DNA of 64,000 nucleotides, taken from IMG/VR virus record IMGVR_UViG_3300020442_000017, positions 1 through 64,000 of that record; one strand, written 5' to 3'. Positions 1 through 64,000 of this stretch are shown piece by piece. The translations under genes were made by a program, and so were the position numbers. The notes beneath the pieces are model-generated. The model did not search any database, had not been told where the DNA came from, and worked only from the letters and a program-made list of their open reading frames with translations. The stretch comes from a virus. Each line of letters starts with the position of its first letter. Within the stretch, counting starts at the first letter, position 1.

Positions 1-3000
1 TCTACATGGGGTATTTGTGGTATCTGGGCAAATGGTTTGAAAGCCACTGGTTTCAAATCAATGGTTATCGCTCAGTACACTGGTGTATCTCTACAGAAAG
101 ACGATAGAGCATTCATCCGTTACGACGAGTTTACCAACACATTCAATCAAGCATCACTGAAGGATGCATTTGCTACTGTTCCTTATCATACTAAGGGTGA
201 TGCATTCTGGAAGGATGACTGGAGAAACTTCCACGTTCGTGCATCTGAAGACGCATTCATTCAGTGTGTTAGTATCTTCGCCGTTGGTTTCGCTGATCAC
301 TTCCTAATGGAAAGTGGTGGTGATATGTCAATCACCAACTCTAACTCTAACTTTGGTAACACATCCTTACATGCTATTGGTTTCAAAGGATTTGCATTCA
401 ACCAAGATAAGGGTGGTTATCTAACAGACATTATTCCTCCAAAGATTGTTGAGGAAGTAGGAAATAGTAAGAAACAAGCATACTATACTATTGACGTTCA
501 GGCATCTAACGATCAAGGAAACCACACCAAACTATATCTTGGTGATGATAATGCTTATGTCCCAACTGAAAGACCTGCTGCTACAATCGGTGGTTATCGT
601 ATTGGTGCGAAGTCTGATGAAAAAATCTATGTAAAACTATCACCAAGAACTACTGGTGGTAATAGTGAGTTCAATGCAACTCTAACTCCAAATGGATTTA
701 AGAAGTTTACTGCTACTCCAGATATTCTAAATCCTAATGCTGCACAGGTTAATAATAAAGCACAAGATGCTGCTAATCTGATTGAAGCAAACAAAGAATT
801 TATTGCTTATGAAGCATATGGTTACATCACTGCAAAGTATCCAGCACTTCTAGTCAAGCAAAGTATTCAGATTGTTAAGTGTCGTCGTGATATTGGTTAT
901 CTACTTGATGCTACTATCCAAGACTTGAGACTTGGTGGTAACATCAATACTATTCAAGCTGCTGAATCTTATTATGTTAAGAGTGGTGGTACTGATAGTC
1001 TCAGTTACATTAATAATGAACTGCAAGAAACTCTAGAAGGTTACTACTATGCTAGAGATCTAGCAATTGCTGCTCTTCGTAACTATTCATATAAGAGAAC
1101 TGGTGTAGAGACAACTGCTGGTAATTCTATCATCAAAGTTGGTGATAGCAGTGGTATTGTACCAGGCATGACTGTTGCTGACTACGCACCTAGTGAGTTT
1201 GAGAATGCACAAGGCACTCAAACAAATGATCTTAAGAATGGTGCTACCAGACCAGCACAACCTGTTATTCCTGACAATACATTTGTTAAGCGTATTGTTG
1301 ATGCTACCACAGTTGAACTTGGTCAGAGAGCAACAACTAGCGTCAAGCAAGTAGTAGCAGATCGTAATGGTGATGCAAGAGAGTTGATTCTTGCTAACAA
1401 GACATTTATTGCTACAGAAGCATATGAAAGAATGCTTCTTGATTATCCTAATTACACACCTTCTACTGGTTATAATGCAACCACAGGTAAGGCAAAGTGT
1501 ATTGATGACCTAGAGAAAGCAATTGAAGCAGTTGCAGAAAACACTGCTTTTGGTGGTAATGCTGATACATGGGATGCAGCATACTATTATGATAGTGGTG
1601 CTGTTCAAGATCTAGCAGCAAAGAAAGACGAAACTATTACAGCATTTAATTACTGTAAAGATATGGCCATTCAGGTCATGCGTAAAGAAGATGTGTTCAT
1701 CTTTGGTACTCATGGTCTAACACAGTCTACAGTTACACCTAATGACCCTGTTACTGAAGAACAGGGAGAACTAGTTAATGATAGAAATGGTGATGCTCGT
1801 AATCTAATCCTTGCTAACAAGAATCTAATTGCTCATGAAGCAGTTCAGAGAATGATTCTTGAATCATCAACAGATCAATTCACACCTACAGGTGCTGTAT
1901 ATGATCCTACTGCTGGTGATCTAACACTTACAATCTCTCAGCATGGTCTAACTGGTGCTGATTCTTATACTGTACAGAGTGCAGATTATGATCCTGTAAG
2001 TGGAAAACTAACAGTAACTATTCCTAACCATAGTTTTGGTAACGGTGAAAGAGTTAAGTTTGATGATAACTCTCTTACCTTTACATGCTCACAGGATAGT
2101 AATGCTACCAACCACACATATCCAAGAGTAAGCGACCCTGTAAGTAATAAGTGGTTGCAAATTTCTCACGTGACCACAAATACTTTTGAGGTCAATGTTG
2201 GTGATACTCTTGATGGTAACTACACTCATACATTTGTATCTGCCGTCACTAATGGTCTTAAGAGAGCAGCGGATAGTGTAAGATTTGATTACAATTCATT
2301 CACATTTACATGTGCGATGGATTCTTCTGAGCAGAAGACATATCCTCGTATTGGTGATCCTGCTGGTGGTAGAGTTCTTCCTATTAGTACAACAACTGCT
2401 GATACTATTACAGTTGCAGTTGGTAAATCACTACTAGTTGATCATGATGTAACCACTGCTGATTACGATCCAAATTCAGGTGAACTTACACTAGACATTG
2501 GTGCTCACAATCTTTCTGTAGGAACTAGCATCAAGATTCCTAATAACGCACTATCATTCAAGTGTGCTCAAGACAACTTCACTGCTGTTAAGACATATCC
2601 ACGTGCAGGTGTTGATCCTTATGCTGATAAGGCAATCAAGATTGAAAAGGTAGGATCTTCTTTCCATACAGCAACTGATGGTGCATACAACCCCACCACT
2701 GGTGATCTAACAATTACAATTCCTAATCATGGTTTTGCTAATGGTAGTAGAGTTAGATTGGCAGATAATTCATTCACATTTACATGTGCAATGGATAATT
2801 ATGCTACTGAGCATTCATATCCAAGAGAGGGAGATCCTGCAAGCGGTGAGTTCTTAGATGTTTCTAATGTAACTACCAATACATTCACAGTTAATGTTGG
2901 ACCTGCTGGTTCTACACAACAGTTCACACCTACAAATGCATCATATGATTCTGCAAGTGGTGAACTAACTCTTACCATTGCTGGTCATGGTTTAGGTATT

Positions 3001-6000
3001 GGTGAAGGTGTTGTCATTGCAGATAATGCACTATCATTTACCTGTAACATGGATGGTAATGATAGCACAAAGACATATCCACGTACCAACAAGGATAATG
3101 CATCTTCTAGATCTTTGTCTATTGTCAAGAAGACTACTGATACCATTACATTAAATGTTGGTAATGCTGGTAATAACAAGACATTTACTCCTACAACAGG
3201 TTCATATAATGAAACAACTGGTGCTTTAGATCTTAACATTGGTCAGCATGGTCTTGCTGTTGGATCTAACATTGTACTAAAAGATAATTCAATTAGATTT
3301 ACATGTGATAAGGATGGCAACCAGAGTGTTGAGAGTTATCCTCGTCCTCAGGTTGACCCATTTGCAGGTAAATCTATTGAGATTACTGATGTTGCATACA
3401 CAGAATCTACTGCTACTGGTGCAACATACAATCCTCACAATGGTGATCTAGAGATTACAGTTCCTAGTCATGGATTTACTGGTCCTCAAGAGTTCACACC
3501 TCTAGTTGGTCAAACTGCATACGATGCAGCGACTGGTGTTCTAACACTTCAGATTCCTAACCATGGTCTACAAAATGGTGAGTATATCAGAATTAAGGAT
3601 AATTCACTAACATTTACTTGCACCAAGGATAGTGATGCTACTAACCACACATATCCACGTGCTACTGATCCTGCTAGTAATAAGGATCTAGTTGTTAGCA
3701 ATGCAACTCAAAGCACATTTGAGGTCAATATTGGACCTGCTGGTGGTTATGGACAATATGTACACACATTCGTATCTGCTGCGACTGGTGCTGTTACTGC
3801 TGGTGGTGATTACATTCAGGTTGCAGATAACTCTCTATCATTCAAGTGTAGTCTAGATGGAGATACTAGTGCTAAAGCATATCCTCGTACTGGATTTGAT
3901 CTACCTAGTGGTAGATGGTTACAAATCAGATCTACAACTGCAAATACATTTGTTGTTAACGTAGGTAAGTCTTCTAATCTCTCTACTCATACATTTGATT
4001 CTGCTGTTGCTAATGGTATTAGAAAGCAGACTGGTGTTATCACAGTTAATGTTGGATTTGATAGCAATACTAACAACCAATACACTCATACATGGGATAG
4101 TGCTTTAGCTGATGCTGTTGAGTTTACTCCTCAGTCTACTCATACATTTGTATCTGCTGTTTCTAATTCTGTATCCCATGCTCCAGATGCAGCACATACA
4201 TTTAAGAGAGCAGCAACTGGTGGTGTTGCCAGACAGAATGGTACTATCACTGTTAATGTTGGTGCTGCTGCTCCAGCAGACAGATACATTCACGTCTGGG
4301 CAGGTGGAACTGCTACTGGTGCTGTCAAGTCTGGTGGTAATTACACTCATGCTTGGGTATCTTCTGGAAATGATTCTGTACATAAGGTATTCTCTATTGC
4401 TGGTAACAGAAACTATCACGACCAAGATTGTGTTGATGATGCTGTAGATGTACTAGAGGCAGTTGCAGATAACGTAGCGTTCGGTGGTAATGATAAGACA
4501 TGGGATGCTGCTTACTCATATAAGACTGGTGCTCACGTTGCTGGTGAGGAGACTGAAACTAATGAAGTCTTCCGTCATGCTAAAGAAATGGCTGGTCAGG
4601 TTATCAAGAACCAAAAGATTCTAAGAATTGGTAACCATGGTATTAGTCAGGTATATGATACTACTATTACTGAGGATGATCCTACTTCTGTAGATAATAA
4701 GAGTGGTGATGCATACAATCTATTGATTGATAATGCTGCATTCATTGCTTCAGAAGCATATGATAGAATGATCTTTGAGTTCCCAGACTTCACACCTCCA
4801 ACTGGTAACCCACAAGATTGTAAGGATGATATCAAAGACTTCGTTGTTGAGATTGCTCATAACGTAGGATTTGGTGGAAACGATAGAGTTTGGGATATGT
4901 CTAATCTCTATGTTTCTGGTGCTCATGTTGTAGGTGAAGAAGCACAAACTCTCAAGGCATTTGAAGATGCTAAAGAGATTATGGTTCAGGTTGCAAGAAA
5001 TGAAAAAGTTCTTGTGAGTGGATCACATGGTAAGACTCAGGCATTTGATAATACTATTACAGTAGATGCATCTACACCAGTTAATAATAAGGTTGCTGAT
5101 GCTAGAGATCTAATTCTTGCTAATAAAAACTTCATTGCTGAGATTGCACTAGGAAGAATGCTTGCACAGTATTCTAACTACATTCCAGCACAGGGTTATA
5201 CTACTAACGATTGTCTTGATGACCTCAAGGATGTTGTAGATGTTGTAGCACATAACCTAGCATATGGTGGCAATGATCGTGTATGGGATGCAGCACTTCT
5301 ATACAATGCAGGTGCTCATGCATCAGGCACTGAGAACGAAACTGTTTATGCATTCAATCAAGTTCGTGATATTATCAGACAGGTAATTGTTAATGATACA
5401 GTTACAGTTGATGGTCACACAGCACTAAGTCAGTCAACTGATACATCTATCACAAATGGTGTTGCTAATGGTGATTGTGATCAGGCAAAAGCAACTGTTA
5501 CTACACTCGTTAGCATTCTAACTAATGCTATCAATACACCATCTTCACTATATGGTATTACTCGCACTGAGTCTAGTTCTAAGTGTGTTGCTGTTGTATC
5601 TACAATCAATACACTATATGATATCGTCAAGAATTCTATCACAACACCTGAAAGTCTTCAGTCTGTAACTAGAACTGTTGGTGGTGGTAAGTGTGACAAC
5701 ATCAGATCTACTATCAATACACTATTTGGTATTGTTACATCTACTGTTGCTAATGGTTCTGCACTAAATTCTATTACAAGAAATATCTCTAACGGTCCTT
5801 GTCAGGAAGTTGCATCAACAGTTACCACACTATTTGGTATTATCACTAATAGTATTAGCACTGCTGGTTACCTAGACACCATTGATAAGACTGAGATTCC
5901 TCTTGGTCTAACATTGGGTCAATCTGTTAATGCTAATTCAACAACTACAGATACCTATCTATGGTTCCAATGGCCAACAACTGGTGGTGTAGCAGACGAT

Positions 6001-9000
6001 GGTATCTACACAGATAAGAAACCAGTTATTGATCCATTCTTTAACAATGATCCTGCCAACGTTGGCAATCAGGATACAAGTTATCCTGAATGTGCTAATG
6101 AAGCAAGTGCTGTTCGTCAGTACTTCACAAATATTGGTACAATCATTCAGTCTGGTTTGGGTAGTGTTGATAGGAATGAACCTACTTCTTCCTCTGCACT
6201 CTCAAGAAGAGCAACTATCTGGACATTAACAGATACATCTAAGGCACCTGCTAATCAATCTGATCCTCATAAATTTGAAACTGGAACACCAGTAAGACTT
6301 GTTCCACGTCCTAAAGCTGGTAAGACAGTTGATAAGCGTAATGTAAGACTACCAAATGGTTTTGATACTAATACTGAATACTATGTAATTGCACCAGGTA
6401 GAGAGACAAATCCACAAGATTTCTCTACAACAACATCATTTAATGGTCTTCAGCAAGACGTTCTAATGCTTGCAAGCAGCAAAGAGAATGCTGCCGCTGG
6501 TATCTATCTACACTCTCAGGAAGTTAATGGTATTCACCCTGACATTGAGATTGATCTGTATCAGTTCACTATTGATGATAGTTATGATCTACATCAATAT
6601 GTTTGTGTTCTTGTAAACAATGGTATTCAAACTGATGTATCTCACATCTTTGATCTACCTAAAGCAAATGTACCTGAAGGTCATCAAGTATTCTTCAGAG
6701 CAGCACCTGGCAAAGATATGCCTACGGTTGGTGGTACTGATGCTAATGACCCTGCTGTTGCAGAACAGTCTGGTGTAAACATTGGCAAACTTAGAGGAGA
6801 TGTATTCTTCTGGGCAAGATATATCACACCTAAGGTATTCAAGATCTATAGATCTCATGCTGATGCAATCAGTGATGTTAATTCTATTGATCTAACATCT
6901 TCTGCTAACATTGGTTTCAATGTATTTGCTAACAAGCGTACATCACCAATGCGTTATGATCCTTCATTCATTAACCCAGCGGTTAGTGATAAGGGTAAGT
7001 GGTTCCTACAAGTAGAACCAAATTCTTCTGGAGCACCTGCAACATCTCAAGAGATTCTTGCAAGACTTCATGACGCTGAATATAACGATGCATCTGGTAA
7101 CACCAAAACTAATGATACTTGGTACACACGTCTGAAGGATGATAGAGTTCCTGATGATCGTATCTATCGTCTACGTTATGTAATTCCTAGTTACCTCAAG
7201 TCTGTTCGTGATCCTCTAAATGGATTCACAATCAAGATGAGGAAGGATGAAACCAGAAAACTTCTTCCACAAAGAATTGTTCTGAAGCCTGCATCTGGAA
7301 ATGCTGTAACTAAGGCGGTCTTCAATAATACCACAGATAGTGGTCAGGCAAATGAAATCATCGGTATGACCGCTGCTCAGTTTGCTAATCCTGGTGGTAA
7401 TCAGAATGCACTTGATACATCTAAGAGATATGATCCTTATAGGAAGGATCTAACAGGTGGAGGTAAAGAGTATCAAGCATATATTAGAACTGACTCTACA
7501 ATTCAGGCAACAATCCAGTCTGGTAGATACTTTATTGATGGTGTAAGTGGTGATGAACTACTAGAACTAACTGTATTTGACCCTGAAATTGATTCTCAAG
7601 TTCCTGCACTTAAGAATGAAACTCTCACCAGTGTTAAGATTACTGCACCTCAGGGTGGTAGTTTTGTTTCTAATACTGCTAATCCTGTTAGTGGATACTT
7701 CCAGAATACTAAGGTTGAATGGGATGGTAATGATAAGGGTACTGGTTATATCCACGCTGCTCTAAATGTACCTGGTACTACAACATGGCACCTAATTCTT
7801 AAGGGTATCAGTGGTACTCTAGATTATAGTTCTACTGAAGACACTAGATTTACACAGGTTCAGGGTAGTACAGTTGTATTTGCTGATCAACTTCAGGATC
7901 CTGATGATGGTAAGTCACTAGAACTTAAGGAACTTATTCGCAAGGGTTATCCACAATATTATTATAAAGAGAAGTCATCTAACGTATACACACTAACTCC
8001 TGGTGATACTATTACTGACCAAGCAGGTAATCAATATTACATTGATTCTGTAAATGATATTGGTGAGATTGAAGACACCTTCTATATCTTTGATGTTGAA
8101 ACAATTCAAAGACGTATTTTTGAGCAGCAAGATGGTATCTATTATCTAACTGCTGTACGTGGTAATGTTTCTCCATTCCCAACTGGTGCTGGTAACTTAG
8201 GTAACTTTAGAAACTTCAAGTTCTCTCAACCAATCAGCAAACTATATCCACTAAACTATAAGAACGATCCAGTATGGTTCAAGCAATTAGATCCTAACTT
8301 CGTTGATCCTCCAGCAACATTCTCTGCTGCTGATAACTATGTTCATGGTCTAGTTACTGTCAATGACTTTAAAGGTTCTATCACCAAAGAATCTATCATT
8401 GATATCATTGAATCTCCTGCACTATCTAATAATACTTACACAGGATCTAATGTTGTTCAGGCACAAGCAGGTAATGCTGCTTCTGGATCTGAAGATCGTA
8501 AGATTCCTATTGCTGGTGACAATACAGTTGTTGTTGATCAAAGACTCTACGTTGAACTTCGTAGACCATCTATCGCTCGTGCTGGTAACCATACGTTTGA
8601 ATATCTTGGTTTTGGTCCAGGTAACTACTCCACTGGTCTACCTGCTAGACAGGATGTTATCCTTACCACAACTCAAGACTTCTATGCACAGTCTAAGAAG
8701 CAAGATGGTGGTCTTGTATTCTACACTGGTCTAAACTCTAATGGTGACCTATACATTGGTAACCGTAAGATTGACGCTATTACTGGTGAGGAAGTATTCC
8801 TAGAGTCTGCACAGTTAGTTGACTCTGAAGATCCTGATGATCTCATTGATAGCCTCGTCACAACATTTGACACTCCTGTAACATTCAACCAGAATATTAC
8901 AGTCAATGGTGGTGATGAAGGTAAGTTAGTCAATACATTCAACTCACCTGTAACAGTTAATGTTGCTAGTGGTTTGGGTCTAAATTCCCTCACCATTCTA

Positions 9001-12000
9001 TCAACTGTTAATCCTAATGCAACTCCAGTTGGAGATGATGAGACACTTGATAGATCTGCACAGCAGGGCAATCAAATGACCAACGGTGACATTGTTCTTA
9101 ATAAGAACATGATCGCTGCTTCTATCTTCCAGTTCAACCCACGTGGTTCTAATGGATTTGCACAAGGTTATAAGATTCAGAACCATGTTGTAGCATCAGA
9201 AGGTTCTAATGCTACTCCTTCACAAAGTGCAACCGATAAAGATTACTTTGATAATACTCAGGTAGTTCGTTATGGTACTAATGGTCCCCTACCTGTACCT
9301 GGCGACATCCTACTCAAGGGTGATAGTGTTGGTGCATCTGGTTCTATTGGTTGGATTTATGCTAACTCTTACTATGTACTAGGAGATCAAACTGCTAACA
9401 ATCCTGACCAAGTATTCAATGTTGTATTTGATGGTAGTAATCTAGTTAGAATTAACTGGAAGAATGCCAAACAGAATGATTCCTTCGGTCCTAAGATTAC
9501 ATCTGCCACTAAGATTAGAATTAAGAATTGCAGTGTACCACAACTCAATGGTGTATTCAGCGTTGATCCTAATACATTCAGTTCTACTAATGATTACATC
9601 AAGATTGTTATTGGTGCAAATGTTACTAACTCTCCAATTGTTTGGAACAATGAAGTTAATGCTTCTATGGAGTATGCTGATACTTCATGGAAAGAGTGGG
9701 GTGTTCTTGGTTCTGAGGCAATCAGAACAGAAACATCTACACTAACTGATTACAGAGTTGGTATTAACACTGTCGCTAGATCTAGCAACACAGATGCTTG
9801 GAAGACTTCATTCGTTAATACTTCTACTATACCTAAAGCTAACCTAGATGTTGAAGGTAATGGTATCATTACTGGTTACAGTATTGCATATGCAACTGGT
9901 AATCGTTCTGCCATGGAAAATGCATTCGTGGTTGGTACTGCAACACCTAATGATCTAACACAATCTTCTGTCTTCCGCATCAATGCTGCCACCAATCGTG
10001 TTGGTATTAATGTATCTGATGATGGAACTGGTTCTACACAACTTGATAGAACTCTTGTTGTTAATGGTAATGGTAGATTCACCAACGATGTTAAGTTTGA
10101 GCAAGACATTGATGTTAATGGTGGTGGTCCTGGTGCTGCTAATACTGCTGAGATCAGAACTTCTATCACTGATGGAACGTTTGAGTTCATCATGGACAAC
10201 ACATTTGTCGGTCAACATGATGCTTATGCTTCAAGTGTTGGTGGTAGTAATGGATTCAAGATGGCTGGTTATGCCAAGAACATTGAATTTGGTAATGAGC
10301 AATCAGCAATCCAAGAGTTTGAGATTGGTAACAAGGCAAATAAGAGTTTCGTTGATCTAGGTGCAACTCCTGATGGAGACGGTACTAACGCACACATTTC
10401 TAGAATTTCTATTGGTGGTGCATTTGATAGTACTGAAACAGATTCCTATACACAGATTAATAACAAGGAACTAAAAATTGCTGGTGACATTCTACTTGGT
10501 CAAGTTAAGGACAAAGCAACTGGCACTAACACAACCAGAAGAGGTGCTGGAGACACTGCGTTCTTCAGATCAACTGCATCTAAAGTCTCTCTACTAGGAG
10601 ACAACAGTGCAACAACAATCGTTGATTTTGCTACTAATGCATCACAGTTAACAATTGCTGGTCAAGGTGGTAGCACCAGAATTAGAAACAATACAACAGT
10701 TGATGCTACTTTAAGAGTAAACAGTGACATTATATTATGTGGTGGTCTCAACAACTTCTCATTCACTGCTGATAGAAAGCAAGCAGGTTCTAAATCTATT
10801 ATCGCACATACCAATGGTATTCTCGGTAATAATCTTTATAATAAGAATGTAGATATTCTTGATGTCCTAAGAGTTAATGCACCAACAACAACTCCTGTTG
10901 GTAACAAGTCTGCTTATAACAGAATTGATACTGGTGGTTCAGGTACATGGGGTGATGCGACATATAGTCAAGCAATTCCACAAGCAGGATTACCTGCTCT
11001 ACCTACTGGACAATATTACTTACCACTTAAGTTTAGTCCTTTCAATAATGTAACCACTGCTAATCCTGATGGAGATCAGTATTTTAATGAGAATGATATT
11101 CTTCTCATTGACAGTGCTGAGACAGCAACTGGTCATGCTGAATTTGTTAAGATCGTTTCTCTACCAAGAATCGTATCAACAAATGCACCTTACTACATTG
11201 TTGTAACCAGACAACCATTTGGTTCATTTACCAACATTTCCACAACACATGCTGATACAACACCAATTTATAAGGTAACTGTTCAGTTAGATTCTACTTG
11301 GATTACATCTGATATTGATCAGAGTGCTGGTAATAAGACAATCAATCTATCACAATTCGGTGGTAGTCTTGATGTTGCAGATTATGTAATCATCTCACGT
11401 GAAGATGGTACTCCTGCAAATGATGGTGTTGATGATGAAGGTGAAATCTTCAAATTGACAACTGTAATTAACGCAGTTGCGAAAAAATTATCCGTCAAAA
11501 AAGGGTGTGATTCTGCTTCAGAGAAAACAGTATTTGAAGTTGATTCAATTACTGGTAGTGTTACTATCGGTGATGGCACTGAGAATACAAATACTCTAAT
11601 CAACGGTTCACTAGCTATCAAGGGCAAGTGTTCTGCTTCTGATAATGTCTACCCATCTACTGATTTTGCTAACAATAGTAAGTTTACTCTTAGTAATCAA
11701 GAATTACCTGTATTCAGCGTTGATATTTGCACTGGTGATACTGTTGTAGGTCAAGCTGCTGGTACTGTATTTGTTGTTGGTCAATACTATGGATCAACTG
11801 CTGCTGCTCATGATGAAACAACAGTTGTTACATCATATGTTTATGATGCAACTTCACTACAAGCAAATGGTGCTATCACCACACTAGCAAATGCTGTTGG
11901 AACAGGTGACTATGACATTCCTATTTCTAGTAATGTAGATGCATTCCAGAAGGATGACATGATCGCTATTATTGATGGCGATAGTAATATTGAGATCCTT

Positions 12001-13386
12001 CTTATCACTGATGATCCTAGCACTAATGCACAAGGAACTTCAATCCTACCAACAATTTATAATTCTGCATATCCTGCTGGAACATATCCTAATGGTGGTA
12101 GAGGTCAGGAAGATACAGGAGTTGGTGGTGCCACTGGTGGAACATGGAACGCAGGTGCTGTTGTTGTTAAACTCAAGAAGTTTACTGAGACAACATCACT
12201 TATCAATCCAATTCCTGCAACTGGTAGAACCGCTGTTGAATCACCAAACCAAAATGGTAATAAGATCAGAGTAAGACTAAAGAATTCTAATCTTGTTTCT
12301 GACAAATTAGACTATGTTCAGTTCCTCAAGTTTAAGACTGGTACTGATGTTGAGTGGTTCTATCCTGATAGTATTGATGGCAATGCTGATCAACTATTTG
12401 GTGTAAGAACATCTAAGTCTACAAGACTTGATTCTAGTGGCAACTTCCTTGCTACTGGTACTCACACCAGATACTTTGGTGGTGGTGCTCTCAAGGTTCA
12501 TGATCATGTTGAAATGATTGGTGGTAACCTCAGAATGTATGGTTCTGATGGTGAAACTCTAGTCTTCAACGTATCTAACGATGATGACCACTTAGGTGAT
12601 GGTGCTGTCCTTGACGAAAAGACAGGCGTCATGGGTATGTACGTCAATGGTGGAGCAATGGTCGGTGGTGATCTTAAGGTCATCTATGAAAATTGTCAAA
12701 CCAATGGACAATGTAGCAAAGACATCAAATTCCAAGCATTTGGTTCTGATGGTTCTGTTAACATGGGTGAGAAACTTTACATCAAGGGTCAAGTTTCTGC
12801 TGGTGGTAACTCACAAGAACCAATCTTACATATTGATAACCTCGGTGCTGCTGGTAATGCTACAACAGGACCAAGAGACTTTAAGATTTATCAAGATTGT
12901 TCAATTGATGCCTTTGGAATCGCTCGTTACTTCACTAGAAACGGTGGTCGCAGATATACATATGTTGAGCAGTCACTTACTGGTATTGGTCAAACACAGG
13001 CAAACCCACTACAACCTAATAACAACTATCTAATTAATACAAGCACTGGTTCTAACATCGTAATGTATCTACCTGAATATGCAGAAACAGGTGACATGAT
13101 TAGATTCGTTGAGGTTAGTGGTAACCTAACATATAATACAAGTCTAGTAATCAGAGCACTTAAAGTGAACAACGTTCCAGTTGCAATCCAAGGTGATACA
13201 TCTGGTACTAAGATTCAAGCAGGTGCTGGTCAAATGACTACTGCATGGGACAGTGGTGAATTGGTCGTTCAAACTAGAAACGCATCCTTCGGTCTAATTT
13301 ATGTTGGTCCTACTGATGCCGCTGGTGATCCTAATGCATCTACAGTTCCATCCAATCTACGTGGATGGTGGTTAACCGAACTCTAA
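1..13386 (+). CDS. Giant tail-fibre/structural protein, 5' end outside window
   Basis: The frame is open from base 1, so the true start lies upstream; at least 4461 residues are visible. Inferred role: long virion adhesin or fibre shaft. Visible layout: an N-terminal part without clear repeats; helical repeats with the signature NKxFIAxEA...GGNxxxWD at about 754-1710, 1780-1875, 4402-4640, 4699-5060 and 5092-5430; eight beta repeats carrying (F/S)FTC and YPR motifs at about 1876-4390; four 36-residue Cys-phased repeats at 5476-5907; then a long fibre-like region ending with the residues GWWLTEL. Three collar-domain genes follow with almost no spacing, which supports a tail-fibre locus. I cannot assign a T4 gene number; the position and beta-rich shaft suggest a long-fibre component. 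High confidence for a virion protein, low for its exact role. Confidence 0.85.
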   Translation, partial: STWGICGIWANGLKATGFKSMVIAQYTGVSLQKDDRAFIRYDEFTNTFNQASLKDAFATVPYHTKGDAFWKDDWRNFHVRASEDAFIQCVSIFAVGFADHFLMESGGDMSITNSNSNFGNTSLHAIGFKGFAFNQDKGGYLTDIIPPKIVEEVGNSKKQAYYTIDVQASNDQGNHTKLYLGDDNAYVPTERPAATIGGYRIGAKSDEKIYVKLSPRTTGGNSEFNATLTPNGFKKFTATPDILNPNAAQVNNKAQDAANLIEANKEFIAYEAYGYITAKYPALLVKQSIQIVKCRRDIGYLLDATIQDLRLGGNINTIQAAESYYVKSGGTDSLSYINNELQETLEGYYYARDLAIAALRNYSYKRTGVETTAGNSIIKVGDSSGIVPGMTVADYAPSEFENAQGTQTNDLKNGATRPAQPVIPDNTFVKRIVDATTVELGQRATTSVKQVVADRNGDARELILANKTFIATEAYERMLLDYPNYTPSTGYNATTGKAKCIDDLEKAIEAVAENTAFGGNADTWDAAYYYDSGAVQDLAAKKDETITAFNYCKDMAIQVMRKEDVFIFGTHGLTQSTVTPNDPVTEEQGELVNDRNGDARNLILANKNLIAHEAVQRMILESSTDQFTPTGAVYDPTAGDLTLTISQHGLTGADSYTVQSADYDPVSGKLTVTIPNHSFGNGERVKFDDNSLTFTCSQDSNATNHTYPRVSDPVSNKWLQISHVTTNTFEVNVGDTLDGNYTHTFVSAVTNGLKRAADSVRFDYNSFTFTCAMDSSEQKTYPRIGDPAGGRVLPISTTTADTITVAVGKSLLVDHDVTTADYDPNSGELTLDIGAHNLSVGTSIKIPNNALSFKCAQDNFTAVKTYPRAGVDPYADKAIKIEKVGSSFHTATDGAYNPTTGDLTITIPNHGFANGSRVRLADNSFTFTCAMDNYATEHSYPREGDPASGEFLDVSNVTTNTFTVNVGPAGSTQQFTPTNASYDSASGELTLTIAGHGLGIGEGVVIADNALSFTCNMDGNDSTKTYPRTNKDNASSRSLSIVKKTTDTITLNVGNAGNNKTFTPTTGSYNETTGALDLNIGQHGLAVGSNIVLKDNSIRFTCDKDGNQSVESYPRPQVDPFAGKSIEITDVAYTESTATGATYNPHNGDLEITVPSHGFTGPQEFTPLVGQTAYDAATGVLTLQIPNHGLQNGEYIRIKDNSLTFTCTKDSDATNHTYPRATDPASNKDLVVSNATQSTFEVNIGPAGGYGQYVHTFVSAATGAVTAGGDYIQVADNSLSFKCSLDGDTSAKAYPRTGFDLPSGRWLQIRSTTANTFVVNVGKSSNLSTHTFDSAVANGIRKQTGVITVNVGFDSNTNNQYTHTWDSALADAVEFTPQSTHTFVSAVSNSVSHAPDAAHTFKRAATGGVARQNGTITVNVGAAAPADRYIHVWAGGTATGAVKSGGNYTHAWVSSGNDSVHKVFSIAGNRNYHDQDCVDDAVDVLEAVADNVAFGGNDKTWDAAYSYKTGAHVAGEETETNEVFRHAKEMAGQVIKNQKILRIGNHGISQVYDTTITEDDPTSVDNKSGDAYNLLIDNAAFIASEAYDRMIFEFPDFTPPTGNPQDCKDDIKDFVVEIAHNVGFGGNDRVWDMSNLYVSGAHVVGEEAQTLKAFEDAKEIMVQVARNEKVLVSGSHGKTQAFDNTITVDASTPVNNKVADARDLILANKNFIAEIALGRMLAQYSNYIPAQGYTTNDCLDDLKDVVDVVAHNLAYGGNDRVWDAALLYNAGAHASGTENETVYAFNQVRDIIRQVIVNDTVTVDGHTALSQSTDTSITNGVANGDCDQAKATVTTLVSILTNAINTPSSLYGITRTESSSKCVAVVSTINTLYDIVKNSITTPESLQSVTRTVGGGKCDNIRSTINTLFGIVTSTVANGSALNSITRNISNGPCQEVASTVTTLFGIITNSISTAGYLDTIDKTEIPLGLTLGQSVNANSTTTDTYLWFQWPTTGGVADDGIYTDKKPVIDPFFNNDPANVGNQDTSYPECANEASAVRQYFTNIGTIIQSGLGSVDRNEPTSSSALSRRATIWTLTDTSKAPANQSDPHKFETGTPVRLVPRPKAGKTVDKRNVRLPNGFDTNTEYYVIAPGRETNPQDFSTTTSFNGLQQDVLMLASSKENAAAGIYLHSQEVNGIHPDIEIDLYQFTIDDSYDLHQYVCVLVNNGIQTDVSHIFDLPKANVPEGHQVFFRAAPGKDMPTVGGTDANDPAVAEQSGVNIGKLRGDVFFWARYITPKVFKIYRSHADAISDVNSIDLTSSANIGFNVFANKRTSPMRYDPSFINPAVSDKGKWFLQVEPNSSGAPATSQEILARLHDAEYNDASGNTKTNDTWYTRLKDDRVPDDRIYRLRYVIPSYLKSVRDPLNGFTIKMRKDETRKLLPQRIVLKPASGNAVTKAVFNNTTDSGQANEIIGMTAAQFANPGGNQNALDTSKRYDPYRKDLTGGGKEYQAYIRTDSTIQATIQSGRYFIDGVSGDELLELTVFDPEIDSQVPALKNETLTSVKITAPQGGSFVSNTANPVSGYFQNTKVEWDGNDKGTGYIHAALNVPGTTTWHLILKGISGTLDYSSTEDTRFTQVQGSTVVFADQLQDPDDGKSLELKELIRKGYPQYYYKEKSSNVYTLTPGDTITDQAGNQYYIDSVNDIGEIEDTFYIFDVETIQRRIFEQQDGIYYLTAVRGNVSPFPTGAGNLGNFRNFKFSQPISKLYPLNYKNDPVWFKQLDPNFVDPPATFSAADNYVHGLVTVNDFKGSITKESIIDIIESPALSNNTYTGSNVVQAQAGNAASGSEDRKIPIAGDNTVVVDQRLYVELRRPSIARAGNHTFEYLGFGPGNYSTGLPARQDVILTTTQDFYAQSKKQDGGLVFYTGLNSNGDLYIGNRKIDAITGEEVFLESAQLVDSEDPDDLIDSLVTTFDTPVTFNQNITVNGGDEGKLVNTFNSPVTVNVASGLGLNSLTILSTVNPNATPVGDDETLDRSAQQGNQMTNGDIVLNKNMIAASIFQFNPRGSNGFAQGYKIQNHVVASEGSNATPSQSATDKDYFDNTQVVRYGTNGPLPVPGDILLKGDSVGASGSIGWIYANSYYVLGDQTANNPDQVFNVVFDGSNLVRINWKNAKQNDSFGPKITSATKIRIKNCSVPQLNGVFSVDPNTFSSTNDYIKIVIGANVTNSPIVWNNEVNASMEYADTSWKEWGVLGSEAIRTETSTLTDYRVGINTVARSSNTDAWKTSFVNTSTIPKANLDVEGNGIITGYSIAYATGNRSAMENAFVVGTATPNDLTQSSVFRINAATNRVGINVSDDGTGSTQLDRTLVVNGNGRFTNDVKFEQDIDVNGGGPGAANTAEIRTSITDGTFEFIMDNTFVGQHDAYASSVGGSNGFKMAGYAKNIEFGNEQSAIQEFEIGNKANKSFVDLGATPDGDGTNAHISRISIGGAFDSTETDSYTQINNKELKIAGDILLGQVKDKATGTNTTRRGAGDTAFFRSTASKVSLLGDNSATTIVDFATNASQLTIAGQGGSTRIRNNTTVDATLRVNSDIILCGGLNNFSFTADRKQAGSKSIIAHTNGILGNNLYNKNVDILDVLRVNAPTTTPVGNKSAYNRIDTGGSGTWGDATYSQAIPQAGLPALPTGQYYLPLKFSPFNNVTTANPDGDQYFNENDILLIDSAETATGHAEFVKIVSLPRIVSTNAPYYIVVTRQPFGSFTNISTTHADTTPIYKVTVQLDSTWITSDIDQSAGNKTINLSQFGGSLDVADYVIISREDGTPANDGVDDEGEIFKLTTVINAVAKKLSVKKGCDSASEKTVFEVDSITGSVTIGDGTENTNTLINGSLAIKGKCSASDNVYPSTDFANNSKFTLSNQELPVFSVDICTGDTVVGQAAGTVFVVGQYYGSTAAAHDETTVVTSYVYDATSLQANGAITTLANAVGTGDYDIPISSNVDAFQKDDMIAIIDGDSNIEILLITDDPSTNAQGTSILPTIYNSAYPAGTYPNGGRGQEDTGVGGATGGTWNAGAVVVKLKKFTETTSLINPIPATGRTAVESPNQNGNKIRVRLKNSNLVSDKLDYVQFLKFKTGTDVEWFYPDSIDGNADQLFGVRTSKSTRLDSSGNFLATGTHTRYFGGGALKVHDHVEMIGGNLRMYGSDGETLVFNVSNDDDHLGDGAVLDEKTGVMGMYVNGGAMVGGDLKVIYENCQTNGQCSKDIKFQAFGSDGSVNMGEKLYIKGQVSAGGNSQEPILHIDNLGAAGNATTGPRDFKIYQDCSIDAFGIARYFTRNGGRRYTYVEQSLTGIGQTQANPLQPNNNYLINTSTGSNIVMYLPEYAETGDMIRFVEVSGNLTYNTSLVIRALKVNNVPVAIQGDTSGTKIQAGAGQMTTAWDSGELVVQTRNASFGLIYVGPTDAAGDPNASTVPSNLRGWWLTEL
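1876..4390 (+). repeat. Array of eight beta-rich repeats within the giant fibre protein
   Basis: About eight copies of an 85-110 residue unit. Each has YDxxSGxLTLxIxxHG, then xDNSLxFxC, then YPRxxDP, then TxxTFxVNVG. Eight YPR and eight F(T/K)C motifs can be counted. The units vary in linker length and are diverged at DNA level, so this is an old protein-domain duplication rather than a recent tandem expansion. Confidence 0.85.
5476..5907 (+). repeat. Four exact-register 108-bp (36-aa) Cys-phased repeats
   Basis: Cysteine codons fall at 5476, 5584, 5692 and 5800, exactly 108 bases apart. Each unit reads Cys...(S/A)T(I/V)(N/T)TL(F/Y)xI...(I/V)xR, predicted largely helical. They lie inside the giant fibre protein between the helical repeats and the fibre shaft. 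Confidence 0.85.
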
Positions 13387-13390
13387 AGAT

Positions 13391-15061
13391 ATGGCACAAT
13401 TCTACAATTCAATTAAGTCCATGAAATCCGCTCGCATCGGCACTATCATGCCGTGGGGCGGTGATGGTAACGAGGGATTTACTGCTGCTAACTTACCTAA
13501 AGGGTGGATTGTATGTGATGGTCAGTTAAAAGATGCAATTGATTTTCCTTTACTTGCATCTGAACTTGGCAACACTTATGGTGGGGATTTAAATGGAGAT
13601 TTCCCTAACTATTCTGGTCAATTTAAACTTCCTAGTATTGGAAATAAAGTTTTGATTGATCTAGAGAAAAGTTATCTAAATGACGTTAAGTATCAAAGTG
13701 GTCAAGCAAATGCTTCACAAGTAGTTGGTCATCTCATAGGGGATGGTAATGGTGATGATATAGCAACTGACTTTGGTCCTGATGCTGTTCCACCAACATA
13801 TAACGCATTTGCTGATATTGATTTTACTTTTAATAATCCAAATATTCTATTAGCAGGTAGATTTACAGGACAATCAATCAGTGCTCCAGACTTCTTTACT
13901 AGTATTAGTACAATTAATAGAAAATTAGGCATCAATCATACACCACAACACCAGCATACAGAAAATTTTGAAAGTGCTATTGCTGGATTTGTTGGACCTC
14001 AAGTTTTTGATACATCTGAAGTTGTTATTGGTGGTAGTGATAGTCACCCTAATGCATGTAGTAGTCAGATTAAATCTAGAAATAATGAATGTGAAATCTC
14101 AGGTGGTAACGCAAAAGCACCAAGTTGGCAAAATGGTATTACCTTTGTATCATACTACGGTGATGATGATCATGAACATACATTACCATTAGCGAGTAAA
14201 TTTCATGAATTTTTGAATGATCCTGGTACAGATTATTGGTCGGCAGTACCAGCACCATCATGGCATAGTGGCACTCCAACAAGAAATAGTCCTCAAGCAG
14301 CTACACAAACTGTAAATAGACCTGCTGTAGGATCTTACACTGACGCATTTACATATGAACCATTTGATAATGATCCTGCTACAAGCACAAAACCAAATCA
14401 TTATCATCCAGCATGGGGTGGTCACCATCCAAGACCAGCAATTAATAGTAATTTAAGAAATTATTACGGTGCTTCTACTGGAGTAACTTTAGGTGGTCTT
14501 CCTGATCATCCAGAGGGACCAGGTGGGCATTTCACTGTTACTGGTGTTGTACTCACTGCTAGTAGTGATGAAATTGTATTACCAGTAGGCACAGATATTA
14601 GAACTACTAAAGTAGAGGGATCAGAGACATATTATATTGAAGATAAAATTCGTGCCTTTAAAATGATTACTGGTCCAGGTATTGCACCAGGCACTCATGT
14701 TACCAAAGTTACCAGAACAGGTAGTGATGTCTCAAATTATATTTACACACTTGATTTGAGTGAAAATACATTAGATACAGTTCCTGCTACTAGTACTCTT
14801 GTTTTTAAAGAAGGAACATTCCCATCTACTGTGAATAATATTGGATCTATGGATCCTAATGATTCAACATTCAATTCACATAATCATGGAACAATTGATT
14901 TACAAATGTCTGGTGGATCTCTAAAACCACCACCAACATTTGCTGTTGGTAACGTTGGACTAGGTAATGTTGTACCACAGAGCGAGGACAATGCACTAAA
15001 TATTACAGTTACTGTCTCACAACCAGCAATGGCAACAGTGTATATAATTAAGGCATATTAA
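13391..15061 (+). CDS. Tail-collar domain fibre protein 1
   Basis: Predicted 556-aa virion protein. The N-terminal collar fold (phage tail collar family, as in T4 gp12 and microcystin-dependent proteins) is seen as IGTIMPWGG at residues 17-25, GWIVCDGQ at 38-45 and FKLPSIGNKV at 78-87. Several HxH motifs follow (QHQHT, DHEHT, HNHGT). In T4 gp12 and gp37 such motifs coordinate metal along a trimeric fibre. The C-terminus ends YIIKAY, a form shared with the next two genes. It starts 4 bases after the giant gene stops and is followed 1 base later by a paralogue, so the genes are probably co-transcribed and co-assembled. Receptor binding is inferred. Confidence 0.88.
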   Translation: MAQFYNSIKSMKSARIGTIMPWGGDGNEGFTAANLPKGWIVCDGQLKDAIDFPLLASELGNTYGGDLNGDFPNYSGQFKLPSIGNKVLIDLEKSYLNDVKYQSGQANASQVVGHLIGDGNGDDIATDFGPDAVPPTYNAFADIDFTFNNPNILLAGRFTGQSISAPDFFTSISTINRKLGINHTPQHQHTENFESAIAGFVGPQVFDTSEVVIGGSDSHPNACSSQIKSRNNECEISGGNAKAPSWQNGITFVSYYGDDDHEHTLPLASKFHEFLNDPGTDYWSAVPAPSWHSGTPTRNSPQAATQTVNRPAVGSYTDAFTYEPFDNDPATSTKPNHYHPAWGGHHPRPAINSNLRNYYGASTGVTLGGLPDHPEGPGGHFTVTGVVLTASSDEIVLPVGTDIRTTKVEGSETYYIEDKIRAFKMITGPGIAPGTHVTKVTRTGSDVSNYIYTLDLSENTLDTVPATSTLVFKEGTFPSTVNNIGSMDPNDSTFNSHNHGTIDLQMSGGSLKPPPTFAVGNVGLGNVVPQSEDNALNITVTVSQPAMATVYIIKAY

Positions 15062-15062
15062 T

Positions 15063-16568
15063 ATGGCATCTTTATATTCAAAGGAAAGAGGTAAGTATGG
15101 TAATATTTCAGGGCAGATAATTATTTGGCCTGTTGAGATTTCTGGATCAATTGATGCATCAGATGCAAAAAGAGATTTACCAGGTGGATATTTAAGATGT
15201 GATGGTAGCATTTATAATGCTGTTGATTTTCCACAACTTGCTGCAATTTGTGGCACAGGAGAAACTGGTAAATTTGTCAGAAGAAATCTTGCTGGTGAAG
15301 CATTACAATCAGTGAGTGATGAACAATTTGTAGTACCAGATCTAGGATCTAAATATCCAAAACCAACTGGTAGTGCAGGTGGTGGTGGAGTATATCAAAA
15401 TATTAGAGTTGTTACAGCATCTAACGTTGAAAAAAGTCGTTCTGGCATTGGTATTGAAGCAGAAGCAATTGCTGCTCAAGATGGTATAATTAATGTTGAA
15501 TATACTGGTAGTTTTGTTGTCCCATCTGCTGAAATGCCGATGAGAGGGAGACCAATATGGACTGTTGGTACAACATCTGGTAATAAGAGAACGGAAAGTG
15601 AAACAGTTGATTCTAGTGCATTGCATGGACATATGCACTTTCATACTGGTGTTAGAACCAGATTGAAAGCTAGAGCAGAAGTTGATGAAAATAGTCCTAG
15701 CACAGTCTTAGATCCAGCACCACAAGGTCCAGTTGGATTGCAGAATGCTTCAACAATTCCTTTACATAAATGGATTGTTGCTACTTCAGATCCAACTACA
15801 AATAATTGGCCAGGTAATAAACAGAAACCATGTAAAGCGATTGCATCAAACAAAAGACAATCAAAAGCTCATGGTGGAGAGGGTAAGTTTGGTTACACTA
15901 ACTTTAACACAACTCCTCTTGCTTGGAGTAATGCATGTATTAATAATAACCAATCTATTGTAGATACTTGGAAATATTATTGTTTATTACCAAACGAAGA
16001 TTATCTTGAAGCAAATTTTGTGAATACAGAAGGTGGTGGTGATCCAAAACGGGCATGGAAAAATTATCCAATCAGTAGTAATACAGGTGCATATAATTTA
16101 TCAGGTGATACTTCAACTCAATTTTCTCTTGATGTGGCATTAAATCTTGTTCTTGGTTGTCTAATGACAACGACGGATGATAAGAAACAGAAATCGGTAG
16201 ATATTGATGCTGCTTATATACCTAATGGTCCTGGTGTTCCAGATGACTGGAAAGACACTAGTTGGGCAGATTCAATGCCATTCCAGATGAATGATCTTCA
16301 TCAATTTGCTGGTCAAGATGTATCTCCTGCTACGATTAATGAGTTTACTCAAACCAATCCATTATATGGAGGTGCAGAAGATCCAACAGAACATTTCCAC
16401 AAAGTTGATCTAGAAAAGGAAGATCATACATATGTTTTGAAAACAGATTCTACTGAAATTTCAGCAGATCTATTAAAAACACAATTACAGTTATCTACAG
16501 ACGATGCAAGGTCAGTAGATAATGTAGTGCAACCATTTATTGTTTTAGAATACTTAATTAAGATTTGA
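15063..16568 (+). CDS. Tail-collar domain fibre protein 2
   Basis: A 501-aa paralogue of the preceding gene. The collar signature is at the N-terminus (GQIIIWP, GGYLRCDGS, VDFPQLA, then FVVPDLGSKY near residues 88-97). His-rich motifs HGHMHFH and HFHKVD follow, consistent with metal-binding fibre needles. It ends VLEYLIKI, like its neighbours. It lies between two other collar proteins with one-base and three-base spacing, which suggests the three form one adhesin assembly or alternative tips. The host receptor cannot be told from sequence. Confidence 0.87.
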   Translation: MASLYSKERGKYGNISGQIIIWPVEISGSIDASDAKRDLPGGYLRCDGSIYNAVDFPQLAAICGTGETGKFVRRNLAGEALQSVSDEQFVVPDLGSKYPKPTGSAGGGGVYQNIRVVTASNVEKSRSGIGIEAEAIAAQDGIINVEYTGSFVVPSAEMPMRGRPIWTVGTTSGNKRTESETVDSSALHGHMHFHTGVRTRLKARAEVDENSPSTVLDPAPQGPVGLQNASTIPLHKWIVATSDPTTNNWPGNKQKPCKAIASNKRQSKAHGGEGKFGYTNFNTTPLAWSNACINNNQSIVDTWKYYCLLPNEDYLEANFVNTEGGGDPKRAWKNYPISSNTGAYNLSGDTSTQFSLDVALNLVLGCLMTTTDDKKQKSVDIDAAYIPNGPGVPDDWKDTSWADSMPFQMNDLHQFAGQDVSPATINEFTQTNPLYGGAEDPTEHFHKVDLEKEDHTYVLKTDSTEISADLLKTQLQLSTDDARSVDNVVQPFIVLEYLIKI

Positions 16569-16571
16569 TCA

Positions 16572-19500
16572 ATGACGATTTCACCTGCTCCATCATATAG
16601 AAATACCAGACAGAATTATTATACAGATAAAGCATCTGATAATCATCCTCTAGGTGCCATTGTCAATACATTCAAAGCAATTACTGATGTATATGATAAT
16701 CAATATACACCATTAACTGCTTATACTGCTGTTAGTGGCAATGCTAATACCCCTACAAATCCTGAGTACCAGTATCCTGGTTACTTATATTGTGATGGAT
16801 CTGAGTATGAAATTAGTGATTTCCCTGCATTATATTCTATCATTGGTAATGATTATGGTGGAACTCCAAGACCAGGTATTAACCTAATTAATGGTGGTAG
16901 TGGATATAGTAGTGGAAGTGGATCAACAATCTACACACAGATCGGTCTTGAGAGTTATACTCAAACACATAATGCACCAATTCTGTTTACTCAGACAGAA
17001 GATGATACAGTAGGCGGTGGTAATCAATTCACTTGGTTGACTGATTATCACAATGCTATTAATGCAATTTCTGCTAATGCTCCATCAACTCTAACATCAG
17101 TTCTATATGGAGGACACGAAGGGTTTACAAAACAAACAGCAGATGGTCAACTACTTCAGACTGCAATTAGATCTGCTCTTGGCAATTCAAATGCTGGAAC
17201 TACTGCTATTACTGCACCCACACCGTTTACTATCACTCCAGCAAATAATCAATCAGCTACTATAAATGGTACATCTTACCCAGTTATGGGTAGATTGTAT
17301 GTTCCTACAAGTCTAGGCAATTCACTTGATGTTGTAGTTGCATTCCATGGAACTCTTGAGGAGAATCCTAACGGTCCAGATATTATTGATGCAGCATTTA
17401 CAACGCTTCAGCAACTTACCAATCAAAATACTGTTAATCTAAGAGATAAGATTATCTTCTCAGTTGCATATCCTCAGGATCATATTTCCAACACAAGACA
17501 GTTTAATCTAGGTGGTGTTGGTACAGAGTCATCAACATTCTTGATGGGAGATAACTTACCTTGGGCAAGAGCAGCAGTTAAGTGGGTTCAGAATGATTTA
17601 AATGCTTATATTGCAGCACAGGGTGGTTCTGTAACTATCAACGATGTTTATCTCTTTGGTCACTCTCAAGGTGGTAAACTTGTCTCTAAGATTAACACCT
17701 TAGATACTGGCATTACTGGTGTAGTTGCAAATGCTCCTGGTCCTATTCAGTTTGATCAAACTTGCTCTGTAGCTGCAAATGCAGCAGGTACAACTTGCTC
17801 AAAAGTTTCTGCAATTCATGGTCCTGTTGGTACTGGTGGTACTGGCACTACAATTACATTTGATGCCGCACCAGCTGGTGGACAAACTATTCAAGCAACT
17901 TTAGTAGTTGATCCTAGTGGTACAGTTATTGGTGTAAATCCAACTAATTTAGGATCAGGTTACACTTCAGAACCATCATATACTATTAATAATGCAGGTG
18001 GTGGTTCTGGTCTTCAATTAGAAGTTAATCTTAATGATGATGGAGCAATTGAATCTATTAATCAGGAGAATGTATTTAATCATTGGGGTGAATCTAGAAG
18101 TTTAGGTACGTTTAAAGTACCTGATCTTAAGACTAGAAAAGTTGTTGGATATGGTAATGTTTATGGAGCTGGAACTCCTAGCATTGGTTTGATTACACTT
18201 GGTGCTGGTGGTAACAATGGTATCGTCAAGCAGGGTGGATCATGGTATTTTGATAAACAATCTCAAACAGGATATTTCTCTCTTGGTTCAATCACCACAA
18301 CTGGTTATAGTGACATTAAAGATGATGTATCAACACGTATAATTGGTAGTCAAAAGGTGCATGTCACAATGGAGCAAAGAAGAATTCAACGAGTACCCGA
18401 TCATACTCATTTCATTTATCATACAGCAGCAGATACAACTTTCCAGTTTCGTAGTGCTATCTCTGGTGATAGGTACTTAGTTGATTATAGTAATGCAAAT
18501 GCACGTTTATTAGGTTGGACACCTATTGGTGGATTACATTTCCGTCATAAACATGGTTTATCTAAATCACCTATCGCAGAAAGAGAAACTGCAACATATG
18601 ATGTATTTGACTGGAGAGGTGGTGCTGAAGGAACTGGTAGTCTTAAATTCACAGGACCAGATTATTATTTCGCATCGGGTGGTTCTTCATCTGGAACATG
18701 GGAAACAGTAACAGAAACTGCACCATCTATGTTCAGAACATTTGTTGGTAACCCACCACCAGGTACAGGTTCTGTTATTGGTAACAGAGAAATTAGAACT
18801 GGTGGTAAAGAAATTCTTACTTACGTTCAGGATAACGTATATACTGGTAATTCATCTATTTCATTCCCACCAGCTTATAAAGTCATGGAAGTTGAAATCC
18901 ATGGTGGTGGTGGATCTGGTAGTGATGGAACACAATCAGGTAATGATGGTAACCCTGTAAACTTTAAAGTTGTAGCAGGCAGCACATTAGTTGATATTAC
19001 TGCTAATGGTGGAGAAGGAGGAGGAAAATCCAATAATTATACAAGTGGTGGTGCTGCTGGTACTGTCACAAAGGCAGGTAGTAATGTAAATAAGGGAGAT
19101 TTCACCTTTGACCAAGGAGTGGATGGAACTGCTGGTCAAATTGGACCTGGTGCAAATGGTAAGTTTCCTGGCACACAATATCCAAATAATCCTGGCCAAG
19201 CAGGTACTGGTGGTGTTGGTTTACATGATAGTGGAAATTATGGTGGTGGTAGTGATGGTGTTCATACACAATTAGGTGGAACACCAACTTCAGGATCAGT
19301 GAATGTTCAAGCTGGAAGTCAGCAGACCGTAAATCTATCAACAACATCAGAATTTAGTGAAATTAAATTCATTATTAGAGGTGGTGGTGGTGCTGATTCT
19401 CAGCAAGGAACTAGTCCATCATTTACTACGTATAATAATGTGCGTGGTGGAGTTGGATCACCTGGCACAGTAATGACACTTGAATGGAAGAATCCTGAAG

Positions 19501-21335
19501 CAAATTCTAATTACCAGTTCTTAATCCAAGCAGGGGGCGTCGGATCACGCTCCTCTGGTTCTAATGGTGATGGGCAAGGTGGTGCTGGCGGTAATGGATA
19601 TAGTAATGCAGGTGGTAAGCGTGGTGGTGATGGTGCTACTGATGATGGTGGTGGCGGTGGAGGTGCTTCCGTTGTTCTTTATCAAGGATCAATCATCGCT
19701 GGAGCAGGCGGTGGAGGCGGCGGTGGCGGTCTTCAAAACCATCCAAATTATCCATATAATGGTCGTGATGGAAGAAGTGCTAGTACATTATATTCAACAA
19801 TTTCAGCAGGAAACCTATACACAGGTGGTGGATCCATTGGTGGTAACTACGGTTGCGTAGGCGGCGGTGGTGGTGGTGGAGGCGGTGGCGTCTCTAGCAG
19901 CACTGCTGGTGGTGGTGGATCAGGTGGTGTTGGTGGTGACCCTACTGGACAAGGTGGTGCTGGTGGTCACGGTGGTGGAGAAGGAGGCAGAGCAGGACAA
20001 TCTGCTGCTAACCTTACTCACTTTAACTTTATCAATGCTTCTTCAAGTAATAGTGGTAATGGTTCAGTAACAATTGAGTATACAGAAGACAATAGTGCAT
20101 GGTCACCTGGCGGTGGCGGTGGTGGCGGTGGAGCATATGTTCTTTATAAAATTGAAAAGGATGATATGCCAGGTGCATCTGGTGCTCAGATAACATTTAA
20201 TTCATCTGCTGCTTCTGGTGTTGGTGGTACAAGTAATGGTCAAGTCCCTTATGCAAGAGTTGGATTTGGTGAAGTCACTGGATATGAAGGTGGTCAAGTT
20301 ACCACATCAGTTGGTGATATTATTGTTGATGCAAATGATAGTACAGATATTTTTGCTTCTGGTGCAGGTAATGGTGCAGGTGGTGGATTCAAACTACCAA
20401 CTACACAAGTTCCTGAAGTTGAATTTGTAGGTGGTGGTGGAACAGGTGCTGCTGCTACTGCTGTTGTATCTGGAAATAAAGTTACATCTATCACATTAGA
20501 TAATGGTGGTTCTGGATATGACGCTGCACCAGTTGTTCGTATTAAACATGGTGCTGGTACTCGTGCATTTGCTACTGCTACTGTAGATGAAGCTACTAAA
20601 ATTATTACTTCCGTTGCATTATCTCCCCTATTAACACCTGAAGCATATAATGCTGGATGGGGATATGTTAAACTAAGTGGTAGTGATCTGGTAAGATATA
20701 TTGTTGTAAAAGAAGCAGATTGTACAAATGTAAAACGCTTTAATATTAAAGTAGCACGTGGTAATGGTCTCAATGGTGGTAATAGACCAGAAAATGGTGG
20801 TGATGAGTTAAAAATCTATTATAATACTGATGGAAGTCTTAACTTTACCTCATTCTTAGGTGTTATTGTTCCTATTCCAACAGCAGCAGAAATTAACACT
20901 CAATACGATGGCACTGGTAGTGGTAGTAATCCAACCAATTGGTATTGGTATGGTATTGATTTACCAACTGCTGCACAAAAACCAAATGTTCGGTTTAAAA
21001 TTGTACAAGACAGAAATCCTGCTGGTGCATCAAATGATAATACAGGTGATACTGATCATTATGGTATTTGTGACTTCATCTATGAATATAATGAGACCAC
21101 TGAACTAAAATTTATTGCTGCTGGTGGTAAGATGTCAACCAACGTTGATAGATTGTCATATGAAGTAGAGGGTGCTGCAAATGCATTCTATTCATCAGGT
21201 GCCACTGGTAATGATGCTACGTTTACACTATCATCACAGGTAGCACTTGTACCAGATGCAGCAATTGAACCTGACATCAATGTACCAGTGGTTGAATCAT
21301 ACCATTTATGCAAATATTTAATCAAAGCGTTCTAA
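16572..21335 (+). CDS. Tail-collar fibre protein with inserted alpha/beta-hydrolase domain and poly-Gly region
   Basis: A 1587-aa protein. The collar fold begins at residues 71-97 (YLYCDGS, FPALYSIIGNDYGG) and resumes only at about 511-526 (LGTFKVPDLKTRKVVG). Between them lies an esterase-like domain: RLYVPTSLG at 241-249, oxyanion-type AFHG at 257-260, and nucleophile elbow GHSQGG at 363-368 with Ser365; Asp395 and His416 are possible partners. GSGY-type beta segments flank it. After the collar come HTHFIYH and FRHKHGL motifs, then a glycine-rich region at roughly 770-1220 with long Gly runs, reminiscent of the polyglycine sandwich of phage S16 gp38-type adhesins, and a further GSGY module. 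Likely a receptor-binding protein able to hydrolyse a surface ester; catalysis is inferred from motifs only. Confidence 0.85.
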   Translation: MTISPAPSYRNTRQNYYTDKASDNHPLGAIVNTFKAITDVYDNQYTPLTAYTAVSGNANTPTNPEYQYPGYLYCDGSEYEISDFPALYSIIGNDYGGTPRPGINLINGGSGYSSGSGSTIYTQIGLESYTQTHNAPILFTQTEDDTVGGGNQFTWLTDYHNAINAISANAPSTLTSVLYGGHEGFTKQTADGQLLQTAIRSALGNSNAGTTAITAPTPFTITPANNQSATINGTSYPVMGRLYVPTSLGNSLDVVVAFHGTLEENPNGPDIIDAAFTTLQQLTNQNTVNLRDKIIFSVAYPQDHISNTRQFNLGGVGTESSTFLMGDNLPWARAAVKWVQNDLNAYIAAQGGSVTINDVYLFGHSQGGKLVSKINTLDTGITGVVANAPGPIQFDQTCSVAANAAGTTCSKVSAIHGPVGTGGTGTTITFDAAPAGGQTIQATLVVDPSGTVIGVNPTNLGSGYTSEPSYTINNAGGGSGLQLEVNLNDDGAIESINQENVFNHWGESRSLGTFKVPDLKTRKVVGYGNVYGAGTPSIGLITLGAGGNNGIVKQGGSWYFDKQSQTGYFSLGSITTTGYSDIKDDVSTRIIGSQKVHVTMEQRRIQRVPDHTHFIYHTAADTTFQFRSAISGDRYLVDYSNANARLLGWTPIGGLHFRHKHGLSKSPIAERETATYDVFDWRGGAEGTGSLKFTGPDYYFASGGSSSGTWETVTETAPSMFRTFVGNPPPGTGSVIGNREIRTGGKEILTYVQDNVYTGNSSISFPPAYKVMEVEIHGGGGSGSDGTQSGNDGNPVNFKVVAGSTLVDITANGGEGGGKSNNYTSGGAAGTVTKAGSNVNKGDFTFDQGVDGTAGQIGPGANGKFPGTQYPNNPGQAGTGGVGLHDSGNYGGGSDGVHTQLGGTPTSGSVNVQAGSQQTVNLSTTSEFSEIKFIIRGGGGADSQQGTSPSFTTYNNVRGGVGSPGTVMTLEWKNPEANSNYQFLIQAGGVGSRSSGSNGDGQGGAGGNGYSNAGGKRGGDGATDDGGGGGGASVVLYQGSIIAGAGGGGGGGGLQNHPNYPYNGRDGRSASTLYSTISAGNLYTGGGSIGGNYGCVGGGGGGGGGGVSSSTAGGGGSGGVGGDPTGQGGAGGHGGGEGGRAGQSAANLTHFNFINASSSNSGNGSVTIEYTEDNSAWSPGGGGGGGGAYVLYKIEKDDMPGASGAQITFNSSAASGVGGTSNGQVPYARVGFGEVTGYEGGQVTTSVGDIIVDANDSTDIFASGAGNGAGGGFKLPTTQVPEVEFVGGGGTGAAATAVVSGNKVTSITLDNGGSGYDAAPVVRIKHGAGTRAFATATVDEATKIITSVALSPLLTPEAYNAGWGYVKLSGSDLVRYIVVKEADCTNVKRFNIKVARGNGLNGGNRPENGGDELKIYYNTDGSLNFTSFLGVIVPIPTAAEINTQYDGTGSGSNPTNWYWYGIDLPTAAQKPNVRFKIVQDRNPAGASNDNTGDTDHYGICDFIYEYNETTELKFIAAGGKMSTNVDRLSYEVEGAANAFYSSGATGNDATFTLSSQVALVPDAAIEPDINVPVVESYHLCKYLIKAF

Positions 21336-21338
21336 ATA
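21332..21338 (+). promoter_or_regulatory. Late promoter CTAAATA
   Basis: CTAAATA at the end of the collar gene, 22 bases before the next ATG. It matches the T4/cyanophage late promoter core (TATAAATA type), and similar words precede gp25, gp8 and the last fibre gene in this window. Confidence 0.6.
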
Positions 21339-21359
21339 CACAAGGAACATATATCTAAC

Positions 21360-22241
21360 ATGGCGACTACAGAACTATTATTGCAAGTAGATGCAATTCA
21401 GAGAACAGTTACATATAAGAATGTAACTAAAAACATCACAGATACATATTGGGCAGATGAGGTTGTTCCTACAATCTATCCTTTATGGGACAGTGATAAG
21501 GATAAACTGGTATTGTTTGCATACTACAATGGTGGCGAATATATGTGCCAGAAACGTAAGTATAGCAAAAATTTCAAAACTGGTGAATTCTTTTGGAATG
21601 ACTATGAGATGACTGAACTTGCTGATGCTGAAGCAACTAAGGTATATGATAAATTTAAAGAAGCATTCTTCATTGCTGATTCATTAGAGGAAGAAGAATA
21701 TCAATCAACTTTCACTAAGATCTATAATAGGACTGCTGGTGTTAGTTGGTTGTCTGTTAGATTAGCACGTAATTTCCTACTAAGTGAAACTGATTATGTT
21801 TTCATTGAAGATTCTCCTATCAGTGCTGATGATAAGGAACTATACAAGAAGTATAGAAAGAAATTAAGAGATGTTCCTAGTGATACTGGAACTACAGATC
21901 CTGTTGGAGTTAAGTTCCCCATCAATCCATCATATTATAAGAATGTTATCTTACAGAAGGATGCCAGTGCAGAATATTTAGAGACTAGTGATCAATTTGT
22001 AACATTAGCATCTGCATACTTTGCTACTTTCAAAGAAAAAATTGCATCTTATTTAATTGTATCTGAATTGACTGAAGGATTATATAATAAAACATTCCTT
22101 TCTGCATTAGAAGCAGAGGGTGTAGTTTATAAGAAAGATGATCCTAATAATGGAGCAATCGCTCCAATCAGTGCTGAGGATAAGAAGACTACTACTGATG
22201 TTTTAGAGCAGTTACTAAAACAAATTGAGGAGGAAGGTTAA
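21360..22241 (+). CDS. Probable tail-fibre assembly chaperone-like protein
   Basis: A 293-aa protein directly downstream of the fibre genes. Residues about 145-195 read DYVFIEDSP, then KELYKKYRKKLRDVP, then VKFPINP. This pattern (acidic turn, W/Y-x-x-YRxxLRDIP, P-x-x-P) is typical of phage tail-fibre assembly chaperones of the Caudo_TAP/XkdW type. The chaperone role, folding or trimerising the neighbouring adhesins, follows from this motif and from gene position. The N-terminal 140 residues are not recognised. It has its own late promoter 22 bases upstream and its stop overlaps the next start (TAATG). Confidence 0.6.
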   Translation: MATTELLLQVDAIQRTVTYKNVTKNITDTYWADEVVPTIYPLWDSDKDKLVLFAYYNGGEYMCQKRKYSKNFKTGEFFWNDYEMTELADAEATKVYDKFKEAFFIADSLEEEEYQSTFTKIYNRTAGVSWLSVRLARNFLLSETDYVFIEDSPISADDKELYKKYRKKLRDVPSDTGTTDPVGVKFPINPSYYKNVILQKDASAEYLETSDQFVTLASAYFATFKEKIASYLIVSELTEGLYNKTFLSALEAEGVVYKKDDPNNGAIAPISAEDKKTTTDVLEQLLKQIEEEG

Positions 22242-22594
22242 TGCAAGTACTTAATATTTGGGATACACTAGAGTGTTATTGTAAGACAAATAATACATGT
22301 GTAATCTATTTTACAAATGAAAAAATCAAGACTGCTGATGATGCTAAGAAAGCAGAAGTATGGACATGGTATGAAGAGTTTACAGAGACTGCCGTATTGG
22401 ATGCAATGAAAACACTTGGTGAATGGGATATGATTCCAGTCAGGAATGTTGACCAAGCAATTGCTAATGCTATTGCATGGTTCCCTAGTAAAGAAGATTG
22501 TCCAGATGAGTATCACCACTGGGTCTGTTATATTATGGGTACAGATGGTGATTTTGAGTGGAAAAATATGGACAGCGTACCATCCAATTCTTAA
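22241..22594 (+). CDS. Hypothetical protein, acidic and Trp-rich
   Basis: 117 aa, not recognised. It starts in a TAATG overlap with the chaperone-like gene, so translation is probably coupled. The protein is acidic with many aromatic residues (VWTWYEEF, HHWVCYIMG) and has no membrane segment. The recurring promoter box begins 3 bases after its stop codon, marking the end of the adhesion block. Confidence 0.7.
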   Translation: MQVLNIWDTLECYCKTNNTCVIYFTNEKIKTADDAKKAEVWTWYEEFTETAVLDAMKTLGEWDMIPVRNVDQAIANAIAWFPSKEDCPDEYHHWVCYIMGTDGDFEWKNMDSVPSNS

Positions 22595-22596
22595 AC

Positions 22597-22638
22597 TGTC
22601 ACATAGGTAGTTGCATTGGTGCTTGCACTGGTTATAAT
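22597..22638 (+). promoter_or_regulatory. Promoter with upstream TGTCAC box
   Basis: TGTCAC 22597-22602, 8 bases, TTGCAT 22611-22616 as -35, 16 bases, TATAAT 22633-22638. This copy has no terminator hairpin, so the box is not simply part of a terminator. It drives the 43-codon gene at 22664. Confidence 0.75.
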
Positions 22639-22663
22639 AGCACCGTGTCTACAACATTACTAC

Positions 22664-22795
22664 ATGAAACTATCTCTTAAGAACACAAAGGCAGAATTAT
22701 TTGATGCCGTTCAAAAGAGTGATGATATTCGTCAGGAACGTAATTTCCTCGCATATACACTAGGTGCTGTATGGATCTGGGGGTTACTGTTCTAG
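22664..22795 (+). CDS. Small protein with hydrophobic C-terminus
   Basis: 43 aa. A charged N-terminal half (DAVQKSDDIRQERN) is followed by a hydrophobic tail (LAYTLGAVWIWGLLF) that could sit in the membrane. It lies alone between a promoter (TATAAT 22633) and a Rho-independent terminator (22817), so it looks like a single-gene transcription unit. Function unknown. Confidence 0.6.
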   Translation: MKLSLKNTKAELFDAVQKSDDIRQERNFLAYTLGAVWIWGLLF

Positions 22796-22809
22796 GACAG
22801 TTCAAAAAG

Positions 22810-22850
22810 TGTCACAGGGGTGCTCCAGCACCCCTTTTTTTGTGTATAAT
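22810..22850 (+). promoter_or_regulatory. Promoter module merged with a terminator
   Basis: TGTCAC 22810-22815, then 29 bases that hold the terminator hairpin, then TATAAT 22845-22850. The -35 position falls inside the hairpin (poor match). It serves the genes from 22874. Confidence 0.7.
22817..22841 (+). terminator. Rho-independent terminator
   Basis: Stem GGGGTGC/GCACCCC (7 bp) with loop TCCA, followed by seven T. It ends the 22664 transcript and is embedded in the next promoter module. Confidence 0.9.
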
Positions 22851-22873
22851 AGTAATGTATTCAACAAATCACC

Positions 22874-23119
22874 ATGATTTACGAACTCCAAGAAGACATT
22901 CTTTATTGCCAAGATGTTCTCGGTTGTGATGCTGAAGAGACTAACGATCTCATCACTGCTGCTGAACGTATTGGTACTCCCTCTGTTGAGTATTTTGCTG
23001 ATGAATTCATCTTCATCGCAGAGGGTTGTGATGATATCATCAAGTATCATACTGATGAGTATCTTAATCTCAATGCATTCAATGAATTGCATGGTATCTA
23101 TTTTGAGGAGGTTGAGTAA
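22874..23119 (+). CDS. Hypothetical acidic protein
   Basis: 81 aa, not recognised. Strongly acidic (many Asp and Glu; ends GIYFEEVE). It is the first gene after the promoter at 22845, with a leader of about 17 bases, and its stop overlaps the next start (TAATG). Small acidic early proteins of this kind are common in cyanophages; a host-takeover role would be speculation. Confidence 0.7.
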   Translation: MIYELQEDILYCQDVLGCDAEETNDLITAAERIGTPSVEYFADEFIFIAEGCDDIIKYHTDEYLNLNAFNELHGIYFEEVE

Positions 23120-23322
23120 TGGTACACTCTGACTTCTTTGGTATGTCTTTCTGGTTGGATGACAACAATGATTTGATGTACTGTCCTACATTCAAAGGTA
23201 ACAAACCAGATCTTGACAATTCTGGTTACGTCTGCGAATGGGATGATTGGGAAGGGGTTGACTTTAATGAACTCTTTGCTATAGTATCAAAGTTAGTGAC
23301 ACTACAACAACTAGCAGCATGA
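23119..23322 (+). CDS. Hypothetical protein
   Basis: 67 aa, acidic, aromatic-rich (FFGMSFWLDD, CEWDDWEGVDF). It overlaps its upstream neighbour by one base and its downstream neighbour by four bases (ATGA). Function unknown. Confidence 0.7.
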   Translation: MVHSDFFGMSFWLDDNNDLMYCPTFKGNKPDLDNSGYVCEWDDWEGVDFNELFAIVSKLVTLQQLAA

Positions 23323-23561
23323 AAACTGTTACCATCCATGAACGTTTCCCGTATCGCTACGTACAATGTGGTACAATAGAACTGAACGGTATGCCTGACT
23401 ATCGTATTCAAAAGTATGATGAATGGACTAAGAGGTATAAAGACATGTATCTCTTAGATAATTCAGTTCAATTAGATTATGCTATGGAGGACTTTGAATA
23501 CACTAAATGGTTAGATCCTGCTCGTGTTCCCTGTTACATCAAAGATCGTGTTTTCAACTAA
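23319..23561 (+). CDS. Hypothetical protein
   Basis: 80 aa, aromatic-rich (RFPYRYVQCG, KWLDPARVPCYI), not recognised. Starts in an ATGA overlap. Its 3' end overlaps the putative nuclease gene, which must use a GTG start inside this gene. Confidence 0.7.
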   Translation: MKTVTIHERFPYRYVQCGTIELNGMPDYRIQKYDEWTKRYKDMYLLDNSVQLDYAMEDFEYTKWLDPARVPCYIKDRVFN

Positions 23562-24141
23562 ATTACTGAAACTTGCTGTTGATCGTGCGTTGGGTAAACC
23601 AACAAAAGATCAAGGTGAGATGTTTGAGGAACTGTATTCGCATTACATGAATGATGCGAACAGTTCCACTTTGCGTGAGCATATTACTGCTGCTGTTGCA
23701 GGGTGCAAGACTATTCCAGGAAAATTAGGTAGAGATGCCATTGATATCAATGGTGTTGAAAAAGAGATTAAACCTAAGAATTTTACAGGCAAACGTACTA
23801 ATGGTGGTGGTTGTTTCAACGACTACACTAGAGCACGATTTAATAAAGATTCTGATGTCAATCTACCTATCATATCTTCACTATTTGCTGAAGGTATGCT
23901 AATGTATGTTGTAGAGTTCAAGTTTGAAACTATTGCACATAGATTAGTTGAACAAATCATACGCATATGTGAGGAACAGGGCAACAGATATGTCCGCTCT
24001 TGCTCTTGGACATACGCACAATGGATTGATGATCCTGATCTAATAGTTCACTACATAAACAAGGATCTACTCAAAGAACATGCTCACTATGGTGAGGGTG
24101 TTGTTGTTGGTCCACTATACAAAAAACTCATGAAGTTGTAA
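23548..24141 (+). CDS. Putative PD-(D/E)XK-type endonuclease
   Basis: About 197 aa from the GTG at 23548; another in-frame GTG lies at 23524. The core reads GRDAIDINGVEKEIKPKN: acidic residues followed after about ten residues by E-I-K, the spacing seen in PD-(D/E)XK nucleases (restriction and homing enzymes, phage nucleases). A second VVEFKFE lies about 50 residues later. No known restriction subtype is recognised. It sits in a run of small overlapping genes. A nuclease could act on host DNA, but the assignment rests on the motif alone. Confidence 0.5.
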   Translation: MFSTKLLKLAVDRALGKPTKDQGEMFEELYSHYMNDANSSTLREHITAAVAGCKTIPGKLGRDAIDINGVEKEIKPKNFTGKRTNGGGCFNDYTRARFNKDSDVNLPIISSLFAEGMLMYVVEFKFETIAHRLVEQIIRICEEQGNRYVRSCSWTYAQWIDDPDLIVHYINKDLLKEHAHYGEGVVVGPLYKKLMKL

Positions 24142-24142
24142 A

Positions 24143-24406
24143 ATGCCAGTTTATAGAGACTATGAGATTAGAATTAATCTCAATGAATTGATTGAGCAGA
24201 GAATTCCTTGTTGTGATCTATTACATCCTGATCACTGCTTGACAGAATCTCAAATTGCAGATATTGCACATGATATTAACATGGATCTAAATTTGCATCC
24301 AATTTATCATCAAATTGATGATCATATCATGCGTTATGTAAATGCTGCACATATTGAAAACTCAGACCACTGGGTTGAAAACAGACTACCAGATCTAGAG
24401 GAATAA
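24143..24406 (+). CDS. Hypothetical His/Asp-rich protein
   Basis: 87 aa, not recognised. Rich in His, Asp and Cys (PCCDLLHPDHC near residues 22-32; IYHQIDDHI), which could bind metal, but no family pattern is visible. One base separates it from each neighbour, so it belongs to the same operon as the putative nuclease. Confidence 0.7.
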   Translation: MPVYRDYEIRINLNELIEQRIPCCDLLHPDHCLTESQIADIAHDINMDLNLHPIYHQIDDHIMRYVNAAHIENSDHWVENRLPDLEE

Positions 24407-24407
24407 C

Positions 24408-24752
24408 ATGTCATCTAAAGACCAAAGAACTGTTGATGATTTTGAATCAACATATGATAAATGGGAACGTGCTAAAGGTCTCTTTATTGAGTCATTGTAC
24501 AAACCTGATCATGAACTTCGTGGTTGTGCTCACAATCAGAAATGTTTCTATGAACTCATGGCAATTCGTGATGAGGTAGTAGAAGTGGCACGTGAAATGG
24601 TAAATCCACATAAAATAGTAAACAGTGGAATTCCAACACTACCAAGCACACAACTACCAGTAGATTCATTTGTTGAATCAAAATCATACGAATATGCTGC
24701 TGATATCACAATGCGTGATATTGTACGATTTCAACGTGGGAATTCTCTATGA
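24408..24752 (+). CDS. Hypothetical protein
   Basis: 114 aa, helical N-terminal half (DDFESTYDKWERAKGLFIE), not recognised. It overlaps the next gene by ATGA. No membrane segment or catalytic motif is seen. Confidence 0.7.
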   Translation: MSSKDQRTVDDFESTYDKWERAKGLFIESLYKPDHELRGCAHNQKCFYELMAIRDEVVEVAREMVNPHKIVNSGIPTLPSTQLPVDSFVESKSYEYAADITMRDIVRFQRGNSL

Positions 24753-24976
24753 GTCAATTCCCATTTGCAGTGGGTGATCATGTTGTAACCAAAGATAGCG
24801 AAGCAGGTTACATTGCATTCATAGATCACGCATATTTTACATTATGCATACATCAATGGGAAAATCCAGATGCCATGTGGGGATTTAATCAGGTAAAGTT
24901 GGTGGTGTTTAGGGAAGATTGGAAGCATGTCAGAAAAATATATAAAGGAACAGATACTGGAACAACTGAGAAATAA
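24749..24976 (+). CDS. Hypothetical small beta-rich protein
   Basis: 75 aa. The pattern VGDHVVTKDSEAGYIAF, then FTLCIHQW, then VKLVVF suggests a compact SH3-like beta barrel. I recall similar small proteins in other cyanophages, function unknown. Start overlaps the previous stop (ATGA); the last 50 bases overlap the next gene in another frame. Confidence 0.72.
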   Translation: MSQFPFAVGDHVVTKDSEAGYIAFIDHAYFTLCIHQWENPDAMWGFNQVKLVVFREDWKHVRKIYKGTDTGTTEK

Positions 24977-25169
24977 TGAAGATGACTATTGGTGTCTTCC
25001 TCAGTATGGATTGATTGCTGATTGGTATCTTCGTTATTGGTATCTACATATTGCAGTTATGCAACTTTTGGAGATACAAGATGAATATCAAGGACCATGG
25101 CCCTTGAGAGATGAAGGTTATAAGACTGCTCGTCGTGGTGTTATGCCTGCAAAAGAGTGGTGGAAATAA
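24927..25169 (+). CDS. Hypothetical aromatic-rich protein
   Basis: 80 aa, very rich in Trp and Tyr (WYLRYWYLHIAVMQLL around residues 33-48), perhaps membrane-associated. It overlaps the previous gene by 50 bases, so the first 16 codons are shared out of frame. It ends the operon before the metalloprotease. Confidence 0.65.
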   Translation: MSEKYIKEQILEQLRNNEDDYWCLPQYGLIADWYLRYWYLHIAVMQLLEIQDEYQGPWPLRDEGYKTARRGVMPAKEWWK

Positions 25170-25229
25170 ATTGAATAATGTGTTAGAATACTTAGACTAA
25201 GACCCTTTTTGATTATAGGATTAGAGACA

Positions 25230-25913
25230 ATGAAAATGGCAATGAGTTTTATTGGTTTGTTTGCATCAATGCTTACAGTACCAGTGATGGCAGATCCAAT
25301 TGATAAAGAGAAACATTATTATACAAACCATGCTATGGGTTGTATGTTGCTTAGAGAATGCACAGACCATGTTGTAGAGATCAAAGATATCAATGACATC
25401 CGTAAAGAACTACCTGATAGTTATTATGATGATATTGCTAGTGAGTTTAATTCTCTCGTCCGATCACTTAATAAGGTCAGAGTTAAAGTTTTTCTAGCAG
25501 ATGAGAAGTATTTTCCAGTAGGACATCGTGGTGTGTATCATACTGTAGGTAATAACTTCTTCTTGAATAAGACATTCATGCATCGTCCACATGTACTCAT
25601 GAGTGTTATGCGTCATGAAGGATGGCACGCTGCACAAGACTGTATGGCAGGTACTGTTGAGAATAATTTGATTGCTATTATTCATAATGAAGAGGATGTA
25701 CCTCAGATCTGGCAAGACATTGCTACCAGAACATATCAATTCCAACCATCTGCTATTCCATGGGAGAAAGAAGCAACGTGGGCAGGAAAGACTGAAGGCA
25801 TGACTGCTAGAGCACTAGAAGTATGTGCTTCTGATACTCCTATGTGGGAAGTATATGAACCAACCCCACTAACACGTAAGTATCTCGTAGAAGAGGGATG
25901 GATGAAACCATGA
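25230..25913 (+). CDS. Exported zinc metalloprotease-like protein (HEXXH)
   Basis: About 227 aa from the ATG at 25230; an upstream TTG at 25209 is less likely because the signal peptide begins at this Met. Residues 1-21 form a Sec-type signal peptide (hydrophobic core FIGLFASMLTVPVMA, cut before DP). HEGWH at 129-133 is the zincin HEXXH motif: His129 and His133 would bind zinc and Glu130 catalyse. A downstream EKEATWAG (179-186) may give the third ligand. Cysteines at 38, 44, 138 and 199 suit the periplasm. The gene is alone, followed by a strong terminator module. Substrate unknown; roles in host envelope damage or protein turnover are inference. Confidence 0.72.
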   Translation: MKMAMSFIGLFASMLTVPVMADPIDKEKHYYTNHAMGCMLLRECTDHVVEIKDINDIRKELPDSYYDDIASEFNSLVRSLNKVRVKVFLADEKYFPVGHRGVYHTVGNNFFLNKTFMHRPHVLMSVMRHEGWHAAQDCMAGTVENNLIAIIHNEEDVPQIWQDIATRTYQFQPSAIPWEKEATWAGKTEGMTARALEVCASDTPMWEVYEPTPLTRKYLVEEGWMKP

Positions 25914-25930
25914 GTGGACACTTATCTTAG

Positions 25931-25972
25931 TGGCACAGAGGGGGTGGCAACACCCCCTTTTTCGTGTATTAT
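25931..25972 (+). promoter_or_regulatory. Promoter module merged with a terminator
   Basis: TGGCAC 25931-25936, 8 bases, TGGCAA as -35, 16 bases, TATTAT 25967-25972. The hairpin lies between box and -10. It drives 26064 through a leader of about 85 bases. Confidence 0.72.
25940..25962 (+). terminator. Rho-independent terminator with GCAA tetraloop
   Basis: Stem GGGGGTG/CACCCCC closing a GCAA (GNRA) loop, followed by five T. It ends the metalloprotease transcript. Confidence 0.92.
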
Positions 25973-25973
25973 T

Positions 25974-26038
25974 AAAGAGTGGAAGGCAAGAGTGAGCGAC
26001 CCCAGAGGAAAATGCTCTTTAATTTGAATCTCTTCCAC
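25974..26038 (+). promoter_or_regulatory. Structured 5' leader of the 26064 gene
   Basis: AAAGAG 25974-25979 can pair with CTCTTT 26015-26020, and GTGGAAG 25979-25985 with CTTCCAC 26032-26038. The two pairings cross and share base 25979, so they imply a pseudoknot or two alternative folds. No known riboswitch was recognised. Confidence 0.4.
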
Positions 26039-26063
26039 ACCCTATTCTTCATTTTTCATTGAA

Positions 26064-26336
26064 ATGCAACTCACCAATCAAGTCTGCATCGTTGATTTCT
26101 TCCCTGAAGCATTCATTGCTGAGGCAGATGAGGAGAGAGGCATGAAAGTTGTTGTCAAGCGATTCATCAAGCGTGTGACTTTCCCCTGTGATTATGGCAA
26201 AGACCAGCAATCATGGTCTGTTGTGACCGCATCAACCTATGCTAATGAGGTTGCTGAGCGTATTGCACACGGTGCTGAGGTAACTGCTTTCAACACTGAA
26301 AAGTGCCCTGACTCTTATACACCTTGTGCTTGTTAA
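26064..26336 (+). CDS. Hypothetical protein
   Basis: 90 aa, not recognised. Mixed composition with a basic stretch (VVVKRFIKRVTF) and terminal Cys residues (CPDSYTPCAC). It has a long structured leader after the promoter at 25967 and is followed 2 bases later by a 42-aa gene. Confidence 0.7.
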   Translation: MQLTNQVCIVDFFPEAFIAEADEERGMKVVVKRFIKRVTFPCDYGKDQQSWSVVTASTYANEVAERIAHGAEVTAFNTEKCPDSYTPCAC

Positions 26337-26338
26337 TT

Positions 26339-26467
26339 ATGTCATGTAACACAAATGAAGAGATCATGGAATATCTCTTTGAACAAGTTCAGGAAGAGTA
26401 TCCTGAACTGTCTGTAATAGAACAGGCAACCATCGCATCCCATCGCTTCTGGAATTTAGCACAATGA
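26339..26467 (+). CDS. Small hypothetical protein
   Basis: 42 aa, acidic helix-forming sequence (EEIMEYLFEQVQEEYPEL). Reading ATG to TGA is supported by the ATGA overlap with the next gene and tight packing with the previous one. Confidence 0.55.
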   Translation: MSCNTNEEIMEYLFEQVQEEYPELSVIEQATIASHRFWNLAQ

Positions 26468-26628
26468 ATGATTCTCTGACATTTGATGACCTTATTGAAG
26501 GGATGGCATCTGATCCTGTTTTCATCAAACAATGCGAAGAAAACAATCGTAAGTGGGATGAAGAGGCAGCGGCAGAGCTAGAGGTGACAGTTGATGAACT
26601 GCACACTATGCTGGGCATCACTGCCTGA
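26464..26628 (+). CDS. Small acidic hypothetical protein
   Basis: 54 aa, acidic (KWDEEAAAELEVTVDEL). It starts in an ATGA overlap. A promoter box for the next gene lies inside its last codons, as in several other places here. Confidence 0.6.
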   Translation: MNDSLTFDDLIEGMASDPVFIKQCEENNRKWDEEAAAELEVTVDELHTMLGITA

Positions 26629-26640
26629 CCACGCTATACT
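26599..26640 (+). promoter_or_regulatory. Promoter with diverged upstream box inside coding sequence
   Basis: CTGCAC 26599-26604, 8 bases, GGGCAT as -35, 16 bases, TATACT 26635-26640. The box is a one-base variant of TGKCAC, but the spacing is the same as elsewhere. It drives the gene at 26667. Confidence 0.6.
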
Positions 26641-26666
26641 ATAGACATCAGCAAGGGACACCACCC

Positions 26667-26918
26667 ATGACCGTTCAAGTCGTCAAGCACTCCTTCTACA
26701 AGATTGAGATTGACACACATGAAGCACCACTGCACCCCATCGTGTACTTCCGTAAGGAAGGCAAGTGCAAGACTGCCAAGGGCATGGATCGTCAGCACAA
26801 CCGTATCGTGAACGAGACTGTAGAGGCATGGCGTCCATTCTCTCAGCAGATCCGTCGCTACACCATCTCTCGTGTGCCAGCTGACGTAGTGGTACAAGGG
26901 GACATCCGCAAGGCGTGA
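26667..26918 (+). CDS. Hypothetical basic protein
   Basis: 83 aa, basic (YFRKEGKCKTAKG, QQIRRYTISR), not recognised. It has a ribosome-binding site-like AAGGGA upstream. The codons favour C in the third position, unlike the T-ending codons of the structural genes, so it may have a different history or translation demand. Confidence 0.75.
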   Translation: MTVQVVKHSFYKIEIDTHEAPLHPIVYFRKEGKCKTAKGMDRQHNRIVNETVEAWRPFSQQIRRYTISRVPADVVVQGDIRKA

Positions 26919-26931
26919 TCCTTGCTATACT
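26890..26931 (+). promoter_or_regulatory. Possible weak promoter module
   Basis: TGGTAC 26890-26895, 30 bases, TATACT 26926-26931, within the end of the 26667 gene. The box differs by one base from TGKCAC and the -35 is poor. Confidence 0.45.
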
Positions 26932-26956
26932 AAGTTCATCAAACAAAGGACACCAC

Positions 26957-27421
26957 ATGACCGTAACCACCTTCGCTGACTTCGCTTCTGCTCAGGAAGC
27001 ACGTGAGGAGAATGCTCAAACCATCCTCAACTACACACAATGCCTCTGTGAGGCACTGGTTCGTAACTACGTTGAGTATAGCATTCGTGGTCTCAAGCGG
27101 TCTGCACTGCTTGCAGGAGACCAGCGTGAGGTCTGCTACTACAACCAGCGTATTGAGGAAGTGCTTCAGGAGACACCTGACGTTGACTTCTATATCAAGT
27201 CTGGTCGTAAGTACCACAAGATCATCCAGAAGGATCTTAAGTGTGGTAGTGGTGCTGAGAGCGTACATGCGTTCGTTGACAAGAAAACTGGTGACGTTTA
27301 CAAAGCAGCATCATGGAATGCACCTGCTAAGATTGTCCGCTTCAACCTTACCAGCGACAAGGATCGTGAATACCTGTTGGAGAAAGCAGATTGGGCAGGT
27401 GGTTACCTCTATGTCCGTTGA
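26957..27421 (+). CDS. Hypothetical protein
   Basis: 154 aa from the ATG at 26957; a longer reading from 26915 would precede the promoter at 26926 and is less likely. The helical first half (EAREENAQTILNYTQCL) is followed by a beta-rich half (SGRKYHKIIQK, FVDKKTGDVYKAASW). I recall similar proteins as conserved cyanophage hypotheticals. The region is clearly higher in G+C than the structural genes (31 of 60 in 26941-27000). Function unknown. Confidence 0.78.
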   Translation: MTVTTFADFASAQEAREENAQTILNYTQCLCEALVRNYVEYSIRGLKRSALLAGDQREVCYYNQRIEEVLQETPDVDFYIKSGRKYHKIIQKDLKCGSGAESVHAFVDKKTGDVYKAASWNAPAKIVRFNLTSDKDREYLLEKADWAGGYLYVR

Positions 27422-27446
27422 CATCTGCGGAGTAATATGCTAAATT
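27418..27446 (+). promoter_or_regulatory. Sigma70-type promoter
   Basis: TTGACA 27418-27423, 17 bases, TAAATT 27441-27446, overlapping the end of the 26957 gene. Transcription would start near 27453, which supports the ATG at 27485 over the one at 27437. Confidence 0.6.
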
Positions 27447-27484
27447 ATTGTACGTTACCAATTGTTCCGCACGGAGTGTCAACT

Positions 27485-27715
27485 ATGAGACAAACAAGTT
27501 ATCTTGTGCATGATGGTCATGCATACTATTTTGATCAACAGGGTTATCCTATGATTGCACCTCTTGATGAAGACGGTACTGTTTCATGGTTAGATGAGTG
27601 GTCTTTCTATTGGGAAGACCACACAGAAGAAGAAGGAGAATATCATGCCCATTTGTTCAATCAACTTCTAAACATCTCTAAACTGTCTCATGAAAAACTT
27701 ACCTGCTCTTACTAA
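27485..27715 (+). CDS. Hypothetical acidic aromatic protein
   Basis: 76 aa from ATG 27485; the alternative ATG 27437 would be upstream of the predicted transcription start. Beta-like (SYLVHDGHAYYFDQQGYPM) followed by an acidic stretch (WEDHTEEEGEYH). It overlaps the next gene by 26 bases. Unknown function. Confidence 0.65.
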   Translation: MRQTSYLVHDGHAYYFDQQGYPMIAPLDEDGTVSWLDEWSFYWEDHTEEEGEYHAHLFNQLLNISKLSHEKLTCSY

Positions 27716-28004
27716 ACTCAAAGTGCAAAAAGCAGCACCTATTATTGTTGAACATGTTCTAGAACTACTTGCACCATTTGATGTGCAACAAATTCTAGAA
27801 TCAACTGCTGATGAGATCATCATTAAACCAACTACTACTGCTGAAGTTGGTGATGATGATTGGAAGAAGTTCTGGCGTTATCAGTCACACTTCACTCTGG
27901 AGTTCTGCAAGGCACTTGTTCAATCAATTCCTGAAGGATATACCTTTTTGTCTTACAACCACCTTACAAACGATCTGAGCGTGGTTAGAGACAATGGAAA
28001 TTGA
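27690..28004 (+). CDS. Hypothetical protein
   Basis: 104 aa, helical and moderately acidic, not recognised. It overlaps the previous gene out of frame and its last 11 bases overlap the start of the 54-aa gene that follows. Confidence 0.68.
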   Translation: MKNLPALTKLKVQKAAPIIVEHVLELLAPFDVQQILESTADEIIIKPTTTAEVGDDDWKKFWRYQSHFTLEFCKALVQSIPEGYTFLSYNHLTNDLSVVRDNGN

Positions 28005-28158
28005 TAAGAAGCGTATGGATGAACTTCTAGCAATGAAAGCGTTGCTAGAAGATACAGTAGAATACTATTGTGATGAATACATGGTATCAGGTGAAATTGC
28101 TTGGACTATGGTAGCATCACTTGCTGACGCTAAACTTAATGTTGATTTTCCTAAGTGA
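27994..28158 (+). CDS. Small hypothetical protein
   Basis: 54 aa, helical (KKRMDELLAMKALLEDTVEY). The reading frame is supported by overlaps at both ends: it starts within the last codons of the previous gene, and its TGA overlaps the GTG start of the deaminase gene. Confidence 0.58.
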   Translation: MEIDKKRMDELLAMKALLEDTVEYYCDEYMVSGEIAWTMVASLADAKLNVDFPK

Positions 28159-28520
28159 CTCGTTCTACTGGTAGTATTCATGATTTCGCAGTGAGTATAG
28201 CAATGACCTCCACTTCACGTAGGAGAGTCGGTGCTGTACTCTACAATAAGAACAAAGTTGTAGCAACAGCAACAAATATAGAGACTAAATCACACCCATT
28301 GCAAGCATACTTTGCTGAACGTGTTGGTCTTGGTGAGAAGATATACCTTCATGCTGAGATTGCTGCGTTGATCAAGTGTAAGCAAGAGTGTGATACAATT
28401 GTAGTCGCACGTGTTAACTCACAAGATAGACTACGAATGGCAAAACCATGCCCAATTTGTGAACTTGCTCTTAAAGAAGCAGGTGTATCCAACATTTATT
28501 ACACCACAAATGAACACTGA
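28155..28520 (+). CDS. Cytidine/deoxycytidylate deaminase-family protein
   Basis: 121 aa with a GTG start overlapping the upstream stop. Residues 66-68 are HAE and residues 98-102 are PCPIC, the zinc-binding and catalytic signature of CMP/dCMP deaminases (His66, Cys99 and Cys102 bind zinc, Glu68 shuttles protons). The N-terminus (RRRVGAVLYNKNKVVATATN) also fits. It probably feeds the pyrimidine nucleotide pool for phage DNA synthesis together with pyrE 2 kb downstream. Shorter than T4 dCMP deaminase (193 aa) and lacking its extra zinc region, so substrate (free nucleotide, tRNA or other) is open. Confidence 0.8.
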   Translation: MTRSTGSIHDFAVSIAMTSTSRRRVGAVLYNKNKVVATATNIETKSHPLQAYFAERVGLGEKIYLHAEIAALIKCKQECDTIVVARVNSQDRLRMAKPCPICELALKEAGVSNIYYTTNEH

Positions 28521-28725
28521 CTCTATCAATGCCGCACGTGATGATCTCACAACGTGGATAAACAATCGTTTCCGCTACTTGTATGGCAATAAAAGGCATG
28601 ATGATGCTATTGAATTTGCAAACGAGTGGTTTGAATGGATGGATCCCAACAACTATATAAACGAGTCTACACTTTTTTACGACGAGAATGAACTCAGAGA
28701 ACTATACGAGTCTATCAAAACATGA
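28510..28725 (+). CDS. Hypothetical acidic protein
   Basis: 71 aa from ATG 28510, which overlaps the deaminase stop; the frame is open further upstream inside the deaminase gene, but that part is a shadow. Acidic, aromatic (FANEWFEWMDPNNYINE). Unknown function. Confidence 0.65.
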   Translation: MNTDSINAARDDLTTWINNRFRYLYGNKRHDDAIEFANEWFEWMDPNNYINESTLFYDENELRELYESIKT

Positions 28726-28870
28726 ACATCTTGATGAACAGTTGAAAGCACTCGCATTAGCGTACATTGAAGCACACAATAGAAAGGACTTCACTGTTGC
28801 TGAAATGATTCGTCATGACATTGATCAATTGAAAACCCTTTCCAAACATGGCAAGAAAGTCAAAGACTGA
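28688..28870 (+). CDS. Small hypothetical helical protein
   Basis: 60 aa, predicted helical (DEQLKALALAYIEAHNRKDF). The first ATG overlaps the previous gene by 38 bases; an internal TTG start is possible. Its 3' end overlaps the next gene by 23 bases. Confidence 0.55.
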   Translation: MNSENYTSLSKHEHLDEQLKALALAYIEAHNRKDFTVAEMIRHDIDQLKTLSKHGKKVKD

Positions 28871-29201
28871 ACAGTCACTCACTAAAAACCTATCTAAACT
28901 CACTACTACGAGTAAGAAGAAGGTAAAGAGTGTTAAATCCACTCCCAAACCATCACGTAAGACTAGAATTGATAAGAAACCAGTCTTTATTGATGTAAAA
29001 TCAGATGCTAAATGGGAACTATGCAATGGTAATGGTAACATAAAGAACACATCTCCGTGGTATCTACACCCAGTAAAGCAAAATCATTTTAATAGATCAT
29101 GGTTTAGAGACTATGATGACGCATGTAAACAAATTAAAAGGTTGAAACTACGACCTGAAGACTACACATTATGGCATTGGACGAATCAAAAATCATCGTA
29201 A
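28848..29201 (+). CDS. Hypothetical protein with Lys-rich N-terminus
   Basis: 117 aa. Residues 1-47 are strongly basic and low in complexity (TTTSKKKVKSVKSTPKPSRK), suggesting DNA or RNA binding. The C-terminal half is compact and Trp-rich (WELCNGNG, SPWYLHP, RSWFRDYDDA). It overlaps the oxygenase gene by 31 bases. Function unknown. Confidence 0.7.
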   Translation: MARKSKTEQSLTKNLSKLTTTSKKKVKSVKSTPKPSRKTRIDKKPVFIDVKSDAKWELCNGNGNIKNTSPWYLHPVKQNHFNRSWFRDYDDACKQIKRLKLRPEDYTLWHWTNQKSS

Positions 29202-29767
29202 GAGATGATTATCTACCACAACAGCAGTATGAACAACTAAAGGACTATTTCCTAGGTCCACGTTGTTATTGGTATTATTGTGGTAACTATAGTGGTGGAT
29301 ACCCACAGATGGAGCATGTATTCTATAATGAATTTGTAGGCACACAGTGTTATGCTGGTGTGCCATTTCAAGCAGGTGAGGGTATGGCATTGATGAAACC
29401 ATTGCTTAGTTCATTTAATCATTCAGCACTCCTTCGTATTCGTGCAATTTGTAATTGGAGGACTGGTACAATGACACAACGTGGATGGCATGTTGATGTA
29501 CCATTTGATTGTACCACTGCTATCTACTATCTACATGATAGTGATGCACTCACATTATTCAAAGATGGTGATGATGAACCATTGGAGTGTGAGACCAAGG
29601 GAAATAGATTGGTTGAGTTTCCATCACAGTATGAGCATACGGTAACACCAATGACCACACCAGAGCGTAGGATACTAATCAACTTTAATTTCATACGAGC
29701 ATTGCCTGTTAAAGATGGACAGACATTTGTCTCACATAGATTATCAACACAACATCCTATGTCTTGA
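29171..29767 (+). CDS. 2-oxoglutarate/Fe(II)-dependent oxygenase
   Basis: 198 aa. The facial triad is visible: His107 and Asp109 in GWHVDVPFD, and His156 in YEHTV. Arg166/167 (PERRILINF) would bind the 2-oxoglutarate carboxylate. The double-stranded beta-helix strands fit (AIYYLHDSD, NRLVEFPS). Oxygenases of this class are common in cyanophages, usually without known substrate. It is the first of three in this window, and the three are not close relatives of one another. Substrate unknown. Confidence 0.85.
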   Translation: MALDESKIIVRDDYLPQQQYEQLKDYFLGPRCYWYYCGNYSGGYPQMEHVFYNEFVGTQCYAGVPFQAGEGMALMKPLLSSFNHSALLRIRAICNWRTGTMTQRGWHVDVPFDCTTAIYYLHDSDALTLFKDGDDEPLECETKGNRLVEFPSQYEHTVTPMTTPERRILINFNFIRALPVKDGQTFVSHRLSTQHPMS

Positions 29768-29792
29768 CATAGATCAAAGTATACAGTATTAT
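29764..29792 (+). promoter_or_regulatory. Consensus sigma70 promoter
   Basis: TTGACA 29764-29769, 17 bases, TATTAT 29787-29792, right after the oxygenase stop. No TGKCAC box is seen 30 bases upstream, so this is a plain promoter for the 29813 to pyrE run. Confidence 0.8.
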
Positions 29793-29812
29793 TATTAAAG
29801 TCTAGGAGCATT

Positions 29813-30025
29813 ATGCCACTTTCAGATTCGGTACAGAACAGTCTAAACGAAGCAACAGGACACATTCGCAATGCATTGGCATTTGCTGCACGTCAAGAAC
29901 GACCAGTAACAGTGAGTGCAATTGCAAAATTGTTAAGTGATCTTGAGCATGTAGAGGCATTTGATGGTATCCTAGATAAAATAGATCACACATTAGAAAA
30001 ACATTTAGATGATGATAACATCTAG
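29813..30025 (+). CDS. Hypothetical helical protein
   Basis: 70 aa, predicted entirely helical and acidic (AIAKLLSDLEHVEAFDGILD). An AGGAG ribosome site and a consensus promoter precede it. I recall close relatives as conserved small cyanophage proteins. Function unknown. Confidence 0.75.
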   Translation: MPLSDSVQNSLNEATGHIRNALAFAARQERPVTVSAIAKLLSDLEHVEAFDGILDKIDHTLEKHLDDDNI

Positions 30026-30056
30026 TAAATACCTCGTATGTAATGGTGATGACATC

Positions 30057-30260
30057 ATGATGACAGAACATTATGAACTCATGTCCAAGCGTTCTCGTGC
30101 TGGCAAGAATGGAAAGAACATCAAATGTCCTCATTGTCAATCAGTACATAAAATCTATCATCTGTCATGGTCATCATTGACATGTCATAAATGTCAGAAT
30201 GATATTGACAAATATGATTGGTTGATTGATCAATTAGACACATGGAGAACACCTAAATGA
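30057..30260 (+). CDS. Small zinc-ribbon protein
   Basis: 67 aa from ATG 30057 (or 30060); in-frame ATGs exist from 30009 but would overlap the previous gene. CPHC and CHKC, about 20 residues apart, form a zinc ribbon, preceded by a basic stretch (SKRSRAGKNGKNIK) suited to nucleic-acid binding. It overlaps the next start by four bases (ATGA). Confidence 0.72.
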   Translation: MMTEHYELMSKRSRAGKNGKNIKCPHCQSVHKIYHLSWSSLTCHKCQNDIDKYDWLIDQLDTWRTPK

Positions 30261-30385
30261 ATAAACTATTACAATGGGATAAGCGTTTAGCAATTAAATT
30301 TCAACAGAAGTTTGATCTATCCAATTATCAAATGCTATGGGTAGCATTTCTTAAAGGTTTACTAATTGGTGCTATTATTCTATGA
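30257..30385 (+). CDS. Small membrane protein
   Basis: 42 aa: a basic amphipathic N-terminus (WDKRLAIKFQQKF) followed by one membrane segment (MLWVAFLKGLLIGAIIL). ATGA overlaps at both ends tie it to the zinc-ribbon gene and to pyrE. The same kind of small protein occurs in other cyanophages; role unknown. Confidence 0.68.
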   Translation: MNKLLQWDKRLAIKFQQKFDLSNYQMLWVAFLKGLLIGAIIL

Positions 30386-30918
30386 GAGAACGTGTACTTG
30401 AACTATTACGTGAAAGATCGTATAGACTTGGTAACTATACACTATCATCTGGTATAGAGACCGATCATTATGTCAATTGTAAACCTGTCACATTAAATGG
30501 TGAAGGTTTATATCTAATTGCAAATATGATGCTAGATCATATTCATAAAGATACAACAGCAGTAGCAGGTTTAACACTTGGTGCTGATCCTCTTGTATCT
30601 GCGGTGGCAATGGCATGTCATCAACAATGGCGTCCTCTTGATGCTCTTATTATTCGTAAACAACCTAAAGGTCATGGTACTACATCTCAAATAGAAGGTC
30701 ACTTACCACCAGAAGGTGCTACAATTACTGTATTGGAAGATGTGACCACAACTGGTCAATCAGCACTTAATGCAGTACAAGTACTACGAAATGCCAATTA
30801 TAACGTAGATAAAGTTGTTACAATCGTAGATAGACAAGATTGTGATACTCATGCTATAATGTTGAATGAAGGACTTGAGTTCTTCTCCCTATTTTCACTT
30901 TCAGAATTATGCGAATGA
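30382..30918 (+). CDS. pyrE: Orotate phosphoribosyltransferase
   Basis: 178 aa. Converts orotate and PRPP to orotidine 5'-phosphate in de novo pyrimidine synthesis. The PRPP loop VLEDVTTTGQS lies at residues 117-127. LSSG (21-24) and VAGLTLGADPL (61-71) match the family, as do the mobile-loop residues RKQPKGHGT (92-100). Length is close to the short bacterial enzymes. Start chosen at the ATGA overlap with the small membrane gene. pyrE is known as an auxiliary metabolic gene in some cyanophages; together with the deaminase it would boost pyrimidine supply during phage replication. Confidence 0.92.
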   Translation: MRERVLELLRERSYRLGNYTLSSGIETDHYVNCKPVTLNGEGLYLIANMMLDHIHKDTTAVAGLTLGADPLVSAVAMACHQQWRPLDALIIRKQPKGHGTTSQIEGHLPPEGATITVLEDVTTTGQSALNAVQVLRNANYNVDKVVTIVDRQDCDTHAIMLNEGLEFFSLFSLSELCE

Positions 30919-31142
30919 ACGACCAAACGAAACTAGTATTTGCACTTGAGCACGTTGCACACTTGTATGATCTCATTGATGGGAATGAATGGCAACAATA
31001 CTTGACTGAACATCTGGTTCAATTTGAATCTGAACTAGAACGTCAACTCTCCCTAGAATTGAAGCGTAAATCTAATCAACCATGCCCTCCACGTAAGTCG
31101 GCAGTAGAAGCACGTAAGGAACAAGCAAATGTCAACCGATAA
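30909..31142 (+). CDS. Hypothetical protein
   Basis: 77 aa, helical with a basic C-terminus (PCPPRKSAVEARKEQANVNR). It overlaps pyrE by ten bases and the next gene by 14 bases. Function unknown. Confidence 0.7.
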   Translation: MRMNDQTKLVFALEHVAHLYDLIDGNEWQQYLTEHLVQFESELERQLSLELKRKSNQPCPPRKSAVEARKEQANVNR

Positions 31143-31461
31143 ACATAATGATTGTATGGATGAATACTTTGAGTGTTCATCCTCATGCCCCCCTGATGAT
31201 AATACATGCCATACTGATTGCGTAGAAGAAATGAAAGAATGTCAAGTACCAGGAATTGATGTGTCTGATTATTATCATGGTCTTATTCCATATAAGTCAT
31301 GGGATAACTCTCATGGTGATCTCATCGCTGAATTACTACAAATTGCAGCACAACTAGGTGGCACTATGGAAAGATCAACTAGAGTGACATCACAAGGTAC
31401 ATCATCACAAGTTATCACAATTGAATACAATGTACAAACTAACGATAAAAGAACACCTTAA
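31129..31461 (+). CDS. Hypothetical Cys-rich protein
   Basis: 110 aa. The N-terminal 40 residues carry six cysteines in CxxxxxxFxCxxxC and CxxxCxxxxxxC spacing, which could form a disulfide or zinc knot. The C-terminal part has a helix (AELLQIAAQLGG) and a beta hairpin. No signal peptide is seen. Function unknown. Confidence 0.7.
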   Translation: MSTDKHNDCMDEYFECSSSCPPDDNTCHTDCVEEMKECQVPGIDVSDYYHGLIPYKSWDNSHGDLIAELLQIAAQLGGTMERSTRVTSQGTSSQVITIEYNVQTNDKRTP

Positions 31462-31543
31462 GTTCCTTAAACAACTCAAGAAAGATCTTAAAAAACCTGG
31501 TACACCACTAAGGAAACGTGACAAAATCAAGAACATTCATTGA
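31430..31543 (+). CDS. Small Lys-rich protein
   Basis: 37 aa, very basic (HLKFLKQLKKDLKKPGTPLR). It overlaps both neighbours out of frame, so it may be an overprinted gene or a chance frame. The ATG and the clustering of basic residues make it plausible. Confidence 0.4.
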   Translation: MYKLTIKEHLKFLKQLKKDLKKPGTPLRKRDKIKNIH

Positions 31544-32144
31544 ACAATACCCTAATACATTAACACAAGAACAGTGTAAAACCTTGATCTCCCTATACAA
31601 ACAAGATGATAGGAAAGTTCCTGGTACTATTTCACGTGGTATTGTAGATAAACGTATTAAACATAGTATGGATTTGCAATGCACATTCTCTGATAAGAAG
31701 AACTGGGCACAATACTCATCCATACTATATCAACCATTGAATGATGCCATCTTCAAATATGTAAATGAATACGACTATCTAATGGATCTTCCTCCATTTG
31801 AAGTACAAGACAACTATAATATTCAAGCATATAAAAATGGTGAAGGTTTTGGTAAACTACATTGTGAACTACAAGGTATGGGTAATAGACTACTTGCATG
31901 GATGATCTATCTTAATGATGCAGCATCTGGTACTGATTTCCCATGGCAAGATACAATAACACAAGCAGTAGAAGGTACATGTGTTATATGGCCAGCAGGT
32001 TTCACTCACCCACATAGAGGAGTAACACCTAATAAAGGATATAAAGTCATTGCTACTGGATGGTGTCAATACATACCCAGAGAAGAAGAATTACCACATC
32101 TCATGAGCACATACAAGAAGGCATTTCCACATAAGTTTGCTTGA
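31518..32144 (+). CDS. 2-oxoglutarate/Fe(II) oxygenase-like protein with HxE variant
   Basis: 208 aa, GTG start. The core matches prolyl-hydroxylase-like phage oxygenases: YKNGEGFGKLHCE (105-117), LLAWMIYLNDA (125-135), TDFPWQD (139-145), VIWPAGFTHPHRG (156-168) and GYKVIATGW (174-182). The usual HxD is H115-C-E117 here, and Lys176 stands where Arg or Lys binds 2-oxoglutarate. His164 or His166 is the distal ligand. The Glu substitution is tolerated in some family members but may change activity. Last gene before the 450-bp non-coding region. Confidence 0.78.
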   Translation: MTKSRTFIEQYPNTLTQEQCKTLISLYKQDDRKVPGTISRGIVDKRIKHSMDLQCTFSDKKNWAQYSSILYQPLNDAIFKYVNEYDYLMDLPPFEVQDNYNIQAYKNGEGFGKLHCELQGMGNRLLAWMIYLNDAASGTDFPWQDTITQAVEGTCVIWPAGFTHPHRGVTPNKGYKVIATGWCQYIPREEELPHLMSTYKKAFPHKFA

Positions 32145-32371
32145 CACATCATACACATGGATACTATCCTTTCAACACATTTTACACACACCTCCGCACC
32201 TTGCAATGACTGGGTTTTCCACAGTTTTTGATGTGCTTGTGGAAAACTTTTAAAATCATTAAAAAAATATAGGTAACGTGCGGTGGAGAAGGTGTCTTAG
32301 CCTACCACCTAACGAAAGTCAAGTCAACCCTCAGAAACACTTTGAAACAATCACAGGGACACTTGGGGAAC

Positions 32372-32413
32372 TGGCACACACCCCTTGACAATCCTCGGAA
32401 AACCGTGTATTAT
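32372..32413 (+). promoter_or_regulatory. Strong promoter with TGGCAC box
   Basis: TGGCAC 32372-32377, then TTGACA 32385-32390, 17 bases, TATTAT 32408-32413: the best -35/-10 pair of the set. An inverted repeat TCCTCGG 32392-32398 / CCGAGGA 32428-32434 brackets the -10 and start site, and may be an operator. Confidence 0.82.
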
Positions 32414-32419
32414 TAAAAC

Positions 32420-32491
32420 ATGGACAACCGAGGAATTTCAAAAACTTCAAAAACTCACTTTTTTACTTTTTTAAGTTTTTTACTTTTTTAA
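32420..32491 (+). CDS. Possible leaderless 23-aa peptide
   Basis: ATG lies 7 bases after the -10, where transcription should begin. The frame encodes a short polar start (MDNRGISKTSKT) and a hydrophobic end (HFFTFLSFLLF). It could be a leader peptide, or the transcript may be a small RNA ending in the AT-rich hairpin. Confidence 0.25.
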   Translation: MDNRGISKTSKTHFFTFLSFLLF

Positions 32492-32500
32492 AAAAGTGAG
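32454..32500 (+). repeat. AT-rich inverted repeat
   Basis: CTCACTTTTTT at 32454-32464 and AAAAAAGTGAG at 32490-32500, an 11-bp perfect inverted repeat around T-rich tandem words (ACTTTTTTA). It could melt easily or form a hairpin. Confidence 0.75.
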
Positions 32501-32596
32501 ATTTATGACTTTTTTCGTTTAATTCAGAGGTATTTTCCACAAACCCTGTGGAAAACTCCATATATTCAATATAAATCAACAAAATCATTACAAAAC

Positions 32597-32839
32597 ATGG
32601 CAATTTACTCAAATTTTGAATCAACTGCTGTAAAATCTATTGAAACTACTCCAAATCAAGTAAAAGTAGTGTATAATAGTAATGAAAGTAAAGAATATGC
32701 ATTTGATTGTGAAGATGTCCTAGAATTCGCCAACAATTTGTGTCAAGTTCTCATTGACGCTGAGTTGGATCGTCCCTCTGGAAGTGTCGGACGGTTTCTG
32801 TCACAATCAATCAAGGATCGTGTCCTTATCGCTCAATAA
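32597..32839 (+). CDS. Hypothetical protein, weakly KTSC-like
   Basis: 80 aa. The pattern VKSIETTPNQVKVVYN, then KEYAFDCEDVLEFANNL, loosely resembles the small KTSC beta domain (x-V-x-Y-xxxxxx-L-x-V-x-F). The C-terminal half is different. It follows the DnaA-box region, with a TATAAAT word about 25 bases upstream. Function unknown. Confidence 0.7.
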   Translation: MAIYSNFESTAVKSIETTPNQVKVVYNSNESKEYAFDCEDVLEFANNLCQVLIDAELDRPSGSVGRFLSQSIKDRVLIAQ

Positions 32840-32842
32840 ATA
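32836..32842 (+). promoter_or_regulatory. Late promoter ATAAATA
   Basis: ATAAATA at the end of the previous gene, 35 bases before ATG 32877. It matches the late promoter core seen before the structural genes. Confidence 0.5.
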
Positions 32843-32876
32843 ACTGAACGTTTAGTAAAACCACTGCACATTAATC

Positions 32877-33032
32877 ATGTCCAGGCGTAATAGCAACAAT
32901 TCCTACAAGGATGTGCCCCAAGATGAATACTTTGAAGACTATGGTTATGAAATCAAAAATGTAAAACGAAGTAAGAAGAAGAAGGTAGCAAAGTTTAAGC
33001 AGTATGAGTCGTGGGAGGAGGACAGTTATTAA
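32877..33032 (+). CDS. Small basic protein
   Basis: 51 aa with an acidic middle (DEYFEDYGYE) and a basic run (KNVKRSKKKKVAKFK). It lies between a late promoter word and a promoter-terminator module whose box overlaps its stop codon. Function unknown. Confidence 0.6.
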   Translation: MSRRNSNNSYKDVPQDEYFEDYGYEIKNVKRSKKKKVAKFKQYESWEEDSY

Positions 33033-33034
33033 AG

Positions 33035-33077
33035 TGGCATAGTATTAATTGACTTAAAGATCCTGTTCGTCTATTGT
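33035..33077 (+). promoter_or_regulatory. Promoter module with TGGCAT box
   Basis: TGGCAT 33035-33040, 8 bases, TTGACT 33049-33054, 17 bases, TATTGT 33072-33077. The -10 lies in the loop of the following terminator hairpin. Confidence 0.65.
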
Positions 33078-33097
33078 ATAGATGTACAGGATTTTTT
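33060..33097 (+). terminator. Rho-independent terminator overlapping a promoter
   Basis: 15-bp stem (33060-33074 with 33078-33092), one mismatch and one wobble, three-base loop, followed by six T. It ends the 32877 transcript. Confidence 0.9.
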
Positions 33098-33104
33098 ATT
33101 GTCT

Positions 33105-33281
33105 ATGTTCTTCAAACACATTTCACTTCATGAATACGACCTCACTAACAAGGGCATCTCTCAAGCATGTTATGATGAACTTGTTGCCAGTGGTAACAAT
33201 TCAACCGAAGCACAGTTAAGAGTCCTAGCAGATAACATGCGTGAAGAGTTTAAAGACTACATGCGTCCATTATTTGCTTAG
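33105..33281 (+). CDS. Small hypothetical protein
   Basis: 58 aa from ATG 33105; a TTG two codons earlier is possible. Helical and charged (STEAQLRVLADNMREEFKDY). It follows the promoter-terminator at 33035-33097 and is followed by an AGGAGG ribosome site for the next gene. Confidence 0.65.
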   Translation: MFFKHISLHEYDLTNKGISQACYDELVASGNNSTEAQLRVLADNMREEFKDYMRPLFA

Positions 33282-33292
33282 GAGGAGATAAC

Positions 33293-33460
33293 ATGATGGA
33301 TAAAATTGATTTCCTTACTATAGTCTACGAAGACTATTGCACCAAGCATAGTTTACCTTTTGTCAGTGCAGATGAGCAGGACACGGTAGACATGGATGAG
33401 AAACATGTATCATGGTTGCACACATTCAACGAAATGTGGGACATTGCACAGGACAGTTAA
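33293..33460 (+). CDS. Small acidic hypothetical protein
   Basis: 55 aa, acidic (SADEQDTVDMDEKHVSW). A strong Shine-Dalgarno GGAGGAG precedes the paired ATGs at 33293 and 33296. Followed immediately by a terminator module. Function unknown. Confidence 0.65.
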   Translation: MMDKIDFLTIVYEDYCTKHSLPFVSADEQDTVDMDEKHVSWLHTFNEMWDIAQDS

Positions 33461-33465
33461 GAAAG

Positions 33466-33510
33466 TGGCACAGGGGGTATTGCATTCCCCCTTTTTCTGT
33501 GTCATATTAT
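33466..33510 (+). promoter_or_regulatory. Promoter module merged with a terminator
   Basis: TGGCAC 33466-33471, 8 bases, TTGCAT 33480-33485, 19 bases, TATTAT 33505-33510. It drives the gene at 33537. Confidence 0.68.
33473..33496 (+). terminator. Rho-independent terminator
   Basis: GGGGG 33473-33477 pairs with CCCCC 33487-33491 around a nine-base loop, followed by five T. It ends the 33293 transcript. Confidence 0.8.
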
Positions 33511-33536
33511 AAGAGTCAACCAATTCACAACATTTT

Positions 33537-33860
33537 ATGCGAAAGATTGAACAGCAAATGAACAACGCCATCTCTAACTGCAAAGACTGGAGATCTGGCA
33601 ACACTGAGGTAGTTAACTGCAACGGTGAATCTTTTGTTTATTTGCATGGCAATCACATCGCCACACTGGGTGATGATTTTGTGAGAATCTTTGATGGTGG
33701 ATGGCAATCCAACACCACTAAATCTCGTCTCAATGCAATCATCAACGGTTTCTGTAATGCATTCACTGATGGTGTATTTCAGAAAGATTTTGTGTGGTAT
33801 GTGATGGACGGAGGTGTACAACACCAGTTCGTCAATGGTTATGAATTTCAAGGTGCATAA
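33537..33860 (+). CDS. Conserved phage hypothetical protein
   Basis: 107 aa. The pattern NTEVVNCNGESFVYLHGNHI, then GGWQSNTTKSRLNAI, then VFQKDFVWYV is one I recall from many unrelated phages (short NTxV...YLHGNxIA proteins), function unknown. It has its own promoter (TATTAT 33505) and terminator (33880), so it is a single-gene unit. Confidence 0.82.
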   Translation: MRKIEQQMNNAISNCKDWRSGNTEVVNCNGESFVYLHGNHIATLGDDFVRIFDGGWQSNTTKSRLNAIINGFCNAFTDGVFQKDFVWYVMDGGVQHQFVNGYEFQGA

Positions 33861-33879
33861 TATCGGTTGAACATATACA

Positions 33880-33908
33880 CCACCTGCTTCAATTGCAGGT
33901 GGATTTTT
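33880..33908 (+). terminator. Rho-independent terminator
   Basis: Stem CCACCTGC/GCAGGTGG (8 bp), loop TTCAATT, then ATTTTT. Confidence 0.92.
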
Positions 33909-33941
33909 ATTACCCATAGAGTGAAAACAATTCCAACGAGT

Positions 33942-33982
33942 TGTAACGATGAACTCCTATTGTGGGGTTTATATGTTATAAT
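33942..33982 (+). promoter_or_regulatory. Possible promoter with TGTAAC box
   Basis: TGTAAC 33942-33947, 29 bases, TATAAT 33977-33982. The box has one change from TGTCAC. It drives the gene at 34016. Confidence 0.5.
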
Positions 33983-34015
33983 TACTTCTACGTTCTTTCG
34001 CACGAGGTCTCGCTC

Positions 34016-34141
34016 ATGACTTTCCAGGAGTATTTGGCAGAAGAATTAAAGTATTACGAGGAACACCCAGAGGAGCAAGATCCACTGGAGGCACACTCAA
34101 ACTGTTCTACATTTGAAATAGATTACACAGTACAATCATGA
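34016..34141 (+). CDS. Small acidic hypothetical protein
   Basis: 41 aa, acidic (LAEELKYYEEHPEEQDPLEA). Downstream of the TATAAT at 33977. Its TGA overlaps an ATG at 34138 (ATGA). Confidence 0.58.
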   Translation: MTFQEYLAEELKYYEEHPEEQDPLEAHSNCSTFEIDYTVQS

Positions 34142-34208
34142 TAGAAGATGTAACACATAGTCTACACGATTGGGAGGATTTTTGGTACAATTCAACCACT
34201 TCTACAAG

Positions 34209-34251
34209 TGGCACAGTTGTGCTTGATTCTCCAGTTGATGTGTGCCATAGT
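34209..34251 (+). promoter_or_regulatory. Promoter module giving a predicted leaderless transcript
   Basis: TGGCAC 34209-34214, 8 bases, TTGATT as -35, 17 bases, CATAGT 34246-34251. The ATG at 34258 is exactly 7 bases after the -10. Confidence 0.55.
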
Positions 34252-34257
34252 AACAAC

Positions 34258-34554
34258 ATGGAAAACAACCCAATGATTTCCCTTCCAAATCCAACTAAGA
34301 AAATTCTCATGGCAGACAACATTGTTGATCGTGATGAACTCCAACAGAATCTAATTGATCAGATTGTTGATGACATGGATCTGAAAACGTTGATGCAATT
34401 AGTTGCAGAACAGTTGGATCATAATTATGATTCGTATACAGTAGATGAACTGATTGCAGAAGCAGAGGAATACTATCCACATTTGCTAGAGAAGGAAGAA
34501 CATAATTTCTCTGAACTTGAGGCACAATGTAATGATTATGGTGTGGGCAAGTAA
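34258..34554 (+). CDS. Hypothetical acidic protein, two possible starts
   Basis: 98 aa from ATG 34258. The frame also extends up to ATG 34138, which overlaps the preceding stop, giving 138 aa. The promoter module at 34209-34251 lies inside that extension, whose composition is low-complexity Ser/Thr, so the shorter form is favoured; both may be made. The protein is acidic and helical (DDMDLKTLMQLVAEQLDHN, VDELIAEAEEYYP). Function unknown. Confidence 0.65.
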   Translation: MENNPMISLPNPTKKILMADNIVDRDELQQNLIDQIVDDMDLKTLMQLVAEQLDHNYDSYTVDELIAEAEEYYPHLLEKEEHNFSELEAQCNDYGVGK

Positions 34555-34595
34555 GTAACACAAACTGGTCAGCCGCTTCGCTCCAGTTGGCGAAG

Positions 34596-34638
34596 TGGCA
34601 CACCATCGCCCCATTCTCCCCCCACCTGTGTCTATAAT
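34596..34638 (+). promoter_or_regulatory. Promoter module, leaderless
   Basis: TGGCAC 34596-34601, 31 bases, TATAAT 34633-34638. ATG 34645 lies at the expected +1. The -35 position reads CCCATT. Confidence 0.65.
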
Positions 34639-34644
34639 GTCTGT

Positions 34645-34833
34645 ATGACATACGAAATCTTCTGCCCCGCTCTGGGCGAAACAGAGCACACCACTGATCT
34701 AGACCGTGCGATGGATCTGTGTTTCTCCATGCATGACGAGTCCAACTCCTATGCTTGCATCCGTGACGCCTTCGGTGATGTCGTTGGTGAATACGGTGAC
34801 ATCATGGAGGCAGTCGCTGAGGGTTTAGTCTGA
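34645..34833 (+). CDS. Hypothetical protein
   Basis: 62 aa, acidic, not recognised (YEIFCPALGETEHTTDLDRA, then FGDVVGEYGDIMEAVAEGL). No room exists for a Shine-Dalgarno if transcription starts 7 bases after the -10, so it is probably translated from a leaderless mRNA. Higher G+C than the structural genes. ATGA overlap with the next gene. Confidence 0.72.
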   Translation: MTYEIFCPALGETEHTTDLDRAMDLCFSMHDESNSYACIRDAFGDVVGEYGDIMEAVAEGLV

Positions 34834-35024
34834 TGCATTTCAACGTACACTACATTGATTTTGATTTTGACGATGAGCACATCAGTAAGGATGAGCGAAT
34901 TGAAATCACCCAAGACCACATCGGTACATGGGAGGCATGTGACGAGGACGACCTCATAGAAGAGATTACCACATCCAGTGGATGGTGCATCAAAAAAATT
35001 GATTACGACATCCAGTTGAAGTAG
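34833..35024 (+). CDS. Hypothetical acidic protein
   Basis: 63 aa, acidic (DFDFDDEHISKDERIEI). It starts at the base where the previous gene's TGA ends, and its stop abuts the next promoter box. Function unknown. Confidence 0.7.
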   Translation: MHFNVHYIDFDFDDEHISKDERIEITQDHIGTWEACDEDDLIEEITTSSGWCIKKIDYDIQLK

Positions 35025-35066
35025 TGGCACACAAGGGGTCGCATTGGTCACCCCTTGCCCTATAAT
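35025..35066 (+). promoter_or_regulatory. Promoter module with hairpin
   Basis: TGGCAC 35025-35030, 8 bases, TCGCAT, 16 bases, TATAAT 35061-35066. CAAGGGGT 35032-35039 pairs with ACCCCTTG 35050-35057, but no T-run follows, so this hairpin is not a typical terminator. Confidence 0.75.
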
Positions 35067-35091
35067 AACTGTATACACAACAAAGGAGAAC

Positions 35092-35397
35092 ATGAAACGC
35101 CTTGAACTCATCATGGGTCGCAACATTCCAGACAATGGCATTGTGACCGATGCAATGATGAACGACTTCATCAAACGTGAAATCATGCCACATTTTGAGT
35201 ATGGCACTTTCATTGATGGCGAAGGTCTCTGGAAAGGTGAACTAGAACAGACAAAGATTTTCTACCTTGAGGTGCCTGACTCTGAGGTTGATGATCACAT
35301 GATCTCCCTTAATTGCATTGCTGCCATATATAAAAGGCAGTTCAGACAAGAGTCAGTTTTGATCTCTCAAGTGCAAACAAACGCCATTTTTAACTAA
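35092..35397 (+). CDS. Hypothetical protein
   Basis: 101 aa from ATG 35092, which has the ribosome site AAAGGAG; the frame is open further up to 35044, but that is before the -10. Mixed alpha/beta (RLELIMGRNIPDNGIVTDAM), not recognised. Its stop overlaps the next start (TAATG). Confidence 0.72.
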   Translation: MKRLELIMGRNIPDNGIVTDAMMNDFIKREIMPHFEYGTFIDGEGLWKGELEQTKIFYLEVPDSEVDDHMISLNCIAAIYKRQFRQESVLISQVQTNAIFN

Positions 35398-35567
35398 TGC
35401 CATCCATTCGCTATTGGGACGGGGTTGATCAACGTCACCCCCGTACAATTACATACAGAACAGACACCCAAGCAAGGGACGCCCATGCATACTATATCAG
35501 TTGTGGCATCCGATGCGAATTGATAGACAGTAGAGGAACTGTCACACGTGGTGTCGCCTTTGCTTGA
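35397..35567 (+). CDS. Small basic hypothetical protein
   Basis: 56 aa, basic (RYWDGVDQRHPRTITYRTD), rich in Arg and Tyr. TAATG overlap with the previous gene. The promoter box for the next gene lies inside its last ten codons. Confidence 0.6.
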   Translation: MPSIRYWDGVDQRHPRTITYRTDTQARDAHAYYISCGIRCELIDSRGTVTRGVAFA

Positions 35568-35582
35568 TCGGTGCCCTATACT
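35540..35582 (+). promoter_or_regulatory. Promoter module, leaderless, box inside coding sequence
   Basis: TGTCAC 35540-35545, 8 bases, TCGCCT, 17 bases, TATACT 35577-35582. ATG 35589 lies at the expected +1. Confidence 0.65.
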
Positions 35583-35588
35583 AAGAGC

Positions 35589-35813
35589 ATGAACACAAAC
35601 GAACTTCCCAAGCACATGCAAGACCGTTACGAAGTCAGAGACGGTTTCATCATCAACAAAGGATGCACAGACCCTGTGATCTTCGCCGCCATGGAATCCA
35701 TTAAGGCAGACATGCTGAGAGAAGCACAGGAACGAAAGGAGATCCGTGAGGGTCGCCGTCCCCTCCCCCGATATGACAACTGGGGAGTCTGGAACATCAG
35801 CGACCGCCACTGA
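35589..35813 (+). CDS. Hypothetical protein
   Basis: 74 aa from ATG 35589; the open frame extends to a GTG at 35571, before the -10. Charged helix (ADMLREAQERKEIREGRR) followed by an aromatic tail (YDNWGVWNISDRH). Predicted leaderless. Function unknown. Confidence 0.68.
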   Translation: MNTNELPKHMQDRYEVRDGFIINKGCTDPVIFAAMESIKADMLREAQERKEIREGRRPLPRYDNWGVWNISDRH

Positions 35814-35832
35814 TACAAAACAACTACTCATC

Positions 35833-36054
35833 ATGATCAGCATTTCACCCATCTCCCCTACCGTCTCCCAGTCAGTATGGACGCTTAAGGTCAACCCCTT
35901 CACAGGGTCATGCCGTGTCCGTTGGTTTAAGGGGTGCTTGACTGAGTACACCTTCAAGACTCGCAAGCGTGACATCCTAGCACTGATGATGGCAGGCGAC
36001 AGGTCACTGGGTCAGTGGGTAAACTGGCACATGCGTAATGGCATTGCTGCCTGA
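35833..36054 (+). CDS. Hypothetical basic protein
   Basis: 73 aa from ATG 35833; longer frames upstream overlap the previous gene. Beta-rich then basic helix (YTFKTRKRDILALMMAGD). The promoter box of the next gene lies within its last codons (ends NGIAA). Function unknown. Confidence 0.65.
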   Translation: MISISPISPTVSQSVWTLKVNPFTGSCRVRWFKGCLTEYTFKTRKRDILALMMAGDRSLGQWVNWHMRNGIAA

Positions 36055-36066
36055 TACCCCTATAAT
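36025..36066 (+). promoter_or_regulatory. Promoter module, box inside coding sequence
   Basis: TGGCAC 36025-36030, 8 bases, TGGCAT, 16 bases, TATAAT 36061-36066. It drives 36094 with a leader of about 21 bases. Confidence 0.75.
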
Positions 36067-36093
36067 AAGAGAGTACACAACACAGGACACAGC

Positions 36094-36345
36094 ATGAACG
36101 GTTGGGCAAACTACGAAACATGGAATGCATCACTTTGGATCAACAATGATGAATTTCTCTATAACACTGCCAAGGCATGTGTACGGTTTGCAGTCAACGA
36201 AGAACCATGGACTAAGTTCGTTCGGTGCATGATGGATGGCGAAATCGGTCGCCATTTGTGTCAGACAGGCGACGGCGTTTCTTGGGATGATCCTAACATT
36301 GACGCTGACGAAATGAACGACATGATGCTAGAACTAGTCATGTGA
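36094..36345 (+). CDS. Conserved phage hypothetical protein
   Basis: 83 aa. The start GWANYETWNASLWINND is a pattern I recall in many phage proteins (NxxTWxxxLW(I/L)xND), function unknown. Single-gene unit between the promoter at 36061 and the terminator at 36357. Confidence 0.8.
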   Translation: MNGWANYETWNASLWINNDEFLYNTAKACVRFAVNEEPWTKFVRCMMDGEIGRHLCQTGDGVSWDDPNIDADEMNDMMLELVM

Positions 36346-36356
36346 CAGTATACACA

Positions 36357-36382
36357 GGGGGCAGTTATTTGCCCCCTTATTT
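36357..36382 (+). terminator. Rho-independent terminator
   Basis: Stem GGGGGCA/TGCCCCC (7 bp), loop GTTATT, then a T-rich tail. Confidence 0.88.
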
Positions 36383-36455
36383 GTTACTAACGGGGTGCCG
36401 AGCGATGATGGGACTCCTAACCCTTCTCTAACCTACAAAAGTATCCAAACGAGTG

Positions 36456-36527
36456 ATAAATATTCATCGTATATAAAAAAATTTCCTGGAAAATTTTAGG
36501 CGAAAAAAGTCGCCCATATGCTATAAT
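36456..36527 (+). promoter_or_regulatory. Late-type word and extended -10 promoter before 36552
   Basis: ATAAATA 36456-36462 resembles a late promoter. TGCTATAAT, with TATAAT at 36522-36527, is an extended -10 lacking a clear -35. A GGCGA...TCGCC hairpin lies between them. Nothing else is recognised in 36383-36551. Confidence 0.55.
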
Positions 36528-36551
36528 CAAAATACCTGAGAACACCACAGT

Positions 36552-36902
36552 ATGACACACGAAGAAATGCTTGAAGAAGCAGCACGTAGGGAAGGAACGC
36601 CCGAAGCACCCGACGCAAACGTGATTATTACTCCTGACCTCCATAAGGATAGTCTAGACTATGAGGACATGTATTACGAGACAGCACACAAGGAGTTGCT
36701 AGAGAATCCACGGTATGCCGTCCATGTACACGAGACACAAATCAATAGGTTGATTGAAGTACTGGATGAAGTTGCAAAACGACTCATCTCTTTGGAAGAG
36801 ACTGTAAATCAAATGCAAGTTGAGATGCGATTCAGTAAACCAAAGAATGATGGTCCCCCAACACCACCATCAGAAGGTGCAGACGCATGGTCTTATGAGT
36901 AA
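36552..36902 (+). CDS. Hypothetical protein with C-terminal coiled coil
   Basis: 116 aa. N-terminal acidic region, then a heptad-like helix (INRLIEVLDEVAKRLISLEE, then VNQMQVEM), ending in a Pro-rich tail (GPPTPPSEGADAW). Upstream of the PAAR spike gene with two other coiled-coil genes, so a virion or assembly role is possible. Confidence 0.7.
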   Translation: MTHEEMLEEAARREGTPEAPDANVIITPDLHKDSLDYEDMYYETAHKELLENPRYAVHVHETQINRLIEVLDEVAKRLISLEETVNQMQVEMRFSKPKNDGPPTPPSEGADAWSYE

Positions 36903-36907
36903 GAACA

Positions 36908-37180
36908 ATGGAAAAGCGTAAACTAACAGATTCACTGAACGGTGAGTTTGAACCAGAGGATATTGATAATATTCTAGATAACTTTGACCAGTTTTGCGAT
37001 GAATTTGAAAATGCAGCCGCAAAGCGATTTGCAGGAAGAGATAATGACTCCCGAACACCAATCACACATAGCAGCGTTGAATCAGTCACTCCAGTCGTTG
37101 TCCGAGAGGTTGAACCACTTGGAGCAGAGGATCTTATCGCTGGAGAGTCCCCAATTGATGTACAAGCGTCCGAACTCTGA
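36908..37180 (+). CDS. Hypothetical protein overlapping the next gene
   Basis: 90 aa. The first 45 residues are acidic and helical (PEDIDNILDNFDQFCDEFEN). The last 45 are read in a different frame over the next gene (37044-37295) and are low-complexity (VTPVVVREVEPLGAEDLI). Either two genes overlap by 137 bases or a frameshift joins them. Confidence 0.55.
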   Translation: MEKRKLTDSLNGEFEPEDIDNILDNFDQFCDEFENAAAKRFAGRDNDSRTPITHSSVESVTPVVVREVEPLGAEDLIAGESPIDVQASEL

Positions 37181-37295
37181 GAAGTACGAGACTATTGCAA
37201 CGACACTAGACTACCTACATAAACATGTGGAAGCACTAGAAAACGTTCATAAGTACAGACTAAGATGGCAGCAACCGTCAGAACAGGAGACCTAG
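37044..37295 (+). CDS. Coiled-coil protein
   Basis: 83 aa from ATG 37044, which has AGGAAGAG just upstream. A clear heptad pattern (LNQSLQSLSERLNHLEQRI, then LDYLHKHVEALENV) predicts a coiled coil. It overlaps the PAAR gene by 31 bases. Possibly a partner of spike or baseplate assembly, by position. Confidence 0.65.
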   Translation: MTPEHQSHIAALNQSLQSLSERLNHLEQRILSLESPQLMYKRPNSEKYETIATTLDYLHKHVEALENVHKYRLRWQQPSEQET

Positions 37296-37612
37296 TAAAG
37301 ACAACCGAACCATGTCATGCACCTGGTACCATTCCAATAGCACCGAGACCTGAGGGTACAGTACTAATTAATGGTAAGGCAGCGGCAAGGTTGGGAGATC
37401 TCACATTGCCATATGGCGAAGGGTTTCCACCTGTCTGTGTATCCAACGCAGGCAGACCGATCACTGGACCATGTGTTCCAACAGTTCTCGTGGAAGGTAA
37501 ACCACTATCAGTGTTTGGTGATGTGGTTGATGGTAAGAATCCAATATTGGAATATTCTCCAAATGTTTTTGCGAATACAGCAGGAGATGACATTGAGGTT
37601 GCAGAAGAATAG
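37265..37612 (+). CDS. PAAR-domain spike-tip protein
   Basis: 115 aa. GTVLINGKAAARLGDLTLPYG (31-51, PAAR repeat style) with PVCVSNAGRPITGPCVPTVL and GKPLSVFGD after it. PAAR proteins form the sharp metal-bound tip of contractile tail spikes (T4 gp5.4). A location upstream of the baseplate genes supports this. His/Cys candidates for metal: Cys17, His18, Cys58, Cys70. Start overlaps the coiled-coil gene. Confidence 0.85.
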   Translation: MAATVRTGDLVKTTEPCHAPGTIPIAPRPEGTVLINGKAAARLGDLTLPYGEGFPPVCVSNAGRPITGPCVPTVLVEGKPLSVFGDVVDGKNPILEYSPNVFANTAGDDIEVAEE

Positions 37613-37627
37613 TCTGCATGTTATAAT
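37599..37627 (+). promoter_or_regulatory. Sigma70-type promoter
   Basis: TTGCAG 37599-37604, 17 bases, TATAAT 37622-37627, at the end of the PAAR gene, 27 bases before ATG 37654. No TGKCAC box. Confidence 0.7.
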
Positions 37628-37653
37628 AGTATTAAACCAACTGGTATTGAATT

Positions 37654-37785
37654 ATGATGATGAAAGGTGGAACCTATGTTCCTTCAACCCCTAAGACGAC
37701 ACGTCAGGGTAACTCAAAGAATACGAAACTATCTGCGACTAGTCGTAACGGTAAGAAGAAGCGTTACAGAGGTCAAGGCAAGTAA
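37654..37785 (+). CDS. Small conserved basic cyanophage protein
   Basis: 43 aa (three consecutive ATGs at 37654, 37657 and 37660). Basic and low-complexity (GGTYVPSTPKTTRQG, then GKKKRYRGQGK). I recall very similar small proteins in many cyanophages, function unknown. TAATG overlap with the next gene. Confidence 0.75.
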   Translation: MMMKGGTYVPSTPKTTRQGNSKNTKLSATSRNGKKKRYRGQGK

Positions 37786-37961
37786 TGGAATGGATTTACA
37801 AGATTTGGATGGACATCGGATATTGGGAAGGTGCCGTCCTTACACTATGGCTTGTCGGTCTGTACTGGGGTAAGAAGAGACTAGATTTTCATTTTGCCCG
37901 ACGTACTCAACGTGTTATGGAGAAAAGTATCTACAAGGTGAAACTTGTAGAGGACATTTAG
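37785..37961 (+). CDS. Small membrane protein
   Basis: 58 aa. One Trp-rich membrane segment (GAVLTLWLVGLYWG) followed by a basic cytoplasmic tail (KKRLDFHFARRTQRV). Overlap TAATG with the basic protein gene indicates coupled translation. Confidence 0.68.
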   Translation: MEWIYKIWMDIGYWEGAVLTLWLVGLYWGKKRLDFHFARRTQRVMEKSIYKVKLVEDI

Positions 37962-38005
37962 GAGCGTGGTCTCCGAGCGAAAACACCGAAAAACTCTAAA
38001 GGATT

Positions 38006-38728
38006 ATGAAAATCAATAAGATTGACGTAGATGAAGATAGAAGTATTACTATTATAGATGATGCTTTTACCGCTGGCGAGATGGATGCATTGTATTCGTA
38101 TTGCATTAGTTTGCAGTACAAGGTATGTAATGTAAGTAATTTTGATATTCAAAATATTACTGATCGTCGTCTACGTGCCGATCTCCCACAAATTAATATG
38201 ACTAAGTTAATTGCACAGGATCAGGAGGGTGCAGCACTCCGAAGATCTTTGTGTCCTGATTGTGGAAGGAAAGAAACTCTTGATACAGAAGGAGTAGCAA
38301 ATATTCCTGATGATAATATCTTGAAGTGTATTTTTCATGATAATGATCGTGTAGCAAACTTCAATCAAATCATTGATCCTGAAGAGCATGAATTTGATAA
38401 TGCATATGTTAACCTAGGACTAGTTAATGATTCCCATGAGATCCACGTGGATGGTCCTAGACCAAAGCAAGTGGTCACCATGCTAGTTTATCCCAATCGT
38501 CATTGGGAACCCAACTGGGGCGGCGAGACAGCGTTCTACGAAGAGGATCAATCTGAACTGGTATACTTGAATCCATATGTACCTGGTCGTATTTGTATTT
38601 TTGATGGAAGTATTCCTCATTGTGCAAAACCACAGGCATTGATTGGAGACAAGTATCGTTATACAGTTGCAGTTAAGTTTTCACGTATTGAAGCAGGAAC
38701 TAACGATTTAGATTATTTTAGTAATTGA
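38006..38728 (+). CDS. 2-oxoglutarate/Fe(II) oxygenase with zinc-knuckle insertion
   Basis: 240 aa. Iron triad His147 and Asp149 (IHVDG) with His205 (SIPHCAKP); Arg219 (YRYTVAVKF) for 2-oxoglutarate. WGGETAFYEE (171-180) is typical of the prolyl-4-hydroxylase-like group. An insertion with CPDCG (83-87) plus Cys108 and His111 could bind zinc. It is followed one base later by the SET gene, so the two are probably co-expressed protein-modifying enzymes. Substrate unknown. Confidence 0.85.
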   Translation: MKINKIDVDEDRSITIIDDAFTAGEMDALYSYCISLQYKVCNVSNFDIQNITDRRLRADLPQINMTKLIAQDQEGAALRRSLCPDCGRKETLDTEGVANIPDDNILKCIFHDNDRVANFNQIIDPEEHEFDNAYVNLGLVNDSHEIHVDGPRPKQVVTMLVYPNRHWEPNWGGETAFYEEDQSELVYLNPYVPGRICIFDGSIPHCAKPQALIGDKYRYTVAVKFSRIEAGTNDLDYFSN

Positions 38729-38729
38729 A

Positions 38730-39014
38730 ATGTATCAAGCATTACCAAGTAGACTACATGTAAAAGATAGTATGGTTGCAGGGCAGGGTATTTTCGCTAA
38801 AGAGAATATCCCTGCTGGTGATGTACTGGGTATGTCACATGTAATTGTAGATGAAGTGATCTATAGAACTCCTCTAGGTGGGTTCCTTAATCACTCAGAT
38901 GATCCAAATTGCGTGAAATATTGCGAGGAGAACTTTTACTTTGTGAAGACAACACGTCCTATTCGCAAGGGAGAAGAGTTATTCTTAAAGTACACGTTCT
39001 ATTCAGTTAAGTAA
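38730..39014 (+). CDS. SET-domain protein (putative protein-lysine methyltransferase)
   Basis: 94 aa, close to a minimal SET core. Seen: GQGIFAKENIPAGDVL (18-33), GGFLNHSDDPNC (50-61, the NHSxxPN signature that binds S-adenosylmethionine and forms the pseudoknot) and IRKGEELFLKY (78-88, the EELxxxY signature). No post-SET cysteines beyond this core. SET proteins transfer methyl groups to lysines; host or phage protein targets are unknown. Last gene before the late baseplate block. Confidence 0.82.
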   Translation: MYQALPSRLHVKDSMVAGQGIFAKENIPAGDVLGMSHVIVDEVIYRTPLGGFLNHSDDPNCVKYCEENFYFVKTTRPIRKGEELFLKYTFYSVK

Positions 39015-39020
39015 AAGACG

Positions 39021-39027
39021 CTAAATA
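39021..39027 (+). promoter_or_regulatory. Late promoter CTAAATA
   Basis: CTAAATA, 28 bases before the gp25 ATG; same word and spacing class as at 21332 and 61803. Confidence 0.65.
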
Positions 39028-39054
39028 ACTACTGACTTCGTATATTGTCGGTAA

Positions 39055-39447
39055 ATGGCGAGCAGATTGTCTTTCAAAGACATTAATATTAATTTCAAGA
39101 AGCATCCTGTTACTAATGACTTAGTTGTTAGTAGGGATGCTTCTGCTGTTAAGCAAGCAATTATTAATCTTTTACTGACAAATAAAGGAGAGCGTCTGTT
39201 TCAACCAGACTATGGTTCTGATATTAGAAGTCAATTATTTGAACCTTTAGATTTTGCAACGTGTGCTGTCATCAAGAACTCAATTCTATATACATTGAAT
39301 ACATTTGAACCACGTATTGCAGTATCTAAACTTGATGTAAAACCAAATTTTCAAGATAATGGTTTCATGGTAACCATGGAATATGGAATCACAGGTTCTG
39401 ATGTATTACCCACCAACATAGAATTCTTCCTTGCAAGGACGAGATAA
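39055..39447 (+). CDS. 25: Baseplate wedge subunit gp25-like
   Basis: 130 aa, the usual gp25 length. The core GERLFQPDYGSDIRSQLFEPLD region (residues 45-66) is the gp25/phage P2 W lysozyme-like signature that holds the baseplate core bundle. VKQAIINLLLTNKG precedes it. T4 gp25 forms the inner baseplate with gp6 and gp53; the next gene is gp6-like and overlaps it by one base (TAATG). A late promoter lies 28 bases upstream. Confidence 0.93.
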   Translation: MASRLSFKDININFKKHPVTNDLVVSRDASAVKQAIINLLLTNKGERLFQPDYGSDIRSQLFEPLDFATCAVIKNSILYTLNTFEPRIAVSKLDVKPNFQDNGFMVTMEYGITGSDVLPTNIEFFLARTR

Positions 39448-41249
39448 TGCCATATACCCAAGTAAATAACTTAGACTTCGCTGATATTAAAACTGCTCTC
39501 AAAGAATACATGAGGGCAGAGACAGAATTTACTGACTATGACTTTGAAGGATCGGTCATCAGTCAATTAATTGATGTATTGGCATATAATACGTACTACA
39601 CGGCGTTTAACGCCAACATGGTAGTCAATGAACTGTTTCTAGATTCATCCACATTACGAGACAATGTGGTAGCACTAGCGAAACAGTTAGGATATGCACC
39701 AAAATCAATAACCTCTCCAAAAGCAGAAGTTGATTTACAGTTATTTTTTCCTAATAATTCACCTAGTAATGTAATTATTAAGAGAGGTGGTGGTTTTGTT
39801 ACAAATTATGATGGTTCTCTGTATCAATACGTAGTAAAAGAAGATTATAAACAACCAGTTGTCAACGGCACTGCTACTTTTGAGGATCTTCCCATCTATG
39901 AGGGTACTCTTATTACTACAAAAACACTTGTAGATACCTCACTTAAGAATCAAAGATTTATTATTGAGAACAATGGTGCTGATACTAGCACACTTACTGT
40001 TAAGGTATTTGAAAATGCAAATTCCACAGCAGAGACTATTTTTAGTAAAGCAGAAAATATCTTAGAAGTAGGTGCAGATGATACTGTATACTTCATCAGT
40101 GAAATTGAAGATGAGAGATATGAGATCTTTTTTGGTGATGGCGTACTAGGAAAGAAACTTGGCAATCAAAATATAGTAGAAATTTCATATGTTGCTACTA
40201 ATGGACCTGTTACTAATGGTGCTAACAACTTCATTTTTAATGGATCTGTTGTAGATGGTGATGGAAATTCACTAGGAGTTCCGTTTTCCGTATCAGATTT
40301 AACAACATCTTCCGCAGCAAGCGGAGGTGCAACTATAGAATCAGTCTCTAAAATTAAATATAATGCACCAAAATACTTTGGATCACAAAATAGAGCAGTT
40401 ACAAGTAATGATTATTCTGCAATTGTGCGGAAGATCTATCCTGCTATTAGCGATATTATTGTATTTGGAGGAGAAGATCAAGAACCACCTGCATATGGTA
40501 AAGTCTTTATTTCAGTAAAACCATCAGAAGCGGCAGCTCTTTCAACTTTTACAAAGAATCAACTAAAAACTGAACTTAAGAAGTACACTGTTGCCTCTAT
40601 TAGACCAGAATTTGTTGATCCTTCTATTCTTTACGTAGAATTGAATACAAGTGTATACTTTGATGGCACTAAAACTCAGTTACTATCTACAGATATTGCT
40701 TCAAAGGTATCAACTGCTGTACAAAATTATTTGACTACCTCAGGAACAGAAAAGTTCAATGGTAAGTTTAGATATTCAAAATTTGTTGGTGTCATTGATG
40801 GTTCCGAACGTGCTATCAATTCAAATGATACCACTGTTACTATGAGGAAAGATTTTATTGCACAAATAAATGCATCCACATACTATGAAATTTGTTATAA
40901 GAATGCATTCCTAAAAGATTGTGATGATCCTGTAGTTTCATCTACTGGTATGACTGTCTTTGAGCATCCTACTTATACTTCATATCTTGAAGATAGAAGT
41001 GGCAAATTAGTCCTATATAGACTAGATTCTATCACTGGCGACAAAATTGTCTTAAATGATTCTGTTGGTGATGTTAATTATGACACAGGTGAAATTAAAA
41101 TTTATGACTTTACTATCCTAAAAGGTAGTTTTACTGACAATCGTATTGAATTGCGTGTAAAACCTGCTAATAAGGATATTGAAGTAAAGCGTGAGATGTA
41201 TCTATCTGTAGATGTATCAAACAGTAAATTCGTTGCGTATAAAGAGTAG
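39447..41249 (+). CDS. 6: Baseplate wedge subunit gp6-like
   Basis: 600 aa (T4 gp6 is 660). N-terminal EYMRAETEFTDYDFEGS, then LIDVLAYNTYYTAFNANM and SAKx-like segments match gp6; the middle (TSNDYSAIVRKIYPAISDI and following) matches the baseplate J/gp6 beta domain. gp6 dimers form the baseplate ring that links the six wedges. It lies between gp25 and the gp7-position gene and overlaps both by one base. Confidence 0.93.
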   Translation: MPYTQVNNLDFADIKTALKEYMRAETEFTDYDFEGSVISQLIDVLAYNTYYTAFNANMVVNELFLDSSTLRDNVVALAKQLGYAPKSITSPKAEVDLQLFFPNNSPSNVIIKRGGGFVTNYDGSLYQYVVKEDYKQPVVNGTATFEDLPIYEGTLITTKTLVDTSLKNQRFIIENNGADTSTLTVKVFENANSTAETIFSKAENILEVGADDTVYFISEIEDERYEIFFGDGVLGKKLGNQNIVEISYVATNGPVTNGANNFIFNGSVVDGDGNSLGVPFSVSDLTTSSAASGGATIESVSKIKYNAPKYFGSQNRAVTSNDYSAIVRKIYPAISDIIVFGGEDQEPPAYGKVFISVKPSEAAALSTFTKNQLKTELKKYTVASIRPEFVDPSILYVELNTSVYFDGTKTQLLSTDIASKVSTAVQNYLTTSGTEKFNGKFRYSKFVGVIDGSERAINSNDTTVTMRKDFIAQINASTYYEICYKNAFLKDCDDPVVSSTGMTVFEHPTYTSYLEDRSGKLVLYRLDSITGDKIVLNDSVGDVNYDTGEIKIYDFTILKGSFTDNRIELRVKPANKDIEVKREMYLSVDVSNSKFVAYKE

Positions 41250-44200
41250 TGCCTAAAACTGCGAATAAAATCTCATTCTTAATTGAGTCACAATTACCTG
41301 ATTTCATCAACGAAGAGTATGAACTTTTTACTAAGTTCATACAAAAGTACTATGAGCAGATTGAAATTCAAGGTCAACCGTTGGATATTATCAGTAATCT
41401 CCAACAGTATCGTGATATTGATTTTTATGAGAAGAATGTATTACAACAGTCAACTACTACATCTGCATATGTCCAAAATGTAGACACTACAATTAGTGTT
41501 GTTGATGCGACTTCATTCCCCAAGAATGGTGGTTATATCAAAATTGATGATGAGATTTGTTTTTATAGAGAAAGAACTGATAATCAGTTTTTAGAAGTAA
41601 GTCGTGGTGTTAGTGGAAACACGACCATTGGTGATTTATACGAGAAGAGTACTTTTGTAACTACTCAAGCAGACAATCATATTTCTGGTTCTACTGTACA
41701 GAATATCAGTAATCTTTTCTTATATTCTCTAGTAAAAAGTTTTGAAAAGGAATATCTAGATAATTTTCCTGAAGAGTATTTAAAAAATGATGTTGATAAG
41801 AGAACACTTATCAAAAACATTACTTCTTTCTATAAAGCGAAAGGTACTGATCAATCAATTAAGTTCTTATTCAAATGTCTTGTTGACAATGATCCAGAAC
41901 CACAAGTTTTATATCCAAGAGAACATACCTTAAAACCATCAGATTCTAATTGGATTAGTAACTATTCAATCAAGGCAAAAGTTTTATCAGGTAACGTTAA
42001 CGATCTCATTGGTAGAAAGATCACACAAACTACTGGTGAATATGCTTCTGCTATTGTAGATAACGTTCAGTATTCTGGTAAGTTTGATGGTGAAGATTTA
42101 TATGAACTAATTTTAGCAGAAGGAAGTATTAATGGTTCATTTTCAGTTGCTGCTAGAACTAAATTAACCAAAAATATTTCACCAGGATTAGGTGTTGGTG
42201 ATAGAGTTGATGTGTTTTCCACAATGGGTTGGGAAAATGAAGGTACGTTTACTGTTGGTAATGAAGTATTTTCTTATGAAGACAAGAATGTAAATCAATT
42301 TGTTATTAAATCTAGGACTAGTAATGGTGTATACAGTGATGGAGATCCTGTATTCTTTGGTTCTAATGTAAGTGGTAATGGTGTAGAGTTATTAGTATAC
42401 GGTATTGTATACAACCTAGAAGCAGAAACTAAGTTTCCATATTCATCTACAGGTGATTCTGTAGATATTTCTGATGCAGGATTCCTCACAGATGATATTA
42501 GAATCTTTGATTCTCAAAATAATCTTAGATGGACTATTGGTGGACTTCCACCTGCTGTAAGTGATTTAGTTTCTAATGTATCTGCAATCTTTGAGGATGC
42601 TGACACTTATTACATTGCTTCTTCAGGATTCCCATCTCATAGTATTGGCACACTCCCTGCTGATGCGGCAGATCAAAAGCATCTTAAGATCTTAAGAAAA
42701 AGACCTATCTCAACTACTGAGTCTTATGAGACTCAATTTAGAGACGTTGGTATTGCCACAAATGGAGTTCCTTTCCTAAGTTACAAAGATGAAGATGTGA
42801 TTCTCAATGGACCTCTTCAAAATATTGTTGTTAACAAGAGAGGTAATGGTTATAAGAAACCACCATTCATTCTTGTTAATGGTGTTGCTAATCAAGCAAT
42901 TGCAAATCTTGCTGGTGAAGTAGTTGAATCAATTAGTATTACTACAGCAGGAAGTTATATTGATACACCTATAGTTGAAGTTGTATCTGGCAGAAATGGC
43001 ACAGTAACTCCAATTGTTACTAATGGTGAGGTTACCAGTATTAGTATTGATAATGCTGGTGAATATTATTCTTCACCACCAGAAGTAAGGATTGCTGATC
43101 TTGCAGGCAAAGGACAATTTGCTGTGTTTAAAGCAGAAGTGTCAACTGCTGGTGAATTGACTGGTTTTGTTAAAGTAAATGGTGGTAAAGGATACACTCA
43201 AGGAAATATACTAGTAGATATCATTCCTGTTGGATCTGGTGCTGTTGCTACTGCCAATATCAAAGAATGGAGAAAAGACAGATTTGTAAAGACAAACGTA
43301 GATTCTGAGAATGGTACATTCTTTACCAATTACGTAAGTTCTAATGGTCAGGGATATGCATATCTAGCATCTCCTGCTACTTTGAGAGCAAATGATAATG
43401 GAGTAAATCATTCTCCTATTCTTGGATTTGCTTATGACGGAAATCCCATTTATGGTCCATATGGATACAGAGATAAATTAGATGCAAATTCACCAATCAT
43501 TAGAATGACATCTAGTTATGGTCCATCATCTACAAGAGTTGATGGTCCTGATGTAACTACATATCCAATCGGAACGTTCATTCAAGATTGGAATTATATC
43601 CATGAAAGAGGAACATTAGATAAAAATAATGGTCGTTATTGTGTCACACCAGAATTCCCAGAAGGTACATATGCATACTTCATCACGGTGGATGATCAGA
43701 ATGCTCCTGTATTCCCTTATGTTATCGGCAAGTGTTATTATTCATTACCTGTTGACTCCAACTACAACTCTGAATTAAATCAGTATGATTTACCAAAGAG
43801 TGCAAGAAGATTAAGAACTAGTGATATTGAAAATAATGGTGGTGGTACATCATTACTAATAAAAGATGTAATTAGTGGAAATATTTCATCTGCAACTGTA
43901 GAATCTTCTTCTGACAACTTTAGAGTTGGTTCTAAGTTAGTTATTGATAATAGTGGAACTGATGGAACTGGTATTGATGCGGAAGTTGAATCTGTAACAG
44001 GAAAGTCGGTACTCTCAATTGAGTCTCAAACTGATAAAGTATTATTTGTATCTCTAAAAGAATCTGCATATCTATTTGATGGTGATAGAGTCACACAAGG
44101 AGCAGCAACAGGTCGTGTTGTGGGTAATGTGTTCTCTGGTACTACATTTGCAATTAAGTCGGTCACAGGGTCTTGGAGTGCTTCTGGAACGCTAACTTCC

Positions 44201-47200
44201 GATACATCAGTACTAACACTACTGCTTGATCGTAATGCATCATACACAAAAGGTGCAATTTTATCTTTAGGTGATGGTGTTGCACTTCCTGTTGCCAAAG
44301 GTGAGGTGTTAGAAGCTACTGCTTCACAAAATAGTGTAAAAGTAAAAGTTACTCAAGCAGGTTTTACAGTTTCCTCTTCTCTATTCATTTCTAGTTCTGA
44401 TTTACTTAACACACCAGGTGCACAAATTATCTCAATTAAGTCTTTAAGTGAGAATTTGTCTATTTCTAATATTCAAGACAATGTTGCTCTTGTTACTACA
44501 GGAACAAATCACGGTGTAGCAGAAGGAGAAAAAATTGTAGTTGATATTAATCCTGATGACAGCACAACTACTACTACCTTTAGTGTAAAATCTGCTGTAT
44601 ATCAAGAAGTAATCATTGAAACCCCAGTCATAGCAACGACTCTCAATGACACTGGTATCGGAAGAATTGAAATTTTAAATGGTGGTAATAACTACACAGT
44701 CGGACAGTATAATGATATTGCTTTATCTGGTGGCAAAGGATCTGGTGCTAAAGCATCTATTAAGGTAGAGCAAATTGGTAATAATAAACCTGTAACAGAA
44801 ATTGTTATTACTGATAGAGGAACTGGTTATGAAAAGTTTGATATTCTTACTGTTGGTGACAGTGATTTAAATAAAACTGACAATCTTGAACCAAGATTGC
44901 AAGTTCGTGTTGATCATGCTGGATTCTCTAGTGATAGAACAGATCTTATTGTAACAAGTGCTTCTAATTTTAGTGTAAACGATCAACTTACTCTTGGTAG
45001 CGAAACATTAACAGTATCAAATATTAGTGGCAACACTATTACTGTTGTAAGAGGATCAAATCCTGTAGATCATTTCAGTGGATCTACTGTTAGCGTAAAA
45101 GACGCAGGATTTACTCTGAATAGTGGATATCAAATTAATCAAGAAACTAATGATCCTGCACAACCATATGTTGTGTCTTATGATTCAAATACCCAAAAAG
45201 TTGTATTTAAATATGGATATGGAGTAACACCAACATATCTTACACTAAGTTCTGTTTTCAGAGATCAGAGTCAACCATCTACTAGACTAGTTAATGTTTT
45301 TAGTGTTGGTGATCCATTTACTGCTTTTGAAATTGATGGAGAAAGAAACAAAGTAATTGATATTAAAAAATCCTATAAGTACGTATTTGATATTAGTCAT
45401 ACATCAATGACTGGTACAAAATTTGATATATCACCAAGTAGTAATTTTAATCTTATTGCTGGTGAGGTAGATAAACCTAATCTTTTTGAAGTTAATATCA
45501 AGACTGGTTTTGGACCTAGACTTGCAACAAATGCATATGATACTAGGGTAGATAGTCCATACAATAAGTATTACTATTTTGATCATAACAATGTAGTAAA
45601 TGCAGAAGGTGCATATCTGAATGTCATTGATGATCCTTTACAAGGTGAAAAGGATGTGTTGTATGTTACACCTACTGAGATTGTTTATTCTACTGGGAAT
45701 GTTGCCAGTCATGATGGAACAGGATCAATTTCATATACAACAAAGTCTTCTTTTGCTGTTGGTGCAATTAATTCAATTGCAATTAAGAACACAGGAGATG
45801 ACTATAAAAAACTTCCTATCGTAACTGGTATTATTGATGCCGATGGTGAAGTTGATAATACTGTAAAGTGTTATCTACAAAGTAATAATATTGGTTCACC
45901 TAAAAATATTAAAATTATTAATAATGGTGGAGCATTTCATAACGATACAACGTTACAGTCTACATTCAGATCAAATTACATATTTACATTATCAAACTTC
46001 AATATTAAACCTTTTAGTGTAGGTGAAACTATCATTCAAAAGTCTGGTTCTGTGGAGGTTGCTAGAGCAAGAGTGACTTCTTGGACAGAAGGGACAAATA
46101 TTCTTGTAGTTGATAGAGTAACTGGTATTTTCAGAAAAGGACAAGATATCATTGGTCTTTCTAGAAATCAAAAGGCAAAATTAGAAAATATTAATTTTAC
46201 TGAGTTTTCTCCTGTAATTCAAACTAACTTTGATAACATTGGTTCTTATTCATCTGATTCTGGAAAAGTCAGTGATGCCAATCAGAGAATTCATGATTCT
46301 TATTATTACCAAGATTATTCTTATACTATTAAATCAAAGACTCCAATAGAAACTTGGAGAAAACTCATCAAGGACACAACCCACCCAGCTGGTTTCCAGT
46401 TATTTGGTGAAGTCTTAATTGAGTCTAATATTGATTCACGAATGACAGAGAATACTTCTGTCAGTAGAGTTAGTGTAATCCAAGCATGGGATTCAACTAA
46501 GAATAAAATTACTGTTGAAAGTGTAACTAAACAGATCAGGCAGAATATTGTCCTAATGGATAATATGAATGTAGAAAGTGGTGTTGGTGCAATTTCACTT
46601 GATACAACAAATACCAGTGAAATTGTTGCTCAAGATGTAAAACTAAATGATGTATTTAATGGTGCATTTGGAAATAAAGGCAATCGTGAGGGTAAGAAAC
46701 AATTTACTCTAGTAGATAAAAATAACAATGCTATTACTCCAGTTAATGAACAAGCATTGATTATTACTTTAGATGGTATTTTACAAGAACCAGGTAAAGC
46801 ATATACTGTTAGTGGTGATAACATTGTATTTGCAGAAGCACCATTAGAAGGTGTTTCTTTCTCAGGAAGGAAGTTCCAATTCAAGACAAGTGCTTTAAAT
46901 AATTACTACCTTAAAAAAATTAGAAATATTTTCCAGCGTAATGGTAGGTGGTTAGACGCTGCAAATCAAATTGAAAGAAATAAAGAGTTTATTCAAGAGT
47001 CAACTCTAGAGCATATTCAAACGGTCCATCCTACTCTAGCATGGAATCGTTTAAGTAATAAATGTTTTAGAGACATTGGATTTATTGTTGATGCATTAGC
47101 ACATGACATCAGATTTGGTGGCAATGAAAAAACAAAGGTTTCTTTAGAGAAATATTTTAACAATGGTATTTTGGATTACATTGATGGTGAACTAGAACCA

Positions 47201-49657
47201 ACCATTGAAGCATTCCAGTATGCTGTTACTCTTGCAAAGAAAGCAATTAATAATGAACTATCAGGTGGATTTGTTGATCCTGACATTTTAACTGACAGTG
47301 GACCTGTTAAATGTGAGGATGTTCTTGCTGCATTAGATACTCTATCTGAAGTTATAAGAGTTATCCTAACTACAGGTCCAGGTTCTGTTGCTGTTGGATA
47401 TCCAGACTATTTCAATGGCAAGAATACTATTTTTGATTTGTATTATACTGATGGTACACCAGTTGATACAGAAGAAAATGAAGATCTATGGATTGCCTTA
47501 AGTGGAGTATTGCAAGTTGGTGATGCTTATACTATTGATAGAACAACTATTCCTAATAAAGTTGTATTTGCAGAACCTCCTATTTGGGGTCAGTCAGAAA
47601 ACACAAAAACTGTGTATGAACCATTAGCAGTTGAAAGATTCTTCGGTCAAGGGATTGGATCATACAAAAAATATACTATCAGTATCAATACTGCTGGCAC
47701 AGGACCATTCTTGATTATTGATGAAGAGAATAAGATCAAATCTATTGACAATAGCAATTTTGCTTATGTTTTTGTAGATGGTGTTTTACAGAAAGAATAT
47801 AAGTCATATACAATTAGTGGTTCTACTATTAAATTCCACACCAAGATTTCTCCTGAAAACAAAATTAATATTATTAGTCTTTACGGTAGAGAAACTGATA
47901 CAACAGTAACACTATATGATTATGAGAGAAATCAATATTACAACGAACTTAAATTAAGTTGTGATGCAGGTTCTCCAAATGATTTTATTGATTGGATCTC
48001 TTGGTATAACCTATCTTATAATGATCATCAAGTTGCATATCAAAAAGTTGGTGGTGTTAAAAAGTTTATTGGTAATGTAAAAGTATATAATGCCTCTCCA
48101 AACGTATTGACTATCACAATTGCTGGTGGTAACTATGTTTTAGATAATTCTAGTATTTTCTTTGCTGGTAAAGCAGATTATAGTGATGAGTATGAATTAA
48201 GTGGTACAACAAATACACTATCTTCAGTAAAAGATGCATTCCTTGAAAATCAAATGCAAAGAAATGCAACTAGATGGTTGTATGGTTCACCCAAAGGTGA
48301 TAGTGCATTCTTTGAAAGAAATAGATTGGGTGCTAATATATCCAATGGTGATCTTATCAAAATTGATGGTGAGGATGAATTTAGAACTATTAATGAACTA
48401 CCACGTTATGTAACGCCAAAAAATTATAATGCAGATGCTGATGTATCAAATGATTTCCGTGGCAATGTATTAGTAACTAAGTATTCAGGTGAAACACGTG
48501 GAACTGGTCTTAGTGTTGAATGTTCTGTAACGAATGGTAAAGTAACTTCTATCACTTGGAATAAAAATTCTGGTGGTTACGATGGTACACCTGTACTACA
48601 ATTCATTCCAATTGATCAGAAAGGTGGTGGAGCAAGAGCAGAAGTGCTTATGCAAAATGGTTCTGTTGTTGATATTGTAATTACTGATGGTGGTTCTGGA
48701 TATGATACTGCTCCTGAAGTGGTTGTCTCCAGACAATTCAAAGTAATTAAAAAGAATGGCAGAAAGATTGATAGTCTAATTAAATTAGGTTTTGAGAATA
48801 AAGTTCTAGTTGACAACATTAATGTTGTCACTAGTACCTCAAGGTTCTCTGGTAAGGAATTTGGTTCTACTCTTTCAGAACCTCTTGGTCCTGTAATGCC
48901 AGATGCTCCTGTTGATCCATATACTATGATCACAAAGAATATTGATTTGACATTTACTTTGCCAGCACCAGTTGGAATCCCACAAGAATTGATGAGATAT
49001 TATCCAACTGTTATTGATTCCGTAAGTATGCCTGATGCTATCATGCCTACATCAGCGGCAATGAGTATTATAGAGTTGGCAACTCAAGTAACTACTGTAT
49101 CAACAGCAGAAGGAGAATCTTCTACTACCTATCAGACAGGATTTGTTGATCATCGTTTCTGGAATGCATCTTACAACTCCGCTCCTCCTTCACTACATAA
49201 TATGACGATGAGACCATCGTTCCTCCAGTGGGAAGGTGCTAAATTTATGAATACAGGTACTATTACGTCTGCTTCTGGACTAACTGTATCAGAGTACACC
49301 ATTGAGGAGTTTGCAAGGTATGGATTTACATTAAGTGATTTCAGTGACTTTGCTGGATCTGGATGGTCAAGTAGTGGTTATTCCATGAATGTTGGATATC
49401 CAACCATTAATAATTATCTAAGTCAACTAGATACTACAGATCTACCTGATGAAAATGGGGCAGGTTATCTTGCTACTGGTGCAGTTGTTTATTGCAACAC
49501 TACCAATTTCCCAGCATCTGGAAAGATTTTAATTGGTAAAGAAACTATTTCTTATACCAGTAAATTGAGTGATCGTTTCATTGGATGTACACGTGGTGTA
49601 GATGGTTCACCTATAGAGCAACACACCATTGGAGCATTCCTAAGGAACGCACAATAA
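41249..49657 (+). CDS. Giant baseplate-associated protein with YHYH domain (gp7 position)
   Basis: 2802 aa, GTG start in a TAGTG overlap with gp6. N-terminal residues (LPDFINEEYELFTKFIQKYY) look like a baseplate attachment domain. A YHYH-family domain lies near residues 720-830 (GFAYDGNPIYGPYGY, then GRYCVTPEFPEGTYAYF and PVFPYVIG). Repeated GSGY/TPPEV beta modules occur on both sides. Near 1900-1950 (nt about 46960-47130) a helical segment NKEFIQESTLEHI...FGGNEKT matches the repeats of the first protein. The gp7 label is by position; T4 gp7 is 1032 aa, and equivalence is not shown. Likely a baseplate-proximal structural protein or adhesin. Confidence 0.85.
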   Translation: MPKTANKISFLIESQLPDFINEEYELFTKFIQKYYEQIEIQGQPLDIISNLQQYRDIDFYEKNVLQQSTTTSAYVQNVDTTISVVDATSFPKNGGYIKIDDEICFYRERTDNQFLEVSRGVSGNTTIGDLYEKSTFVTTQADNHISGSTVQNISNLFLYSLVKSFEKEYLDNFPEEYLKNDVDKRTLIKNITSFYKAKGTDQSIKFLFKCLVDNDPEPQVLYPREHTLKPSDSNWISNYSIKAKVLSGNVNDLIGRKITQTTGEYASAIVDNVQYSGKFDGEDLYELILAEGSINGSFSVAARTKLTKNISPGLGVGDRVDVFSTMGWENEGTFTVGNEVFSYEDKNVNQFVIKSRTSNGVYSDGDPVFFGSNVSGNGVELLVYGIVYNLEAETKFPYSSTGDSVDISDAGFLTDDIRIFDSQNNLRWTIGGLPPAVSDLVSNVSAIFEDADTYYIASSGFPSHSIGTLPADAADQKHLKILRKRPISTTESYETQFRDVGIATNGVPFLSYKDEDVILNGPLQNIVVNKRGNGYKKPPFILVNGVANQAIANLAGEVVESISITTAGSYIDTPIVEVVSGRNGTVTPIVTNGEVTSISIDNAGEYYSSPPEVRIADLAGKGQFAVFKAEVSTAGELTGFVKVNGGKGYTQGNILVDIIPVGSGAVATANIKEWRKDRFVKTNVDSENGTFFTNYVSSNGQGYAYLASPATLRANDNGVNHSPILGFAYDGNPIYGPYGYRDKLDANSPIIRMTSSYGPSSTRVDGPDVTTYPIGTFIQDWNYIHERGTLDKNNGRYCVTPEFPEGTYAYFITVDDQNAPVFPYVIGKCYYSLPVDSNYNSELNQYDLPKSARRLRTSDIENNGGGTSLLIKDVISGNISSATVESSSDNFRVGSKLVIDNSGTDGTGIDAEVESVTGKSVLSIESQTDKVLFVSLKESAYLFDGDRVTQGAATGRVVGNVFSGTTFAIKSVTGSWSASGTLTSDTSVLTLLLDRNASYTKGAILSLGDGVALPVAKGEVLEATASQNSVKVKVTQAGFTVSSSLFISSSDLLNTPGAQIISIKSLSENLSISNIQDNVALVTTGTNHGVAEGEKIVVDINPDDSTTTTTFSVKSAVYQEVIIETPVIATTLNDTGIGRIEILNGGNNYTVGQYNDIALSGGKGSGAKASIKVEQIGNNKPVTEIVITDRGTGYEKFDILTVGDSDLNKTDNLEPRLQVRVDHAGFSSDRTDLIVTSASNFSVNDQLTLGSETLTVSNISGNTITVVRGSNPVDHFSGSTVSVKDAGFTLNSGYQINQETNDPAQPYVVSYDSNTQKVVFKYGYGVTPTYLTLSSVFRDQSQPSTRLVNVFSVGDPFTAFEIDGERNKVIDIKKSYKYVFDISHTSMTGTKFDISPSSNFNLIAGEVDKPNLFEVNIKTGFGPRLATNAYDTRVDSPYNKYYYFDHNNVVNAEGAYLNVIDDPLQGEKDVLYVTPTEIVYSTGNVASHDGTGSISYTTKSSFAVGAINSIAIKNTGDDYKKLPIVTGIIDADGEVDNTVKCYLQSNNIGSPKNIKIINNGGAFHNDTTLQSTFRSNYIFTLSNFNIKPFSVGETIIQKSGSVEVARARVTSWTEGTNILVVDRVTGIFRKGQDIIGLSRNQKAKLENINFTEFSPVIQTNFDNIGSYSSDSGKVSDANQRIHDSYYYQDYSYTIKSKTPIETWRKLIKDTTHPAGFQLFGEVLIESNIDSRMTENTSVSRVSVIQAWDSTKNKITVESVTKQIRQNIVLMDNMNVESGVGAISLDTTNTSEIVAQDVKLNDVFNGAFGNKGNREGKKQFTLVDKNNNAITPVNEQALIITLDGILQEPGKAYTVSGDNIVFAEAPLEGVSFSGRKFQFKTSALNNYYLKKIRNIFQRNGRWLDAANQIERNKEFIQESTLEHIQTVHPTLAWNRLSNKCFRDIGFIVDALAHDIRFGGNEKTKVSLEKYFNNGILDYIDGELEPTIEAFQYAVTLAKKAINNELSGGFVDPDILTDSGPVKCEDVLAALDTLSEVIRVILTTGPGSVAVGYPDYFNGKNTIFDLYYTDGTPVDTEENEDLWIALSGVLQVGDAYTIDRTTIPNKVVFAEPPIWGQSENTKTVYEPLAVERFFGQGIGSYKKYTISINTAGTGPFLIIDEENKIKSIDNSNFAYVFVDGVLQKEYKSYTISGSTIKFHTKISPENKINIISLYGRETDTTVTLYDYERNQYYNELKLSCDAGSPNDFIDWISWYNLSYNDHQVAYQKVGGVKKFIGNVKVYNASPNVLTITIAGGNYVLDNSSIFFAGKADYSDEYELSGTTNTLSSVKDAFLENQMQRNATRWLYGSPKGDSAFFERNRLGANISNGDLIKIDGEDEFRTINELPRYVTPKNYNADADVSNDFRGNVLVTKYSGETRGTGLSVECSVTNGKVTSITWNKNSGGYDGTPVLQFIPIDQKGGGARAEVLMQNGSVVDIVITDGGSGYDTAPEVVVSRQFKVIKKNGRKIDSLIKLGFENKVLVDNINVVTSTSRFSGKEFGSTLSEPLGPVMPDAPVDPYTMITKNIDLTFTLPAPVGIPQELMRYYPTVIDSVSMPDAIMPTSAAMSIIELATQVTTVSTAEGESSTTYQTGFVDHRFWNASYNSAPPSLHNMTMRPSFLQWEGAKFMNTGTITSASGLTVSEYTIEEFARYGFTLSDFSDFAGSGWSSSGYSMNVGYPTINNYLSQLDTTDLPDENGAGYLATGAVVYCNTTNFPASGKILIGKETISYTSKLSDRFIGCTRGVDGSPIEQHTIGAFLRNAQ

Positions 49658-49670
49658 ATAAGTATAAATA
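49654..49670 (+). promoter_or_regulatory. Tandem late promoters (ATAAATA twice)
   Basis: ATAAATA 49654-49660 and ATAAATA 49664-49670, 10 bases apart, before the gp8 ATG at 49716. A TATAAT-containing word (TCTATAATTAAAG) follows at about 49683. Confidence 0.68.
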
Positions 49671-49715
49671 GACCAGATTCGTCTATAATTAAAGAACTAA
49701 ACGAGACTCAGTGCT

Positions 49716-51509
49716 ATGGCAGCTATTATTTCAGAAAAATTTAGAATCTTCAATGCGAAGCAATTTCTAGAGTCGTTAGGTGAAGGTGCAAATGATGCCT
49801 CCGCTGATCGTACTAGAATGTATTTCTTCGTTGGAAGATCAGCAAAATGGAACGGTTACCTTGAAATTTTCAATGTAAGCGGAACTTTTGCAGTAAACGA
49901 CGTTGTATACGAAGGCAACGATCCTAACACCGCAACCTTTAAAGGAACTGTAGAGGCAGTTTACCCTAACAGTCTCCTTCTCAATACCATTCTCCCCACG
50001 GCATCTGCCACACCTTCCTTTGGTACATCCATTACTAATGGTACTGCTACTGCAAAGACAGGTGTATATAGATATGCCAACGAGGAAGTTCCCCCTATTC
50101 CTCTAGACAACGCTGAAGAAAAGGGTGAAGTATATAATGAAATTATTGCTGCCAAGCGTATTCTAAGTGACAATGCTCGTTTAGTTGTTCCTCGTTATAA
50201 CTGGAATACTCAGACGAATCCAAAGTTTGACATGTATCGTCCTAACTACTCACCCACACCAGGTGGCGGTGGTGCTATCGGTACACAGACTGCTCTAGGT
50301 TCAAGTTCTCTATCTGGATCTAAGTATTATGTAATGAATAGCAGCTATGAAGTCTTCAAGTGCATTTACAACGGACAAGATCCTGTAAACACTGCTGGTC
50401 AAAACGCAACTTACGAACCAAAATCACAACCTAGTGCTGGTCAAGGAACATTTGATTCTGCTACAGGTGTGTATACAGAACCTGCTGGCACTGCTGGTTA
50501 CATTTGGAAGCATATTTTCACCCTACCTACTGGTGATGTGCTTGCGTTCCTATCCACAGACTTTATGCCTGTTGTAGCAAAAACAGAGGCATCTAGAGTA
50601 GCAGTAGAAGCACTAGCAGTTGATGGTGCTATTCATGTTGCTGTAGTTAGAGATGCTGGAAGCAATCTCCCTGCTTCTGCCACACTATACACTCCAGTTA
50701 AGGGTGATGGTACAGGTGCCATCGTTAAGTTTGAAACCAATGCTTCTGGTGAAGTATCTTCTGCTTCTATGGAGGCAGTTGGTTCTGGTTACACTTATGG
50801 CAACCTTATCCTATCTACAACCACTGTATTTACAGATTCTGCACTAACAACTAATCCTGGTGCATTCACTGGTTCCGCATATATTGAAACCGTTATTTCA
50901 CCTGAAGGTGGTCATGGTTCCAATGCTGACGTAGAACTCTTTGCCAAGAGAGTAATGACTAACGTCCGTTTAACATATGCAGAAGGACAGGGTGATTTCC
51001 CTGTAGACAACGACTTCCGTCGTATTGGTATTATCCAAGATCCATATCAGTATGGTACTACAACATATGCTTCTGATAGCACATTGCGTGGTACACATGC
51101 ACTAAAAGTAAATGGAACTGGTGCTGATTATGTTGTTGATGAATTAATCTCACAGACTGTTACAGGTGGTACTGCTAAAGGAACCGTCGTTTCTTGGGAC
51201 TCAACTAATCAAATTCTTAAGTACTATCAGTCTCCTGCTGTACACACTGATGGTGGTGTTGTACTTGCATTTGAATCTAATGCTTCAAATGCTGTTGCTG
51301 GTGCTCTTACTGGTGCTTCAAGAAATGTTGTTACCACAGAAGGTACTTCAGGTACACCTTCAGTAGTTGCAGACGTTTCTTTCGTAGAAGGTCTTGCTTC
51401 TGCTGAACTTGAACCTAACTCTGGAGATATCGTATACATAGAGAACAGAAGACAAATTACAAGAGCTGCTGACCAAATTGAGGACATTAAGCTCGTAATT
51501 GAATTCTGA
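49716..51509 (+). CDS. 8: Baseplate wedge subunit gp8-like
   Basis: 597 aa (T4 gp8 is 334, cyanophage homologues are longer). Marks of gp8: EKFRIFNAKQFLESL (7-21), MYFFVGRSAKWN (36-47), LVVPRYNWNTQ near 156-166 (cf. T4 IPRRDW), SSYEVFKCIYNG and GYIWKHIFTLP (cf. T4 GYVWEYLFEIP). It binds gp10 and gp7 in the T4 wedge. The extra length is beta modules of GSGY type (GSGYTYGNL). Two late promoters lie upstream. Confidence 0.9.
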   Translation: MAAIISEKFRIFNAKQFLESLGEGANDASADRTRMYFFVGRSAKWNGYLEIFNVSGTFAVNDVVYEGNDPNTATFKGTVEAVYPNSLLLNTILPTASATPSFGTSITNGTATAKTGVYRYANEEVPPIPLDNAEEKGEVYNEIIAAKRILSDNARLVVPRYNWNTQTNPKFDMYRPNYSPTPGGGGAIGTQTALGSSSLSGSKYYVMNSSYEVFKCIYNGQDPVNTAGQNATYEPKSQPSAGQGTFDSATGVYTEPAGTAGYIWKHIFTLPTGDVLAFLSTDFMPVVAKTEASRVAVEALAVDGAIHVAVVRDAGSNLPASATLYTPVKGDGTGAIVKFETNASGEVSSASMEAVGSGYTYGNLILSTTTVFTDSALTTNPGAFTGSAYIETVISPEGGHGSNADVELFAKRVMTNVRLTYAEGQGDFPVDNDFRRIGIIQDPYQYGTTTYASDSTLRGTHALKVNGTGADYVVDELISQTVTGGTAKGTVVSWDSTNQILKYYQSPAVHTDGGVVLAFESNASNAVAGALTGASRNVVTTEGTSGTPSVVADVSFVEGLASAELEPNSGDIVYIENRRQITRAADQIEDIKLVIEF

Positions 51510-51540
51510 TTGATCCAATCCAAAGTTAGAGAAACGTGAG

Positions 51541-54500
51541 ATGCCTCAGAAGACGAACCTTAATGTAACTCCATATTACGACGATTTTTCGCAAACTAAA
51601 AACTTCTATAAAGTACTCTTTCGTCCTGGATATTCTATTCAGGCGAGAGAGTTAACTCAGTTACAGTCTGTTCTTCAGAATCAGATTGAAAGTTTTGGTA
51701 AGTATGCGTTCAAACAAGGAGAACTAGTTATTCCTGGCGAGGTTGGGATTAACACTAAACTCCCCTACGTTAAATTATCTTCGGTATCTGAGATTCCTAT
51801 TAATGTAGATGGTAAGATCGTATATAAAAAATATGATATTACTCAACTGAGAGGATTGGTTCTTAGAGGTAATACTTCTGGAGTAACAGCAACAGTTATT
51901 GATGCTAATGTAGCAACAGATACTGCTTCTGATGTTTTGTATGTAAACTACACTAACAGTGGTGATGCATCAAATGAAGTAACTTTTCGTCAAGGTGAAA
52001 CCCTAGAGGTAGTTGATGGTGTAAATACACCATTAATGGTTGTTGGAACTGATGGTAGCGTACTTCCTACTTCTATTTCTATTACTGATCCTGACACAGG
52101 TGCATCGTCAACCTTAGAAAGTACAGCGATGGGGTTTGCTTCTGCTGTTAAGGTAGAAGAAGGTATTTACTTTGTTAATGGATATTTTGTAAGGAATGCA
52201 GAACAACTATTAATTATTGATCCATATTATAACAAACCATCAGCAAAAGTTGGTTTTAAAATTATTGAAAGTGTCGTAACAGCAGAGGAAGATAATTCTC
52301 TATACGACAATGCTATTGGATCTAGTAATTTTTCTGCACCTGGTGCAAATAGATTAAGTATCACTCTTGATCTAGTAAAATATAATTTAGATGTAAGCAC
52401 TGATAAGAATTTTATTCAGATTCTTACTGTTAGAAAAGGTGCTGTACAAAGTCAAATTGTACAAACAGATTATAATCTATTAGAGCAGACTCTTGCTAGA
52501 AGAACTTATGATGAGTCTGGAGATTATGTTGTTGAAGATTTTTCATTAGATGTTAGAGAATATTATCAAGAAGATGGCAATCTTGGTGTTTATGGACAAG
52601 ATGAATTTGGTTTAGTTAACGGTTTATCTGTTAGTGATGCAAAAGATAAATTGATTGCAAGCGTAAGTTCTGGTAAGGCTTATGTAAAAGGATTTGAAAT
52701 TGTAAATAAAGAGACAAAATATCTTCCTGTATCCAAAGCAAGAGAAACACTTGATAGAGAAGACATCAGAAAGAAAACAACAGGTCTTCCTACTTATAGA
52801 ATTACAAATACATATGGAAGTACACCATTGAATGCAGATGGTGGAGATCTAACTGCATATCCAAATGTATTTCTTTCTTCCGTTTTCAATGATGGAAGTG
52901 TTGGTCTGAATGGATCAGAAGCAGATAATGACAGTAAGCAAACTACATCACGTAGAGGTCATTTCTTTGATCAAAATCAAGGTATTAAAACAGTTTATGT
53001 ACAAAAAGAACCTAACATAAATCTTAGCACATTGAATGGTGCTTCAAGTGGAGTTGGTACTTTTGCTAACAATGGTGTTGCTGATTCTAGCAGAACTGCT
53101 GGAACTTACACCAACGTTACTACAACCACAGCACAGAATGGAACTGGTGCAACATTTGATATTGTTGTAGCTGCTGATGGAACGCCTACAATCACGCTAA
53201 ATCAAGCAGGTACAGGTTATGCATCAACTGATACTTTAAGCATCATTGACGGCAATCTAGGTGGCGGTGGTGGTGCTGACATCACTATTACAGTATCTAC
53301 TATCTCTGGTGTAGATGCTACTGATACCTTTGATGAGAGATTGACAGCATTATCTACTTTATATTGGGTGCAGGGTAGAAACGTTTCTGGTGTACCAAAT
53401 ACAATCAGTCCTATTGATGTTATTGCTTATTCAGAAGTTTCTAGACCTGAACTTGATGATCCTGCAAGCACACCAGAAACATACTTAGAATTGACACTTG
53501 CTGGTGACAAGAATCTTCTTGATAAATTCTTTACAGAGTATGATGCAGAAAATTCTGGTGACAATGGTATTAGAGAACTCTTCAGAACTAAAGTAGATGG
53601 AGAGAATGACCAAAATAGATTTGGTATCATACGAGACTACAATGAGACTATTACACCAGTTATTGGTATTGCAAAACCTAGTAACTTTACATTAGTAGAG
53701 AAAGGAACAGGATTTAATACTGATACAGATATTATCCTTTCTAAGGGTAAACTTTCTGATGGAACGTCTGTTTATAATAGCATTTTTGGTCTATCTTACT
53801 TTGATCCCCAATTCTTCACTAAATTGCTCCTAGACGATTCAACTGAGACTACAGGAGGATTTACACCAGGTCAATATGTATACGGTGTTACAAGCGGTGC
53901 TTACGGTGTTGTAGAAGGTTCTTCAACTGGATCATTCAGTAAGAATAAAGTTTTGATGGTAAAAACTTTATTTGGAACATTTAAGTCAGGTGAGATTATT
54001 AGAGATGAGAATAACAATTCAGTAAGAATTGCACAAGACAATACTATTTCACATTTTATTGTTACTTTCCAAGGTGTTGGATACGAATCAACTGGATGTT
54101 CTTTAAAAATTGATGGTGTTGATTATGATTCATCCAAGATTGAATTGGATATTTCTACTAGTAAAAAGGTTCTACAAGCAAATATCATTAGTAGAGAATT
54201 TGTAAATGTAGAGTATTCAAAACCACCTACTGTTTTAGTAAATCAAAAAGCAGGTAATGCAGCACCATCAAAGGCAGCAAAAATTACACCAGTTCTTGTT
54301 AGAAATGCTGTAACGACATTCACACCACAGAATGTGAAGTCATTCTATGCTGAATTTGGTTCAGGAAACAGTAACGTATTTACTTCTGATATTGAAATTA
54401 ATAATGATCAATATGTGGAGTCTATTCCTGTAACAAACTTTACATTTGGTGGAGAGAAGGGAAATAAATTTATTGAGTGTAATGGATTTGGTGGTGATAG

Positions 54501-57500
54501 TACACGTGTACTACAACAGGGAGATATTGTACAATTCTCTGATACCGATGAAAATATTGTTCGCTGTATTGTTCAGTATCCAACAAAACCATCTGGTGTA
54601 TTGAAGTCAAGAATTTATTTTGACAGAGCACTTCCACAAAATGTCAGTAATACTAGTGTAGTTAGAATTCGTCCTAACATTAAAAACTTTAACCAAGGAA
54701 CTTTACTTTATAAGACAGGAACTAAACAAGTTTCTTCTATTGTAGCAACTAGTGAAGATTCTAAAATTACACATTATGTAAGAAGAGATTTTGTAAGCAC
54801 TGGTAGTTCTAGTGGTGGTAGTATTACATTTACCGCTCAACTTCCTTTTGGTACACAGAGATTTGTCTCCTTTAGTGAAAGTAATTTCCTAGTTACTATT
54901 CTAGAAAAAGGTAGTGCAACATCTATTGAAAAGGGAGATATCATTTACTTGACATCAGATCAAGTTAGTATTTCTGCATCTACTGATGCTGCGAGTGGAT
55001 TGACATCTGGTAGTGTTGTTTTAAGTCTCCCACAGACATTCTTTGGTGGAGATGCATCTAATTACACAGAGTTCCCTAAACTAAAATTAAGTGCCACACT
55101 TGAAGTATCAAAAGCAAAACCAAGACTTAAGACAGCAAAACTAAACACTAGAATTGTTATTGAATCTCCTGGCGATAGGGTTATTCCTTTCCGTGGAAAA
55201 AATTATGACACACAGAGTGTTGAGACATTTACATATGCTGATGCATTTAAGTTGAGATATGTATATGAAGGAACCACACAAGATCCACCAACTGTAGATG
55301 CAGGTGGTAATCTCGTCAGTGGAACTGATGTAACCAATAGATATACTTTTGACGATGGTCAAAGAGACACTGTATATGATGTTTCTAGAATTATCTTAAA
55401 GCCAGGCTTTGATGCACCTGTTGGTCAATTACTAATCGCATTTGATTATTTTGACCACACAACTGGTGATTTCTGTACTGTAGATTCTTATCTACATGAA
55501 GCAGGTGTTGGTGCTGATGAAATTCCATCATATAATTCACCTGCACTTGGTAAAGTATCTTTAGGTGATGTCTTAGACTTTAGACCTAAAGTAGATAATG
55601 ATGCTATTATTTCTGGTTATCAAGATAGTTCTCTACTAGGTTCAGTTAATACCAGATCATTTGCTGGTGGTGGTGGTATTGTTTCCAGCACCCCTGCACC
55701 TGATTCTAACCTAGAGTTTACATTCTCATTCTCTCAGACTCAATATCTCAGCAGAATTGATGGTCTTTTCTTAGATAAGAAAGGTAAGTTTTATGTTAAG
55801 GAAGGCAATTCTTCATTAAATCCAACTAGACCTGAATCTATTGAAGATTCAATTGCATTGTACTACATGTACATTCCTGCATTTACACAGAGTAGTAAAG
55901 ATGTAAGAATTGTACCAGTAGATCATAAACGCTATACAATGCGTGATATTGGTAAACTAGAGAAGAGAATTGAAAGATTAGAGTACTATACAACACTTAG
56001 TATTCTAGAGCAGCAAGCCTTGAATATGCAAGTTATTGATGGCAATGGTAATAATAGATTCAAGAGTGGTTTCATTGTAGACAATTATGAGACACACAAG
56101 ATTGGTAATCTAAAATCCATTGACTATAAGTGCTCTGTTGATACTCAACAGTCTGTAATGAGACCTCAGTCAAAAGAAGATTCTTTCATGTTGGAAGAGA
56201 TCAATACAAGAAATGATCAAAGAACTTCTGCTGGTTATGTTAGGAATGGTGATCGTGTTACATTACCATTTACTGAATTGGAAATGGTTAAGAATGAGTT
56301 TGCTACCAAGACAATTAATCCCAACCCATTTGTAGTTCTACAATATGCTGGTGATTCATTTATTGGACCCAATGTAGATTCTTGGTATGATACTAGTGTT
56401 GAACCACTAGTTACAGATAATAACACCAATCTATATTCTATCTTTATTGCAAAAGATAATATTAAAGATGCATTTTCAAGTCTTTACAATTCATATAAAG
56501 TAAATTGGTTGGGTGCAAATAGATCATTCTTTAACATTGAGTCTTTTGCGGATACAAATTCTGATCTATCAGGATCAAATGTTACTAGTGCTTCTGTTTC
56601 TAGTTCTTCTAACGTAAGTCCTGACAACAATGAGATTGGTAAGGGTATTTCAACTAAGGGTGTTGGTTCTAATGTTGTTGCAACATCACTATCATTCTTT
56701 GCTAGAAGTATTCCTCTTAAATTTGTAATCAATCGTTTAAAACCAAATACAACTGTATATCCTTTCATGGAAGGTCAGGATATCTCTCGTTGGGTCAATT
56801 CTGATTCTAAGTATACAGGTATTGCTGGCAATTCTTTGTCATCTTTCAATACTCCTATTAAAACTGATGCAAATGGTAATGCTAGTGGAATTATTCTAGT
56901 TCCTGCTGGTCAACCACCAAGAGAAAACAGTGTTTGGGGTGGTAGTGCTGAGAATTTAGATTACGATACAGATTCAGTTGAAGTTAGATTTACAACTGGT
57001 GTAAAAACTATTAGATTTACTTCTAGTAAAACTGATGCTCCCAAAGAGGATGTAGAGACATACGCAGAAGTTAAATTCTATGCAACTGGTCTTCTTCCTG
57101 AGAATCCTGCATCTATCGTTTCCACTGCACCTGCTTTCTTCAAAGCAAATGAGGGAACACAGACAACTGATAGCAATACAGAAAATCCAATCAAACCAAA
57201 TCCACTTGCTCAGACATTTACTGTTGATGGATTTGATGGTGGTATTTTTGCAACTAGTGTTGATCTATTCTTCTCAACTAAGAGTGAAAATATTCCAATT
57301 AGAGTATACCTAACAGATATTCAAAATGGTAAACCAGGTAAAAATATTCTACCTGGCACACAGAAAGTTCTTAATCCAGACACCTATCTAAGAGTTCTTG
57401 CCAGTGACACGCTTGAAGTAACTAAGGGAGAAAAAGTTACTGGTCAATCATCAAATGCTTCTGGTCCTATTTCAAAAGTATTTGATAAGAATAATATTGA

Positions 57501-60000
57501 ACTAACACCAACATCTACTGGTGTGTTCTCACTATCAAATGATCAGGTATTTACTTTAGTTCTTGATAATCATACTGGAACATCTTTTAAACAGGATGAA
57601 ACATTAACAATTCCTTCTGTTACTGCTGCTAATAATGCAAACAATACATCTTTATCACTAAAGATTGTTAAAGATTCTGGTAGAGTTACAGGTTTAACTG
57701 TCAAAGACACAGGAACTTCATATAATTCTGCAATTATTACTTTGGAAAGTCCACAGTTACCTGGTGGCGGTGGTGCTACTGCTACTGTTAGAGTTTCTAA
57801 TGGTAAAGTATATCATTCAGATATTGTCTTATCAGGTTCTGAGTATACAGAACCACCAGCAGTTATTATTAGAGGAACTGGAACAGGTAATTCTGGTGCT
57901 GTAATTGAGTCTTCAATTACTATTGATACACCAGCAGTTCGCATGGGTATTTCTATTGACCAAGATGGAACAACCAATTCTACAGTTCCAACTAACTTTA
58001 AATTTGATTACCCTGTATATCTACAAAATGACACTGAGTATGCTCTAGTTCTTGAAACAGATTCTATTGATTACAAAGTATGGGCATCTAAACTAAGTGA
58101 AACAGATGTTGCAACGAGTAAAACTGTTGCTGCTCAACCTGCACTAGGTTCTCTATTTAAGTCTCAGAATACTAATTCTTGGACTGAAGATCTCTTTGAG
58201 GATCTTAAGTTTACATTACACCGTGCTAAGTTTGATGTTTCTAGAACAGCAGAACTTCTACTCACAAATGAAGATCTTGGTTATGAATTGCTAGATGTCA
58301 ATCCTATTGAGACTAATTCAAATTCTCAATCTGGTGCAACATCTAATCTATTTAAAAATAACAGATCTGTTATTAAGGTTAATCATTTCAACAATGGATT
58401 TAGTGCTGATGGAGAATCTTACGTATTCTTTAAGGGCGGTCTTGATGTTGGTGGTATTGTTAAGTCTGAACTAAATGATACTTTATATCAAGTTACTAAT
58501 GTTGGTATTGATAGTTACAATATTATCTCTGTAAATAAAGCAACTAGCAGTGCATTTGGCGGTGGTTCTTCACTATTCGCTTCTTATAATAGAAAGTTTG
58601 AAAAATTACATGCTATTGTTCCTACATTAGAATTCGCTGATACAAAGATTGAGAGTTTTGTTAAGACAACTAACATTAAACCTATTGACGATAATGTAGG
58701 AACATTCGCTACATATAGTCAACCTGATTATGAGAAGACATTCTTGAATGAAGATTTCTTCTTTATTAATCAAAAGGTATTGGCATCTAGAGTTAATGAA
58801 AGTCTTAATAATGTTGATAGATCATTAACTTATAAAATTATGATTTCAAGTGAGCAAGATACTCTTTCTCCACTAGTTGATTTAAGTAGAGCATCACTAA
58901 AAACTATTAGTAATAGAATTGAGAATGCTGAGGGCAAAGAATCTAGATATGGTCGCAGAGATCAAGTACTAGAATTCTTCCCTGTTTGGAGTTTTGTTGT
59001 CACTAATACTTCAGGAGTTGCTATTACTGAAAATCAAAGAGTTTCAGGTTTAACTACAAATGCTTCTGGAACAATTCTAAAAGTAGATGGTTCTACTTTA
59101 ATTGTAAGAGTTGATACAGTCAATACTTTTGTACAAGGTGAAGGACTTAAATTTGCAGATTCTGCTTTAAATCCTGACACATCTGGTGCAAATGCAGGTA
59201 TTCCAAAAGTAACAGTAACACCATCTCAAGGTAATGTAACTGAAGTTGTCCCTGTCATTCCTAATGAGTCTTCTCCACAATCAACAGTGTTTGTTAGAGA
59301 TGCATCTCAGTTGAATGAAAATTACGATAATAAGATTAGTGGTACAGTTGTACTATGGAATCAGAATAATAAAATTCTAACTATTATCAATAATAAAAAA
59401 CCACTTGGTGATGACTACACATCTGCTAGTGGATCTGGACAGTTCTCCAGAGTTGCTGTTGGTGTATCACCAGCTCAAGAAAGTGATATCATTCGTGTTG
59501 GTGATATTATTGGTTGGACAAATCAAACTGCTGGTGAAGAAAATTATCTAATGGTTTCTAATGTATCTTATACTGATGGTATTGATTTTGTTTCTGATAT
59601 TCAATCTAAAGGAACTAGTAGTGCTGCTTCTTATGTTACCAAAGAAGTTTCTATCACAAATCCTGCAACAGGAATTGATGTTAGAATGACTGCTAACACT
59701 GTTGATATTGAAAATATTGAAGTTCTTTACAGGGTTAAAAAATCATCCTCTGAAGATAATTTTGAAGATCTTGAATGGGTATACTTCAACGAAACTGGTT
59801 TGCCAGATGTTGATCTAATTGCAACTGCTGAAAATTCAATCAGTGGTATCACTGAGAAACAAGAAGAATATCAAGAACTTTCTTATAGTGTTGATAACTT
59901 ACCTGAATTCTCATCGTTTGCTGTCAAAGTTGTTATGAAGACAAGCAATCCAGCGTTTGTACCAAAAGTACAAGATCTACGTGCAGTAGCATCATACTAA
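51541..60000 (+). CDS. Giant structural protein, DUF4815 family (gp10 position)
   Basis: 2819 aa. The N-terminus (NVTPYYDDFSQTKNFYKVLF, then RPGYSIQARELTQLQSVLQNQIESFG region) is the DUF4815 signature found in cyanophage and other phage baseplate/fibre-connector proteins. Residues about 1440-1480 form a coiled coil (IGKLEKRIERLEYYTTLSIL). Several GSGY-type beta modules follow. Position after gp8 suggests the gp9/gp10 wedge-pin and fibre-attachment place; homology to those is not visible. It abuts the next gene (TAATG). Confidence 0.85.
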   Translation: MPQKTNLNVTPYYDDFSQTKNFYKVLFRPGYSIQARELTQLQSVLQNQIESFGKYAFKQGELVIPGEVGINTKLPYVKLSSVSEIPINVDGKIVYKKYDITQLRGLVLRGNTSGVTATVIDANVATDTASDVLYVNYTNSGDASNEVTFRQGETLEVVDGVNTPLMVVGTDGSVLPTSISITDPDTGASSTLESTAMGFASAVKVEEGIYFVNGYFVRNAEQLLIIDPYYNKPSAKVGFKIIESVVTAEEDNSLYDNAIGSSNFSAPGANRLSITLDLVKYNLDVSTDKNFIQILTVRKGAVQSQIVQTDYNLLEQTLARRTYDESGDYVVEDFSLDVREYYQEDGNLGVYGQDEFGLVNGLSVSDAKDKLIASVSSGKAYVKGFEIVNKETKYLPVSKARETLDREDIRKKTTGLPTYRITNTYGSTPLNADGGDLTAYPNVFLSSVFNDGSVGLNGSEADNDSKQTTSRRGHFFDQNQGIKTVYVQKEPNINLSTLNGASSGVGTFANNGVADSSRTAGTYTNVTTTTAQNGTGATFDIVVAADGTPTITLNQAGTGYASTDTLSIIDGNLGGGGGADITITVSTISGVDATDTFDERLTALSTLYWVQGRNVSGVPNTISPIDVIAYSEVSRPELDDPASTPETYLELTLAGDKNLLDKFFTEYDAENSGDNGIRELFRTKVDGENDQNRFGIIRDYNETITPVIGIAKPSNFTLVEKGTGFNTDTDIILSKGKLSDGTSVYNSIFGLSYFDPQFFTKLLLDDSTETTGGFTPGQYVYGVTSGAYGVVEGSSTGSFSKNKVLMVKTLFGTFKSGEIIRDENNNSVRIAQDNTISHFIVTFQGVGYESTGCSLKIDGVDYDSSKIELDISTSKKVLQANIISREFVNVEYSKPPTVLVNQKAGNAAPSKAAKITPVLVRNAVTTFTPQNVKSFYAEFGSGNSNVFTSDIEINNDQYVESIPVTNFTFGGEKGNKFIECNGFGGDSTRVLQQGDIVQFSDTDENIVRCIVQYPTKPSGVLKSRIYFDRALPQNVSNTSVVRIRPNIKNFNQGTLLYKTGTKQVSSIVATSEDSKITHYVRRDFVSTGSSSGGSITFTAQLPFGTQRFVSFSESNFLVTILEKGSATSIEKGDIIYLTSDQVSISASTDAASGLTSGSVVLSLPQTFFGGDASNYTEFPKLKLSATLEVSKAKPRLKTAKLNTRIVIESPGDRVIPFRGKNYDTQSVETFTYADAFKLRYVYEGTTQDPPTVDAGGNLVSGTDVTNRYTFDDGQRDTVYDVSRIILKPGFDAPVGQLLIAFDYFDHTTGDFCTVDSYLHEAGVGADEIPSYNSPALGKVSLGDVLDFRPKVDNDAIISGYQDSSLLGSVNTRSFAGGGGIVSSTPAPDSNLEFTFSFSQTQYLSRIDGLFLDKKGKFYVKEGNSSLNPTRPESIEDSIALYYMYIPAFTQSSKDVRIVPVDHKRYTMRDIGKLEKRIERLEYYTTLSILEQQALNMQVIDGNGNNRFKSGFIVDNYETHKIGNLKSIDYKCSVDTQQSVMRPQSKEDSFMLEEINTRNDQRTSAGYVRNGDRVTLPFTELEMVKNEFATKTINPNPFVVLQYAGDSFIGPNVDSWYDTSVEPLVTDNNTNLYSIFIAKDNIKDAFSSLYNSYKVNWLGANRSFFNIESFADTNSDLSGSNVTSASVSSSSNVSPDNNEIGKGISTKGVGSNVVATSLSFFARSIPLKFVINRLKPNTTVYPFMEGQDISRWVNSDSKYTGIAGNSLSSFNTPIKTDANGNASGIILVPAGQPPRENSVWGGSAENLDYDTDSVEVRFTTGVKTIRFTSSKTDAPKEDVETYAEVKFYATGLLPENPASIVSTAPAFFKANEGTQTTDSNTENPIKPNPLAQTFTVDGFDGGIFATSVDLFFSTKSENIPIRVYLTDIQNGKPGKNILPGTQKVLNPDTYLRVLASDTLEVTKGEKVTGQSSNASGPISKVFDKNNIELTPTSTGVFSLSNDQVFTLVLDNHTGTSFKQDETLTIPSVTAANNANNTSLSLKIVKDSGRVTGLTVKDTGTSYNSAIITLESPQLPGGGGATATVRVSNGKVYHSDIVLSGSEYTEPPAVIIRGTGTGNSGAVIESSITIDTPAVRMGISIDQDGTTNSTVPTNFKFDYPVYLQNDTEYALVLETDSIDYKVWASKLSETDVATSKTVAAQPALGSLFKSQNTNSWTEDLFEDLKFTLHRAKFDVSRTAELLLTNEDLGYELLDVNPIETNSNSQSGATSNLFKNNRSVIKVNHFNNGFSADGESYVFFKGGLDVGGIVKSELNDTLYQVTNVGIDSYNIISVNKATSSAFGGGSSLFASYNRKFEKLHAIVPTLEFADTKIESFVKTTNIKPIDDNVGTFATYSQPDYEKTFLNEDFFFINQKVLASRVNESLNNVDRSLTYKIMISSEQDTLSPLVDLSRASLKTISNRIENAEGKESRYGRRDQVLEFFPVWSFVVTNTSGVAITENQRVSGLTTNASGTILKVDGSTLIVRVDTVNTFVQGEGLKFADSALNPDTSGANAGIPKVTVTPSQGNVTEVVPVIPNESSPQSTVFVRDASQLNENYDNKISGTVVLWNQNNKILTIINNKKPLGDDYTSASGSGQFSRVAVGVSPAQESDIIRVGDIIGWTNQTAGEENYLMVSNVSYTDGIDFVSDIQSKGTSSAASYVTKEVSITNPATGIDVRMTANTVDIENIEVLYRVKKSSSEDNFEDLEWVYFNETGLPDVDLIATAENSISGITEKQEEYQELSYSVDNLPEFSSFAVKVVMKTSNPAFVPKVQDLRAVASY

Positions 60001-60209
60001 TGAAACATATAAAAGTGAAGAATGAAAACCACCTGTATCGTGATAGTGATACAGGTGCAATCATAAATACCGATAGGTCTTCGTTTGAGAAGTATAAGAG
60101 ATCTAAATTAAAGTTTCAAAGTATGGAACAAGAATTAGATCATCTTAAAAGTGAGATAAGCGAGATTAAATCACTATTAAAAGAGATAGTAAAGTCCAAT
60201 GGTACTTAG
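60000..60209 (+). CDS. Small coiled-coil protein
   Basis: 69 aa. The beta start (VKNENHLYRDSDTGAIINTD) is followed by a coiled coil (MEQELDHLKSEISEIKSLLKE). I recall similar small genes at this place in other cyanophages, between the DUF4815 gene and the fibre. One-base overlap upstream and 11 bases downstream. A fibre-hinge or assembly role is inferred from place only. Confidence 0.75.
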   Translation: MKHIKVKNENHLYRDSDTGAIINTDRSSFEKYKRSKLKFQSMEQELDHLKSEISEIKSLLKEIVKSNGT

Positions 60210-61800
60210 AAATGTAGCCAAATCATTCTCATTTGAGGAACAGAGGCAAGAAATTAATTTACTTGCTGTAGATGTTGATAGCATCGCAACTAATATTGCT
60301 TCCATGACCTTGGTTAATGAGAGTAATCCTAAGTTGGGTGCAAATCTAGATCTCAATAATAATAGTATCACAGGTACTGGTGATATTAATCATAATGGAC
60401 AGTTAACTACTGGTAGCATCTTAACTTCTGCATCTCTCAATAATAAAGGATCCATTCAGTTTGGAACTGCGGATGCTTATTCTCTTGGGCACATGCCTAA
60501 CAATAGCAACTTTGCATTTTCACAACTACATGGCGGTAGTTACTTATTCTATACTAATGCTAGTACGATTCCACTTCAGATTGATCCAACATTAGTTGAT
60601 GTCAATGTAAACCTAGATGTTACTGGAACCATAACTGCATCTGGAACCATAACTGCATTGGGTGGTAATTCTACTTACTGGAATAATGCACATAGTTGGG
60701 GAGATCATTCTTTAGCAGGATATTTAACATCAGAAACTCAATCTGATTGGAATGAATCTGATACTAGCAATCCAGCACATATTTTAAATAAACCAAATCT
60801 CTTTGATGGTACTTGGGGATCACTTTCTGGTAAACCAACATTTGCAACTGTTGCTACTAGTGGAGATTATAACGATTTATCCAATACACCTACACAAGCT
60901 AGTCAAGTTCAATCTAATTGGGGAGAAACAGATTCTAATAACGTTGCATTTATTAAGAACAAACCTACTATCCCAACTATCCCATCAAATGTTAGTGCCT
61001 TTAATAATGATGTAGGATACAAAACCACAGATAACAACACAACATATACTTTAGATGCTGGAACGCATGGTGCTTCTGATGCAAAGTTAACGTTGCTTGG
61101 AAGTACTTCTACTATTGATAATGTTATCTTAACTGCTGGAACTGGTATTGCTTTTAGCTCAATTGGCAGTGGTGGATTTACAATTTCAACTTCTTTAAGT
61201 ATTGGAAATCTAACCGACGTTAATGTTTCTGGTGTCACCACAGGACAAGTATTGAAGTGGAGTGGAACTCAATGGGCTCCTGCTGATGACACTCAAGGAT
61301 CTGGGGGAGGTGGTTTCTCTGGAGATTATAACGATCTAACTAACAAACCTACACTTTATACTAATAGTGATGTTAATGCTCATTTAAACACATCTACTGC
61401 TGGTACAGGACAAATTTTAAGTTGGAATGGTAGTGATTATGACTGGGTAAATGATCAGCAAGGTGGTAGTGGTAGTGGTTCTAATTTAGAAAGTTTAAAC
61501 GATGTTGCTTGGAGTGGTTTAAATCCCAATCCTCAAAATGGTCAAGTATTACAACACAATGGATCTAACTGGACAAATAACACATTAGATTTACCAGATA
61601 AGATTGAAGATTTAAGTGATGTATCTAATGCAGCACCGCAGGATGGTCATATTTTGAGATGGGATGCTGGAAATAATGTTTGGTTACCAGGATCTGATGA
61701 TATTGATTCTCTCTACACAAAGTTAAACGCAATAGGAAATGATGCCAGCATTACTACTGTTGCTGGGCTTAAGTCTGCTCTTGCAGCATTGAGTCGTTAA
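60199..61800 (+). CDS. Tail-fibre protein
   Basis: 533 aa. N-terminal RNVAKSFSFEEQRQEINLLA (4-23) is shared with the next gene and is probably the attachment domain. Then fibre repeats: GDYNDLSNTPT, NWGETDSNNVAFIKNKPTIP, LTDVNVSGVTTGQVLKWSG and related modules. It ends TTVAGLKSALAALSR, a helical tip. The related N-termini suggest the two genes attach to the same baseplate socket. Confidence 0.85.
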   Translation: MVLRNVAKSFSFEEQRQEINLLAVDVDSIATNIASMTLVNESNPKLGANLDLNNNSITGTGDINHNGQLTTGSILTSASLNNKGSIQFGTADAYSLGHMPNNSNFAFSQLHGGSYLFYTNASTIPLQIDPTLVDVNVNLDVTGTITASGTITALGGNSTYWNNAHSWGDHSLAGYLTSETQSDWNESDTSNPAHILNKPNLFDGTWGSLSGKPTFATVATSGDYNDLSNTPTQASQVQSNWGETDSNNVAFIKNKPTIPTIPSNVSAFNNDVGYKTTDNNTTYTLDAGTHGASDAKLTLLGSTSTIDNVILTAGTGIAFSSIGSGGFTISTSLSIGNLTDVNVSGVTTGQVLKWSGTQWAPADDTQGSGGGGFSGDYNDLTNKPTLYTNSDVNAHLNTSTAGTGQILSWNGSDYDWVNDQQGGSGSGSNLESLNDVAWSGLNPNPQNGQVLQHNGSNWTNNTLDLPDKIEDLSDVSNAAPQDGHILRWDAGNNVWLPGSDDIDSLYTKLNAIGNDASITTVAGLKSALAALSR

Positions 61801-61802
61801 AA

Positions 61803-61809
61803 CTAAATA
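61803..61809 (+). promoter_or_regulatory. Late promoter CTAAATA
   Basis: CTAAATA immediately after the stop of the previous fibre gene, 26 bases before ATG 61835. Confidence 0.65.
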
Positions 61810-61834
61810 TAATGATAGGATGATATAGTATCAA

Positions 61835-64000
61835 ATGGCAGTACTCAGAAATGTACCAAAGACGTTTTCTTTTGAAGAACAACGCATAGAAATTAATGAG
61901 ATTGCACAAGATCTCTATTCACTTAGTAGTGGTAATTTAACACAGTTTTCTGTTACTGTTAGTGCTGCCAGTGGCAATGGTAATTTAACCTATGATAATA
62001 CTACTGGGGTATTTGATTACACGCCACCAAATATTTCATCTACTTTTTCTGGAGATTATAACGATCTAAGTAACAAACCTACACTATTCTCTGGAGATTA
62101 TAACGATCTAAGTAATAAACCTACACTATTCTCTGGATCCTATAATGATTTAAGTAACAAACCTACAATATTCTCTGGATCCTATAATGATTTAAGTAAC
62201 AAACCTACTATACCAATAACTTTAAATGATCTTAGTGATGTAGATGCAACAACTGGAGTAGCAAACGGTAAGATACTTAAGTATAATGGAAGTGGTTGGG
62301 AAGTAGCAGATGATCAATCAGGTGGTGGAGGATCTTCTTATACTAATTCTAATGTAGATACTCATCTGAATGTTAGTGGTGCTTCTTCAGGTCAAATCCT
62401 CAGTTGGAATGGATCTGACTATGTTTGGGTAGCAGATCAGACTGGTGGAGGTGGTAGTAGCAACGTATCAGCTATTAATGATCTAAGCGATGTTGTTATT
62501 AGCAATAGTCCCACTGCTGGTCATGTAATTAAATGGGATCAAACTACTAGTAAGTGGACCAACCAACCAGATATGACTGGGCAAGGTGGATCTGATTATC
62601 AAATTTATAATTTTACTGTAGATGTATCAAACTCATCATATTTTACGATAAGTGGTCATGATAGAGTGGGTGGTGTTAGTGGTAACAATCCTACTATCAC
62701 TATGAATGAAGGTGATAGAATCAGATTTGCTGTATACAATAGTGGAACAAATCACACATTTGAGATTAGAGTAAGTGCTGGTGGTGCCGAAGTTAGCAAT
62801 TCAGCTCCAACTAAAACTACTCATGGTGGGGGAGATTATATTGAATGGGCACCACAAGTTGCTAGTGGAGGATCTGCTGGATCATATGTTTATGAATGTG
62901 ATAACCACAGCAGTATGGTTGGGGTAATTACAGTTCGTCCTAGAAATACTATTAATGAATTTGATACTCTGCAAACTGTAACTGCGAGAGGTAGTACTAC
63001 AACTAATGGAATAACACTTAGTACAAGTAATCTTATTCTAGATTCTGCTAATGATCAACGTGTTCAACATAATGTTAGTGGAGTAGAAAAATCTAAGATC
63101 ATTTGGAGAAGCACTGGTGCTGTAGATTTCTATGCTTCAAATGGCATGAGTTTCTTTGCCACTAGTAATACATCTCCTAACAATAGAAGATTACAACTCC
63201 TTACTGGTGGTGGTGTAATACTTGAATGGCAGAATAATACACGACTTGAAACTACTTCTACTGGTGTAACTATTAGTGGTGTTCTAACTGCTGGTGGTCT
63301 TACCTATCCAAACTCCAACGGAACTAGCGGCCAGGTCTTGTCTAGTGATGGCACAGGAAATGTAGCATGGTCTACGGTGTCTATTCCTGCTGCACAAGTT
63401 AATTCTGACTGGAGTGCTACATCAGGTCTTGCTGAAATTCTTAACAAACCATACCTTCCTACATTTTCAACTACCAATCCCTCTGATGGTCAGATTCTAA
63501 CATGGAATGCAACCAGCAGTGAATGGCAACCTGATAATGTAAGTTCTGGTTCAGTCACTTCAATTAATGATATTGGTGATGTCAATGTTCCCAATCCTAC
63601 AGATGGACATGTTTTAAAGTGGAACGCTTCTACTAGTAAGTGGATTGCATCTGCTGATTTAACTGCAACTGGTGGTGCTGGTATTGCATTAGCAGATCTT
63701 TCTGTAACTACTAACTCAGCAGGTACAGCAGCATTAACATACAGTAATACAACTGGTGTATTCAGTTACACACCACCAGACCTTAGTGGATACTTAACAT
63801 CACTTGGAGACGCTGCTGGTGTTACTACTGCTAAAATTTCTAATTGGGATGATGCGTACAGTTGGGGTGATCATAGTTTATCTGGATATGCAACACAAAC
63901 CTTTGTCAACACTGCACTAACCAATTTAAACAATTGGGATACTGCATATGGTTGGGGTGATCATAGTGCTGCTGGATATCTAACATCATACACCGAAAAT
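61835..64000 (+). CDS. Tail-fibre protein with cupredoxin-like domain, 3' end outside window
   Basis: At least 722 codons, open to the window end. N-terminal RNVPKTFSFEEQRIEINEIA matches the previous fibre. Residues 71-126 are four 14-aa repeats (FSGDYNDLSNKPT). Residues about 255-370 form a cupredoxin-like domain: ITMNEGDRIRFAVYNSGTNH with His307, then YVYECDNHSSMVGVITV with Cys355, His358 and Met361. This is the type-1 copper ligand set with amicyanin-like CxxHxxM spacing. Further fibre modules (GQVLSSDGTGNVAW, GHVLKWNASTSKW, NWDTAYGWGDHS) follow. Receptor recognition is expected; a copper role is inference. Confidence 0.85.
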   Translation, partial: MAVLRNVPKTFSFEEQRIEINEIAQDLYSLSSGNLTQFSVTVSAASGNGNLTYDNTTGVFDYTPPNISSTFSGDYNDLSNKPTLFSGDYNDLSNKPTLFSGSYNDLSNKPTIFSGSYNDLSNKPTIPITLNDLSDVDATTGVANGKILKYNGSGWEVADDQSGGGGSSYTNSNVDTHLNVSGASSGQILSWNGSDYVWVADQTGGGGSSNVSAINDLSDVVISNSPTAGHVIKWDQTTSKWTNQPDMTGQGGSDYQIYNFTVDVSNSSYFTISGHDRVGGVSGNNPTITMNEGDRIRFAVYNSGTNHTFEIRVSAGGAEVSNSAPTKTTHGGGDYIEWAPQVASGGSAGSYVYECDNHSSMVGVITVRPRNTINEFDTLQTVTARGSTTTNGITLSTSNLILDSANDQRVQHNVSGVEKSKIIWRSTGAVDFYASNGMSFFATSNTSPNNRRLQLLTGGGVILEWQNNTRLETTSTGVTISGVLTAGGLTYPNSNGTSGQVLSSDGTGNVAWSTVSIPAAQVNSDWSATSGLAEILNKPYLPTFSTTNPSDGQILTWNATSSEWQPDNVSSGSVTSINDIGDVNVPNPTDGHVLKWNASTSKWIASADLTATGGAGIALADLSVTTNSAGTAALTYSNTTGVFSYTPPDLSGYLTSLGDAAGVTTAKISNWDDAYSWGDHSLSGYATQTFVNTALTNLNNWDTAYGWGDHSAAGYLTSYTEN
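62045..62212 (+). repeat. Four tandem 42-bp repeats in the fibre gene
   Basis: Units start at 62045, 62087, 62129 and 62171, each encoding FSGxYNDLSNKPT(L/I). Units 1 and 2 share GAT TAT AAC codons and units 3 and 4 share TCC TAT AAT, so the array probably grew by recent duplication. Copy number may vary between strains. Confidence 0.92.

Follow-up and report, generated by a model that had tools for sequence, protein, structure and literature searches.

As summarized in Table 1, residues 116-421 of a 1587-aa fibre protein encoded by a marine cyanobacterial virus were found to constitute, with a probability of about 0.8, a complete alpha/beta-hydrolase (ABH) domain that is circularly permuted, nested in a collar fibre, and probably a virion-borne esterase module. 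The permutation itself was established by sequence comparison and supported by structure prediction. The fibre gene is located in the window, namely the whole 64,000-nucleotide stretch analyzed herein (positions 1 to 64,000 of the 92-kb IMG/VR virus record IMGVR_UViG_3300020442_000017). The original prediction had proposed an enzyme-armed adhesin, and with a predicted serine-hydrolase-like ABH fold embedded in a tail-fibre collar, this still appeared to be the best functional reading.

Table 1. Positions in the window of the fibre gene, its nested domains, and the predicted catalytic residues.
Feature	Position	Strand	Basis
Fibre ORF, 1587 aa, host of the hydrolase module	16572..21335	+	PHROG 30655 'virion structural protein'; syntenic with S-WAM2 gp221
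Collar domain, first part, residues 69-97	16776..16862	+	PF07484 match at 69-105
Beta domain within collar, first part, residues 98-115	16863..16916	+	Alignment to hydrolase-free S-WAM2 gp221
Circularly permuted ABH module, residues 116-421	16917..17834	+	Sequence comparison, AlphaFold order, PDB fold match
C lobe, now in front, beta7-alphaE-beta8-alphaF, residues 121-205	16932..17186	+	Native C-lobe HMM 121-207, 4e-29; DSSP order
Asp145, predicted catalytic acid after beta7	17004..17006	+	Invariant in 37/37 aligned relatives
His182, predicted catalytic histidine after beta8	17115..17117	+	Invariant in 37/37
Linker from old C-terminus to old N-terminus, residues 206-216	17187..17219	+	Between lobes in permuted members only
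N lobe, beta1-beta6 with nucleophile elbow, residues 217-417	17220..17822	+	Native N-lobe HMM 217-420, 4e-90
Ser365 of GHSQGG, predicted nucleophile	17664..17666	+	Invariant in 37/37; between beta5 and alphaC
Beta domain within collar, second part, residues 422-510	17835..18101	+	Alignment to S-WAM2 gp221
Collar domain, second part, residues 511-526, LGTFKVPDLKTRKVVG	18102..18149	+	Aligns to S-WAM2 MGTFRVPDL, L042 LGTFAVPDT

Nested domains of the fibre protein

Two collar fibres are encoded upstream of the fibre gene, and S-WAM2 gp221 matched its product in both sequence and gene order. Pfam Collar (PF07484) was identified on fibre residues 69-105 (E = 4e-10; 39.9 bits, above the curated cut-off of 24); it also matched the two paralogues upstream, over almost the full length (17-78) in the first and with a score under the curated cut-off in the second. 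LGTFKVPDL (residues 511-519), the second collar piece, appeared ~410 residues after the first, and GHSQGG was located between the collar parts at 69-105 and 511-526, in good agreement with the earlier claim that an ABH domain interrupts the tail collar. The separation of ~410 residues was also confirmed; the hydrolase occupies only residues ~116-421 of it, and the remainder is a beta domain that is also present in S-WAM2 gp221.

The collar of S-WAM2 gp221 is split by ~110 residues of Gly-rich, beta-like sequence without a hydrolase (an empty site), and the window sequence GGSGYSSG-(hydrolase, ~116-421)-GTGTTITFDAAPAGG was aligned with S-WAM2 GGAGWGG-TVTVTIDAPPSG. By this alignment, therefore, the hydrolase is nested in a beta domain of ~110 aa, which in turn is nested in the collar and splits it; since the pLDDT of the collar and beta domain was below 50, the geometry of this nesting was deduced from sequence comparison. 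In L042, which shares its contig with L020, the orthologous beta domain carries a native-order hydrolase ~15 residues further on, and this shifted site suggests that the small domain received a hydrolase on two separate occasions. The dN/dS of the hydrolase module was 0.42-0.49 against two close relatives, and that of the rest of the fibre was similar. Downstream of the module, fibre residues ~880-1210 (window 19200-20200) were very Gly-rich, likewise in S-WAM2 gp221. Just past the window end, a weaker extra collar-domain match (G000:C1:64742-64804) was obtained in a frame of 1205 aa in this virus record.

Host proteins and virion location

Phage relatives were collected by IMG/VR scans, the first of which yielded 22 relatives of the hydrolase part; because these were 55-70% identical in unrelated host proteins, the insert was regarded as real and not as a chance resemblance. 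The module was identified in about nine kinds of virion protein, i.e., the window's fibre (PHROG 30655) and about eight others, and the host PHROG families were unrelated (tail protein 457; baseplate wedge 2885/4406; tail fibres 529, 9729, and 15006; short tail fibre 4924; subtilase-containing 9158/3677). Hosts beyond these families were a protein in L040 with no PHROG assignment and a small S-SCSM1 protein. Many of the insertion points were Gly-rich. The permuted module near the start of L040:1058-3043 and the N lobe located much later in L066:3105-4259, up to the contig end, seemingly reside in the same host protein, and apparently represent two separate insertions into it. In L039:7778-10735 and L037:9308-12097, the module and a subtilase (Peptidase_S8) domain, i.e., two hydrolase-type domains, were found in one chain, and the short-tail-fibre proteins L055 (aa 802) and L056 (aa 859) showed a second serine-elbow-like motif, GHSIG, downstream of the module.

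The small S-SCSM1 protein (QFG06499.1) has been annotated as 'tail fiber protein (virion protein)', and the same 'virion protein' note is attached to the NMNAT of this phage (QFG06348.1), which was named among the proteins detected by mass spectrometry in CsCl-purified S-SCSM1 particles (PMC9602691). The note on QFG06499.1 may likewise denote detection by mass spectrometry. A search for a hydrolase-free homologue of this small host protein found none.

Predicted catalytic residues and function

The motifs and residues named in the original prediction were confirmed: AFHG is located at residues 257-260 and GHSQGG, including Ser365, at 363-368, and residues 395 and 416 are Asp and His, respectively. 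Alignment of 37 relatives (26 phage and 11 bacterial sequences) revealed that Ser365, Asp145, His182, His259 of the HG motif, Cys398, and Cys409 were invariant in all of them; Ser365, the loss of which from homologues had been named as an argument against the hydrolase, was thus retained throughout. The proposed assignment of Asp395 and His416 as the triad partners, however, had to be abandoned, as the former was replaced by V, I, T, or E and the latter mostly by Tyr in the relatives, whereas Asp145 and His182 were strictly conserved. That these partners precede the serine is due to the circular permutation of the domain. The catalytic triad is most likely composed of Ser365, His182, and Asp145, with the HG motif predicted at the oxyanion hole, and the nucleophile elbow GxSxG (GHSQGG) appeared in the model as strand E296-305 followed by helix H307-318. 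A disulfide of the kind seen in extracellular enzymes probably links the invariant Cys398 and Cys409.

The fold, the invariant predicted triad, and the location together suggested that the module most likely functions as a virion-borne esterase directed at esters of the host surface; as the phage adsorbs, it would cleave such an ester on the cyanobacterium, for instance in an O-acylated glycan. Polysaccharide deacetylation is a possible activity, guessed by analogy with SGNH tailspike deacetylases such as gp41 of phage Aristophanes (PMC8471582), which, as proposed for the module, is a tail-borne esterase, and acts on host polysaccharide. Unlike the window module, gp41 has an unrelated, non-permuted SGNH fold; no SGNH (SGNH/GDSL) family was found among the Pfam matches, and the fold matches were ABHs. 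It is conceivable, but rather unlikely, that the permuted fold has been kept as a receptor- or glycan-binding module or as a spacer, and is no enzyme in practice, as its occurrence in structural and adhesion proteins might suggest; mere binding would not be expected to preserve Ser365, Asp145, His182, and the HG motif in every one of the 37 sequences while neighbouring positions vary.

Circular permutation of the hydrolase

The lobe HMMs built from native sequences matched the window in swapped order (Table 1). Each frame contained one N lobe and one C lobe, namely the same elements as in the native homologue, rotated and in a single copy each, and no extra lobe copy that could represent a duplication intermediate was found. 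When doubled, each of the six native sequences scored higher in alignment with the window domain (e.g., 900 instead of 668), and every doubled native was aligned in one continuous stretch; the maxima of the shuffled controls were 60-74. The Asp145/His182 segment is N-terminal of Ser365 in the window, and the corresponding segment is C-terminal of the serine in the native-order relatives. A truncated hydrolase devoid of beta7 and beta8 after the serine was ruled out, the apparently missing lobe having been located upstream by the native C-lobe HMM.

Structure prediction of residues 60-540, proposed earlier as a check, gave an ABH fold, but in a rotated order (mean pLDDT 65, with only 20 sequences informing the AlphaFold model). 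The strand order of the window domain was beta7-alphaE-beta8-alphaF-beta1...beta6, and thus not the linear order beta1 to beta8, and the AlphaFold model of a native relative displayed the canonical ABH order. By ten-residue block, the pLDDT of the module was mostly 74-95, and lower near model residues 251-270. Against the PDB, the permuted model was matched best by an engineered permutant, cpHaloTag (8b6n), over 287 columns, although the match was modest (E = 1.2e-4; TM 0.26/0.40); the other ABHs among the matches listed were aligned over ~160-225 columns. For the native-relative model, the matches at E ≤ 0.001 comprised 615 PDB chains, of which the best 50 were ABH-type enzymes. The viral library provided one strong match to the window model (E = 3e-26), namely the S-SCSM1 protein. 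Sequence and profile searches of the PDB with the module returned nothing significant, and its matches to Pfam ABH families were all below the curated cut-offs, indicating a remote member or a new family. The sub-threshold Pfam matches to Peripla_BP_5 and Tannase were regarded as chance or remote.

In this architecture, the old C lobe (beta7-alphaE-beta8-alphaF, with Asp145 and His182) comes first, a short linker bridges the old termini, and the beta6-beta7 loop is opened by the new termini. Because the latter would be neighbours in the fold, the entire enzyme could hang, in the inferred geometry, from a Gly-rich loop of the beta domain that interrupts the tail collar. Collar fibres are usually trimers, and the observed order might alternatively reflect a segment swap within the fibre oligomer, with each back lobe completed by a front lobe from a different chain. 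We consider this improbable, since the single-chain AlphaFold model closes the fold via the short linker, the permuted order is common to many different host proteins, and a second, differently cut permutant is a single short chain of 368 aa. A hydrolase of ordinary order with the triad Ser365-Asp395-His416 would have both partners downstream of the serine, as in normal ABHs, and some ABHs do carry the catalytic acid after beta6; nevertheless, the variability of both residues among the relatives and the lack of beta7 and beta8 after the serine in the AlphaFold model left very little room for this reading. An assembly or annotation artefact that scrambled the order in a metagenome contig is of negligible probability, because, even though the majority of the family members come from such contigs, about two dozen of these share the permuted order, across many assemblies and in unrelated unbroken reading frames, and the second permutant is present in the cultured S-SCSM1.

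Comparison with known systems

Circular permutation of ABHs is best known from engineering. The PHB depolymerase from Penicillium funiculosum (2d80) is reportedly a natural ABH permutant that keeps the order Ser-Asp-His; unlike the window module, it is neither viral nor inserted in another domain. The engineered cpHaloTag (8b6n), a permutant of haloalkane dehalogenase, is likewise an ABH opened in the beta6-beta7 region, but is man-made, differs in family and chemistry, and is not placed in a host domain. Circular permutation of Candida antarctica lipase B, as cited in PMC2395249, is an engineering result, and a 2024 ABH survey described permutation of the peripheral strands beta1/beta2 (PMC11878206). 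Our literature search, with most subscription papers outside its scope, found no report of a natural ABH of the order Asp-His-Ser or His-Ser-Asp.

Among the relatives, QFG06499.1 of Synechococcus phage S-SCSM1 (MK867354) belongs to the same hydrolase family (~60% identical) and is also circularly permuted, in a protein annotated as a virion protein, but it is cut between alphaE and beta8 and resides in a short protein of 368 aa without a collar. The Bacteroidota-order hydrolases L074-L086 were ~30% identical to the native phage members and shared the invariant Ser, Asp, His, and two Cys residues; in contrast to the window module, they are cellular, stand-alone proteins in native order with a lipoprotein-like signal. 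Cinnamoyl/feruloyl esterases (e.g., 3pf9), S-formylglutathione hydrolases, and acetyl xylan esterases have the same ABH fold as the native-order relative, but all of these are non-viral, canonical in order, and without significant sequence similarity to the module.

In this family, nature seems to have permuted an ABH, apparently making the enzyme pluggable into the loops of virion proteins. Its native members and its two kinds of permutant have kept identical invariant residues, and native bacterial relatives exist as well, which makes the family a rare set in which to test how permutations arise and whether domain insertion benefits from them. A virion-borne esterase is also suggested, including one for a cultured phage, and its target on marine Synechococcus could be identified.

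Chain orders and origin of the permuted forms

Three chain orders were distinguished in the family: the native order (N lobe, then C lobe) in L018, L036, L042, L044, L063, and L065; the first permutant (C lobe, then N lobe), cut in the beta6/beta7 loop, in the window and about two dozen contigs; and the second permutant (His part, N lobe, Asp part), cut between alphaE and beta8, in L015, L028, L033, and the cultured S-SCSM1. A first GTDB scan with the N-lobe alignment as query gave no match, a second one with the native alignment found a Flavobacteriales relative, and the plasmids searched for the module gave no match. In the order of this Flavobacteriales MAG, 29 of the 108 genomes contained a match to the native-order family, nearly the whole query being covered in one piece in 24 of them, and the bacterial proteins read had lipoprotein-like starts. 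Since both this bacterial family and the most divergent two-lobe phage members (L063/L064 and L065) are native, the native order is most likely ancestral.

In the trees, the permuted and native phage members were intermixed, and the second permutant was nested among the first permutants. A single origin of the permuted forms was disfavoured (AU p = 0.013), a weak result given that the same data had served to name the groups and that some branches are long. Members of the family have spread among unrelated virion proteins, and the chain has been recut at two distinct points. As a tentative scenario, the module might act as a mobile domain of virions, inserting into Gly-rich loops of unrelated structural proteins, with a closed-ring sequence and three cut sites (native, beta6/beta7, and alphaE/beta8) that was independently recut more than once, for example, via tandem duplication or a circular DNA intermediate; the separate insertions, native or permuted, in the window versus L042 and in L040 versus L066 would then be its traces. 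In the second permutants L067:8911-10017 (S-SCSM1), L015, L028, and L033, columns 42-80 of the C-lobe profile were found at the front and columns 1-48 or 1-54 at the back, and the ~7-13 profile columns thus present at both ends are possibly, as a weak hint, a trace of duplication.

Follow-up and report, generated by a model that had tools for sequence, protein, structure and literature searches.

This locus raises the question of whether a short box recurring upstream of TATAAT-like hexamers belongs to a genuine promoter element and, if so, what kind of protein would act on it. The search covered the whole 92-kb viral record, of which the window (the stretch of DNA analysed, 64,000 nucleotides long) comprises positions 1-64,000. 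All 12 TGKCAC-like boxes reported by the initial annotation were found where it had placed them, and its spacing also held, with 29-31 bp from box end to -10 start in 11 of 12 cases and 33 bp at 33466. The box itself had been described as a free-standing 9-mer, ASTGKCACA; it is instead the right arm of a 24-bp imperfect dyad, TGTGMCASTT-N4-AASTGKCACA, whose left half had been overlooked. The dyads and associated features are as follows.

22580..22603, + strand: dyad with weak left arm (11.3 bits); -10 TATAAT at 22633; ORF 22664-22795
22793..22816, + strand: dyad (25.9 bits); -10 TATAAT at 22845; ORF 22874-23119
22816-22835: terminator-like hairpin between dyad 22793..22816 and its -10
25914..25937, + strand: dyad (19.9 bits); -10 TATTAT at 25967; ORF 26064-26336 (leader 85 nt)
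26583..26606, + strand: dyad, right arm lacking one base (12.6 bits); -10 TATACT at 26635; ORF 26667-26918
26873..26896, + strand: dyad within the coding end of the previous ORF (24.4 bits); -10 TATACT at 26926; ORF 26957-27421 (DUF7717)
32355..32378, + strand: dyad (27.2 bits); -35 TTGACA at 32385; -10 TATTAT at 32408; no ORF start (at least 30 codons) found within 160 nt
33018..33041, + strand: dyad (21.2 bits); -10 TATTGT at 33072; ORF 33099-33281 (TTG start)
33449..33472, + strand: dyad (22.2 bits) with the longest spacing, 33 bp from box end; spacer hairpin 33473-33490; -10 TATTAT at 33505; ORF 33537-33860 (Kyano_Gp96)
34192..34215, + strand: dyad (22.4 bits); -10 CATAGT at 34246; ORF 34258-34554 (DUF7326)
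34579..34602, + strand: dyad (19.3 bits); -10 TATAAT at 34633; ORF 34645-34833
35008..35031, + strand: dyad (15.8 bits); -10 TATAAT at 35061; ORF 35092-35397 (DUF3574)
35523..35546, + strand: dyad (17.5 bits) with complementary inner arms, GACAGT/ACTGTC; -10 TATACT at 35577; ORF 35589-35813
36008..36031, + strand: dyad (23.6 bits); -10 TATAAT at 36061; ORF 36094-36345 (DUF7249)
39055..39447, + strand: gp25 baseplate wedge gene (PF04965, E 3e-14), a landmark downstream of the dyad cluster

A probable promoter element with fixed geometry

Taken alone, the 9-mer shows no enrichment in the record when one mismatch is allowed (69 matches vs 81 expected). For the exact box followed by a -10 (at least 5/6, starting 35-39 bp past the box start), the 92-kb record yields nine matches, every one on the + strand, whereas 40 shuffles searched on both strands average 0.23 each. 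A 24-bp matrix made from viral contigs only, without the window sequence, found 12 sites scoring at least 14 in the record, 11 between 22.5 and 36.5 kb and the twelfth at 67418, compared with a mean of 0.27 and a maximum of 2 in 100 shuffles and one site for the reversed matrix. Together with the spacing, these controls support the proposal of a recurring promoter arrangement in which an upstream element keeps a set position, and the full element is far commoner than in shuffled sequence. That the sites reflect chance or base composition, as the unenriched 9-mer would allow, is next to inconceivable against the full-element tests with shuffles, the scrambled box and the reversed matrix. The strength of individual copies needed revision: 26890, listed as weak, is the strong dyad of 24.4 bits, and 33942 is absent among matches of at least 8 bits. 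The weak members of the set are 22597 (11.3 bits) and 26599 (12.6 bits, right arm one base short).

The dyad lies upstream of the -35 region at about -65 to -42, its end usually 28-31 bp (mode 29) before the -10 start. An activator touching RNA polymerase, as the initial annotation had envisaged, suits this arrangement; the centre falls near -53.5, not near -45 as given there. The geometry was measured on unselected sites, that is, those not picked by the scan pattern itself, in a first set of 120 loci and in 91 later loci that were not used in the matrix (in 18 of the 91, over 20% of the 40-mers also occur in the first set). Because carrying the dyad was what brought a locus into these sets, raw per-locus counts run too high. 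The first 120 loci hold 263 unselected sites, 224 of which are flanked, to one side or both, by a -10 at 27-32 bp; the counts at 28, 29, 30 and 31 bp are 44, 131, 66 and 14, against 2.7 per position elsewhere. The later loci gave 289 with a -10 among 366 unselected sites, and counts of 28, 175, 113 and 19 against 4.1. No -10 was found on either side of the dyad in 39/263 and 77/366 unselected sites, respectively. Furthermore, a purine-T initiator is conserved at the predicted start although it was not a selection criterion: +1 is a purine in 184/196 and +2 is T in 153/196 unselected sites of the first loci (221/235 and 184/235 in the later loci). The -35 shows a modest excess in related promoters, at least 4/6 positions matching in 110/327 vs 33/327 with shuffled spacers. 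Earlier counts, made on a set including scan-picked sites, were 181/327 for G/G arm pairing and 236 for a -10 at 29 bp; pairing and spacing were recounted without those sites, and the recount figures are the ones relied on here.

Distribution among phages and bacteria

The ocean holds T4-like cyanophages in very large numbers. At least 120 stretches of viral contigs match the element vs none for a scrambled box, and 117/120 of these loci have ORFs in common with known T4-like cyanophages. A scan of related genomes, which had been suggested as a check, found the dyad in 9/9 T4-like cyanophages, and it was absent from 5/5 other phages tested (P-SSP7, Syn5, S-TIM5, Ma-LMM01 and T4). In the four isolates mapped (Syn9, P-HM2, P-SSM2 and S-PM2), many copies, not all, are grouped in the stretch of small genes that precedes gp25. 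Seven Syn9 dyads fall in that region, at 44774-52996, and all have a -10 (at least 4/6) at 29-30 bp. The Syn9 genome holds 21 matches of at least 8 bits, many within genes; two of these, at 7098 and 57661, have no -10, and the latter also lies before gp25. In P-HM2, six of the seven cluster dyads lead, on both strands, to a gene start 16-27 nt past the predicted transcription start, and one dyad, at 39292 of the P-HM2 record, serves both directions, with promoters for divergent genes on its two sides; three of the eight copies in this phage are far from the gp25 region. For P-SSM2 and S-PM2 together, an annotated gene begins no more than 60 nt from a predicted transcription start at only 15/28 sites. 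In the window, the ATG coincides with the predicted transcription start for ORFs 34258-34554, 34645-34833 and 35589-35813. The site at 26583 is kept in Sf-CH1b, and dyad-like arms stand at this place in S-CAM4 and ACG-2014j despite a diverged upstream flank.

Among bacterial genome contigs, 65 stretches match TGTGNCASTTNNNNAASTGNCACA, of which, by a hand count of titles, 25 are what we take to be Acidobacteria and 13 cyanobacteria. No common gene was found beside the matches in the 19/65 stretches whose flanking ORFs were read. Related filamentous cyanobacteria have a common match context (L180 with L218, and L213 with L222). One match labelled Flavobacteriales (L240), in a bin with 20 sites, is probably a misbinned cyanophage.

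Relation to described promoters

In 2016, Doron et al. reportedly described a new element that regulates transcription of early genes in the cyanophages Syn9 and P-TIM40, said to be widespread in the group. That element reportedly resembles the dyad in belonging to T4-like cyanophages, in lying upstream of early genes (an early timing that is presumed for the genes here) and in being widespread. Two features of the Syn9 element were found for the dyad, namely its presence before gp25 in Syn9 and its wide occurrence (9/9 genomes, 117/120 loci). Most probably the two are the same, and the dyad is a real and widespread element probably already reported in outline in 2016. The initial statement that no cyanophage promoter of this form had been described is therefore probably wrong, given this report and the dyads at seven Syn9 promoters. 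That report may already cover the dyad form, the use in both directions, the initiator and the nested terminators, or may not; a limited literature search, covering sources in part, found no description of the dyad motif.

T4 early promoters share with the dyad promoters a near-consensus -10 and presumed reading by host polymerase with sigma-70; the dyad promoters differ in their weak -35 and added upstream dyad, and the T4 genome has no dyad match at up to three mismatches. T4 middle promoters, which use a MotA box and AsiA, likewise place an activator element upstream of a good -10. Unlike the MotA box, which lies near -30, the cyanophage element is a dyad at -65 to -42, and across 327 sites the interval from -34 to -27 holds no strongly conserved box, its information peaking at 0.36 bit. 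Promoters of the T4 middle type are reportedly missing from marine T4-like cyanophages, as are motA and/or asiA (PMC5780444).

The NtcA, Pho and CRP boxes are likewise dyads or repeats upstream of sigma-70-type promoters. The CRP box is TGTGA-N6-TCACA, and the TGTGA/TCACA arms of the dyad are 14 bp apart, not 6. A sigma-54 promoter has the form TGGCAC-N5-TTGC, and no conserved TTGC stands 5 bp past TGGCAC. The NtcA box, GTA-N8-TAC, and the Pho box, CTTA-N7-CTTA (PMC3037559), do not fit the dyad consensus, and GTA-N8-TAC is absent from the logo of the 327 sites.

Possible function and candidate regulators

The dyad is probably the operator of a dimeric activator at sigma-70-type early promoters of T4-like cyanophages. 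Each site would drive transcription of a small early gene, or of a few such genes. Host RNA polymerase with a sigma-70-type factor would read the near-consensus TATAAT and start transcription at the seventh base after the -10, on a purine followed by T. A dimeric DNA-binding protein on the dyad, whose end lies 28-31 bp before the -10, may contact the polymerase, and the bound protein would make these promoters strong early in infection. A phage-made or virion-carried protein is favoured because the host family shows no matching regulon: no coherent dyad regulon was found in 300 host-family genomes. More tentatively, the dyad could be the operator of an undescribed activator of this kind for cyanophage early genes, with one dimer firing two divergent promoters. 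If true, this would be a third way of ordering transcription in T4-like phages, beside host sigma-70 alone and MotA/AsiA. The 24-bp consensus with its fixed geometry offers a bait for the putative regulator and a promoter test piece. In addition, the dyad scanning rule can point to putative early operons of cyanophages not yet cultured, short and possibly leaderless genes among them.

A host transcription factor that binds the dyad and is exploited by the phage is rather unlikely. Early genes need something present at once, and the host-family genomes carry 20 sites in 13 of the 300 vs two control matches, one variant (TGTGCCACTAATYAAA...) recurring in three genomes. Against this, the 13/20 host sites read with their neighbours have unrelated contexts, and the marine picocyanobacterial phages P-SSP7, Syn5 and S-TIM5 do without the dyad.

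A phage-made repressor that shuts off early genes in the early-to-middle transition, with the dyad as its operator, is unlikely. Dyads upstream of many genes in one region would suit a single regulator, and the same region encodes an AbrB/MazE-like protein of 57 aa (Syn9 gp92) with relatives in 322 cyanophage records. The dyad lies upstream of the -35, however, and leaves the -10 and +1 uncovered; its distance from the -10 is kept to within 1-2 bp. Such tightly held spacing is typical of polymerase contact. Moreover, the AbrB-like protein was not found in the dyad-bearing P-HM2 and Bellamy.

A reading of the repeats as RNA hairpins, or as terminators of the genes before them, that stand next to promoters only by coincidence is highly improbable. 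A terminator-like hairpin does lie between dyad and -10 in 51/327 sites vs 0.9 in shuffled spacers, and at 25914..25937 a hairpin then a T run, seen by reading and absent from the terminator scan list, occupies this place. These hairpins are separate from the dyad, however, and 276/327 sites have none; the arms do not covary, the letters at the S position being complementary in 67/196 unselected sites; the P-HM2 dyad has divergent-gene promoters on both sides; and no Rfam family reached the gathering score at 21.0-39.5 kb. The initial view that neither hairpin nor chance explains the sites stands.

Returning to a dimeric activator, a limited and partial literature search yielded no named protein acting on T4-like cyanophage early promoters. 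Syn9 gp92 matches PF04014 at E 2.5e-4, below the family cut-off; its PDB matches, to PemI-like and MazE proteins, are weak (E 0.027-0.028). Its relatives occur in 7/9 dyad-bearing isolates and were not found in the 92-kb fragment; S-TIM5, which has no dyad, has a weak match. Syn9 gp92 is an unsupported candidate for the dyad regulator. DUF1825 is present in 9/9 dyad isolates and 0/5 other phages, a pattern expected of any core gene; its predicted structure is a helical bundle (mean pLDDT 92) that no PDB structure matched at an E value of 0.001 or below, and the model therefore gives no sign of DNA binding. DUF7326, encoded at 34258-34554 in the window, is above cut-off in 8/10 dyad records; S-CAM4 and ACG-2014j gave no match. 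When 82 selected Syn9 proteins were scanned against Pfam, no classical helix-turn-helix family was found, and one weak Arm-DNA-binding match (E 0.032) came up.

The nine-base box and its 24-bp dyad

A recurrent promoter box, ASTGKCACA, was described by the initial annotation at twelve named sites, all of which are found in the window, with 29-31 bp between box end and -10 start in 11 of them and 33 bp in the other. The bare 9-mer is not enriched when up to one mismatch is allowed (69 against 81 expected). Enrichment does appear once the box is matched exactly and a good -10 follows at the expected spacing: 9 such cases, compared with 0.23 per shuffled sequence. The pattern noted is genuine, and the case for it is stronger than first put; it is the nine-base description that gives way to a longer element. 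Weak members occur among the named sites (22597 and 26599); of two copies called weaker, 26890 is a strong site and 33942 is absent among matches of at least 8 bits.

Site alignment revealed a second conserved half left of the box, and loci from viral contigs gave the full element as a 24-bp imperfect dyad, TGTGMCASTT-N4-AASTGKCACA. The viral-contig scan (CAGT-N6-AGTGGCACA-N26-32-TATAAT) matched at least 120 stretches, and none once the box letters were scrambled. In the first 120 loci (0.94 Mb), 429 sites scored 14 bits or more, versus 4 with the reversed matrix, the matrix being built partly from those same loci. Furthermore, 91 later loci outside the matrix input, 18 of which overlap the first set in sequence, held 513 versus 6. 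Both sets were picked for element presence, so that each locus has at least one site by selection. A fair comparison comes from the 92-kb record, which contributed no sequence to the matrix: 12 of its sites reach 14 bits or more, whereas 100 shuffled versions averaged 0.27 and never exceeded 2. Eleven lie at 22.5-36.5 kb and the twelfth, at 67418, is outside this cluster.

The window belongs to a virus record of 92,304 bases. Its genes match T4-like cyanophages, and it aligns with ACG-2014j, Sf-CH1b and S-CAM4 in short blocks of ~78-86% identity. Its small genes include Kyano_Gp96, DUF7326, DUF7249 and DUF7717. Other features of the window are:

28155-28520, dCMP/cytidine deaminase-like gene
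29171-29767, 2OG-Fe(II) oxygenase gene
31518-32144, 2OG-Fe(II) oxygenase gene
37265-37612, PAAR protein
38006-38728, 2OG-Fe(II) oxygenase gene
39055-39447, gp25 (baseplate wedge)
22816-22835 and 33473-33490, terminator-like hairpins between dyad and -10

Promoter geometry and predicted transcription starts

Before counting, sites that the scan patterns had selected were removed: 150 of 413 among the first loci and 144 of 510 among the later ones. A -10 was accepted at 5/6 or better, 27-32 bp from the dyad.

Table. Position of the -10 relative to the dyad at unselected sites
First set (263 sites): one side 196, both 28, neither 39; at 28, 29, 30 and 31 bp, 44, 131, 66 and 14, versus 2.7 per position elsewhere
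Later set (366 sites): one side 235, both 54, neither 77; at 28, 29, 30 and 31 bp, 28, 175, 113 and 19, versus 4.1 per position elsewhere

The mode of 29 bp places the dyad at about -65 to -42, centred at -53.5. The -35 is weak, with at least 4/6 matches in 110 of 327 sites versus 33 of 327 in shuffled spacer. The seventh base after the -10 is a purine in 184/196 (first set) and 221/235 (later set) sites, and T follows this +1 position in 153/196 and 184/235, respectively. As this purine-T initiator was never used in site choice, it provides independent evidence for the predicted transcription starts. In three window ORFs (34258, 34645 and 35589), the ATG falls exactly at the predicted start of dyad-promoter transcription, and their messages may therefore be leaderless.

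The initial annotation held that no hairpin explains the box, and the arms agree: at the degenerate S position, 196 unselected sites have G/G in 55, G/C in 50, C/C in 49 and C/G in 17, such that pairing is possible in 67 only. Judged by its arms, the dyad is not an RNA stem. Between dyad and -10, 51 of 327 sites carry a distinct terminator-like hairpin; the corresponding figures are 0.9 for shuffled spacers and 0 for the upstream stretch. Some transcripts arriving from upstream therefore probably terminate within the following promoter.

Distribution among T4-like cyanophages

The dyad, with up to three mismatches allowed, recurs in nine cyanophage genomes; none was found at this threshold in P-SSP7, Syn5, S-TIM5, Ma-LMM01 or T4, and a control pattern gave one site, in P-SSM4. 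Many dyads sit in the small-gene region before gp25, and the remainder elsewhere.

Table. Dyad sites (up to three mismatches) and, for four genomes, those before gp25 (positions in kb)
P-SSM2: 13 sites, 11 before gp25 (44.6-67.7); gp25 at 72.7
S-PM2: 9 sites, 6 before gp25 (2.2-20.7); gp25 at 26.9
P-HM2: 8 sites, 5 before gp25 (35.7-39.8); gp25 at 44.1
Syn9: 4 sites, 2 before gp25 (48.6 and 53.0); gp25 at 58.3
P-SSM4 5, S-CAM4 4, ACG-2014j 4, Bellamy 3 and Sf-CH1b 1 site(s)

The matrix found 11 matches of at least 9 bits in P-HM2 30-62 kb, seven within the cluster, and for six of these seven a gene begins 16-27 nt past the predicted start, on both strands. The P-HM2 dyad at record position 39292 is flanked on either side by a -10 at 30 bp, and divergent genes follow 25 and 20 nt further on. 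All seven matches in Syn9 44.8-53 kb have a -10 (4/6 or better), and for five of them a gene begins within 51 nt; in P-SSM2 and S-PM2 together, a gene start lies within 60 nt for 15 of 28 matches of at least 13 bits. In S-CAM4 and ACG-2014j, the promoters orthologous to window site 26583 retain dyad-like arms and the -10, their upstream flank having diverged. ORFs common with known T4-like cyanophages occur in 117 of 120 viral loci. Separately, one intergenic stretch of P-SSM2 (record 66336-66614; 24337-24615 of the compared locus L351) carries three dyads whose -10s aim at the strand without an annotated gene there; these could possibly drive unannotated antisense or small RNA genes.

A novel regulatory element reportedly controls early-gene transcription in Syn9 (work of Doron and colleagues, 2016), with similar results for P-TIM40, and is said to be conserved among T4-like cyanophages. 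The claim that no cyanophage promoter of this form had been described is thus probably wrong in outline. Searches for promoters of the sigma-70, T4 late, Pho and NtcA types have been run on cyanophage genomes (PMC3037559). P-HM2 genes fall into early, middle and late classes, and the portions consulted gave no promoter motif for these classes (PMC5082946). Likewise, the dyad was not seen in the consulted parts of PMC6359870, PMC9964418, PMC9004378, PMC8776855 and PMC10452541.

Candidate binders and matches outside phages

An activator is favoured as the protein the dyad would serve, because its upstream position and strict spacing are those at which activators are generally placed. Across 300 host-family genomes, 20 sites with up to two mismatches occur in 13 genomes, versus 2 control hits, and a variant, TGTGCCACTAATYAAA..., recurs in three. 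The neighbours of 13 of these 20 sites were read and their contexts are unrelated; for this reason a phage-made or virion-carried binder is tentatively favoured. Three phage proteins were weighed as binder (the AbrB/MazE-like Syn9 gp92, DUF7326 and DUF1825) and none was convincing. Syn9 gp92 (locus L015, 3843-4016) belongs to a small AbrB/MazE-like family with 322 matching phage-collection records, all cyanophages by name; its relatives are named hypothetical among the 30 matches listed.

The same palindrome pattern is frequent in Acidobacteria, which by hand count supply 25 of the 65 bacterial genome-contig hits (L177-L241). Six of the hits are in one Pyrinomonadaceae bin, and the Acidobacteria palindromes are perhaps an unrelated regulon or repeat. 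A bacterial genome bin labelled Flavobacteriales (TMED113; G003) has 20 dyads, on contigs C15, C26, C52, C54 and C70, which are probably misbinned cyanophage. In one of its loci, L245, the ORFs resemble, by eye, those of the window.

Follow-up and report, generated by a model that had tools for sequence, protein, structure and literature searches.

A putative exported zinc metalloprotease encoded by a gene family common in T4-like cyanophages

A 64,000-nucleotide stretch of viral DNA (hereafter the window; positions 1 to 64,000 of the 92,304-base IMG/VR record IMGVR_UViG_3300020442_000017) carries on its plus strand, at positions 25230-25913, a gene of 227 codons that belongs to the phage protein family phrog_591, classified in PHROG under unknown function. 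Because the predicted product combines an export signal with conserved catalytic residues and conserved cysteines, it is best read as an extracytoplasmic zinc protease. With moderate confidence, we propose that it is an exported, disulfide-containing protease of the gluzincin type that cuts host proteins, with the envelope as the most likely compartment. Judged from their sequences, exported proteases of this kind are common in T4-like cyanophages.

The open reading frame starts with an ATG at 25230, which was preferred to an earlier in-frame TTG at 25209 because the relatives begin at an ATG, and a possible ribosome-binding site (AGGA, 25217-25220, plus strand), read by eye, is found 9 bases 5' of it. 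On the 3' side, an intrinsic terminator (GGGGGTG-GCAA-CACCCCC-TTTTT, 25940-25962, plus strand) was missed by a simple terminator scanner and was picked up by its fold z-score of -4.5; the preliminary description of this DNA, which had spoken of a stand-alone gene with its own terminator, was thus right for the window. Promoter-like matches 5' of the gene were no more frequent than expected by chance, and the late ATAAATA motif and the extended -10 element showed no clear enrichment upstream of the gene in 64 relatives. Comparison of pairs of close relatives gave dN/dS values of 0.06-0.34, indicating purifying selection on the protease gene.

Residues 1-21 (25230-25292, plus strand) form a Sec-type signal peptide, MKMAMSFIGLFASMLTVPVMA, followed by DP, with likely cleavage between VMA and DP. 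Scored with a simple script rather than SignalP, a positively charged n-region followed by a hydrophobic core was present in 66 of 67 unique relatives and in only 3 of the 73 window ORFs (plus-strand, ATG start, at least 60 aa), the protease included. The predicted zinc-binding and catalytic motif HEGWH (residues 129-133; 25614-25628, plus strand) lies in a predicted long helix, within the sequence RHEGWHAAQDC. As no other HExxH occurs in those 73 ORFs and all of the 47 relatives that were aligned retain HEGWH unchanged, the motif is not a chance occurrence. In all 47, R128, H129, E130, G131, W132, H133, Q136 and C138 are conserved, as are E179, E181, A182, C38, C44 and C199. The claim of a signal-peptide metalloprotease gene made in the preliminary description therefore holds at the level of the gene, its signal and its motif, and the HEXXH residues, whose loss in homologues had been named as a refuting outcome, are conserved throughout the relatives.

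The two invariant glutamates of the E-K-E triplet (residues 179-181; 25764-25772, plus strand), part of an E-x-E-A motif, are candidates for the third zinc ligand, which would be either E179 or E181. Cys38 (25341-25343, plus strand) and Cys44 (25359-25361, plus strand), both invariant in phrog_591 relatives, are likely partners, and a second disulfide is likely between the invariant Cys138 (25641-25643, plus strand) and the C-terminal conserved Cys199 (25824-25826, plus strand), each of which has an equivalent in a second family, phrog_16003. In the phrog_16003-type protein of phage ACG-2014f the cysteine after HExxH and the C-terminal one are both gone, a joint loss expected of a disulfide pair; S-CREM2 gp18, in which only the C-terminal cysteine is missing, is a counter-example.

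The profile search matched phrog_591 over residues 11-226 of the 227 (E 7.6e-106). Members of this family, which corresponds to T4-like gene cluster T4-GC 944 or 945 in GenBank notes and includes gp219 of Syn9, share the signal, HEGWH, ExEA and cysteines with the window protein and differ from it in none of them. Most are annotated as 'hypothetical' and a few as 'proteolytic enzyme' or 'SprT-like domain-containing protein Spartan'. The latter label, carried by one record (S-SCSM2R), can be discarded, as no SprT profile was matched in Pfam up to an E value of 10; HExxH is common to both, but SprT/Spartan proteins are bound to DNA in the cytoplasm or nucleus, whereas the window protein is predicted to be exported. 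More generally, searches of Pfam (up to E 10), NCBIfam and PADLOC returned no meaningful match for the window protein, which weighs against the proposed protease, and no paper discussing the gene was recognized in the literature search.

A search of a viral structure library retrieved proteins of Syn5 (gp14), S-CBP42, S-N03 and ACG-2014f, and those that were profile-searched belong to phrog_16003. This family, only 15-22% identical to the window protein, is connected to phrog_591 by profile cross-matches (E 2e-7 and 6e-5) and has in common with it a signal-like N-terminus, the pattern R-HExxH-xxQ-x-C, the E-x-E-A motif and the C-terminal cysteine, with the H-E-x-x-H and ExEA residues again invariant; its recognition as a second family with the same signal and motifs is new here. 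Unlike phrog_591, its members (Syn5 gp14 and S-CREM2 gp108, the latter annotated 'metallopeptidase', among them) are shorter, have a different N-terminal cysteine pair, and occur also in T7-like phages (Syn5, S-TIP28, P60, S-CBP42) and in siphovirus-sized phages (the 71-74 kb S-CRES phages), in addition to some T4-like ones. Two copies are present in S-CREM2 and in S-N03. Pfam matches around HExxH in phrog_16003 members, to peptidase M76 (E 0.001-0.09) and Zn_peptidase_2 (E 6.5e-4), all fell below the cut-off, and lend sequence support to a zinc peptidase. Membership in M76 (Atp23) itself was rejected, since the window protein had no match and its relatives scored 13-19 bits against a cut-off of 25.2.

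An AlphaFold2 model of the mature domain (pLDDT 90.7, pTM 0.88) places HEGWH in a predicted helix at model residues 99-118, as in the active-site helix of gluzincins, and ExEA in the next helix but one after it (152-165). Neither a sequence search of the PDB nor a Foldseek search of it with the predicted structure gave a significant match. When the Foldseek list was realigned with VIA, nearly all rows were HExxH zincins, with weak Z scores of at most 5.8, including PprI, an ImmA-like regulator, anthrax lethal factor, BlaR1, ArdC, selecase, BepA and M1 peptidases. A zincin fold is thus likely rather than proven: the best alignments of the model agree with the metalloprotease identity given in the preliminary description, which has good support from sequence and moderate support from structure, while the missing Foldseek match and the best Z of 5.8 count against it. 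The highest scores (5.5-5.8) were obtained with ImmA/IrrE/PprI-type zincins, in which HExxH is followed by a Glu-containing helix as here; these are cytoplasmic regulators of transcription or repair, unlike the predicted exported protein, and membership in ImmA/IrrE was discarded because Pfam gave no match up to E 10 and the resemblance is confined to these Z scores. Minigluzincins and selecase of Methanocaldococcus jannaschii share the small HExxH core (Z 2.5-3.7, weak) and have no sequence match to the window protein; they are not known to carry a signal peptide.

By tblastn, phrog_591-type proteins were found in 366 phage records, all of cyanophages (by name, 301 Synechococcus, 61 Cyanophage and 4 Prochlorococcus), and roughly 80% of T4-like Synechococcus-phage records, classed by record name, carry the gene. 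The family is thus present across cyanophages, a check the preliminary description had proposed, and the idea that a secreted protease is unusual in T4-like phages proved wrong for cyanophages, although it may apply to the T4-like phages as a whole. Among T4-like records, 362 of 439 named Synechococcus or Cyanophage had the gene versus 4 of 24 named Prochlorococcus (Fisher 2.5e-11, a p-value inflated by near-identical isolates; a few of the records in the numerator may lack a gp23 match). Syn1, the only such 'Prochlorococcus'-named carrier that was looked at as to its host, had been isolated on Synechococcus WH8101, and P-RSM1, a phage of Prochlorococcus MIT9303, is a true exception that carries a phrog_591 gene. 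In the genomes checked the two types replace each other, phrog_16003-type genes being present without phrog_591-type ones in S-CAM7, S-N03, MA01, S-CREM2 and ACG-2014f. Neither type was detected in six cyanophages that were checked (P-SSM2, P-SSM4, S-PM2, S-CRM01, Ma-LMM01 and P-HM1), three of which infect Prochlorococcus, the host of P-HM1 being strain MED4. We tentatively suggest, as a generalization with a rather low chance of being correct, that almost every Synechococcus phage, across three body plans (myovirus, podovirus and siphovirus-sized), encodes an exported zincin belonging to one or other of two interchangeable types. On this reading, its target would be an envelope or lumen protein that is present in Synechococcus and missing from most Prochlorococcus, and the enzyme would be a new kind of phage protease that edits the envelope or the lumen.

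Outside phages, the genome of Synechococcus elongatus gave matches to both families, which hints at a host homolog, and a plasmid collection gave chance matches only. A scan of genome contigs matched three contigs, all phage-like in appearance. One of them, a 188-kb contig assigned to Nonlabens xiamenensis (NZ_RMVE01000006.1, L094), bears a cyanophage psbA (~89% identical to that of Syn9), purM and the protease, and has the appearance of a cyanophage genome that was retained in the flavobacterial assembly; the other two (L092 and L093, both from MAGs) are alike in this respect.

In the proposed mechanism, a zinc-dependent gluzincin-type protease would be made inside the infected Synechococcus cell, exported through Sec and freed of its signal peptide, and would then fold with disulfide bonds in the periplasm, the thylakoid lumen or both. 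With zinc held by HEGWH and the downstream Glu (E179 or E181), it would cut one or more host proteins there; we infer zinc binding, activity, compartment and target alike. Cutting in the envelope might loosen or remodel it, either to help the cell lyse or to shut out other phages. The envelope ranks first among the compartments, and any one specific role falls short of an even chance. Endolysin neighbors favor an envelope or lysis role, psbA/psbD neighbors favor the lumen, and the position of the T7-like copies favors takeover or exclusion.

The endolysin association was seen in the metagenomic relatives most similar to the window protein, where 27 of 44 loci have an endolysin within 3 kb upstream. 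Two unrelated hydrolases, PF18013 (phage tail lysozyme) and PF07486 (cell wall hydrolase), occupy this same upstream place, never both in one locus (for example, L003:3489-4088 and L025:3852-4250). Against a lysis or envelope role, the endolysin is missing from the virus record of the window, a 92-kb fragment, and of eight isolates that carry a PF18013-type lysozyme, just four (Syn9, S-MbCM6, S-TIM5 and S-SCSM2R) have it within about 6 kb of the gene, the other four having it far away. S-PM2 has neither type and nevertheless lyses Synechococcus, which shows that lysis can proceed without the gene. Downstream of the gene, 39 of 48 metagenomic loci encode the membrane protein DUF6450 (PF20048), also absent from the window's record. 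This protein (L080:5960-6397 and relatives) has two hydrophobic stretches and, with an endolysin nearby in metagenomic relatives, is a candidate holin; of 14 cyanophage genomes examined for it, 13 encode it, and its occurrence in the protease-less P-SSM2 and P-SSM4 rules it out as a specific partner of the protease.

Sec signals of cyanobacteria serve the thylakoid lumen as well as the periplasm. The protein could thus be a lumenal protease that trims or removes proteins of photosynthesis, allowing the photosystems modified by the phage to function while infection proceeds. In isolates the gene sits in cargo regions, and it adjoins or lies near psbA/psbD in Syn9, S-MbCM6 and S-8S55; other copies are close to cpeT, CP12, petE, talC or zwf, with cpeT and CP12 accompanying gene copies that lie next to or near gp5 and with the gene between talC and zwf in one isolate, and distant homologs are found near phycobiliprotein lyases. 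However, the regions near gp5 and near psbA are hot spots for Synechococcus-phage genes that gather many unrelated genes (Sullivan et al. 2010, PMC3037559), and the window copy is surrounded by small phage genes without an assigned function, with no photosynthesis gene seen next to it. We regard action in the lumen as a possible but unlikely alternative to the envelope.

A comparably low probability is given to an early role in which the protease would destroy a surface receptor or porin soon after infection and so block superinfection. The T7-like homolog is directly 5' of the RNA polymerase gene in Syn5 and P60 and one small gene away from it in S-TIP28 and S-CBP42, which by analogy with T7 would be the early region, a position on the upstream side of the polymerase gene that is unsuited to lysis; the strong bias of the family to phages of one host genus also fits such a guard. 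On the other hand, these copies share only 15-21% identity with the window protein and may act differently, and the 64 relatives mentioned above showed no clear enrichment of early or late promoter motifs.

The weak structural similarity would also suit an exported inhibitor or scaffold with a catalytically dead, zincin-like fold. Dead enzymes usually lose some of their catalytic residues, and the invariance of both His, the Glu and the downstream Glu across two very divergent families makes this explanation improbable. Finally, a virion protein helping entry, suggested by several T4-like genomes in which the gene adjoins or lies close to that of the baseplate lysozyme, gp5, is very unlikely given the signal peptide, the absence of the S-CREM2 homologs ORF18 and ORF108 from that phage's virion proteome (PMC10665884) and that of the S-SCSM1 'proteolytic enzyme' from its named non-structural virion proteins (13 unknowns being unnamed). 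The S-CREM2 result implies that the protein probably acts in the cell that produces it.

Among the unnamed genes of phages that infect marine Synechococcus, this one ranks with the most common, and the proposal offers a function for it that can be tested. It also connects two PHROG families with no assigned function and suggests that an exported protease is a trait tied to host genus; identification of the target could reveal how phages open, close or retune the cyanobacterial cell.

Three other genes of the window may be mentioned. The gene at 16572-21335 encodes a 1587-aa tail-like protein with a serine-hydrolase-like stretch (VVAFHGT and FGHSQGGK), possibly an esterase domain. At 28155-28520 there is a dCMP deaminase-like gene (phrog_174, E 1e-20), and the product of 29171-29767 resembles a 2OG-Fe(II) oxygenase, a type often found near the protease family in other cyanophages.
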